Source of the DNA: Meghimatium bilineatum
Taxonomy: Eukaryota; Mollusca; Gastropoda; Stylommatophora; Philomycidae
Length of the DNA stretch: 64,000 nucleotides
Direction: 5' to 3'
NCBI GenBank assembly: GCA_034231615.1
Contig: CM067298.1
Coordinates: 5,325,799-5,389,798, forward strand
Shown: piece after piece, positions 1 to 64,000 of the stretch
Layout: every line of letters begins with the position of its first letter
Position numbering within the stretch: position 1 is the first letter of the stretch
Position numbers and translations under genes: made by a program
Notes under the pieces: generated by a model
Databases searched by the model: none
The model's input: only the letters and a program-made list of their open reading frames with translations
Told to the model about the DNA's origin: nothing

Positions 1-79
1 AATTTCAAGAACAAAATGTAAACATAGACACTAAAGTTGCATTATACAAGAATATTATTATTCCATCACTGCGCTACCA

Positions 80-430
80 GTGCCAAACCTGAACAATGAC
101 AGCTCAGGACAAAAGAAAAATAGTGACAGCAGAAATGACATCTATGGAGAATACTCGGACCATCATTAAGAGATACAATTAGAAACGATAACATCAGACA
201 GATAACCACAACAATACCAGTATTGGAACACATCAAATGACAACAGATCAAGTGGTTTTCACACGCTTCCAGATTACCAACAGATAGCATGCCACAAATG
301 GCCATGACACATAAACATAATGGTTATAATGCCAGAGGCAGACCATGTAAAAGATGGATCACAGAAATTGAAGAAGCCACAGGAACAAGCTTACAAACAG
401 CAAACAAGAAGGCCACAGAATATGGATAGA
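80..430 (+). mobile_element. LINE ORF2 C-terminal relic
   Basis: Broken frames give PVLEHIKWQQ-like and GRPCKRWITEIEEATG, the arginine-rich tail that follows the reverse transcriptase thumb in many LINEs. Several stops and shifts; old copy. Confidence 0.6.
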
Positions 431-689
431 TAAATAGATGAATTTATGCCATAAATATCATGACAATCCTTGTATATACTTGGCAGATTTTTCAAACACT
501 CTGATATATTTAATTATATATACTCAAGCACATTAAAACTGTACCACCTGTATAATCCAGGAACAGAGTGTGCTATGTAAATATAAGTGTTTACAAGTTT
601 AGGCCTACATATTTGGAATCGTTAATAATTTTCCTATGAATTCATGCTAGTCATTAATTCTTCCATTTAATTGTTATTTTACAGAAACA

Positions 690-1335
690 AAATACCACAC
701 CTTGCAAGATCAAAGTGAATGATATAGTATTAAAACAAGTCCACCAATTCAAATATTTAGGTACAACGATTACCACAAATGTAAGAACCTCAACAGAAAT
801 AAGAAGCAGAATAGGGCAGGCAAAAACTACATTCAGAAAAATGAAAAATATGTAATATGACCTTGTCATTAGAGGTGTGAAAGAGAGTTCTGCAGTGCTA
901 TATAACTCCTATACTAACAAATGGATGCACGTCTTGGACGATAAACAAACTGGAAAGTACAAAATTGGAAACAACAGAGATGTGGTTCTATAAATGAATG
1001 CTGAGAATACCATGGACTGCCTGAAAAACTAATGTGGAAGTGTTGAAAGAGTCAAATGTGAGATGGACCGTAATCAATAATATAAGTAAAATACAATCTT
1101 AATTATTTGGCCACTTCATGAGACAGGCAGGTTTGGAGACCATAGTCACAACAGGCAAGATTGAAGTCAACAGAGACAGAGGATGACAATGTGAGAAAAT
1201 ATTAGACAGTTTGACAACCTGGCACGGAGGGAAACAACAATGATCTTGATACATAATACTGTAGACAGAGAGCTGTGGAGAGCCATGATTACCTACGCCA
1301 GGCTGCTTTGGCACTTGATGATGATGATTTATATT
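690..1335 (+). mobile_element. LINE reverse transcriptase C-terminal relic
   Basis: Contains FKYLGTTI (about 750-772), then IRSRIGQAKTTFRKMKN, a mutated LTNGCTSWT stretch in place of the usual YGCExW, and a degraded tail. Same family as the copy at 55930-56500. Broken by stops and a frameshift. It overlaps the likely 3' UTR of the host gene. Confidence 0.7.
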
Positions 1336-1456
1336 CATGCTGTGTTTCTGTTTCTTGATAAAGATCTTGTGGCCATGTGGTTATGTTTTTGTTTACTGCT
1401 AGCTCACTATATAGATTATTAACTGTTAGCACACTGGGGCACAAACTGGCATCACA

Positions 1457-1532
1457 CTAAATATATTTTGAGTCATTGTCTGTGCAATGTATCACAAATC
1501 GATATGAACCTCTTTCAACAACAAAATCACCA
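1457..1532 (-). CDS. exon e24, terminal exon with stop
   Basis: Acceptor atgattacag. Reads GDFVVERGSYRFVIHCTDND, SKYI, then TAG at 1459-1457. No GT donor precedes the stop. Phase 2 entry fits e23 (AG+T, Ser). Bases below 1457 would be 3' UTR, which soon runs into a LINE remnant; I saw no clear AATAAA on this strand nearby. Confidence 0.65.
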
Positions 1533-4500
1533 CTGTAATCATTCATCCGGGTAACAGAAATTGAAACTAGATATAATTCCTTTTGTCTTCCATTGGTTTT
1601 CAAATCAAAAGATCATGGTTTCGATATCTAGTGATTGTTTTTTTCAGACACCTGTACAATCTGTCAACATCATTTGTAAATGCATTTTTTTAGGAATATT
1701 TATATGTACAACCATTAGGCCTAGCTGATAACTATAGTGAGATCAACCTGTTTCGTTTCTTTTCACAGATTTTATTATTAACATTTTAGTTGTGTTATGA
1801 AATCACATCAGGAATATAATAGACCTCCGCATTTAGTGGCATTTCATTGTGTGTTTTTTGTGTGCAGATTTTTCATCTTCACTAAATTCACCAAGAAACT
1901 TACTTGATTACATTCACTTTTAGCATGACTTGGGCGCAGAACTGCACCAATTATCTTTTATTTGTTTAAATGGTATGCACAGTTCTGCACCATTGCTATG
2001 CTTCCCTATTCAACGAAGTGAAAATCACATGAACGTTAGAGCTCATCTCTTGCTAATAAATTGGTAATATATATTTTTTAAACTCACATCCATTTTTTTG
2101 CCTTATCTCACCTTGGTACACGACTTGGGTTATAAGCTCCTGTGATGACTCTGAGTACAAAATTTTTGTTTCCAGTCAGGTATTTGTATCCAATATGTAG
2201 ATTCAGACCACTCTCAGATATAAAGTTCTTTGCTCCTTGATTACCAGACACCTAAATATTTGTTGACAAGTAATTAGTACTTCCTGCATATATTTCAAAT
2301 ATATTATGATAATTGAATAATTATTTTGAGGTAGCAGAGATGTGGTTTTATAGAAGAATGTCGAGAACACCATAGATAGATAAAAAATGTTATGAAGATA
2401 TCTTGAAAAAAGTTAATCATAGAGAGAAGAGATGCTAGCTCCATAAGCAGGAGACTGTACACATTTTTTGGACGCATCATGAGAAGAGGAAAGATGGAAC
2501 ATCATGATTAGAGGAAAGATGGAACATCATGAGAAGAAGAAAGATGGAACATCATGAGAAGAGGAAAGATGGAACATCATGAGAAGAGGAAAGATGGAAC
2601 ATCATGAGAAGAGGAAAGATGGAACATCATGAGAAGAGGAAAGATGGAATGCATTGCAGGCAAGTTGAAGAGCATGAGGGGTAAGGGAAGACCAAGAGAG
2701 AAGATGGTTGGCAACCTAGCACATTGTGGCATGGGAGAACATCAGTATTGGAAATGATTGACAGCACACGAAATAGAAGACAGTGGAAAGACATGATAAC
2801 CAGCATCACACAACATATTCCATAAGAAAAAGAAGCATAGGTATATTACTAACAAATTATAAAATGCAAAATATTAGCAGACAAAATACGGTGAATCTAT
2901 ATTTATTGATTGTCAGACCACAGTCACTAGAAACTATAGTCTATTAACCAAAATCTGCCTACAGTGGTCATTCCATGTCCGAATTGTTGAAGAACATTTA
3001 CAGCTCAAATAGGGCTCATTAGCCATCTACGAACTATTATACATGGTCATAATTCTAATTGAATTGTCAAAAGTGGATGTAAAAATTGGTCATCATCACT
3101 TGTGATGGATAAACACACAAACAGTCTATTTACTAATTCACAAGGATGGTTGGAAGTGATTTTTTCTGAAACTACATGTTTGATTCTGAGAATTTTAGCA
3201 TGCATCTTCTGAATTGCAATGATACTAAAATATTGCTATTATTTAATAAATAGATTATAAATAGATTTAGCACATAAGCATTTTATTTTGATGGACTAGG
3301 ACCAGTGCACATAAGTGTAGTGAAATGTAAGATTTTACAGTAGGCAGCTTATTTTCTAGTTACATAAACAATAGCCTACATAAGAGTACAACCTACTGAC
3401 ATTAGTTGGTATACCCAAATATTTCTGTGCTTATGATTGGTCACTGTATTGACAAAACATTGCAGTGACCACTGAAGAGCACAGAAATATTCATGCAACA
3501 GGAGTGACTAGTAAGTCATTCATTCATTAACCTTTGGCACTGAAGTTAGCGCATAGGGCAGAGGTCAGATCTCTCCAATTCTGTCTGTTCAAAGCTATTC
3601 TGTGCAGTTCTTGAATAGTATGGATATTGATTGTTTTACTTTCTCTAAGTATTGTTCTTCTGAGTGTTTCTTTTGGTCTATCCCTGGTTCTTTTGCCTGT
3701 AAGTATCCATTCAAGAGATTGGTGGTGTATTCTGTTGATGTCTGCGCGTAGAACATGCCTGATATAGGACCAACGGCGTTTTCTGATAACATCTACTAGT
3801 AAGTCAGATTGCCTTGAAATCTTAAGTTAACTGTGAACTAAACAATTTCACACTGAAGAAGATTGTTGTGTCCCCATCTCTATTGGGTTGATTTGATGCA
3901 CATGAAAATTGTTAATTGTAATTTCATAGGTGCATTTCATAGCAAAATAAAAATAAATTTTTAAAAAATAACATGATGACTGTTTACTGTAGAAAATAAT
4001 ATATTATGTACAAACAAAGGAGGTTGATTGATTGATTGAGAACCCCAGGAATTGTGAGAAATTAGCTCTTACTTTCTATATGCAGTGGGGTGGTTTTTCT
4101 GAGCTTTCTTTCATACCCAGGAGACTTCAGCTTTTGGCTTAATGCAATGCCTATTGAAGGAGCCTTCTACTCAGAGGGGGTCTATAATTGTATAGATTAA
4201 ATGCTATAAAGCTTCCATAAGAGAGCCTCAATATAATGATATGCTATCTACTAAAGTTTTCTGTTGCATGGGTGGTTTGTCTAGTGGGCCATTGGTGAGA
4301 CCCACAGATGCAACTGCATGATTAATGAGGTTGAAAGATCTATAACTTATAGAAATATTTTTAACTAGATACATTTTATAAGAGCAAAACATATTTATAT
4401 AGCATCATCAGAGCTGTATGTCATAAATATCTACAAATTTATATAGCATCATCAGAGCTGTATGTAATAAATATCTACATTTTTATATAGCATCATCAGA

Positions 4501-7500
4501 GCTGTATGTCATAAATATCTACAAATTTATATAGCATCATCAGAGCTGTATGTCATAAATATCTACAAATTTATATAGCATCATCAGAGCTGTATGTCAT
4601 AAATATCTACATATTTATATAGCATCATCAGAGCTGTATGTCATAAATATCTACATATTTATATAGCATCATCAGAGCTGTATGTCATAAATATCTACAT
4701 ATTTATATAGCATCATCAGAGCTGTATGTCATAAATATCTACATATTTATATAGCATCATCAGAGCTGTATGTCATAAATATCTACATATTTATATAGCA
4801 TCATCAGAGCTGTATGTCATAAATATCTACAATTTAAATGGTAGTTTCAAAGAAAATCACCTCCATCTATAAATCTAACTAGTTAAAATAACTGTATGGT
4901 CCCATATATTTAAAGTAAATTTACTTATACTTTTTCAAATCATTCTGTAATCTTCTTCTTCTTCATCATTCAATCTCAAACTTTCATTGAACCTGCCTTT
5001 TAGCAGAACATAGGTCCCATTAGATTTCCAGCAGGATATAGTCCAGAGAATGAAAATGTGTCGTGTCTCCATTTTATTTGCACCAATGACCAACACAACC
5101 ATCTTTGGTGGTATTACTTGCATCTGTAATGACCATATTTGATCCCTGGGAACTTTGTTTATCTCCAGAATTATGAAAATTATTTAAACAAAATTATTGG
5201 TATATTTACATTAACAATATTAAGTACCTGTAAAATGACAGTGTCTTCACACAAGGTTCCCAACCATACTGGATTATATGGACAATTTGGTGGTAGGTTA
5301 TTTGTGACACAATTTGCTGCTTTTTGTTTGTCCCTAAGTTATACAAGAAATAAATAAATATGTCTATATTTTATTTAATTCTCAGCAAATAAGCAAGTAA
5401 ACAAATAGCATAGCAAACGTGAATATCATCTTCTAATGAAAGCATTCATCTTCTTTAGGGAAGAAAAGAGGAGAAATGCAGCAGCTCAACTACGCAGAAT
5501 AGCTAGAAAGTCAAGGGTAGACTAAATACCATCTACAGTGGTTATCTCATGCCCAAACTGAACAAGGGCATTTGTGATCAGCTTTCTAGTAATTTATGAA
5601 CTTGTAGTCAAAATCATAACTCGAGCTCAATTTTAAAATTGATGTAATAACTGGTCATGATCACTTGTGATGGATGAATAACAACAACAACAATGAATAA
5701 GACATTGTTTTCATTCAGCTATTGTTTAATTGTTAGACATCACTAATACATCCAATTGTGCCAATAGTACAATCTGAAAGCAAACTGTATGCAAATTTAT
5801 GCAAAAGAAATGGCATTAGCCTTCTTCTTCTTCTTCTTCTTGATTAGAAACTGGCCTCACAGCACGTGGGGCATTCCCATAAGTGCTCCGCCCTCTGTTC
5901 CAGCAGCCATCCGGCTCGGTGTTTCAAGTCTAATGCCGCCAAAACAGACGTCGACATCAGGGCACAACTCTGGCCCTTGCGACAGGTTTCTTTGTTGTTC
6001 TGCCCACCCATGTCATGCCCATAACTAGTTCAAGCACAACATCGGCCTGTCGGAACAACATGGTAACTGTTATCGAAGGTGACGTGCTATATGAAGTTTC
6101 TATAAGAAGATAACCTCAATATAAAGGCATGTCATCTATTAAGATTTTCTGTTGCATGATTGGCTTGTCTAGTGAGCCATTGGTGAGTCTCACAGACGCA
6201 ACCACATGCGCAAAGCATTAACTGCATTAGCCCAGCCGACTGACTAAGCCAAAAGTTTACAAAGCAATGATACTTCCAGGGCTGTTATACACTGGTGAAA
6301 CATGGGTAGAATACAGATGGCATGGGTGAGGAAGCTGAATCACTGTCACAAGACTTGTTTCAGAACTTTAATGAACATCAGGTGGCATGATAAAATTCCA
6401 GATATCACTGTCCTTGACAGAGCTGATGTTCCTAGCATTGACACTACTCTGATACATTTAAATATTTGTTGAGTGGTGGAACTTATGCCATATCATTGTC
6501 TACAAGAGATACTTCTAGTGGAATGCAGAAGGGCATACATTGTCATAGTGGTCACAAGAAACATTACAATAACTCTGTAATGATCTCACTGAAAACCTTT
6601 GATTAACAAAATGATAAATTGTTATACAAAACTCAATTAAATGTCACCCTACAGTACCACAAAATATGCAGAATCTTATTTTAAAAAGTAGAAATGAGGC
6701 AGCTAAACAGCAGAGAATAGCTAGAAAGACACAGGTGGATCAAACAGCATTTAAACTGACCATACTATGCCCAGTTTGTCCAAGGATCTTTGTGGTAAAG
6801 AAATTATTTTGACTGAGAAATAAACTCACACATAAATCTGATAATATAGAGATGACTGAATAATGTAGTATAAATGTAGCTACAAAATAGAGATGACTGA
6901 ATAATGTAGTATAAATGTAGCTACAAAATAGAGATGACTGAATAATGTAGTATAAATGTAGCTACAAAATAGAGATGACTGAATAATGTAGTATAAATGT
7001 ACCAATAAAAAGACTATAAAATGAAGTTCTCATGACAGAACCCTGCAGTAGAAACTTACCCACAAGATTGAGACACAGATGATCCTACATCACTTATGCA
7101 TTTCTGAATATAAGTTACAGCATCACCACATGCTATATTTTCATTAGCACAGAGATCTTGGTAAACTTTAGCTGTTAGAAGATAAAATATCACATAGATC
7201 TTGGTAAACTTGAGATGTTACAAGAGAAAATAGCACAGTTATCTTGGTAAAATTTGGCTGTTACAAGAGAAAATAGCACAGAGATCTTGGTAAACTTGGG
7301 ATGTTACAAGAGAAAATAGCACAGAGATCTTGGTAAACTTTGGCTGTTAGAAGATAAAATATCACATAGATCTTGGTAAACTTGGGATGTTACAACAGAA
7401 AATAGCACAGTTATCTTGGTAAAATTTGGCTGTTACAAGAGAAAATAGCACATAGATCTTGGCAAATTTTGGCTGTTAGAAGAGAAAATATCACATAGAT

Positions 7501-10500
7501 CTTGGCAAACTTTGGATGTTACAAGAGAAAATAGCACAGAGATCTTGGTAAACTTTGGCTGTTAGAAGATAAAATATCACATAGATCTTGGTAAACTTGG
7601 AATGTTACATGAGAAAATAACACAGTTATCTTGGTAAATTTTGACAGTTACAAGAGAAAATAGCACAGTTCTCTTGGTAAACTTTTGAAGTTACAAGAGA
7701 AAGAATAATTTTATTGAACTTTATCAAATAGAGATAAACTTAAGATTTTCTTCTTCTTCTGCGTTCGTTCTCAAACTCCTACAGATTAGCAGGATGTAGT
7801 CTGGAGAACGGAATGTGTTGTGTCATGGTTTACAGCATTTCTGCGATATCTGCGCCTTTCGGCCTGACACATCCGACTTCAGCATGGCTTTGGGTCACTG
7901 ACCCTATATGGGATGGGACAGCCAACTCCATCCCATAACCTCCTTAGTTGCCTTTTACGACATGCATGGAAGGTAAACAGTGTCGCTATTCTTTGCTCCC
8001 CTTTCGGGCCCGGTAACACACGGGCGAAGAATTTCTTAATTGTAATAATTTTATAAATAACTTGGTAATAAAGTATTCCGGTCAAAATGGCGAGTGAGAA
8101 TGTATGTGTTTCTCTCAGTGTCAGTTTAAATCGGATATTCCTCCTGAAAACAACAGCAAACTACAGGAGTATTGTGCCAAGAAATTTCTATGGATGTGGT
8201 GAATAATTCATATTGGAATTAGCGAGTGTTAATTCAGTATTACCCTCATGTCAGATAACAATCTAACAAGTCGGGCTACAACCAGCAAAAGCAACCATGA
8301 CAAAACCAATACCCAAAAGCGGTGATATGCAAATATGTTCAAATTATAGAACAAGCGCATTGATCAGCTAAGCCAGTAAAATACTACTGCACGTTATAAT
8401 GAAAATAATACATAACAAGATGGAGGATGAGATCCACAAAGCGCAAGCAGGTTTCAGAACTGGCAGAGGCACTAGAGATCATATATTTAACATGAGGATG
8501 GTCATAGAGAAATGTAGAGAGTATAACATCGAACTGCACGCATGCTTGCTTCATAGACTACACCAAAGCATTCGACTGTGTCAATCACCATCAATTATGG
8601 GAAATAATGAACGATATGGGTTTCCCAAAACACATTACATGACTAATAGCAGAGCTGTATAAAGATCAAGAAGCAGCGGTAAAAGTTGAAGTTGCAAGAT
8701 CAGAGTGGTTCAATGTACAGAAAGGAGTAAGACAAGGCTGTACCTTGTCTCCATACTTGTTCAACATCTATGCAGAAAATATAATGAGAAACATGAGACA
8801 AGAACCAATGAAGCCTGATTTCAGACCCATAAATATAGGAGGGCTGCAGATACCAGAAATTAGATATGCAGACAACACAGTGCTATTAACAACAAACGAA
8901 CACGGCCTACTGAATATAATTAAGTCAACCCAAAAATTTGAGCAAACAGCAAAACTTGTTCTTAAATATGAAAAAGACAAAAATAATGGCAACTGACAAA
9001 ACTAAATCAAGACCCAAAATTAATATTGAGAACTGCAATTTGGAAGAAGTGACACATTTTGATTATTTAGGAACTAATATAAACGATGCGGGGGACTGCA
9101 CAGTTGAGATCAAGAGAAGAACGGCAATGGTGCTGGGAAAATTAAAACAGATAAAGAAACTATGGCAAGGTACTAACATAAAAACAAAATTGTGTTTACT
9201 ACGAACATGTATATTTCCTGTGGCGACATATGGATGTGAAGCATGGACACTAAATAAAACAGTGGCCAAGAGAATAACATCATTTGAATTAAAGTGTTAT
9301 AGAAGAATTTTGAGAATACCATGGACAGCGAAGAAAACAAACCAGGAGGTGTTACGAACAATTAACGTCCAGGAAGGCTGGCTTCTGAACACTATATTAA
9401 AGAAAAAGCTAGTTTTTTTCGGTCATATTAAGAGACACGACGGCATGGAGAGAGTGTTAATGGAGGGGATGATAGAAGGCAACAGGGGCAAAGGCCGACC
9501 AAGACGCCATTGGACAAAAGACATTCAAGAATACCTGCGCATGTCACTGGAAGATGCAGGGCAACTTGCTCAAAAATGCTGAGAATTCAAGAGATCCATA
9601 GGAAAGACTACGTTCTGGAAAGAATATGTCACTTGATGATGATGATAATAAAGTATGTGTATTCATGTATTTATGGACTTTTTTTTACATCGGCCATGTT
9701 CTCAGAATGAACAGCCTAAGAATTCCCAAGCAGTCACTATATTGGGTGCCACCTGAAGTAAGAAGAAGAGGGAGACCTAGAGAAACTCTATGAAGAACCA
9801 TTAATAGAGAAGGCATGTCAATGAACCTAAACAACACGCAACAATTGAAAGACCTGGCAACACAAAGAAAGAAATGGAAAGCTATGGTTTCTGCCCTATG
9901 CGCCGCCTATAGCCCTGGAGGAACATAACATTTATGGAAAAGTAATAGTTTGTTTGTTTGTTTGTTTTTTCGTTCGCTCCATTGTAACCATCACGGATAT
10001 CCGTGCGATTTCCGCCGGGAGCGTGATTACGTTGTGCCACCGTTATGCGCCTTGTAGGCCTAGCACATCCGATTTCGGCATGCCTTGACAATTCGGGTGG
10101 GCTACCCTTAGCCTGTGACAGCCTCTATATCTGTCTCCAGGCACGCGTAGTGGAGACTCTTCGCCCAGACTATTTTCTTGCTCTTAGTCTGACTCAAACG
10201 AGGTGTTCCACTGTCTATGAACTTGTCTCGTGTAATTGGACGTGCTGTGCCTGTGCCCATTGGGTACTGAACCGTTTCTCATCCATGAGCCTGGTTCCTT
10301 AAGGGGAAGAACTCAACAGAGGAGTTGGACCCTGGCTCTTTCGCCCTCTTAGCCGAGGTGTCATTCACCGACATCGTGTACCCCTTGTCCAAGTTCGAGT
10401 CTCACACCACGTGTTTGAGAGCAAGGCGTTCTCGAGCTGAGCGTCCTTGTCCCAATAGCGCCTGAGCCCATCAGGTACTGAACCCTTTCTCTCTTCAAGT

Positions 10501-13500
10501 GTATTTCCGGTGTAGGAAAACCTGACAGTAGAGTTGGGCCAGGGCTAAATCATTGTCCCTTTTGTGCCTGAGCACAGAATCGAGTACAGAACCCTTTCTC
10601 TCTGCAAGTTACTTCCGGTATAGGAAACCTTGACAGTAGAGTTGGGCCAGGACTGCCATCGTTGTCCCTTTCTTGCCTACACCCATCGGGTACAGAACCC
10701 TTTCTCTTTGCAAGCATATTTCCGGTTTAGGAAGGCTCGACATTAGAGTTGGGTTAGGTCTTTTGCTTTACCAAACGCCGATGGATGGGTCTGGGTCTCT
10801 GCCTGTTAGGAACTCTGGTAACTAGAATCCCGTCTCGAGCTGACGGAGCTTGTAGTTCCCTTTCCTAGGGACTTTTCACTTTCTATTTGCAGTTCGCGCT
10901 GCCCTCTAGCGCTGTTCTGCCCTTTCATTGTTTCATTGTACTCTGTGTGAAACATATTTGTCTCTCGCCATGCATTTACCTTTACGTGCATTTTACATTG
11001 GCCGCCCCTCCAATGTTCGGACTGGACTGACTAGCTTCACTGTATGTCGACAGTGTTGCTATATGTGGTGATGCTGGTGGTGTCGGAGATATTGTCTGTC
11101 TCTTGTGCAGTCAAATCTCTTTCCATCTGCTACCTCCACATTCTCGGACACGATCCCCAAATGATTTGGCCAGAATCAGCACGAGCTGCTGTATTTCTGT
11201 TTCCAGGGTGCACCACGTGGAGGTACATTTGGGATCTTGGTTATCTGCTAACCCTGGGTCCGCCTAGTGCAATGCGTTCCCTTTGCACCCCAAAAAAGTA
11301 ATAGTGAAATATAGGCCCTAGTAGGCAATTTGTAATGACACATTTTTTGGAATAGTAGGCCTAATTGCAGAACATATCCCTTACTACTTCCTGTTCAGTT
11401 TTTCAGAATTTTTACCTTTAAACGTTTTTATTGTTTTGAATTGTTTTATTGTTTATGTCACTGAGAGATTCCACTTTTTTGTGATGTCATTCTGCTAGCA
11501 CATATCAATGGTTAAAGACCATCGATAAATGACCATAGCAAGAACACACTTGTTTGTCTCCCTCACCACGAAGGGATGGGATATGTACTAGCATTAGATT
11601 TATTGAAAACACTATACCTAACCCTGCCCCCTCCATCCAAGGGTCCTAAAATCTAGCAGTATCCTGCAGTTGTACTAATATTCTGAAAGTGAGGTAAGTG
11701 ACCGTATTATCTTAGACCTAGCAATAAAATGAAAACAATGTGGAAACCATCATACACTACCAATGAACATGTGCATTGAATCTTGTTTTGTTGACATTCT
11801 GCTATAATAATGAAATATAGGGGGTATGCTTTGTGGTTATAGAACCCATTTTTAAATCAAAAGTTGGTTATGCGATTTGCAAATGTGTATCTATAAATCT
11901 TAGTTAAAAGTGAATTTCATGCTTGGGTTGTCAGGCCAAGAGACGGGAGAAAATAATAGCAACAGTGTTACCTACCATGCATGTCGCAAGAAGTGACTAG
12001 GGAAGTTCTGAGGTGGAGCTGGCTGTGCCATATCAGAACTGTGGTGACACGCCTGAAATGCTCATGTTAACAAGCCACTGGTTTAGCAACACTTATCCAA
12101 AAACTAGAAGTAACGTACATTGACTGGAACTGAGTATAGCTAATTCCTCCCTTAATGAGATTCACTACACCAATTTTTTTAAACCAATGATGTGGTATAC
12201 AATGTGTATTGTCAATAAGATCAATACAGAAAAATGTATACTTTGAAGTAACTAAAGTTGAACATATTTATATATTGTTGATTCACTGCAACTTACAATT
12301 TTCTAGAGTACTAGCCAGATCTGCATTTCTGTCATCTGCTTTGCAGTCATGAAGTATTGCCTGACTTTTTCTGAAAATAAAGAAAATCATTGATCAGCAT
12401 AATCATATGGTAAAGTAATATAAGATTAATTATGAATCAGTGTCATTACATGTGGTTTTATTTATAACATGAATCAGTGTGTTATTACTGATTATATCAT
12501 TACATAAGATTAATCAATGTCTGGCTCGTGGCAGAGTGGTTCAGTGTGCATTTGTGATGGTCAAGGTACCGAGTGCATCCCTGTGACAGATAATTGTGCA
12601 TCAGGAACATTCAAAAAGCAATGGTAAACTACTGAATGTATTTATATTGTCTAGAAAATCACTACAGCCAAAAAGTGCTGGTTGATGGCCACATCCTGAA
12701 TAGGATAAGCTACCAATTTTTTAAAAATTCATTACGTACAGTTTTACTTGCAAGTATTCTTCTATACACTTCTAAGATTAGGCTCCTGAAGTTTTATCAA
12801 AATAAAAATTACCAACCGCTACTGACATAAATGGAACTATAGTTGTTAACTTGGTGAACAATGAACACACGTGAGATTCAGTGAATAGCCAGAACCAAAT
12901 ATGCTATATGACATTATATTCATCTGTTCATTTATCCTTTTTTTTTCTCATGCCCATGTGTTGCTGGGGCCCGAAAGGGGAGCAAAGAATAGCAACACTG
13001 TTTACCTTCCACGCATGTCGTAAAAGGCGACTAAGGAGGTTATGGGATGGAGTTGGCTGTCCCATCCCATATAGGGTCAGTGACCCAAAGCCATGCTGAA
13101 ATCGGATGTGTCAGGCCGAAAGGCGCAGATATCGCAGCAATGCTGTAAACCATGACACAACGTATTCCGTTCTCCGGACTACATCCTGCTAATCTGCAGG
13201 AGTTTGAGAACGAACGCAGAAGAAGAAGATCCTTTTTTCTTATTCTTCAATTCAGTATTTTATCATTACAATCATGATATGACATTGCACTATAGATTAT
13301 TAATTGTGGATCTGTCTCACCAGACTGTAAAAAAAAAATTATGTTTTATGATTGTCACTGTCCATGGTTATTCATTTTTGTCAGTGAATTTGCACTCTAC
13401 ATGCAAAAATAAATATGGTTGTGAGTCTTGGGTAATAACTTCAGCAATGGAAAAGAAAATATCAGCATATGAAATGACATGCTATAGAATGGTTAGAAAA

Positions 13501-16500
13501 TATCAGCATATGAAATGACATGCTATAGAATGGTTAGAAAATATCAGCATATGAAATGACATGCTATAGAATGGTTAAAAAATATCAGCATATGAAATGA
13601 CATGCTATAGAATGGTTAGAAAATATCAGCATATGAAATGACATGCTATAGAATGGTTAGAAAATATCACTCTTATGTTGTGTTATTAAGTTCTTAAAAA
13701 CATTATCTTGTCATTGTACTTTTTTTTTTTTAAATCGGAATATATGAAAGCTGCTAAAAATGTGAATTGGGGAAAGATAGCACACGTTTATTGGAGTAAG
13801 ATGGTGAATTCAAACTGTATGAAGAAAATGTTGATGTTAATGAGGAAGTTTTAGAAGCCGATCTAAAGCTGAAAGAGATTTATAAATATGGTTATAACGA
13901 TCATAAAACCTTACAAAAATATTATTATTAAAACAGAACTTACAAACTATTTTTTTTCAAACTTATTTTCCTGAGTAAAGTTACAAAACTAGGTCTATCT
14001 ATTTATTCTATCTATTCTTAGCACACATTTCCACAATGCGGTTTGCTAGACCTGTTGCAGTGGTGATCTCCTTCAATTTTATAATGGTTGACATCACCTT
14101 TTTTGCCTGTTCCATCTTGCCTCATAAAATGGAGCAAGATAGGTTGTTTTTTTTAAATTGAACTTTTTACATATATTCAAAAAATATAATTCTAATGTCT
14201 ACAAGTGGCTGTATATTTTCAATGCTCTCACTAATATTATATTGATGGGTAAACTATACACTGATGGCAGTTTGGTCTCTCATAGTTAGGTCAAGTTGTC
14301 AAAATATGCTAAAATGCAATAATTGTGTCGTCTCGCCCTCAGCTACCCTATTTTTGATATATAACAAGGCGCAATGATTTAGAAAAATTAATCATGGAGG
14401 AAAAAATTCCAAGAAAGAGAACAAGAGGCAGACAAAGACAATGATGAACATAGGATATTGAAGACCTTCTAACATGACACTAGAAGAAGCTGAGCAGCTT
14501 TGACAAAACTGAGAGGCTTACAGAATGAAAGTAAGAACAAAGTTTAGCAAAGAACATGTCACATAGATAGATATAAAATGTTATTCAATTATTTTTATTG
14601 TTAACACCCCACTACTTTTCTTTGTTCATATTGTCTATGCTGAGCTGAACTATAACACAGAAACTATATCAACATTTGTTGAGCAGCTTTTGCTATAATT
14701 TGGTCAACTCTGAGTTCTGAGAACTTGAAAGAATTAGATACATTTGCATCCAAAGTAGAGTGTATTATTTAGATAAAGAAATATATTTTAATGTATGAAA
14801 ACTGATAATTCCATGAAAATAATTTGTAGAAATAGAATTGCTCTTACGCGCAGAAAGCTGTCGTGCTGAATTCACTGTTAAGTGCTAGTTGGGTGATCAG
14901 ATCTGCAATTTTCTCTACAGGAATGTTGATGCTGAAAGGATTGTCTGAAACAGAAGCATTAGATATTTTAGCATTCACTGTCATCAGTACATTAGTTCTG
15001 TTGGTAAGTATATTCATTTTAATCTCCACTATCTATTCTATAAACCTGTAGCCCATCAGGGGCGCCATATTTGATGTATTAACACACTGAGTCCTCTAGC
15101 AATTTCTATCTTCAAAGATGCAAAGGAATGAGAAAAGATCTTGTCTTGTCCAGTTCGTGATATTAATCTCCACACAGAAAGTGTTGGCTGATGAATTAAT
15201 AAAGTGCCATGCTGAGTGATGTTGACAATCATGTTTCTCCACAACTATCTGTCTCTTGTATTGCTAATAAGTTCAGTTGGTGACATTCTCTCGTGCCACA
15301 GTGACAATCCATCAACATATTTTTCTCATTGTCATCCTTGTCTCTTCTCCCCATGACAGTTTCAACATTTATTAAATGTTTGTGGATTTTTGGATTATGG
15401 ATTTTTTCAATATTTTGTTCTTCTTATTAATAATCTAAAAATCATCACTGCCTTGATCAGAATGTCTTGTCACTGCCTTGATCAGAATGTCTTGTCACTG
15501 CCTTGATCAGAATGTCTTGTCACTGCCTTGATCAGAATGTCTGGTCACTGCCTTGATCAGAATGTCTTGGCAAGTAAATATAATTGCATTTACTTTCACT
15601 CAGGTCCTATGGATAATGAGTTGGTTGGTTGTTGATCCAGCAATCCATGGATAATGAATTGGTTGCTGATCCAGCAGTTCATGGATAATGGATTGGTTGG
15701 TTGCTGATCCAGCAGTCCATGGGTAATGAGTTGGTTGGTTGCTGATCCAGCAGTCCATGTATAATGAATTGGTTGGTTGCTGATCCAGCAATCCATGGAT
15801 AATGAGTTGGTTGGTTGCTGATCCAGCAGTCCATGGATAATGGTTGGTTGCTGATCCAGCAGCCCATGTATAATGAATTGGTTGGTTGCTGATCCAGCAA
15901 TCCATGGATAATGAGTTGGTTGGTTGCTGATCCAGCAGTCCATGGATAATGAGTTGGTTGGTTGCTGATCCAGTGGTCCATGGATAATGAGTAGGAAAGC
16001 CTGTATTTACTAGAATGATATAAGGATAGATGTGTTTATACCACTCCATAGCCCCATGACTCATCAGGGTTATAGGGGTACTAAATTTAATGCATCAACA
16101 TACAATGACCATCAACAATCTCTAATTTCAGCAATGCAGATGACTGAGAAAAAAATCTTGATCTATCCAGTCTTTGATGTTGTTTTTCCATGATTTGAAT
16201 TGATCACCTCTGCTTCTTTTACCTGTGAATGTTCCCTGCAAGATTGTTTATAATAAGTAATCATGTCAGCATACAAATCCAAACCACATACGTTTTCGTT
16301 ATTTCACTATTGAAAACAATGGGTTTTTTTGTACGTTTGAGCGACTTGTTGAAAGTAATGTAAAACTACATCCAGTATTATAATAAATATGATTTAGCTC
16401 TTGAAATAACTCTCGGGATTTCAAATTCATTCAGAAAATGCAAACATTCATTGTGACTCATTGAAAATGTCAAAATTCTATGTCACTGGATCCTTTTATA

Positions 16501-19500
16501 CACATTTTTAAAGACTGCACCAATGTTAGTTAAAAAATGTGCTGATATTCTTGATAATGTGAGATAAGTATGCCTAGGGTTGCTGGTCAGCAAAGTCTTG
16601 ATAATGTGAGATAAGTATGCCATGGGTTGCTAGTCAGCAAAATCTTGATAATGTGAGATAAGTATGCCATGGGTTGCTGGTCAGCAAAGTCTTGATAATG
16701 TGAGATAAGTATGCCATGGGTTGCTGGTCAGCAAAATCTTGATAATGTGAGATAAGTATGCCATGGGTTGCTGGTCAGCAAAGTCTTGATAATGTGAGAT
16801 AAGTTTGCCATGGGTTGCTAGTCAGCAAAGTCTTGATTATTATTTTAATATTAAATTAAATACAGTATATAAATACATGCACACAATGATGTTCTTCATA
16901 CATTCTATAAATAAATAAATAAATACAACAACTATAAATACCTATACACAATGAATTCCTCAATGTGGCATCAAGGCTATCAATCAAATCTTTGGCAAGG
17001 TCAAGATATGCGGAGTTGTTTGGATTTGAGTAACTGACAATAAAACATGAGTACTGAGATGATAGAGTGCTACAAGTTTCACTGATGCTGTTGCCTAATA
17101 AGCTGTCTCGAGCTGCTGAGAGGTAAGAATACAGGCATCCATCAATGCTACCAGCCTGACATGACAAGTCTTTAGGAAGGCCAAGAGAAGCCATCTGAGG
17201 AGATAATTATATAGAATTATCTACAATGACATGCACATTCAGAAAGTCTGAAAGTCTCACTATTAGCCTATCTCATTAACCATTATGCGACAGTAAACTC
17301 TATGTAGGGCCCATGCCAATATAGTGAGGTTTTCTTTTTGTTATAGGGCTCATGCCAATATAGTGAGGTTTTCTTTTTGTTATAGGGCTCATGCCAATAT
17401 AGTGAGGTTTTCTTTTTGTTATAGGGCTCATTCCAATATAGTGAGGTTTTCTTTTTGTTATAGGGCTCATGCCAATATAGTGAGGTTTTCTTCTTGTTAT
17501 AGGGGGTTAATGCCAATATAGTGAGGTTTTCTTCTTGTTATAGGGGTTCCTGCCAATATAGTGAGGTTTTCTTTTTGTTATAGGGCTCATGCTAATATAG
17601 TGAGGTTTTCTTCTTGTTATAGGGTTCATACCAATATAGTGAGGTTTTCTTCTTGTGAGAGCCCCACAGTTTTTCACCTGTACAATGGCATTTCCCGTTA
17701 TATTGCAACATTCAGATAATCCAGCAATGTTCACCTCACTATGGAAGCCAGATGAGCTCCAGTCCTGATCATGATGCTAGCTGTCAATGTATACATTGTA
17801 CACCGCTATGAACGTGTGGTAGATGGGATGTGGTGAAAAGAAACTCTGTGCTACATTCTCCCACCAGGATTACCTCAGAAACACTCATAGGACTTCCTCC
17901 ATGGACAGAATTAAAGTTGTTCTCACTTTCCATCCCCATAGTTCTGCTGAAGACAGTGGACTTCATGCTGACAACAGGTTGACAATTTAAAATTAACAAA
18001 ATGCAGAAAGAGAACACAAACACACTAAAAATGCATGTATAAGTCGTTCATATAAATATACATTATAATAATAAGGACCTATGAATACATTTTTCACGTA
18101 AACATACATTATAAAACAGAAAACAAAGTATTGGAATAAACATTTCATACCTTCTTCTTGATGACAGTATTAGCTTGAACTTTCTGTGCATTGCTACATA
18201 ATTCTGTGTTCTTCGTCACACACTGATAAGCTTGTTTCTGGATACTATGTGTAGAAATAATCAACTCATCAGCATTTCCTACCCATATTAAATGTTCTAC
18301 TGAAAACTAAGAATATATATATATATATATATATACATGTTTTTTTCCAACAATATGAATTACAACCAATGCAGTACATGTACATACATGGAGTGAACAG
18401 GAGACTACAGTAAAACAGCATACTTCTACATCTCATAAATCTGTGTTATCAATTTTGTATTTCCGTTTTATCCGTTCTTTTTACATTTCACATTTCCATA
18501 TCCTTTGTCCTCATTTCTTGTATTTCCATGTTACCTGCCCGTCTTACATCTCATATTTCCATGCTAGTGTTCCTTCTTCCATGTATGATTATTGTAACCA
18601 CTCACATTCCAATCAATCTCATGATTTTGGAAGACGCGTGCACGCAGGCTGTGAGGTGAATCAATGTCAGATGAACAGATCTGGTTCAAATATCATCCAC
18701 TATCTTCTGATTAAATTCAATCATCAGACTATGTCTTTGGGATAGTCAAAGGATAATGACATAAACTACACGAATTTTAGCAGTAACAAAGTGATCAATC
18801 ATAGCTGCAACTTCCCTATGAATTGTGTATTTTCTCTTAACTCATACTTTACTCATGGGGTTGTGTCTGTGGTTCTCAATAATGGTTCACTAGACAAACC
18901 AACCATGCAACAGAAACCCTTAGTAGATGACATGCCGTTATATTGAGGCTCTCTTATGGAAGCTTTATAGCATGTCATCTATACAATTATAGACCCCCTT
19001 TGAGTAGAAGGCTCCTATCAATAGGCATTGCACTAAGCTGAAAGCTGAAGCCTCCTGAGTGTGAAAGAAAGCTATAAAAACCACTCCACTGCACATAGGC
19101 TGCTTACTATTCCTGGGGTTCTCAAACAAATAACTCATATTTATCTGGTTATTGTATTCAGAGATATCAATACTATAATCTATTCTTTTAGAACAGAAAC
19201 TCATTCTCCTACATTTCTTCTGCAAACGTTACTAACATAGTAGTAACACTAATAGCACATTTGTGGTTATATACTTCAAGAAAACTATTAAAAAACTTCT
19301 CAGTACAAACTGGCAACCAGAGAAATATTCAGCATAGAGAATTGATATTATCTTAGTACAAATTAGTACATATTCTTTTCTTTGCACAAAGAACACATAC
19401 TTGCATATGGTATCTTGCATGTTGATGAGTTTTTGCTCCATAATAATATCACATCCTGCATTATCAACTGCGCATTCTTGCTCATAGCTGCACAGGTCAG

Positions 19501-22500
19501 GAGTTAACCATGGACACCGGTCACCTGCTGCTGCTTGAATCTGTTTCAAAGTATTTTGAATAATCTTGACATCATTATTTTCTGGGTCACATGAGGTAGT
19601 GTTTGTTGCAATACAGACCATCATATCCTTGAGTTCCCTGTAAAATATAAAATTATGATGTACCCAGACTTACCCTCGTATTTCTTTCATTCATTAATAT
19701 CATAGATGATAAAATAGTGTTGCTACCAGTAATATCATCTATATATATAAATGGCTATTCCATAGCTCTGAATCTTTGCTATGTTCTATACACTTAACCA
19801 TTTCGTAAAGTATACAAATGAAATTTTCCACATTTATAAAATATTCCAATAAGAAGGTATTGGCGCTAACCGAATATAAAAATACTGTCCAGTTATCCAG
19901 CAAAAGCTGATAAATGATACAATTGGTCAACCGTTTACCTCTGACTGCTGATCAAAGGTCACACAAATGTGTCAACAAATGCATAGACCTAAATAACATT
20001 TTTGTATTTCAATCACCGTTTAAGGGTTCAAAATTATTTTTCCTTTGCCATTTGCTAATGCTGCGTATATTTCTGTCTATTAGCGAATTGCATGATACTG
20101 TTTATATCTGTATTTCTGTTGTGTTGTTAAATTACAAAAGAATCGAATGTAGTATTTTTGGGTAAACATTGTTGTCACTATGTTATGGAAATTGTCTCAC
20201 ATGAGAGTACACAAACTTATTTTATAAATCTACAATTTTACGCTGTCTTGCGTATGTCTGGAATAGCTCAATTGGTACAAACTTTATCTATTATGGAAGG
20301 AACTGTGGCCATGGCTGTTTGATCAAAGTGATAATTTTTTTATTATTATTTTTTAAATTATTTTTGGATTAATATGTAGAAACTGAAACATATCAACGTC
20401 ATTGCTGCATTAAAAGAAAAATATTTGTATCTATTCTATTTTTCATTTTGTTTTATTCTCACACGGGCAACATCAGGCATTGCTTCTAGTAGATGATAAA
20501 ATAGTGATGTTGCCAGCAATATCATAGATAATAAAATATCGATGTTACCAGTAATATCATAGATAATAAAATATCGATGTTACCAGTAATATCATAGATA
20601 ATAAAATATCGATGTTACCAGTAATATCATAGATAATAAAATAGCGATGTTACCAGTAATATCAAAGATGATGAAATAGTGCTGTTAACATGTATATTTA
20701 TTAACCACCTCCATGTAACTATCTGCTACTAAGGGAAGAGAATGCAAAGAAAAATATTGGTAGATGAGGATCAAGGTATGTAGACTTGCTTATCGGAAGG
20801 AACCTACAAGAAAACACATATTAATTAGCATTTTTACCAAAAGGCCTTTATCCAGAACTCAATATAACATATCATGTAATGAGTAAAGGATGGCTCTGAT
20901 AATGATTACAGTTAAATGAGAGCATATGCTAGAAGTCTGACGTGTGTTTTCTTGTGTTTCTAGTGATAAGCAAAAATTCATTGTTTTGCATTTCCACTGT
21001 ATGTCTGTCGAATTACAGTTTTGCTGTAGTTGTAACATATTACTGTATAGATGACAATCACAACTCCCAAAACAAATATGACCCAATGCTAACCAATATT
21101 AAATTAACTGTGCAAAAAAGAAAACAACAGATCTCTAGTTCAAACTATATGAGAAATTTTATTGATTTATTGAGGATGAATGCAGACACAGAAGAATACT
21201 TACCTTTTTATTCAATGCACAGCCAGAAGACAACATTAATTGACAATACTCAATTAACATTCTTCACAAAGTTGAAGTGGGAGTTGACCACCATCAATGG
21301 GTGGAGTTATTGACACAATTTCTGATCAGAAAAATTACCTTTATATTCAGTCCAGGACATGTGGAGGTTGAGGGTAAAGCATGAGCTGATACACTGGCAA
21401 GTATGGCAACAGTGTCAGTTAATCAATTTGACATAGTTAATGCAGTGAGGCACCTCATTCCCTCAGAAGATTTTCAAAAGTGTGAATGATATTCACTGTC
21501 AATGCTGTATAAGATTGTTGTAAGAATTGGAACAGCCCATAAAAAGAAACATAATAACATTAAATATATATGAAATGACTAATACACCAACACCAAACTG
21601 CAATTGTTAGCCATTACACTCTGATGGATTTATTTAGATGGGGATCAGAGCACCTATGGATGTGTCTGGTTAGTTAGTTAGTAAGTCATTGAATCATCAT
21701 TACTGCAAACTGGACATGTCCATAGTTGCTCCAATCTCTCCATGAGTATATCTGCCAATACACTTCTGCTGACAGTACAGGTCCTATGTTGGTTGACCAT
21801 CATTCTTCTGCGCCCTCCAAAATGTTCACTTCTAGCAACACCGCATTTCAAACATTGATCTTTAATCCTGGTCATTGAAAATGAATCATCATCCACACTA
21901 GTCTCACTCTCGCGTGCTGTATCTCTTATGGAGTTAAAAATGTCAGCTCGATTCATTGCCCCAATGCCCATACATGTCTGGTGATACCCTTGAAATAAAG
22001 TCAACATACCAGAGCACCTATGAGACTTGTCGGGTGATACCCTTGAAGTACAGTCAACATAAAATCAATATAACAAGCACATTTGAAGATTTTTTTACAA
22101 CATAAAAATACTTAGCAAGAGTGTGTTATTTCTTACAGACATTTCATCCTCCAAATTAATGTGTCATCAGTTGTTGAGAGTAATCCCAAGTTGAAGTTAG
22201 CTAAGCAGACAAAAGCATTGCCAAGTATGCAGACACGATTTTTTTCTTGAATATTTGGACAGATCGGAGGCAGTGGTAGGACCACATTTTCACATATATC
22301 CTCCACCTTGTTATACAGATTCTGTTGATTGTAAATAAACATGGTTATAGCATATAAACATGGTTATAGCATATAAACACGGTTATAGCATATAAACACA
22401 GTTATAGCATATAAACATGGTTATAGCATATAAACACGGTTATAGCATATAAACACAGTTATAGCATATAAACATGGTTATAGCATATAAACACGGTTAT

Positions 22501-25500
22501 AGCATATAAACACGGTTATAGCATATAAACACGGTTATAGCATATAAACACAGTTATAGAATATAAACACGGTTATAGCATATAAACACGGTTATAGAAT
22601 ATAAACACGGTTATAGCATATTTTTCTCACATATAATGAGTATAATGTTATTTATATAAACAGATCTGCATAGTTAATTGTACCTGCTTAAATAACGCTT
22701 ATCTGTTTATACTTTGATTCTTGATTAGGATTTTTCACACCTTGATCACTGCACAAGGGGTATTCCCATTAATGCTCTGATTGCTATTCCATCAGGCATT
22801 TAATAGTAGATAAGTTCAGTGTCTGATCTTAAGCTTCTGATCTTTCCAGAGACAATGCACTTCCTTCCCTCTCCCCTTGTTACTCCCACTTTGATCACTC
22901 TCTGAACATGTATATTGTCTCTTTCAGCATTATCTTCAACATTTTGTAGTGTATCTATAACTGTTATAATTAACTCAACTTTCTCTTCTCACCAGTTTTC
23001 CATGCAATGCAGCTTTACACTCCAATGAATCAGCTCTTTTCTTATCTCTGACTCCTGAACAGCCTTGACAGAAGATTTATATGACACTTGGGAATTGTTA
23101 AGATGGGTGACCCACAGTAGATTCACATGACACTTAGGCATTGTTAAGAAGGGTGACCCACAGTATATCCATATGACACTTGGGCATTTTAAAGAAGGGT
23201 GACCCACTAATTTTGTTAACATGCACATTTTTTGCATCTTGTGGAACATATTCTGGAAGTCTGAGAGAATCACTGTGGTCGTTTGTGGTTGCATTGTCAG
23301 CCAACTGAGAGCTGCTGTGACTGCCTCTATTTCCATTCTCATGTTCAATGTTTTAATGGGACAGGTAGTAGAATTCTCCATCCATGCTCGTTTATATCTG
23401 TCAACAGGTAATGTTTACTTTTTCACTTATGTTTAGGTAATTTAACACTTATATCATTTTTTTTAGTACATGTTCGTTACTTACCCACCTTCACCATCGA
23501 AAATAAATATTATGTACTAAAAGTGACACAGATGGCTTCCATAATGACAGTTAGTGGGTATGGAATTACATAGCCTATATATTCTCAGTGTTGTTCAGTA
23601 ATTTTTTTCAACCTATTGTAAACTTGTTTAACTCACATACCTAGTAATTGTGTCAAAAATTATATCCTCTTTGTGGAAAAGCACAGATTTTTAACAATCA
23701 TCACATTCACCTGAGGGCTAGTGCCTCAGACCATTTTGGCATGGTTTTTCATGTGTGCCTGTGTTGCCACACATGTGTCTATGTAGTGCAGATCTTCTCC
23801 ATGTCATTTCCTAATGTCACTTTTACTATTGACGATGTCTGTACATGCAAATTCAGTAACGTCACTTGTGCTATTATTTGTAAATGATGTGACATGAAAT
23901 ATATGAGTGAAACTAGAAAAAAGACTAAGTGACCATTTCTGCCAACATCTTCATGCCAATTAACAACAGATCACCTACTCCTGTCACTGTATTTCAATGG
24001 TGCTGATCACTGTGGTGCATGTGAAATTCAGGCCACTGTAACAAGATCTTGCACCACTGATGATAGAGCTAGATATGCCTTGAAAATTATGCCCTGCTAT
24101 ATATTGAAGTTTGGTACCTTTAAGCCATTTAATCTTAATACAGTACACATCATTCATTTATTTAGACTTGGGTGCAGGGCGCTTCATTGTTATGCCATTC
24201 GCGTTGTCTTTAGGCATAGTTGTTTTTATTTCGTTTTCATTCCCCATGTATTTTGTAATGTGCATCTCTACGACAATGTGTATGTATACTTGCTTCATTG
24301 TTACCATGGATGACTCTGTTGTTAATTTTCTGCCATCTAAAGCTTTTGTGATAGTGCCTTTATTTATACCACTATTACTGTCTATTTGCCTGTGTCTTGT
24401 ATTTTCTTGAAAAAGACCTTGAGGTTGAAATGTTGAAACTGTCTTGTATACTGTTATCTTTGTTTTTTTATACTCACACCCTATAGCCTGATAGTCTGTG
24501 TGTTTATTGTAAAGCTGATCAACCTTGTTTTTTACTTGAGTACAATTGTTATATAGTTTTACAGTAGTTTCACTTATCATTATCTATAACAACTGTACAC
24601 ACAATCCATATCTAATTTCTTCCAACAGTTAACCTACATGGCTACAGTCTACAGTTAACCTATGTGGCTACAGTCTACAGTTAGCATACATGGCTACAGC
24701 TTACAGTTAGCATACATGGCTACAGCTTACAGTTAGCATACATGGCTACAGCTTACAGTTAGCATACATGGCTACAGTCTACAGTTGGCCTACATGGCTA
24801 CAGTCAACCTACATGGCTACAACCTAGTTAGCATGCACGGCTAGAACCTAGTTAGAGTACATGGCTACAGCCTAGTTAGCCAATATGGCTACAACCTAGT
24901 TAGTCTACATGGTTACATTCTACAGTTAGCCTACATGGCTACATCCTAAAGTTAGCCCACATAGCTACATCCTACGGTCATCCTACATGGCTACAGCCTA
25001 ACGTTAGCATGCATGGCTGCATCTTACAGTTAGTCTACATAGCTACAGTCTACAGTTATCCTATATGGCTACATCCTACAGTTAGCCTACATGGCTACAT
25101 CATACAGTTAGCCTACATGGCTACATCTTACAGTTAGCCTACATGGCTACAGTTGGCCTACATGTAGTCATAACCTTCGATAACAGTTACCATGTTGTTC
25201 CGACAGGCCGATGTTGTGCTTGAACTAGTTACGGGCACGGTGTGGGTGGGCAGAACAACAAAGAAACCTGTCGCAAGGGCCAGAGTTGTGCCCTGATGTC
25301 GACGTCTGTTTCGGCAACATTAGACTCAAAACATCATCAGGTCAAATGGCTGCTGGAACAGAGTGCTGAGCACTTATGAGAATGCCCCATGTGCTGTGAG
25401 GCCAGTTTCTAATCAAGAATCAAGCCTTCATGGCTACAGCCTACAGTTAGCCTACAGTTAGACTACATGGCTACATTAAGAATACATGGTTACAGTCAGC

Positions 25501-28500
25501 CTACATGGCTACAGTCTGCCTACATGGTACAATCAGTTTACATGGCTACAGCTAGCCTACATGGATACAGCCTAAAGTTAGCCTACATGGCTACAACCTA
25601 ATTAGGCTACATGGCTACAACCTATTTAGCCTACATCGCTATAGCCTAATTAGCATATATGCCTACAGCCTAGTTATCCTACATAGTTACAGACTAAAGT
25701 TATCCTACATGGCTACATCCTACAGTTAAACCACATCAATACATTATACAGTTAGCCTACATTCAGGCTATATTCAGCTACATGGCTACAGCAAGCAGTC
25801 ATCCTATATGACTATAATCAACAGTCAGCCTACATGGCTACAGTTAACCTACATGGCTACAGCCTACAGTTAGCCTACATGGCTACAATCAACTTATATG
25901 GCTACAGCCTACAGTTAGCCTACATGGCTACATCCTACATTTAGCCTACATGGATACAGCCTACAGTTGAATGTTGTTCGTCCATCACAAGTGATGATGA
26001 CCATTTGTTACATCCACTTTTGAAAATTAAATTTTAGTTATGTCCTTGATTATGAGTTCGTAGATGGCTAATGAGCCCTATTCAAGCTGTAAATGTCCTT
26101 GGACAGTTTGGACATGGAATGACGACTGTAGATGGATCTTGTTCTATCCGTGACTTTCTAGCTGCTCTCTGCTGTTGAGCTGCTGCATTTCTCTTCTTTT
26201 CACAAGATGATGCGCTCTTTTTTATTTTAGAACACCATGTAGATCTATTTTGTGCAAGTTCTTCCCATGTATCGTGGTCTATTTCAAAGGCTTTCAGTGA
26301 GTTCTTTAACAAGTCCTTGTAGCGCTTCCTTTGGCCACCTTGAGATCGTATACCCTTCTCTAGCTCACCATAGAGAAGTATCTTTGGCAGACGATGGTCT
26401 GGCATACGCACCAAATGACCTGCCCAACGAATCTGTGTCTGCATCAGGATCGTGTCAATGCTTGGGATACCAGCTCTATCAAGGACAGTGGTATCTGGAA
26501 TCTTGTCTTGCCATCTGATGTTCATAACTAATCTGAGACAATTTGTATGAAAATGATTGAGTTTTTTCACATGACGTCTATACACAGTCCATGTTTCACT
26601 AGCATATAGCAGCACTGGAAGTACCACTGCTCTGTAAACTTTCAGCTTAGTCTGTAGGTTAATGCTATTTATACGCCAAACATTTGCATACAATCTGCCG
26701 AAAGTACTGCTTGCTTTGGCGATCCTTGTATGCACTTAATCATCAACGTTGGCATTTTGTGATAACGTACTGCCTAGATATGTGAATCTATTCATAACTT
26801 TCAGTGCTACACCATTTACCTTTATGCAGGGCTCGAGATAGCTTTTGCCAAGTGCTGGTTGTAATATGACTTCTGTTTTCTCTGTGTAAATGGTAAGCCC
26901 AAAGTTGGTACAGGCTTTAGCCTACAGTTAGCCTACATAGCTACAGCATACATCACTACACCCAGCCTACATCACTACAGCCAGCCTGAATGGCTACAAC
27001 CTACAGTTAGCCTACATGGCTACAGACTACCATCAGCCTACATGACTACAGTCTACTATTAGTCTACATGACCAGGAAAACAAGTAATGTAAGACGCTAC
27101 AGATTGTAAACATCTATTGATGTCACCGATTAATTACAACACATTACATTTTAGACACTTTGCACCACTGACTGAGTTTCAAGCATCATTGGCAGTCAGG
27201 TATCATTGACTGATAGTCAGGCATCATTGACTGAGTGTCATATATTGACTGAGAGTCTGACATCATTGACTGAGAGTCAATATCATTGACTTTGAGTCAA
27301 GCATTATTTACAGAGTCAGGCATGATTGACTGAGAATCAGGCATGATCGACTGAAAGTCTGGTATTATTGACTGAGAGTAAGTCATCATTGACTGAGGAC
27401 AGAGGGTCATGATAAAATAAGATCAAAGATATATATATATATATATACAGGCACGTCTAACTGTCAATTAAAGCTAAATATAAAATGCCCTACCTGGAAT
27501 GTTGCCTTAATAGGACTGGACACACTATCACTGCAGCCATCTAAGAATTTATCCAAACATTCCTGGGATTCTAAGCGTCCACTGGGAAAATAACATTTAA
27601 AAGTACAATGAGTCAAACATACAATTATCAGCAAGCCAGATAATATCTGATGATCATGTGTGGGCTTTAGTAATACAAACATGAAAATAAATATTGTAAA
27701 TAAACAACTATGTGCTACTGCCACTACCATCACTACTATACTACTATCACTACTGCTGCTGTTGCTACCACTACCACTACTACTGCTATCACTACTACTG
27801 CTACTACTACTACTACAACTACTGCTACCACTACCACTACTACTACTACTACTGCTATCACTACTACTGCTACTACTACTACTACAACTACTGCTACAAA
27901 TAAAAATATAGGGAGAAATAATTACAATAAATGAAAACTAAATATGAAAATTGGCATTGCAATCAAAGATCTTCAAAGCAAAAATATTATAATAAATAGA
28001 CAGAAACATTTAATGTCCAACATATTTGTTAGGAAACGATTATTAGAAAGTTCTGTAATCCAACCTAAGAAAATATTTAGAATTGTTACATTGGATGTCA
28101 AAGGCATGTACTGAGGAAAACACAGTGGAAAGTAAAATGAGAAGATTAAAAATAGACAAGCTAAGTATATGTGAATGTTCATGAACTGGACAAGGACTGT
28201 TTACAACTTCAGCTGGAAGAACGTTCATCTATTCAGATTTTAAAAAAGTAAGCAAAGTGGTGTTGGCATGTTCTTAATAAAAGACATTGTCATTACTCTA
28301 TTATAATCAAATTCAATCAATGAACACTTACTGACTTTCATACTAAAAAAGTAAAGAATATCACAATCATACATGCACAAATGGAAATGACACAAGGTTA
28401 AGAATTAGATAATTCTATGAAGATCTTCAGGAATCCCTAAATACAATTCCAAAGCAAGATAGCAGAATAATCAGGGGTGATTGGCACAGCAGCTTTGAAA

Positions 28501-31500
28501 TGGGTCTCTGAAGTAGTTGTAGTCAGGTTCATTGTTGTGTCTGACAAATAAATCCATGATTCATAAGAGTCACTTGTCGTGCAAAGCTATTCTGTGCTGC
28601 TAGAATGGAACTGGTTCAATTCCCGTCAGCTGTAAGAATTATTTTCATTTAATGCATGTGTGTTTCCTACTTTAATTTACTTGATTCACAAGGGTCATGT
28701 TTGGCTACACTATTCTCCATACTTAAACAAGGAACTGAAAACAAGAGAGGCATGGTCTAATTTTTGCGTTGATGTTTCTAGAGTGTCACCCCTACATCCT
28801 GATTGGTTACGAGTTTGATGATGTTGTCTATAATAGTTGCACCATGTGTAAATATTGGTGTTTCACACATGCAGGGACTTAAGTAAATATTGTGCCTTGG
28901 TTATGTTTGAGATAATAAAAAAGCTGACATTTTGATTTCAAAAGTACATGTGTCAGGACAGATGACACAATTGATGAGGGAGACATTCAGATGAGACAAT
29001 GAATAAGGGAAAACCTTAGTAGATGGCATGCCATTATATTGAAGCTCTCTTGTGGAAACTTTGTTGCATTATATCTATACAATTATAAACCCCCTCTGAG
29101 TAGAAGGCTCCTTCAATAGGCATTACACTAAGTCAAACGCTGAAGTTTCCTTGGTATGAAAGCTCAGAAAACTACCCCACTGCACATAGGAAGTAAGAGC
29201 CAATTGCTTGCAATTCCTGGGATTTTCAATCAAACAATGTTAGTAACTTTAAAGAACATAGTCTTTATGACTACTTGGCTTCAAATAGTCACTTTTCAGT
29301 GCTAAATACGGTGCATAGGGCAGGAATATATGTGCTCTCAAGTTTGAGCGATGTGATGCTACTATGTGTAACTCTTGCATGTTGTTGAGACCCTTTTTGA
29401 TGGTTGTTCTACACAGAATCTCTCTTGGTCTTTCTCTTTCGGCCAATCAGATGAAGTAAAATATAACATTTGTTTTCAATACAAGAAAATATAATGAATT
29501 ACTTACAGACATAGAGCTTTACTGTCATTGCTATTGTCATAGTCAGCCAAATCACTTGATAAATCGCTAATGCACTCATCTGCCTCTGCAGCTATACAAA
29601 GTGAAGGTTCTTTACAGATGCCCAGATTATCAATCGTGTTTGATGAAGCAACACTAATACGTATGAAAAGTTCTCTATCCTGCTGCGAACAACCTGACAA
29701 AGAACTTGTGATACATGCTTCCACCACATTTTCATTCCAATCACTGAAAAATAATAAAATACATCACTTAATCATATTTTTAATTATACAAGTAGGCTAT
29801 ATCTGTACATCTGAAATAGAGTGAAGCTAAGACATATCTTTTTCTACATTCTGAAATAGAGTGGACCTAAGACATATCTTTTTCTGCATCTGAAATAGAG
29901 TCAGTCATTCAGTCAGTCAGTTATTCCTCTAGGACCAAAGATGGCACATAGGGTGGATTTCATAGATTTCCATGTCTCTCGTTTCATTGCAATTTGCTTT
30001 AGCTCTTCATTGTTTCTGATATCGATGGTGAAACGTTCTCTTGTAATAGTTCTATGTAAAGTTTCAATCTTTTGGTCTTCCTCATTTTCTCTTGCCCTTT
30101 GGTGACCACATCAAAGTTTGACAGGGGGTCTTTCAGTATCCATTTGTAGCGAGTCCAATGTAATTCCAGCAACGCTTTCTAATATAGGTGGATACATATT
30201 CTTGTTTTGATTCTTGTCTGACAACTGTGTTTGATTTGAAGTCTGACCAACGTATGTTCAGTAGCCTTCTAAGACATTTATTTTCAAAGGTGTTTAGTCT
30301 TTGCTCTAAGTTTGCTGTTGCTTTCCAACTTTCGCATCCATATGTTAATGTTGGAATTATGCAGGAGTTGAATATTTTGAGTTGTGTGCTATTTCTTAGT
30401 GTTTTTCAATGCCAGATGTTTGATAGTTTATTGAATGAGTTAGCAGCCAGTGCAGTACGGTGTGATATTTCTGTTGATTAATCTCCTGTTGTTGATAGCT
30501 TGCTGCCAAGATATGTGAAATTTTTAACTTTTTTCAAGCGTTGCCGTTTAGTTTGATGTCCGTTGGTTTGTTGGTAAGGACAAATATTTTGTTGGTCTAC
30601 TGTACTTTTTTCCATCTCGATATGTATCTTCTTCCTCAGCATTCATTCTCACTTCCACTTTATCTCTCTTGTAGCTGATCAGTGGTCCTACTAGATTTCC
30701 AGCACTATGTAGTCCAGAGAATGAAAAAAAGCATTATGTTGCCATTTTATTTGCTCTAATGACCCAAAACATCAGACTCCAGCAGAGAATATGCATCTAA
30801 AAGGCATTATACAGTAAAAATTCATGAACAGGTATTCCATGCTAACTAGTTTAACAACTAATAATTATACTTACTTGCAGAAGTCATTTCTTTCATCCAA
30901 GGTAAGCAGTGCCGCAGCACATGTCCTGATGATTTGTGCACCAACACACGCTTTTGCTCGTTCAAAGAGACAAATTCCTGTGTCTATGTTTGCATTAAAA
31001 AGACATAAAGAACACAGTATAATCATTATTATTTTAAGTTTTTATTTTAAATTTATTACCATAAATGCTACGCTCTCTTTTCGGCAGCTATCCAATAGTA
31101 TTCGGACTCAAAGTCCCACTCAGATGTTGATTATGTGTACCTCAGATGTTTTACAAAGAGAACACACATCTGTATAATATAATGCTATTCTATTCTGTAG
31201 AGGCATGATGTATTTTTTCCATAGACAACATCTGTGATTTCTGAAAGGTCGGAATATGTTAAAAGCATGTACAATAGTACTCTGTCATATTTATTCTCAC
31301 TTGGGCAACGCCAGGCATTACCTCTCATATTGAAAATGTTCTCAGGAATATGGACATTTCAAGTGATCATGTCACAGAAACAGAACATTTTTGTTTTTGT
31401 CTTTCTCCTCTTTCTTCCATATCTTTCTGAACAACATTGCCCCTGTATGTAGGCTATGCCTCTAGACATCCAGAGTTTTGGCCATGTTTTCCCAGATTTT

Positions 31501-34500
31501 GGGGCCTATGAAGAAATCTTTCATTGAGGATTTACAGAGTTGGCCTTCAGCCAACTCTCCAAATAGTACTTGTTTTGGGATGTGGCAATTTAGCATTCTG
31601 TGGATATGAGCCAGTTACACACACGCACGGACATGTACATACACAGACACACACAGATACGCACGCACGCACACACACACACACACAAATATATATATAT
31701 ATATAATCATTCTCTAACAAATCTAAAACATTGATCTCTTAGCCAATACTCTGGCAAGGATGGCCAATGTCAATAGGTACATCAATTGATTGGTCTGACA
31801 TAATTAATGTGTTAAAGAACTTTGCACACTCAGACAAAGTTCAGATTTTCAAAAGTGTGAATCATGGTCACTCTCAAGACTGTGAGATTAGTGTAAAGTG
31901 TGAATCATGGTCACTCTCAAGACTGTAAGATTAGTGTAAAGATTGAAACAGTAATAAGAGAAACATAATAGATATACGAAGAGACTGATAAATCAACATC
32001 GAACTGGAACTGTCAGACATTACGCTCTGATGAATTTATTGAGATGGGGATCGGAGCATCTATGACATTGTCCGGTGTGCACTAATAACAACCTGGAATC
32101 ATAACTCATATGAAATCAAAAATTTGGAAAAAACTTTGCAGTCTGCATTTCTCTATCATCTTATACCAAACATGGTTTTCTTTTATTAAGACAAAGAAAT
32201 GTATAAAATGATTAGGTTAATTCTTAACAAAAAAATACTTGAGTAGTAACTATTGATGAAATAGGCTGCAAATAGTTTTAACTATAGACATGCATGCACA
32301 TACATACAAACACAAATACATACAGAAAATAATAACAGTGCTTACCTTCATAATAGGTATCTGGAAAATGTAACCAAAAAATGTAATGAACATTTTAAAA
32401 TATATATAATGAACATTCAAAATTGTGCATAGGCCTAATTAACATTTAAAAATATGTATAATGAAGGTTTAAAATGGCAAATTTAGTCAATTTTTATGTG
32501 CATTTAATTTTAAAAATAACTACAATAGAAAACTGTACAAGCTCTTCAATTTAATTATTGAGGAATCAACAAAATACTCGTTACCTCTGGCAAACCCTTA
32601 AAATAGCTAGTTAAGCAGACTGATTTTGCCGGTAAGCTGTTAAAACCTCAATTTATTTAATTACTTCTTCTTCTGCATTTATTCTCAAACACCTGCAAAC
32701 GAGAAGGATATAGTCCAAAGGGCAGAATGCATTATGTGTCATAGATTACAACTTGGTTGCAATATCTGCACATTTCGACCTGGCAAATTTTACTTCACTG
32801 TGTTGTCTGGATAACTTTAACCCTCCATGGGATGGTACAGTCAACATCTCCCCAAAAACCTCCTTCATTGCTTCTTACAGCATGCATGGCAGGTAACATT
32901 ATCACTTTTTTTGCTCCCCATTTGGGCTTCAGACATGGGTGGCAATTACTTTTAAATACATTACTGCATGGTGGGAAATCCCACATGAAGATAGTTAATA
33001 CTATAATACAACTTAGCCAATATCATGGCAAATGTTGTTTAATGCTTTTATCACACTGATCAATCAGCACTTTTATAATAGATACATTTTGCTCACCCTT
33101 TATAACCAAAATGAGAAGGAACTTCTGTGGGACAACTTTGAATCACATCTTCAGTAGTGAGGCTATCGATGTCATGGTTACACTGCATGATAGTTTGCAT
33201 CGTGTTTCTAAGGACCAGGTGTTGATCACAAGATTGTTTGCTATACAGTGAAACTGGGACAAGTTGTGAATCATATCGTCAGCAGTTATATTACCAGAAT
33301 TATGGCTGCAATGATTGGTAGTGAAGAACTTCCATCCATTAAATAACTTGTTAAGACCTGTTCCCAGTATGAAGATTGATACCTAATCTCTTTTTTACAA
33401 GATTCTAGAATGCATTAAAAGTAAATCTTGGATTTACAACACCAAGGAAAGGTCAAGATATAATTTTTCCACTCACCCAAAAGGATGAGAGTAGACATGT
33501 TTAGTGAATTGTTATGCTAATGTCTGATATAATGTAGCACTTCTACAAATCTAACAGGTTATGCGCTTTATTATATTAGTATATATGATTCAGATGACTT
33601 GTCATGTAATATAGACCTATATCAGGTGAGATTTTATTTCAAGAATGTAGTTTTGTTTATAAATCTTCTTAACTCCTCATAAATCTGGTTGAGTTGAGTT
33701 GAGTTGCAGCATCAAATGGCATGTGTAAACACTCTGAAATGTCTCTTATCAATCATCATGTTTTGCTGCCTTTACCCTGCTACCAGCAACCATACCTTCT
33801 ATTATTAATTTTCCCATTCCATTAGGTTAATATATCTTATTATATATGGCCTAAAAATCTTAGCTTTCTTATTATAATGTTATGATGTAATATGTTGCTT
33901 AAATATGGAAGTATTTTTACACAGATACTACATACCTGTCCCTATTTCATACTCAATCAGGACTTCTGTTGGTAAGAAAGACAAAATACATAATAATTTC
34001 ACTGTTATAATGCAACAAAAAAACTGCCAATTGTAAACCTAAATCTAGATACATGTGGATATATCTTTATAACAAAATGACAGAATGCAGATTGATATCA
34101 ATACAAGAGTATTACTTGAACATTCAGAATTATTATTCCCCAACAATAAATTAGTGTTTAGTGATTATCTGAACGAATGTGCTGCACTCTGAGCGTCCCT
34201 ATAGTAGTATAGTAATTCTTTCTTGTTCCCAGATAGTGAAGTGTATGCCTGCTGATAGTTCCTGTAGGCTGTTGACTATTTTTATAATCCTATCCTTCAA
34301 TTTATCTCAATAAAGACTAGAATTTTGCTATCTACTATTTCCTGGTGCAATCCCATTTCTTCATAAGTCTTGTCCATCATAGTGTCCTTGTCCAATGGAC
34401 ACATACATAAGGAAGTTAAATTTCTCCCTTGTCCATTGTCATCTATCCTGAGACTGCTGTTATAACACCAATCTGTCAGCTCTCTCATAGCTCTCAACTC

Positions 34501-37500
34501 CAGCGTGCCTGTTCCAAATTTCCATGAAAGTCTTTTGAGAAATGTGACGATAATTCCCAAATGGAAGAAAAAGACAGAGAGATTGCATAAAATACAGAGG
34601 GATATCCTTACTAAGTCACACAGGAAATATTTTAAACAAAATATTAGAACGATTACAATCATACATTGAACCACAACTTAAAAATACCCAAATGGACTTC
34701 TGCAAGAATAACAGCTGTACAAATGCTATCTTTATACTTACACAACTAAACTAACAGAATGAATCACAGAAAACAACAAAGAATTATACAATGCATTCAT
34801 CTACCAAGAAAACACCATTGACAGAGTAGACAGACAACAACTATTGACAACACTATCAATATACAGAGTACTAGAACATTTAATAAATATATCCAAAGGC
34901 ATTTGTACGTATAGATAGATTAGATAGTTAGATTGGATTGATACATACGATTGATGGATGGATTGATGGTTGAATGGATATACAGGATAGATGATTAGAC
35001 AGATTGGACTAGACAGACTAGACAAGACAGACTAGGCAGGCAGACAGAGAGAGACAGACAGACAGGCAGGCAGACAGACAGAGCTTTTTGAGATTTTGCA
35101 GATGGGCTTCATGCCCATATACACTCCATTCACGGTGCAGCCATGCATTCTCCATCAATCTTTTGGATCATTGATTCATAGTCCAATGCAATAACAAACC
35201 CTAATTGTCACAAATTCAGAGAACCATTTAGAAGTAAGGAACAGAGTCCTTCAATGTTACATACAGCCACTTACATACAATATTTATCGTAACATATTTC
35301 ATGTATATTTATTGTAACAAACAAGTGGGAAACTAGATATCACATAAATTTGGTTCTTATGAAGAATACTGAGAATCCAATGGACAAATTCTAGAAAAAA
35401 CAATGGAGATTGACACTAAAAGGAAGTTACTTATCAACATCAAAAGGAAATACTCCACTTTTATTAGCCACATCCTGAGATGAGGTGGTATGGAATGCAA
35501 TATAAAACAGGAATAATTAATGGAAATGAGACAGAGGATGGCAAAGAGAAAATATATTTGATAGTATAATATCATGGCATGATAGAAAGTCAACAGTAGA
35601 GCTTATACACAGTTCTGTAGATAGTATGTTTTGAAGATCAATGATCACCTATGCCACCCAACACAGCACATGATACTAATGATTTTAGGGCCTTAGTAAT
35701 TGCCTCATTTTCCATTCTCATAAAGTACTATAGACTACAAACTTTTTAGCACTGACTCTATCTCCTAGAAAAGTAAAGCCCCAACCCCATCCTGACCCTC
35801 TCTGAACAGAACCATCTGTGTACATAATTAAATCATTCTCTCCAGAATTGTTGTTTATCAGTTCCATCTGTGTACATAATTACAGCATTCTCTCTAGAAT
35901 TGTTGGTTATCAGTTCCATCTGTGTACATAATTACATCATTCTCTCCAGAATTGTTGGTTATCAGTTCCATCTGTGTACATAATTACATCATTCTCTCCA
36001 GAATTGTTGGTTATCAGTTCCATCTGTGTACATAATTACAGCATTCTCTCCGGAATTGTTGGTTATCTGTTCCATCTGTTTACATAATTACAGCATTCTC
36101 TCCAGAATTGTTGGTTATCTGTTCCATCTGTGTACATAATTACAGCATTCTCTCCAGAATTGTTGGTTATCAGTTCCATCTGTGTACATAATTACAGCAT
36201 TCTCTCCAGAATTGTTGGTTATCACTTATTTCATTTCCAGATTAGTTTTTAATTGTAACAATCCCTGTATTCCCTAAAGAGTGTAATTATAACCCTTTAA
36301 CAACTTGAAAGATTTTCACCAGCTCATATCAATTTCCCATTTTGAGTATTTCTTCAACAGATAACCTGGGCAATCATCCTCTTCAAGCCTGCCATCCATA
36401 ACACAACTCCTTGAAGTCTTGAACCTTTAATATCAAAGATGTTTTAATGTAGGGGTGTGCCTATTGTCTCGGATAATTTTCATATAATAGTTGACCTGTT
36501 CCAGTCTTTCTTTTTGCTTTGTATCCCTTTATGCCTTGCAACATCAGGATAAAAATTTTTGAGACTAATGGGAATTGAACCAGTCGGCACCAAATCGCCT
36601 AGCAACTATTGAACACGCGTTCTTCAGTACTTGACTAACCGCATCTCCAAAAAAAGATGCGATTTCATCAAGCCTTTCAAACCGTGCACACAAAGTCACC
36701 AGAACGGACCGATCGAGACAAGGACTATTACAACAACAACAAACATCCCGTACAGGTATTGAAATATCCTCAGTAACAACAAACATATAACATAATATCC
36801 GTATTAGTTATACAAGGGCCGATAGGTCTTCTTGTAAACATGGATAACACATATAGACAATACAATTTTGCTTCGAATAATTGTTTATACAAGTAAATAT
36901 AAGTAGGAAGCCAGAGGACAATTTTTAAAAATTTTTGAGACTAACGGGAATTGAACCAGTCCGTTCAACAGCACCAAATCGCCTAGCAACTATTGAACAC
37001 GCGTTCTTCCGTACTTGACTAACATACTATAGTTATAGTTAACGTACTTAACTAATACGGATATTATGTTATATGTTTGTTGTTACTGAGGATATTTCAA
37101 TACCTGTACGGGATGTTTGTTGTTGTTGTAATAGTCCTTGTCTCGATCAGTCCGTTCTGGTGACTTTGTGTGCATGGTTTGAAAGGCTTGATGAAATCGC
37201 ATCTTTTTTTGGAGATGCGGTTAGTCAAGTACTGAAGAACACGTGTTCAATAGTTGCTAGGCGATTTGGTACCGTTGAATGGACTGGTTCAATTCCCGTT
37301 AGTCTCAAATCTTTTTTAAAATTGTCCTCTGGCTTCCTACTTATATTTACTTGTATAAACATCAGGATAGAAGAGTTCTCTGGAGACAGCTTTTTTGTGT
37401 GTGCTTCATATATGTTTGTTTTTGTTGACTCTTTTATTTCTGTAATCCATCTTTTGCATAGTCTGCCCCTGGCTTTGTATCGATTGTGTCTCTATATATA

Positions 37501-40500
37501 TATATTAAATATACATAGCCATGCTTTTAGAGGAGTACTATATATGGTACCTATACCAGCGCATGTGATAGAAGCTATTCCTGGCATGTCTTATCATCAC
37601 TATAGAGGTACTACAAGTACACCTGAGAGCTATCAGCATACCCTCATTCTGAATTTCTTCCAAATGTTAATATTATGCAATTTACAGTGTGAAGAGTCCC
37701 AGAATATAATCTATCATTGAAAGAATCAGCTACTGAGGCACCAAGAATCCACAGTAGCTTGACTTACTATAACTTATATAAAAGACAAGTTGTGCATAAG
37801 CTGAAGAAGTTACCAAGATACTTTAAAAAAACTTTAATCACTGCATGTTTTCTTGTGAAGGAGTGCAGGGAGATTTGTAGGCTATGGAAATAAAGGCCGT
37901 TTTGCCATAGCAGTGACATATACAGGCAGGATTTTTTATTGTACCCAGGAAAGAAAAAATCCTGTACCAACCATGGATTGAACTCTGGACCTCAAGGGTC
38001 TGAGAACGGCATTCTAACCACATGGCCATGTGCTCCACCATTGCTATACTGATAACTTATATAAATGACAAGTCATGTATAAGTTTAAGGAGTTATAAAG
38101 TTACTCACGACTACTGCTGTACTGTAATATTTTGTCAATAATCTCTTCCAACAAAGTTGTAATTGTATAATATTCCACTGATGATTGATTCAAGCAAGTT
38201 GAAACCTGAATGACAGACAGAATTAAAGTAACAATTAATATTTTAGTTATCATGATCTAATATAATAATTTCTGTGACTTAGGGGTTGGTGAAAGTCTCT
38301 CATAATCCCAACATGCATGTGCTAGATCTGAGTTGATGTTACCATACGCAACACTATTCAATAGCTTTTTACAAAACTGCTGAATGTATGAGGTATAATC
38401 TAAAAATCAACAATAATAAGACTCATAACCAATCAGGATTGTAAGATTCTTACATTGAAGAAATCAGCACAAAAAAACCTTCCAAACACTATCCTTGCCA
38501 TTCTGACATGTGTAGAAAGAAATATTTCTGGACTAGTCCTTGAGGCTATGAATACAAGAATTTCTTTTCTGCGTCTTTTCCTTCCATCATCAAGTAGTCC
38601 TTGAATAGGAGGGTAAGGGATAACTTTTTTTTTTAGAGAAAATAGAATAAAGAGAGTTGAAACATTTCCAGTTGTCTTTGATCTATAAGATCTTTATTTA
38701 CAAGTTTGTGTTGTTGTAAATAGTGGTTTTGTAAATAATGTTTACATTCAAGTGGTTACTGTTACTTTCTGTTTCTACTTACTGTTCTGTAATTGTAGAA
38801 GAATAGTTCTGTTTATACTTCATTTATCATTCATTCATTTTCCTTTTGCGCTGAAGTTAGCGCATAGGGCAGAGGTCAGATCTCTCCAATTCTGTTTGTT
38901 CAAAACTATTCTGTGCAGTTCTTGAATAGTATGGATATTGATTGTTTTACTTTCTCTAAGTATTGTTCTTCTGAGTGTTTCTTTTGGTCTACCCCTGGCT
39001 GTTTATACTTACTGTGGTGTAAATGTAGAACAATAGTTCTGTTTATACTTACTTCTGTAAATATAGAACAATACTTATATTTGTACTTAATATTGTGTAA
39101 ATGTACAACAATAGTTCTGTTTATACTTACTGTGCTGTAAATATAGAACAATACTTCTTCAGCTGTGTTGTTTTTTCGAATGCTTAGTGCCATAGCAACT
39201 GCCTCCATAAGTGTGCCCACACAAGAAGATCTATATGGGTTGGGGATGGAGATATTAAATGTCACACCGCATTTGTCTGCAAGCATACTGTAATATGATG
39301 CCAGGTACCACTGTACCACTGAACATCCCAGTGATTGTTGACATTGTGGGTTACTGTTCAAATATTTTGTCATGCAGACGACAGCAGCTTGTAGAGATCT
39401 GCAGTAAAAGTTTCAGAATTTCTATTCAATGTCTCCATGTAAGCAAATATAAGAAATCATGAAAAATATATAATGAGGTAGACTGATGTTACAACTAAAT
39501 TTACAAAGTGAAATCTAAAAATGTAAAGTAATTTTACAAAGTAAATCAGCATATTAAACTAATGGTTCACTCAAAATAAATGATTTTTTCTTCCACGTTA
39601 TTGGTTTTTGTTTTTAATTATTGGTTATCAATTGTTGGCTATGAAATGGCATTATCGCATTCCTGGTGCTCAATCGATCCCAAAAGTGCTCAGTCTATTC
39701 TAGAAGTGCTCAGTCTATTCCAGAAGAAATTGAAGTATTTCTGCATTCAGTAGACCTAAAAGTGATCAATCTATCCCAGACGTCCTCAGCATAACCCAGG
39801 AGATGTTGAAGCATTCTTGGTTTTCAGTCTAACCCAGAAGATGAAGCATTTCTGATGCTCAGTCTATCCCAGATAATGAGAAATTTCTGGTACTCAGTCT
39901 ATTCCAGAAGATGTTGCATTAGAGTGTTCAGTCTATCCCAGAAGATGAGACATTTCTGGTACTCAGTCTATTCCAGAAGATGTTGCATTAGAGTGTTCAG
40001 TCTAACCCAGAAGATGAAGCATTTCTGATGCTCAGTCTATCCCAGATAATGAGAAATTTCTGGTACTCAGTCTATTCCAGAAGATGTTGCATTAGAGTGT
40101 TCAGTCTATCCCAGAAGATGAGACATTTCTGGTACTCAGTCTATCCCAGAAGATGTTGCATTAGAGTGTTCAGTCTATCCCAGAAAATGAAGCATGTCTG
40201 GTGTTCAGTTTATCCAGGAAGACTTTGCTTTACTAATGCTCAGTCTATCCCAGAAGATGACACATTCCTGTTGCTAGTCTATTCCAGAAGATGTTGCATT
40301 CAGAGTGTTCAGTCTATCCCAGAAGATGAGACATTTCTGGTACTCAGTCTATTCCAGAAGATGTTGCATTAGAGTGTTCAGTCTATCCCAGAAAATGAAG
40401 CATGTCTGGTGTTCAGTTTATCCAGGAAGACTTTGCTTTACTAATGCTCAGTCTATCCCAGAAGATGACACATTCCTGTTGCTAGTCTATTCCAGAAGAT

Positions 40501-43500
40501 GTTGCATTCAGAGTGTTCAGTCTATCCCAGAAGATGAGACATTTCTGGTACTCAGTCTATTCCAGAAGATGTTGCATTCCTGGTACTCAGTCTATCCCAG
40601 AAGATGAAACATTCCTTGTACTCAGTCTATCCCAGAAGATGAAACATTCCTGGTGCTCAGTCTCTCCCAGAAGATGAAACATTCCTGGTGCTCAGTCTCT
40701 CCCAGAAGATGTTGAAGTATAGATGCACAATATTTGTTCTTCATGGACGTATGATCTCTGCCATTCATAGATGCACTATCTCTGCCTCTCAAAGATGCAC
40801 AATCTCCGCCACTCATAGATGCACAATTCCACCACTCATTGATGAACAATCTCTGCCTGTTATAGATGCACAATTTTCACTAGTCATAGATGCAGAATCC
40901 TCACCATTTGTAGATGCACAATCCCTGCCATTCATAGATGCATGATCTCCGGTTGTGATAGATGCACAATCTCCACCAGTCATAGATGCATGATCTCCGG
41001 TTGTGATAGATGCACAATCTCCACCAGTCATAGATGCACAATCTCCACAGTCATAGATGCACAATCTCCACCAGTCATAGATGCACAATCTCCACAGTCA
41101 TAGATGCACAATCTCCACAGTCATAGATGCACAATCTCCACAGTCATAGATGCATGATCTCCGGTTGTGATAGATGCACAATCTCCACAGTCATAGATGC
41201 ACAATCTCCACAGTCATAGATGCACAATCTCCACAGTCATAGATGCATAATCTCCACCAGTCATAGATGCATGATCTCCAGTTGTGATAGATGCACAATC
41301 TCCACAGTCATAGATGCACAATCTCCACCAGTCATAGATGCACAATCTCCACAGTCATAGATGCATAATCTCCACCAGTCATAGATGCATGATCTCCAGT
41401 TGTGATAGATGCACAATCTCCACAGTCATAGATGCACAATCTCCACAGTCATAGATGCATAATCTCCACCAGTCATAGATGCACAATCTCCACAGTCATA
41501 GATGCACAATCTCCACAGTCATAGATGCATAATCTCCACCAGTCATAGATGCACAATCTCCACAGTCATAGATGCACAATCTCCACCAGTCATAGATGCA
41601 CAATCTCCACAGTCATAGATGCACAATCTCCACAGTCATAGATGCATAATCTCCACCAGTCATAGATGCATGATCTCCAGTTGTGATAGATGCACAATCT
41701 CCACAGTCATAGATGCACAATCTCCACAGTCATAGATGCATAATCTCCACCAGTCATAGATGCATGATCTCCAGTTGTGATAGATGCATAATCTCCACCA
41801 GTCATAGATGCACAATCTCCACCAGTCATAGATGCACAATCTCCACCAGTCATAGATGCACAATCTCCACCAGTCATAGATGCACAATCTCCACAGTCAT
41901 AGATGCACAATCTCCACCAGTCATAGATGCACAATCTCCACAGTCATAGATGCACAATCTCCACAGTCATAGATGCACAATCTCCACAGTCATAGATGCA
42001 CAATCTCCACCAGTCATAGATGCACAATCTCCACAGTCATAGATGCACAATCTCCACAGTCATAGATGCACAATCTCCACCAGTCATAGATGCATGATCT
42101 CCAGTTGTGCTAGATGCACAATCTCCACTAGTCATAGATTCATGACCTTCGCCATTCATAGGCCTATTGTTCGTGCTCTAGAATTATCCAATTATTTTTC
42201 AGTTTTTGTCAATTCTCCGTTGATTTCGTATTTATTTCTTTCACCTTTTTTCCTGCATCACCTTGCCAAAAAAATGGGGCAAGATTTTTTTTACTTGTTA
42301 GAAAATTCTCATTCTTCTGACTACATAACTGTATGTTTTCCATAACCTCATGAATGTAAGATGGATGGATAATCTGTACACTGATTGCAGTTTGGTCTCT
42401 CATAATTAACTCCAGTTGTCAGAATATGCTAAAACATGATGAGTGCACCGACTACCCTATATGCTGAGAAATTTACCAAAGCAGAGTAATCATCTTTCAT
42501 TTAATGTGTACCATTACCAAAAAAGTGTTATTGACATGAAAACTGAAAATAACATTGCACTCACGAGCATGAGACAGGATTTGCAAAGCATGATAGAATG
42601 GGTTTGGTTGAGCATACTGGAAGAGACACACAAACATTGTTCAATGATGTATCTGCAATGCCACAAATGCCATTCATTGCTGTCTTTGGCCATGTTATGG
42701 TAGAAATCTGGTTAGCCTGGCAACCACTTGCTGCATCCTGTGCCAAACTCACATTTTCTTTTAGAGCTCTAATGAAACAAGATTTTAAAAGCAAATAACT
42801 TCTTATTTTGTGGCCATGCAAAAAATATAAGAATTATAGTCAATCATACATGACAGTCATGGTCATTTTAATCAATAAAACCTTCATTATAACCAAGTTT
42901 TAAGTCTACAATGCTATCATCATAAAAACTCAATTATCACAAATAAACATGACTATTAGCTAGTTGATCTACAAAACATCTTCACTGAAAAAAAATATTG
43001 GTTTATAAGTGATTATATTTTCTCATTCATCCATTTTACTGCTATTGATGAGCTAACAACGGTGTGTTTTCTATAGCATTAGTGCTAAAACTATTTCACT
43101 CTGAGATCAGCAAGTGCTACTGTGTTGAGAATGACCATGAGCTGTGCACATTCAGACAACAAATCCATCCATGCAAATAACTGCAACACCTTCATAGGAA
43201 ATTACATGAATAAATTATCAAGGCTTTACATTTTTTCTTCTACTAACAAGAGATTTCATTTCCTATATCCTCTGTACACACTAATACATACTGAAATGAC
43301 AGAACCAAGTTTTAACAGTATTCTTTCCCTGTTTGCAACAGGATCTGTAGTTTTAGATAAAGAAATATGCTGAATAATTCCCTCAGCATGACCAACACTC
43401 ATTTAATGTTTCCTTCCCTTTATTCTAGCAATCTTCCTGTCCAACAGATCATGTATGTCAGCTTTGACATGCAGGAAAGCACATGCTTGTCTAGATATAA

Positions 43501-46500
43501 TCATAGATTCAAAAAAATAACTGCTACCAACAAAGACTTGGATGTTTAGTATATAGAGGAAAGTATATAATAAATGACTGCAGAAGGAAAATCTTGGAAC
43601 AACCCCTAAAGGAAGTAATGAGGTTGAGAAAGCATGGTTTGATATTATGCAAGCTGTAAGGATGTGGCAATGCATCCAAAACAACAGAAACCTCTCTCGT
43701 ATATTATCTTGCTACTCTCAGATGTGACTACAATTATTAAAATTGTAATAACACTGTCAATATAAGACACAATTGTAATAACACTGTCAATATAAGACAC
43801 AATTGTAATAACACTGTCAATATAAGACACAAATGTAATAACACTGTCAATATAAGAGACAATTGTAATAACACTGTCAATATAAGACACAATTGTAATA
43901 ACACTGTCAATATAAGACGCAATTGTAATAACACTGTCAATATAAGACACAATTGTAATAACACTGTCAATATAAGACACAATTGTAATAACACTGTCAA
44001 TATAAGACACAATTGTAATAACACTGTCAATATAAGACACAATTGTAATAACACTGTCAATATAAGACACAAATGGTTGCTAAATCAGAACTTACTGACA
44101 GTAAGTTGTAGAATCTGCTCTTGTGAAGTCAAAATTGATATTACGACTAAGGGTCTGGGCTTTCGACAACTGACATGCTGGCTCAGATACATCCCAAGGT
44201 TCTATGAGGAGAGAGTACCATTAATATCACAAGTATAGTTATGTGTAGACAGTATTGGTTATTAGTGATTAAACTGTTTTACCGCACAAGTAGAACCATA
44301 ATTGTTCAGACTCCATTAGTTGATGTTGTGTTACAAGTAGAACTGTTCAAACTTCCAGCAAGATTTAGTCCAGAGAATGGAAATGCACTATGTTGCTGAT
44401 TTTTTTTTACCAATGGCCCAATACATCCATCTTCAGTGGAAGATAAAGGATATACAAAATACACTTGTTTTGGTGCATTGGTTTTTATATCTATTTATTG
44501 CCTGTATGTCACAACGCTAAAAAGAGGAGTAAAGAATAACAACACTGGTTACCTTCCATGCATGCCATAAGAAGTGGCTAAGGAAGTTTTGGGGTGAAAG
44601 TGGCTAACCCATACAATATAGTAACAAATTGATCCAGAAACTATGCTGAAGTCAGATGTGTCAGGTGAAAAGGTGCAGATATCGCAGTTGAACTGTAATA
44701 CATCACACAAGGCATTCTGTTCTCTAGAATAAATCCTGCTAATCTGCAGGAGTTAGAGAATGAAGGAGAAAAAGAAGTCAAGCATCTGAGACACAGACTA
44801 TATATCTATCTATAGGTTATATATAGATATGTATGCAGTAACATTGTTTCATATAAAAAAAACAGTGGGAGAACTAGTAGGTATGTTTCCTAATTTCTAG
44901 ACAACAGTATTATTGTTGTGCTATAAGAAATATAATCTATGATCCATGATGATGATGGATGTGGCTCACAAGACCAATCTAAGCCACAAAGAGGCTTCCT
45001 CAATATGTACAAGGAATCACTGGCTCACTTGTACAATCATCATGTGCTGTTGTGTGTATTCTTAGACAAGAAGCCCTTGAACTAACTGATATCACTTTCT
45101 CCTTTCTCTTTAAGCTATTCTTGATCTTTCTCCTTCATGCAACATGTTCCATGTCATCTTGTTTCCATGATTCTGTATCAATGCCTTTATCATGAATATC
45201 ATGATTGCATATGTCTGTAGTGGAGTAGAGGTTGACCTGGAGATCCTTTCAAAGTCTGTAATTCTACATAAAGAAGAAACTTTGATATTCTCCCTTCTTC
45301 CATTTTTTTTCTAGTATGTTCCTGCCATGTCAGTCTATTCAGACTGAGCATAGAAATACTGTGATATTACCTGTTATTTCCAATACATCAGTACTAGTGA
45401 CTTTGTCTTGTTACCTAACTCTAAGAATTCTACATTGGCATATCTTGTGAAAGTTGTTTAGTGATAGCCCAATATAGGTTGCCCATATTTCATTGTCATA
45501 GATGTGGATGCTAAGGACACAAGTCTGGTTAATCAGGAGTTTAGACTGTATAGTTAATTTTATATTGGAACAGACTGGCTGTGGTAGATCAACAGCTTAT
45601 TGGATGAGTGCTGCCCAGTTTGAGGTGGGCGTTAGTTGATCAATAATACTAAAAGTGTCTCCCACCAGTGGAAATAGCCCATGAACCCTCTGTCTATGCC
45701 AATTGACAAGGACTTATAACCAATAACTGCCACCTCCCGATTTGATTTCGAGACCCAAGGGATGGAGTATGCTGCACCACAGCACAATGCTCGGGAGCTA
45801 TCTATCTATGTGATGTGTCCTTTACAGAACACTGTTCTCCCACTGACACTCTGTAAGCCTTGTAAGCCTCTCAGTTCTGTGCTAGCTACCCAGCCTCTTC
45901 TAGTGTTATGTTTAGAAGGTTTTCAATATCCTGCGTCCATCACAGTCTTGGTCTTCCTCTTGTTCTCTTTTCTTGAACTTTTCACTCCATGATTAATCTT
46001 TCTAAACCATTGTGTCTCTTTATATGCCTGCAAGAACACTATATAAAACAATGAATAGTCAAAATTTGAGCAAAACCTTCTATCCCCTTTGGAGTGCTGT
46101 TGATACAAGCAGCAAACTTACGATTGCAGTAAAAGTATGGAGTGAGATAAGGGCAGCTGTTTCCGAGACTGAGTTTCAAGACAGATTTTTGTATATCGAC
46201 GTGTGTTTCCTGTCCAGTTGCATATGAGCAGTTTTTGGAATAGTGTGATGAACATTCTAGAGAATACTTGGCTCTCCTGAAATATGTAATGAAAAATATA
46301 AATCAAAACAAAGAATGGACCTTGTGACTAAAATAAAATTGTGTCTGAATAAATTTGACATTGCCAGAAATAAATTTGCTACATCTTACAATTAGGGCCT
46401 ATGTAATTTTGTACTTATAAATAAAAAATTAATGTGTACTAACAAACAAAAAAGGGTTCCAAATGAGTTCTGTGGAAAACAAAATACTGTTTACTTGATC

Positions 46501-49500
46501 AATGAAATAGCAGAAATGTTTACTAAATCTTACTGCATGGCTTTTTGTGTGGCAATGAAATAGTAGTAAGTATTTGACTCTGACAGGTGACCATTGACTT
46601 CATGTTTACTTTCTTACAAAACCGTAATGTTAAGTCTAATGCAAAACCTAATATTTACCCTATTTGTGTAAGTGCTCATGCCTTTATCTCTATGAATCAT
46701 TTATATTTTATATCTCTGTCTGTGACAATCAATAAAAGGTAATACTGCTAGTAAACTGTATGAAAATATTACTTACATAGAAAACGTGATGAAGTTTTAC
46801 TGCACGATGACTAACACACCATCACTATCGGAAGTTCACGTGAAATAATATACACAATGGAAAACAAGCAAAATCAAACAAATAACAATACACATGACAT
46901 ATTCAATGTTTTAACCAGAAGGATTTTATCAAGATACGCACAAAACATCAAAAGATGATGAATAGAAATGATTACAACAAACAAACATGTCCAACTGCAT
47001 TTGGAAATGAGATGCTGGAAGAACAGGAACAGGGTGTAGGCCTACATTAAAAATGTAAATATAGGTGGAAACGAAATGATCAAAAAATAAATGATGGAAT
47101 AAAATGAATTAAGACAAAGACCACATCAATCGAGAGCTAAACAAAAGAGTGGTTGGAATTTAGTCCAAAAGGCCTGAGGTAAGATGATTTTCTAGAGCGT
47201 ACCTAGATCTATCATCGGTGGTGCAGGATCTGATGACAGTGACCTGAATATCAAGAGCACCATGATGGCCATCACCATTTAAAGTGTGTGACAATAGGAG
47301 TAGGTGTTCTGTGCCTGATGGCATGAAGATGGTTACAGAAGCAGTCACTCAATCTTAAGCTGGTTTCCCCAATGTACTGCTTGTTTACATAAGATCACAT
47401 AAATAACATTACGGGATTCACGTGTAAAGACCTCATTGATGGAGAAAGCGGCCTTGGGAAATGAAATGGAGCACATCTCAACCACATAAGGGCATGTATA
47501 GTAATGGCCACATGAGCAACGAACAGTACTAAAATGGTCGGGAACAGAAGACTTACGGTGGCTATGGACCAAGATTCAGAACACTCTTTCGTCTAGTTAT
47601 CAGCTGGTGCGGTCTTTGTCTTTATTCATTTTGTTCCATCATTTATGCCATCATTTTATTCGTTTTGTTTCCACCTATATTTACATTTTTATGTACTTCC
47701 TGTTCCTGTCCTTCCGATGTCTCATATCCAAATTTCAGCTGGAATGTTTGTGTGTTGTGATCATTTCTATTTGTCGTCTTTTGATGTTTTGTATCTTGAT
47801 AAATGCCTTTTGGTCAAAACATTGATTATGTTATGTGTATTGTTATTTGTTTGATTATGCTTGTTTTCTATTGTGTGTATTATTTCACATGAGCTTCTGA
47901 TAGTGATAGTAAGTTAGTCATTGTGCAGTAAAACTTCATCACCTTTTTTTACATAAGTACTATCTCTCTCTATCTGTGCAAGAGTTTTCCTACTCTGTTG
48001 TAGTTGTGCTTCTTATTTAGAAGTAACTATATAAATGGTATGTCCTCAGAGATGCTGGAGTAAAACAACAAACTATAGCAAAAATTAGAGATAAACAAGA
48101 TTTTTATGGCATGTGATGAGAAAAGAAATAACACTTGAACATTTATTAACCACCGGAAAGATCAAGGGGAGAGGAGACAGGAAGACATGGTTGTCACTTT
48201 GGCACAAAAAGATGTCACCAACTGAACTTATTTACAACATATGAGACAGAGAATTGTGGTGAAACTTTATTACCTGCGCCATGGCAGGTTGTGTTTAAAT
48301 GGTTGTGTTAGAGGCTTAATGGAGCTTAACTGACTGTTAGAGGCTTACTGGAGCCTAACTGGCTGTTAGGGGCTTACTGGAGCTTAACTGACTGTTAGGG
48401 GCTTACTGGAGCTTAACTGACTGTTAGAGGCTTAATGGAGCTTAACTGACTGTTAGAGGCTTACTGGAGCCTAACTGGCTGTTAGGGGCTTACTGGAGCT
48501 TAACTGACTGTTAGAGGCTTAATGCAGCTTAACTGACTGTTAGAGGCTTACTGGAGCCTAACTGACTGTTAGAGGCTTAATGGAGCTTAACTGACTGTTA
48601 GAGGCTTACTGGAGCTTAACTGACTGTGTTAGAGGCTTACTGGAGATAATGAGTTAAGTAACACTGCATATTTTTATGTGATGTAAATCTAGGAAACCAC
48701 AAAATTACATGCTAAAGTTGGATGCTTTTGACAACAAGATGCAGGTATCACTATCAAGTTGTAAACTATAGCACATTTCATTCTCTGTACTTTATTATGC
48801 TCACTCTGCCAAAGTCAGATGCATTGGGCCATTAGCACAAATAAATTGGGAATAACATATCTCTGTTCTCTGGACTACATCCTGCAGGAAATCATGCAGT
48901 ACCATTATCCTGCTAAAAGAGATATCTAGCTGGAGCTTAACAACAAAACACTTGAAAAAAAATTATGTTAACAAGCAAGTATTTAAGAATAAATGAGCAA
49001 ATGAATGAACACCAAAACTACCTGTTACTGGATACACCATGAGGAGGTGCTCTTAGAGTCTTGGCTAACTGATAGCCCTGAGTTGCATGAAATTAGTGCA
49101 GAATTATTTTCATCCAAACAGGATCTTTAAACTCAACATATTCAAAAACATTAAGCAACCAACATAATTTTCTAAGCAAGCAAAATGTATCTCACCTGCA
49201 TAGGGTATCTGGCTCAATGTCTGCATAACTACTCACTTCACCATATTCTTCAAAACATTTAGCCATCTGTAAGAGATTATGCAAAACATGTAGCCATCTG
49301 TAAGAGATTATGCAAAACATGTAGCCATCTGTAAGAGATTATGCAAAACATGTAGCCATCTGTAAGAGATTATGCAAAACATGTAGCCATCTGTAAGAGA
49401 TTATGCAAAACATGTAGCCATCTGTAAGAGATTATGCAAAACATGTAGCCATCTGTAAGAGATTATGTCAGATCTCATAAACAATTCTCCAAAACCATAG

Positions 49501-52500
49501 TAATCAAATCATTTTTGTTAAACATCAGCTATTGATTATGAGTTTCTGTTAAACATCAGCTATTGATTATGAGTTTCTGTTAAACATCAGCTATTGATTA
49601 TGAGTTTCTGTTAAACATCAACTATTGATTATGAGTTTCTGTTAAACATCAGCTATTGATTATGAGTTTCTGTTAAACATCAGCTATTGATTATGAGCTT
49701 CTGCCGAGGACAGATGTATCACACCATTGGTACAAATAAAACAGTGACATAATGCATTTACATTCTCTGGACTACATCCAACTGGAAATTTTGATTGTCT
49801 TGATACAAGAGAAATCCAGCAGGAGTTTGAGAATGAATGCTGCCACTCTGTAAGTCTCGCATTATGTACGAGCAGTCCAGCTTCTTCCAGCATCATATTA
49901 GAAAGGTCTTCAATATCCTGTGTCCATTATACTCTTACCTCTTGTTCTCTTTCCCAGAACCTTTCCCTCCATGATTAATCTTTCTAAATCTTTGTGTCTT
50001 GTATACATACAAAATATGTTAGCTTGCATTTTTTAAATATGAAATATGAGATCGGTAACATCTCCGTACCCCTACGGCAGTTACATGCAATGGGTTAACT
50101 TCCTTTTTTTTAGTTTTTAGGAGATAATATTTCTCTGTTTTCTTGAGTGCATCATCTTGTGAAAAGAGGAGAAATGCAGAGCTCAACAGCGGAGAGTAGC
50201 TAGAAAGTCAAGGATAGACCAAGATCCATTTACAGTGGTCATTCCATGCCCGAACTGTCCAAGGACATTTACAACTCGAATAGGGCTCATTAGCCATCTA
50301 CGAACTCATAATCAAGGACATAACTCTAACTGAATATTCAAAAGTGGATGTAACAAATGGTCATCATCACTTGTGATGGATGAATAACAATGTTTTCTTG
50401 ATGGATGTCTGTGTTGGATCATCTTTCTAACCATAATATTTTTAGGACTTGCATATAGAATTTTATCTCAAATGTAAATTGTTTTTCCATTTCAGATGTC
50501 TTGACAAGTCTCACAATCACATGTTGTCACTAGAAAAATTTAGATTAATAGGTATAGCTTTGTTTTTCTGTGTGCCCTTTGCCATAGATTTTTCATCTGT
50601 GATATTTTTTATACTGTCATTACTAATCTCCTTCTTATCTCTGCTGAAAAATTGCTTGTGATGCAAGAATACCTGAGATATTCAAATTTGATGACATTTT
50701 CTAGCTGTTCATTGTTAATAGTTATTGTAGGTGTGAGTCCATTTATGTAGATGTGCATATTTTAGTGCACATCCATTTATGTAGATGTGCATATTTTAGT
50801 GCACATCCATTTATGTAGATGTGCATTATTGTGTGTTCTCTGTGCACTGTGAAAATGATTTTGAGCCTTGCTGAGATGTTGACATAATTATATGCTCTAA
50901 ACATGTGGGACCTCTTGATATCAGGATGCTATTGTCTGTATACCTAATTTCTGAAATCTCATGGCCTCCAGTATGAAGAGGCTGAAAATGTTCATAGTGT
51001 GTCTCTTCTCACATATTTTACATGATGTTTTCTGCAAATATAGTAAAGATGTAGTAAGACCAAATGGTACAGTCTGACAGTTTTTTTGGACCTCAAACCA
51101 GTAAAATGTTTCATCTCTTTGGTCAACATGAAGCCTACTTTATACTGTCTCTTCTGTTTTCTTCTACAAGAAATTATAGTTGTTCCTGTCAGTGTTACAA
51201 ATTATTCTTGTCCTTTCCATCTGTGTTCTGAAATTCCCACAATGTCTACTTCAGTGTTTACCATCTCTCCCTGAATGATTTTGAGTTTGCCTTGATACAT
51301 ACTTCACACATTCATTGTGCTTATTCATAAATTTCTTCTTAACTGTTTTTCTTAACTGTTTTTCTTAACTGTTTTTGTTGTCTTTAAAGGTCCCAATTGG
51401 ACCGACACGTTGACTGTTGTGTTTGTTCCTTTTCTTTATTGTTATCTTCTATATTTTATTATTTTATATTGATATAGTAACCTATTTACTTTATTTGCAT
51501 TTACCATAAATTTCTTCCCTTCCTCAGATTGGTGTCACTGTTTTCATTGATAACATAGTCAGACATTTCGTTGTCATCATGTTTACCAGTTCTAGTACTG
51601 CTTTCAATCTCTTTCCCAGTTATTTTGAATTTGCTGCCAAACTCTTCAGTCATATTTTTGGTATAATGAGTTTCTTCTCATCGAATATGCCTCAGTAATT
51701 TGTCATTGCTTTCTAAGTCTTTTCTTGTACCTTGTCAGTTACCGTACATGTTCATTCCTCAGCTATACACGGAGCCTTTCCAATTCTTGCTTTCAAAGCC
51801 AATGTCATTAATGCGATCTTAGTCTTTTCCATCAGACATTAAGTATACAGAAAGGAGTAAATCCCCTTGTTCAGTAGCTGTGCATAGTTCCACCTACTAG
51901 CCAAAGTCATTGCCCAAGGAATGAGGCAGTGCTGCACATGTGGATCAATGCATGAGCTGGGCACAAGTTGGTGAACCAAATAGAGTGTATATTTTTTTTA
52001 GACACCCATTACTTCTGTAATACTATCAATATAAAATAATAAATGACACCAATAATAATAAACACAATAACAATAATACTATCATCTGAATAATACTTGA
52101 TTCTTGAATAGGAACAAGCGTCACAGCACTGGGAACATTCCCAAATATGCTCTGCTTGCTGTTCCGTCAGACATTTAAAAGTGTACAAGCTCAGTGTCCC
52201 GGTCAGTTGCTAATTATGCATTCCTCTGATCTTTCTGGAGAGGGAGAACTTTCTCCCATAGCTTCTAGTCCCTCCCGTTTCTACCATTGTATGAATTATG
52301 TACATTGTCTCATTTGGCCTCCACCTAGTCTTCTTGTCGGATCTCCATGGCTGCTCTAATCAATTCAATTCTGTCACTTCTTATCTCAATGCCATTCACC
52401 AAGGCTTTACCAGCCAAAACATAACCTCTTTTGTTTCCCGACCCCAGCATGACCTGGACAGTAGATCCATGTAATGCTCAGTGTGATGATGAAAAGAGTG

Positions 52501-55500
52501 ACCCAATCAGTTGGTGTGTTGGTGGTTGCATCACCAGCATAGTGAGAGCTGCTGCCACGCTTCTATTTACAATCTTCTACTTGATGTTGTAGTGGGTTAA
52601 GCAGCTGACTTCACAGATAATTTCTTGCTATTTTGGTAGGTCACAAAACACACCTGTTTGTTTCTTGTGTTACTGGGCCATCTGTGTATATTATTGTATC
52701 GTGTGGCTTTGAGTGCTGCAGTATGAGCTCTGTTCTGTTCGCAGCCCAGTCACTGCACTCTCTTCCCATCTGTATCACCACTGTTGTCAATAACTTTCTT
52801 TGCTAAATGCCATCCATTCACAGGCTCTTCCCACTTCCTCCAGCTCACAAACTCTGAATAATACTATTCACGTTCAACGGACCTAGAAATATGGAACTGG
52901 CATCAGTTCAATATTAGTATGTAAAAACATTGGAATGAATAGGACAGATTAGAACTCAAAGATTCAACTTTTAAATTTGCATTCATGTACTTCAAACAGT
53001 AATTTATTTGTTCAATGAATACATTACAGACATGATTACCATTGCAAAATCACATGTGGCCTCACTATCTTGTAGAGGTGAGCAGTATGATTTCTTCTTA
53101 TCTGCTGCATTCAATGTTACAGCACTGTAGATAGCAAGCTGAAATTTTGACAGTCCATCTGCACATTCTATGACAAGTGTCTGTGTTACATCCAGCAGAA
53201 ACACAAAACTCCTGTATGAAAACATAAATATGAAAGATCATAGTAACTGTCTATTAAAGCTATTTAGAAAAGTATATAAAATATAGGCCTATATAAAATA
53301 TATATAAAATGTATTAAAAAAAACTCTTGTTCTTATGCATTCAGCATCTGCAGCGATGTTATATTGTTAGGCCTGTCATCAGGGCAAAGTCTACTGTCTT
53401 CTCCAAGTCAGAGCAGCTACCCCATAGCTTTTGCCTCAAATCTGTATCCTCTTGCCAATTCCGCTGTCTGTGCTTTTTGCGTGTTGGGCAGTCTTGAATT
53501 TAAACACTGTTGTTACTGCTTGTTTACCTGTTTAAGAGTGCAGGGAGACTTTCAATGTACCTATGTTTTTCCAAATATAGCTATGGAAATTTATATTTAG
53601 AAACACTGTTTTGTGGTAGGGAATAAAATTATGTACAATAACTTTATCTCTTGAATATTTCATTAAAAAAATGAGAACAATTTTGTGCAATGGAAGACTA
53701 TCAATGCTGACCCGAATTTGAGTGCTGCGATGTTATATTATATCGAACCAATTCTTTTTTATGGGTGTGAAGCATGGACTGTAAACAAATAAATTCAAAA
53801 TGAATTGGAAGCTACAGTGATGTGGTTTCTGAGAAGAATTATGAAAATACTATGGACAGCTAAGAAAACTAATGCAGAGGTTCTCATTGATGCTGGTGTA
53901 AAAAGATCAATCATATTAAATGTTAGGGGCAGACAGTCAAGGTATTTAGGGCATGTGCTGAGAAGAACACAGCTTGAACACTTAATAAACATTGTAAAGA
54001 TTACGGGGAGAAGAGACAGGGGATAACATAGAGAGAAGTTGCTAGATGGACTAGTATTATGGCATGGGAGAAGGTCACTAACTGAGCTTATTGACAACAG
54101 AAGAGACAGAGAGTTATGGAGAAACATAATCACCTTGGCCATTCGGCATGACACTTGATTGATTGAATGACAATAACTTTATCTCTTGAATCATTTCATA
54201 ATTATCTTATGTTAAAAAACTTAATCATGTTTGTATTTATAATTTCTTTGCAATATTATCCATATCATTTATTGATGAAACATCAAGTCTGAGATTTGAA
54301 GAATTCGATATTAAGTGTAGTAGTAGCAAAACTGGTTCATTCAATCAAGTGCTATGCTGAATGATTTCATGATTTAGTTCTCAATAATTGAATGACAAAC
54401 ATGAACTTACTGACAAAAGTGGGTTCTGCTTGATATCGAAGCAATTGGAATGTTATATGGAATAATCAGTGCAGACATTAGATATGCCAGTTTGTCCAGC
54501 TGACATACAGGTGTGTCTCTTCTGCTGCGATCTACAATTAAAAGAAGCAAGTACAGACAATGATGGTTGTAATCAGAGTTTGATCCAACATGGTTCTTAT
54601 ATGCACACACAAATGCTATGTATGTAAACATGCACACACATTTGTGTGCATGTACACACACACACACATACATATACATATATAGTGAATAATTTTCAAA
54701 GGTTCATAATTTTAATTGAACAACATTTCAACTTGGAAATCTATTAGACAATTTATTTAAAATGTATCATCATTTAGTTTTAACAATCAATTTTAACCTT
54801 GATCGTCAAAGAAATTCCAGTTGTCCATTGATTTTGACTATAAATTTAAAAGCGTTTTTAATACAATATTTTTATATCAACAAATTTTCCAACAAAGCAA
54901 TTTTTCAATCAATTCTTTGGGTCCGTTTTATTTTGTATTAAAAAACAAAGTTTTTAATTTGATAATGAAACATAGTTGTGGAAATATATGTCTTCAAAGC
55001 AAATAATGTATGAATTTAAAAAGTTAGTATAGTTTTAAAAAGGAAACAGCTGAAATCCAACATGAAACAAGCAGGTAAAAAACCTAAAATTGTATGCTAA
55101 TTTGCACTTAGGACCTACATATATGACAGTTGCTTAATTAATTCCCACATTACTATTTCTACTAGAAATTAGTGAATGAAATCAAGTATTACAGAAGTAG
55201 GAATTGATACATGAGATTCAGAATGTGAAACAAACAATTGGGTTTTCTCAACTACTAAAATAGAAGCAAAGTAGTTGAGATATATACGGCTTATCCCACA
55301 AATATATTGAGTATGAGAATGAAAATAGAGAAAGTAACAGCAATTCTCACTTGGCGGGTAAAACAACTGCAAACAGCCAGTAATTCTGTTTATATTATTT
55401 TAAGAATATGTGTGGTATTATTTATAATGCAAAGCAACCATAGTTTCCACTGCAATCTGATAATAAATTAATGATAAAGAAAAAGACCAAAAAATTCATG

Positions 55501-58500
55501 GTTATTGGTCAAAAATTTATAGATAACTGGTAATAATATGAAAAATTAAATACATAAAGGCATTTCTATCCACATCCATAACCACAAATGTAAACTCTTT
55601 AACATTGACATAAGATCAAAAGATATTTTCTATGGCGGATAAGTATGCCTTAAATGTGAATTCTATTTTGACATCATCTTGTGAAAATAGGAGAAATGCA
55701 GCAGCTCAACAGCGGAGAGCAGCTAGAAAGTCACGGATAGACCAAGATCTGTCTACAGTCGTCATTCCATGTCTGAACTGTCCAAGGACATTTACAGCTC
55801 GAATAGGGCTCATTAGCCATCTACGAACTCATAATCAAGGATGTAGCTCTAATTGAATTTTCAAAAAAGTGGATGTAACAAATGGTCATAAGCACTTGTG
55901 ATGGAGGAACAATCAAAATCATTTTGACATAAAATGACATTGAATAAAGTAGGGTATGTATTAATGTCAAAAACAACATTCAGAAAAATGAAAAATATAT
56001 TGTGTAATAAGACCTTGTCATTAGTAGTGAGAAAGAGAGTTCTGCAGTGCTATATAACTCCTATACTAACATATGGATGCAAGTATTGGATAATAAACAT
56101 ACAGGAAAGTGGGAAATTAGAGGCAATAGAGATGTGGTTCTACAGAAGAATGCTAAGCATACCAAGGACTGGCAGAGAAACTAATGTAAAAGTGTTGAAA
56201 GAGTCAAATAGGAAACGGATGGTGGTCAATAATATAATCAATAATATAATCAATATTATTAATCAATAATATAAGAAAAAGACAATCTTCATTTTTTGGC
56301 CACATTATGTGACAAGAAGGTTTGGAAAACATAGTCACAACAGGTAAGATTGAAGGCAACAGATACAGAGGGCAAGAACATGAGAAATATTAGACAATTT
56401 AACAACCTGGCATGGTAGGGAAACACAAACGATCTTTATACATAATACTGGAGAAAGAGAGCTATGGAGAGTCATGATTGGCTACGCCAGCCGGCATGGC
56501 ACCTAATGAATGAATGTATTCATGTAAAGAATTATACTAAATACTCCAACTAGTAACACTGTCAAGTAAAGGGTATGGGAAATATGGGAAACTGGCTTTT
56601 CACCCATGAGTTGCCAGTACCCAGAAGGGGAAAAATAATAGTGATACTGCGTCTTACTATCCATGTCATAAGAGGTGATTAAGAATCTTATGGACTGGCG
56701 TTGGCTGTCCCATCCCATAATGGATAAAAGTGACCCATGCAGAAGTTATGCTGAAATTGGATGTGCCAAACCATGACAATGCATTCTATTCTTCAGTTTA
56801 CATCCTGCTAATCTGCAGGAGCTGAAGAATAAGCACAGACAAAGAAAATGTAAAGGTAAGGGTAGATCCATGGAAGCAACCTGCCATTGGGAATGAAAAT
56901 AACTAACTCTTCATGTATTAAGCCGCAGAAATTATTAGGTGGGGTGGTCAGTTCCCTTCTTTGCTGTATTTACCTTCCCTAACTCATGCATCAGGTACCG
57001 ATTTACAGCTGGGTCAACTGGAGGGGGGTCAATTATTATGTCTAAACATACCTTATGATTTGTTTATTTCATGTTTGTACAATGGCCAGAGTTCACATGT
57101 TAACCTATCATATTAATGAGCAGCTTCTCCAGGCTACAGAGCAGTGATCACCAACTTTTAACATTTTTCACTACCATGGCATCAGCACTCTCCAGTTGAT
57201 CTAACGTATAATCATGCCAAATTTCATCTGTATCCATAATATAGTTTTGGAGTCTATAGTGAACATGAAAGATGGAATTCACACAGTGCTTAGTACTCGT
57301 AATAAATTATTGAGTATAAATTCAGTTTCTGATTATTCTGTTAGAGTTGATGTTTTCATCGTAGAAAACATTATCTCTAAATTGTGCCACTTTATGTGAT
57401 CTAAATATGTTAGCTTGCATTGTATGATATAGTTTGAAAAGTAGATATCAAAGAAAAGTTAAAAAAGCAGTTTTACATTGAACAATACACAGCTACGATG
57501 TTTCGATCAAAAGGTCTTTATTCTCCTGTTCACTCAATATATTTATGGTTTTAAAAACGGATCTTCATCTACGTTCAGGTCTTTGTGAAAATCTGCATTG
57601 CTTCATATTTCTGTCGATGATATTCTTCTGACATTTTTATAGAATTTCATTTCTAATGCTGATATTTTATTTCCCAATGTGGATGTTATTGTTTAAGTCT
57701 TGCAAGTTTCAGTGTATATAACTGTTATATTTGATTTTGTTACATTTACTATTATAAAATTCAACCTGGCAACCCTTGCATATTCTCTTACATTTAAAAC
57801 ATATGGATCAAACATTTTAATTAGAGTTATGAGTTAGAACTATGTTTGAGATCCAGATAGTTATTTGCTTATTTAGAGATTCCTCATGTTCATATTTTGT
57901 GAACAACAAACATTATTCAACAGCAGGCAACAACATATTGTATTTTCTGTGTTTATAATTGAATTATCTACATAAATATGCTTGTACAGATAATATTTAC
58001 TGCTTTGAAATTTTAGTAAATGTAAATGTCTGTCTCAAAATATTGGGGTTTTTTTGTACAATGTAATTTAGTTTTAATTTTAAATTGTCATTTTAACATA
58101 ATTTAAACATCTTTAGCATCAATTCTTTAGCATCTAAATAAACAATGAAAATATTATATAATACAAAATAACTCATTGCCTATCAGGGTCATTGGGGTGC
58201 AAAATTGGAGACATCCATGGGTTTACAAACATAAGGGTACAACATTGGAGACATCAGTGGGTTTACAAACATAAGGGTACAACATTGGAGACATCAGTGG
58301 GCCTACAGAAAGGCATGATCCATATTATGCTGACACTCCAATGGCAGAATTTCAGTGGTTAGAATTATACTTGGTGGTGCCTATCTCTCTACAAAACTTT
58401 TCTTATCAACAAAATGAAATAATAAAACTGTCATTTTGTACTATTTTACCAAAAACGTTAAAAATATTAGAGAAAGCTATGGTATGTATAATAAAAATAA

Positions 58501-60336
58501 AATATAATGCAGCTTATGGTTAGTTACTAACTGTTAAGATTTTTTAAAAAGCAACAAATTGTGCAAACATATTATTTAACAATTAAGATACAAGATACAA
58601 CACAGTAACATTGAAAATCAGCTACCTGTCAGGATTGAAGTACTATCTGTATAAAACATGCACTTAATCAAATTTTAGCTCTTCTTAGCTGGACAAATTA
58701 AGGTTAGAATGTCTAAACTACTGGCGTCACCAGTAGGGTGCAACAAATTTGAAAGTGCAACATAAGTGCAAGTAAAAGAAAAAAATTTCATGGAAACAAA
58801 AAAGTGGGAACATCAAGATTACACTACGAAATGCATTAGATCAGATTTCAATTTGGAAAACAGACTCATTGAGACAGGGAAAGTTTTCTTACTTGAGAAA
58901 TGAATCACAGAAATATCAGCATTATAAATATAAATGTAGATCCCATTTATGTTCAATGATACACTAGAACACACTCCAAACAAATTTTTCATTAGACAAA
59001 ATGATTTACAACTTCAAAATATGATTATGAGGTATATTTTAGTTAAGACTTGGTACCAATCTATATATCTATCTATGTTCCTCCTGCACAGAATAAGTTT
59101 CTCTGGACAGAATCAGTGCTCTTCAGTGCAAGCAATGTGATGCTACTGTGCGTAATTCTCACATGCTATTGAGACCCATAGTCATACCATCTTTGATGGT
59201 TGTTCTTTGAAGAGTTTATATTGGTCTTCCTCTCTTTCTTTTGCCATCTCGTACCAATTGTAATGCTTGTAGTGTGAGTCTGTTTTAATTAATTCTAAGC
59301 ACATCTGTTATAAATTCACTATTTTCTTCTTTTTTTTGTAGAAACATATTTTTGTTTGGTGTCTTCTCTTACATGCTTGTTTGACTTGAATTCTTCCCAG
59401 TCAATACTTAAGAGTTTATAAGTTTCATTTTCAAATGTATATTATTTGCTTTCTGCATTTTTTGATACTTTTCATCTTTCACAACCATATGATAATACGG
59501 ATATTATATTGGAGTTAAATAATCATAGTTTGGTATATTTACCCATCATTTTTTATTTCCAGATGTTTATTAGGTGGTTGAATGAGTTGGATGTCAATGC
59601 AATTCTGGTAGAAATCGCTTTTGATTATCTCCATCTTCTGTCATTTTACAGCCCAAGTTGGAAAAATTATTTACTGTCTAAATTATTTCTCCATTGAGAT
59701 GTTAAAATGTAAGTTTGTCATTATCTAACCCAGTCCATAGCCAAGCAAATAAGCAATGGAGACATAATGCAGTCTTGTTCTACTCCTGTTTCTATGTAAA
59801 ATTTCATTTATTCAGTTTTACCATTTATTTTAGCATATAATCTTGAGTGGCCATATAAAGCTAGAAATTTATTTTAGCACAGAGTCTTCAGAGACTCAAG
59901 TGGCCAAAAAGTCAATGCATCAATAAATAATGTTTATAACCAGAAAGGGAGGATCAGGTTTTACAAATTTAGTATTTGCATTTAGTGAAGTAGATTCTAT
60001 TACATACCAGCTGTCAGTAAACTGGCTTTCTAACCAGGTGATCCTGATTGAATTTCTAGTTCAAGCAGAATTTTAAATCACCATCAGCCTCTAGGTCGAC
60101 ATAGCCTAAGAAAATGGGTACCAGATAATCTGGGAAAGTAGAGGCGATGGACATGATGCTGACTACATCATCCGTAGGTGTGCATTGATAAAAAAAAATA
60201 TGGAATTAACACTATATTTCCCAATGGTATGGAAAAGGGATACTTTACTTTTTTTAAATTTTATTGAAGCACTCTTTATACAGAATATGCACATAATTGT
60301 GGGTAAAAATATGCCATTTGCTGTGATATAGTTAGC

Positions 60337-60388
<52 letters not shown>

Positions 60389-61854: not shown

Positions 61855-61859
61855 CTGCA

Positions 61860-64000
61860 TTCACAATATAAAAACATATGATTACACATGAAAGTTTTTC
61901 AGTTAATACCTGCTAACCTACCGATGATTACCAGTACAGAAGACTCATAAAAACACTTTGCAAAAACATAAAACACCTTATAAAAACAGAGAACACCTTT
62001 GAGACCAGAAAAAAATATTTATAAATTGTTATCATTCACTGAAGAAATCATAAACCAGTAATTATAAATGTTTCTAATTCTACTCATAGATAGGCTTATT
62101 TATCTCTAAATGTTCTTTATCTCCTTATGTCTAGCAAATTGCTACAACAGTAAGTTAACTCCTAGTGGACCAAGCAATAACCTATTTGTCACTTTTCCCT
62201 ATTTGCTGGTTTTGTCCCTGGTCCACTAAGAGTTAAGCAGAAATTTCTGTTGAAAAACCTGTAAAACCGCCATATTTATAGTTACTTCTGAATACATTAT
62301 GGCAGGGTATGAAAACTCTTATGAAGATATAGAGTTAATTCTTAACAAAATCGTGTCTTCAGTGTAAAATGGTATCTAGGCACTGCCTTAAGAAGCATCT
62401 ATAATGTGTTGGTGGTTTCATAATCATTCAAGGGAGATCATACGCAAAATTAAAAAAACTTTATGATAGGCAAGGAGAGAGTAATGTTTCTTAGCAACAT
62501 CAAAAGTATCAGAAAGCAGCAGATAGGAATTCAACCAGGTCCATTCAGCTTGCACTGATGCTCTCTTGCAATTTGAGTCAGGATGATTTTTTTTCTATTA
62601 CTCATCAACGTCTCCTAATTATATTATTTATTCAAACCAAAGTAATGATTTACTGTTCAGGTTATGCAAGAGTCTGGGACAACGATAGGCCAATGCGTTG
62701 GCTGGCACTGCTATAGCAGACATGTATATAAGAGGAAACAGAACTAAGTTAATTAGGGTCATAATCATGCACTGCAATGTGAGGGATAGGAGGCTGAAAG
62801 AAACAATATTTATGTTCAGAGAATGATAGAAAAAGGAGTGACCAAGAGAAAAAAAAAGAAAGTGCCTCCTCTTTGGAAAGATCCAAATAGCAGACAACCA
62901 ACAAGAGACTGATACACTGAGTTTATACACCCTTAGATGGTGGATGGATCAGCAAGCTGAGCATCAATGGGAATGTCCCCAGTGCTGTTATGCTGGTACC
63001 TAATCTTGAAGAATCTCACATCTATAATTTAAAAATTCTAAAATTGTTACATCAGTGATATAATGGTTACATCACCAGCAAATATACCGGTAGTTGAAAA
63101 TGATACAAGTGAAAACTTGCCAGTTAAGAGGTAAGCCACTTATAATAAGTGTGCCTTCATTTCAATCAAAAGTTTTAGTTTAATTTTGCAAAACAATAGA
63201 TATGACTTTTATAATTATAGAGAGAAGAGAATTTTCTTTCAAAAATATCTTGCCATTTCACTTTGCTCTTGTATGGACTTTTGATATTTTTGGGGAGGAA
63301 AAGGCTATGAGGAAAAGGGTCACAAGGCCTTTATACTCTTTTTTTTACTTAATGTTAGTACTAAATGTCATATTTTATTTTCCTCAGGGGAAAGGGTGTT
63401 TGAACTCGAACCTTCTCAATGTCCCCTCCATATACAGCTTGAGCCCTATTCAAATTATTTTCACAGCAGCCAAAGTATATTCTACACTTGTGTGTTTCTG
63501 GATCTGGAAGGGGAGCAATAGCATCAAGGTACAATACCAGTAGATGGGACTACAATCTAACTGCTTATAAAATCTGTGCCAATCTGAAAATTTGCGTAAT
63601 TTTGTGACATCACTGACTGCCAGCTGAGCACTAGATACAAAATTGCTAATATTATCATGAGTTTGCAGAGTTTACACACCTATGACTGCTAAAGGTGTAG
63701 TAAGTCTGTTAATCATGTGGACTGTGGCTGGATGCAAAGATTGTCATGTCACCCACTGAGAGACCCACACATGTGCGCATCGCCAACTGATAGTCCTACC
63801 CATACAACCATCCTAAATAAATATCTCCACCTCCAACAACTGATGGGTAATTAAAGCTAAAAAAATAATTGCTGAATAACCTCTTGACCTTTTATTTCAC
63901 TTCACTTTCTGCAAAAAATGTAGTCCTGTCTACCAGTATTGTACCAATAGCAATACTGTAACATGCCCTGCATGTCATAAGAGGCAAATAAAAATATTTG
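61860..64000. other. intron 5' of e1, no upstream exon found
   Basis: A decayed plus-strand LINE-like stretch may lie at 62600-63005 (its end, atgggaatgtccccagtgct, matches the 52095 family). A weak plus-strand exon-like stretch at 63063-63140 is listed under rejected items. The gene's 5' end must lie further right. Confidence 0.4.

Follow-up and report, generated by a model that had tools for sequence, protein, structure and literature searches.

Long secreted or cell-surface chains of small disulfide modules are a usual design of durable matrix, coat and binding proteins. Exon-shuffled extracellular modules of the EGF and CCP kind are classically 1-1 exons, and GDNF/GAS1-type helical cysteine domains (PF02351) are small helical disulfide domains that occur in tandem. 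The cysteine rhythm of the DUF19/T20D4.11-like domain (PF01579) is like that of the module described below. For C. elegans, DUF19 is tabulated as a large family of 51 genes encoding putative secreted proteins of 140-220 aa with a domain of unknown function (PMC3534327). In the SCREP survey, 98.4% of refined SCREP sequences matched some InterPro consortium database (PMC6262176).

The locus studied here lies in a window of 64,000 nucleotides, the whole stretch of DNA analysed, which is eukaryotic in character (long introns and retroelements) and has 36% GC. Like SCREP-type proteins, its product is a tandem array of one kind of disulfide-type cysteine module with diverged repeats; spacing, intron positions and module similarity all identify tandem repeats of a cysteine-rich domain. 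SCREP sequences are mostly matched in InterPro, whereas Pfam, the only such library tried, offers no credible match to the module seen here. As in exon-shuffled EGF, CCP and related domains, the module is a symmetrical exon unit, but its borders are 2-2 rather than the classical 1-1, with the same intron phase and position at 10 of 12 borders. GDNF/GAS1-type proteins share the tandem arrangement of small domains but differ in their spacing. The C. elegans DUF19 proteins tabulated in PMC3534327 have 140-220 aa, whereas the present product strings together 11 or more modules. The architecture of the array is itself of a known kind.

A coding chain of 22 exons

We rebuilt the minus-strand chain independently and obtained 22 exons running from 61854 to 1457, with 1044 codons, a TAG stop and no phase clash. 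All 21 introns are GT-AG, ten of the 21 donors read exactly GTAAGT or GTGAGT, and acceptor scores range from -2.2 to 5.0. The 1044-residue product contains 68 cysteines and nine N-glycosylation motifs; 112 of its residues are acidic and 79 are basic. Across the last 20 exons the two other frames contain 43 and 86 stops, and the frequency of G at codon positions 1, 2 and 3 of the chain (0.283, 0.180 and 0.144) is coding-like. These results confirm the observation of an intact-looking, real gene. Because its first exon begins in phase 0 and has no start codon, the gene appears to extend upstream, leaving the 5' end open; a signal peptide is likewise absent from the chain.

A splice-and-codon DP gene finder, blind to cysteine spacing and intron position and with a residue prior of 5% for cysteine, scored the minus strand at 241.3 (45 exons) and 150.7 (34 exons) under two settings. 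The plus strand scored 63.0 and 24.1 under the same settings, within the null range. In the null comparison, for which the repeat mask differed slightly, the minus strand reached 232.4 with the looser setting and 144.0 with the stricter one, against 45.8±13.1 (maximum 78.9) and 18.1±7.4 (maximum 39.7), respectively, for 40 random Markov-1 sequences derived from that strand. The 45-exon DP chain includes 18 of the 21 donors and 18 of the 22 acceptors used in the final chain. The latter is a partly curated choice, since phase, splice sites and the module pattern served to filter the DP exons: exons were kept if phase and pattern fitted, and some boundaries were moved. Among those dropped were 33253-33097 (minus strand), which fits in phase and has no module pattern, and 11253-11134 (minus strand), which adjoins repeat-like sequence; others were discarded for want of the module pattern or because of a phase clash.

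The preliminary description had given 24 exons and 1054 codons. Its strand, its ends at 61854 and 1457 and its open frame hold, whereas the model supported here has 22 exons and 1044 codons. The shortfall may correspond to two very short 5' exons, ten codons in all, within the 61722-54531 intron. If these two tiny exons are added to the count, the exons earlier numbered e5-e6, e13, e14-e15, e16 and e17-e18 would be our exons 3-4, 11, 12-13, 14 and 15-16. One possible tiny 5' exon lies at 60679-60710 on the minus strand (donor 6.3), and the 22-exon chain does not need it.

Cysteine modules and their spacing

Counted by cysteine register, the product contains modules M1 to M11 together with a partial M0 and a partial M12. 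We set the register by hand from the spacings because MAFFT alignments disagree on it, and the module limits used in the similarity test were also drawn by hand.

All exons lie on the minus strand. Exon 1 (61722-61854; acceptor 4.0, weak donor TTTGG/gtaata at -0.9) carries part of M0, and exon 2 (54411-54531) the remainder to C6, ending in a phase-2 intron straight after the cysteine. The next cysteine lies 16 residues on, in the 8+1+7 register, although this exon was picked with the module pattern in mind. M1 is divided between exon 3 (53040-53211; C2 to C4) and exon 4 (49196-49266; C5 to C6, donor 7.6), and M2 between exon 5 (46122-46276; C1 to C4, donor CAATC/gtaagt) and exon 6 (44096-44201; C5 to C6). 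Exon 7 (42565-42768) holds M3, which has lost C1 and has one extra cysteine. Exons 4, 6 and 7 each end at a phase-2 border after a cysteine, as do exons 10, 13, 17 and 19 below. M4 in exon 8 (39131-39398) is irregular, lacks C6 and ends in phase 0, and M5 comprises exon 9 (38109-38205), with C2 and the segment downstream of it, and exon 10 (30875-30983; C3 to C6).

Two modules occupy single exons: M6 in exon 11 (29507-29743), a whole six-cysteine module of the form C-x7-C-x24-C-x5-C-x7-C-x20-C, and M8 in exon 14 (19401-19637), with seven cysteines. Between them, M7 is formed by exon 12 (27494-27581; C1 and C2) and exon 13 (22137-22321; C3 to C6). M9 begins in exon 15 (18151-18244; C1 and C2), for which DP preferred an acceptor at 18237, and continues in exon 16 (16942-17194), which also carries M10 to C3 across a module border without an intron; exon 17 (14848-14944) supplies the remainder of M10. 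The first part of M11 is in exon 18 (12297-12370) and its C3 to C6 in exon 19 (7060-7171), followed by the partial module M12 in exon 20 (5228-5333). Exon 21 (2112-2251; donor 6.6, weak acceptor at -0.8) and the final exon 22 (1457-1532; weak acceptor at -2.2), which ends in TAG, have acceptors that were not DP's choice. Together these two exons (1457-2251) encode 71 non-modular C-terminal residues that look strand-like by eye and have no Pfam match. A candidate extra half-module exon at 21204-21261 on the minus strand carries C-x7-C in the border phase, with a donor of 7.8 and a weak acceptor of -1.3. We found no credible partner exon for it; the module may have decayed, or it may be skipped or used alternatively.

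The cysteines are usually spaced C1-x7-C2-x(22-26)-C3-x(5-10)-C4-x(5-10)-C5-x(11-24)-C6-x(8-10)-next C1, with exceptions in M3 (C2-x18-C3), M5 (C2-x32-C3) and M4 (C1-x10-C2 and C3-x15-C4). The motif C-x8..10-C-x7-C-x20..26-C, picked after the protein had been seen, occurs six times within the 959 residues encoded by the last 20 exons, a count reached in none of 20000 residue shuffles (maximum 2). All six cysteine positions are present in four of the 11 modules (M2, M6, M7 and M8), and M7 and M8 carry a seventh; in the other seven at least one of the six has been lost, and odd cysteine counts are common among the modules, an awkward feature if the disulfide domains are to be self-contained. C1 is missing from M1, M3 and M5. 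The C6-x16-C2 gap at M0/M1 and M2/M3 equals 8+1+7, so the register outlives the loss of C1, and the M2/M3 gap, unlike the M0 exon, was not picked with the register in mind. M10 retains only C1, C3 and C6, and its C1-C3 distance of x32 equals 7+1+24.

The modules are homologous, but barely, as their similarity beats shuffles in which the cysteines stay fixed. With the other residues shuffled in this way, the 11 modules have a mean pair score of 7.49 against 1.94±1.25 (z 4.5, 0 of 200 shuffles as high). Of the 55 pairs, four exceed z 2.5 and 48 have z 1.64 or less; the best, M2-M8 (z 3.8), has 'G[DN]xCPxLTP' in common. MAFFT, run with several choices of rows, never kept the cysteines in a consistent register, and a first HMM built from seven modules recovered above threshold only its own seven members.

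These results bear on several statements of the preliminary description, whose interpretation they partly support. A modular chain, as it proposed, is borne out by homology beyond the cysteines and by the exon units, and the divergence it noted, with likeness mainly at cysteines and a few motifs, is evident in the pair scores and the unstable MAFFT register. Its count of at least eleven six-cysteine repeats stands as an array of M1-M11 with spacing beyond chance, but six cysteines are a consensus that only four of the 11 modules show in full. Its formula, C-x7-C-x24-C-x(5-8)-C-x(5-10)-C-x(15-24)-C, captures the general rhythm, although the ranges are wider and M3, M4 and M5 depart from it.

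Phase-2 introns at module borders

Ten of the 21 introns are in phase 2 directly after a cysteine codon, and each time that cysteine is C6 by register. They occupy 10 of the 12 module borders from M0/M1 to M11/M12, which makes the module an exon-bounded, tandemly duplicated unit. Two borders break the rule: M9/M10 has no intron, and M4/M5, where C6 has been lost, has a phase-0 intron close by. Away from the module borders, phase 2 occurs in one intron only, within the C-terminal segment. Within modules, the place and phase of introns vary; those of M7 and M9 are in phase 0, 13 and 15 residues after C2.

The rule has a p of about 7e-12, a naive value because the exon filter sought exons ending near a cysteine in the border phase. 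A fairer measure is that nine of the ten border donors were already in the DP chain, which was blind to the rule. This rule, which is new here and adds to the preliminary description, is the strongest evidence for an exon-bounded duplication unit and also supports the gene model.

Domain searches and fold

Searches of Pfam with single modules, with joined segments and with the 11 modules one by one (maximum E 10) gave no credible match; HMMER filters discard most matches above E of about 0.1, and the M0 exon at 54531-54411 was outside the scan. The best match was TSR (E 0.061) in one of the 11 modules, 11 bits below the cut-off. Over the 11 modules taken one by one, two non-credible families were returned, and joined segments gave RE_NgoPII (0.084), Clat_adaptor_s (0.12) and DUF5496 (0.15), none of them credible. 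EGF, CCP, TSP1, kringle, LDLR-A, Kazal and Kunitz domains all lack a credible Pfam match here, in agreement with the preliminary description, which had recognised no domain, and the GDNF/GAS1 model in Pfam matched none of the modules or segments scanned. Judged by its sequence, the module is uncatalogued where Pfam is concerned, and 'new family' should be read as 'not in Pfam' only.

Searches of the PDB by sequence and by profile, the latter from an imperfect alignment, gave a best E of 0.38, at chance level, and MHC class II matches there (E 0.47 and above) were also judged to be chance. NCBIfam returned three chance matches for the 11 modules, Rfam gave no match, and IMG/VR, queried with M8 and M9 plus a portion of M10, gave five pattern matches, none of which was confirmed. 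In the open literature, the titles and abstract openings of the matches listed contained no recognised description of the module; among those listed for DUF19 and molluscs, most were apparently prefix matches to DUF1943.

The C2-C3 segments show helical periodicity at 100 degrees (z 2.4; 6 of 400; eleven segments and nine angles) and none at strand angles. Two AlphaFold runs had mean pLDDT values of 46.1 and 45.8 and pTM values of 0.31 and 0.38. For M6, with a 7-row alignment, helices were placed at 5-14, 20-32 and 54-68, and for M8, with no alignment, a helix at 21-38; the mean pLDDT of 46 is in both cases too low for use, and all that the two models have in common is a helix following C2. 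Foldseek with the first model gave six chance matches, the best with E 3.9.

Interpretation and alternatives

We consider it probable, though well short of certain, that the locus represents the 3' portion of one large multi-exon animal gene for an extracellular protein, built as a scaffold-like chain of tandem disulfide modules that arose by duplication of a phase-2 exon unit. The product would be a secreted or cell-surface protein in which at least 11, probably thirteen, tandem disulfide modules of ~60-90 residues precede a short C-terminus that is not modular. The many cysteines, the nine N-glycosylation motifs and the lack of any known intracellular domain suggest, at the level of sequence, an extracellular location. 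Between its C2 and C3, each module would form an amphipathic helix. Modules would have been born by duplicating an exon unit flanked by phase-2 introns just past the last cysteine codon, and the copies would then have diverged until little was left beyond the cysteines and short motifs. With the helical fold and scaffold role that we infer, the protein would most likely act as a stiff chain of small domains, resistant to proteases, and present surfaces for binding or assembly in the extracellular space. The odd cysteine numbers of neighbouring modules (five in M9 and three in M10; seven in each of M7 and M8) would leave room for inter-module or inter-chain bonds. A bolder proposal, which we hold only as a speculative minority view, is that the modules represent an undescribed family of helical disulfide domains, spread as 2-2 exon units, in which inter-module disulfides make a cross-braced rod, not beads on a string.

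Of the alternatives, the most serious, possible but doubtful, is that the modules are distant members of a known family of invertebrate secreted helical cysteine proteins, either DUF19/T20D4.11-like or among the loosely annotated cysteine-rich secreted proteins of molluscs and arthropods, beyond the reach of Pfam. The rhythm C-x7-C-x24-C-x5..8-C-x5..8-C-x15-C-x8..10-C-x7-C resembles that of DUF19. Yet no module or segment scanned matched DUF19, in searches whose filters drop most matches above E of about 0.1. PMC3534327 lists DUF19 as a large, putatively secreted family of C. elegans, but with proteins of 140-220 aa rather than long arrays.

The remaining alternatives concern the gene itself. 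It is unlikely that two or more neighbouring genes have been joined in the chain, for instance with a gene end at 46039. Read past its donor (46122-46039, minus strand), exon 5 would gain 27 residues in which C-x6-C-x18-C completes a module-like pattern before a TAG; against this, the donor at 46122 is GTAAGT, and a phase-compatible partner with C5 and C6 (44201-44096) ends in the border phase. The read-through is either chance or an alternative short end. Slightly less likely still is that the array is what remains of a once-coding gene in decay; this would account for the missing cysteines as well as for the orphan half-module at 21261-21204. Cysteine loss in seven of the 11 modules, the very good donor of that orphan exon and the position of three splice sites inside tandem arrays would fit such decay. 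However, a frame intact across 22 exons and 1044 codons with GT-AG at 21 of 21 introns makes a pseudogene unlikely, and the codon-position frequencies of G (0.283, 0.180, 0.144) resemble those of coding DNA. If open frames in this repeat-rich region had been chained by chance, short exons would be no surprise; null DP chains themselves average 8.0 and 18.8 exons, and about half of the 45-exon minus-strand DP chain was dropped in curation. With a DP score far beyond all 40 nulls, and with spacing, intron rule and module similarity also opposing it, we regard chance as highly improbable.

On the favoured reading, a duplicated chain of disulfide modules, a well-supported large gene has been left blank by Pfam domain annotation. 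The rule of a phase-2 intron directly following the last cysteine in most modules may reveal diverged copies through gene structure where sequence fails, and, if the module proves widespread, it would name a class of orphan extracellular proteins of invertebrates.

Repeats and retroelements around the gene

Tandem arrays number 39 after manual merging of 69 rows and cover 10004 bases, about 16% of the window; its minisatellites, dense by impression, are often above 90% alike. A fragmented retroelement reverse transcriptase lies at 8372-9710 on the plus strand (RVT_1, E 5.7e-13 on 8643-8996). On the minus strand, 22989-23414 and 26082-26735 are retroelement-type open frames, the second resembling a reverse-transcriptase tail by eye only. 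A strong false exon candidate at 23397-22993 (minus strand) was rejected as retroelement RNase H-like (E 0.0014, under the cut-off). Such frames inside the gene could misdirect gene finders.

Three splice sites of the gene are covered by tandem arrays, at 49196-49467, 38794-39158 and 7060-7702, and because the arrays take them in, the sites themselves have been copied. The acceptor of exon 49266-49196 has six extra copies with one mismatch in 24 each, and that of exon 7171-7060 has nine with one to five mismatches in 24. The donor of exon 39398-39131 has two extra copies, with one and three mismatches; one of these copies falls beyond the array as listed.
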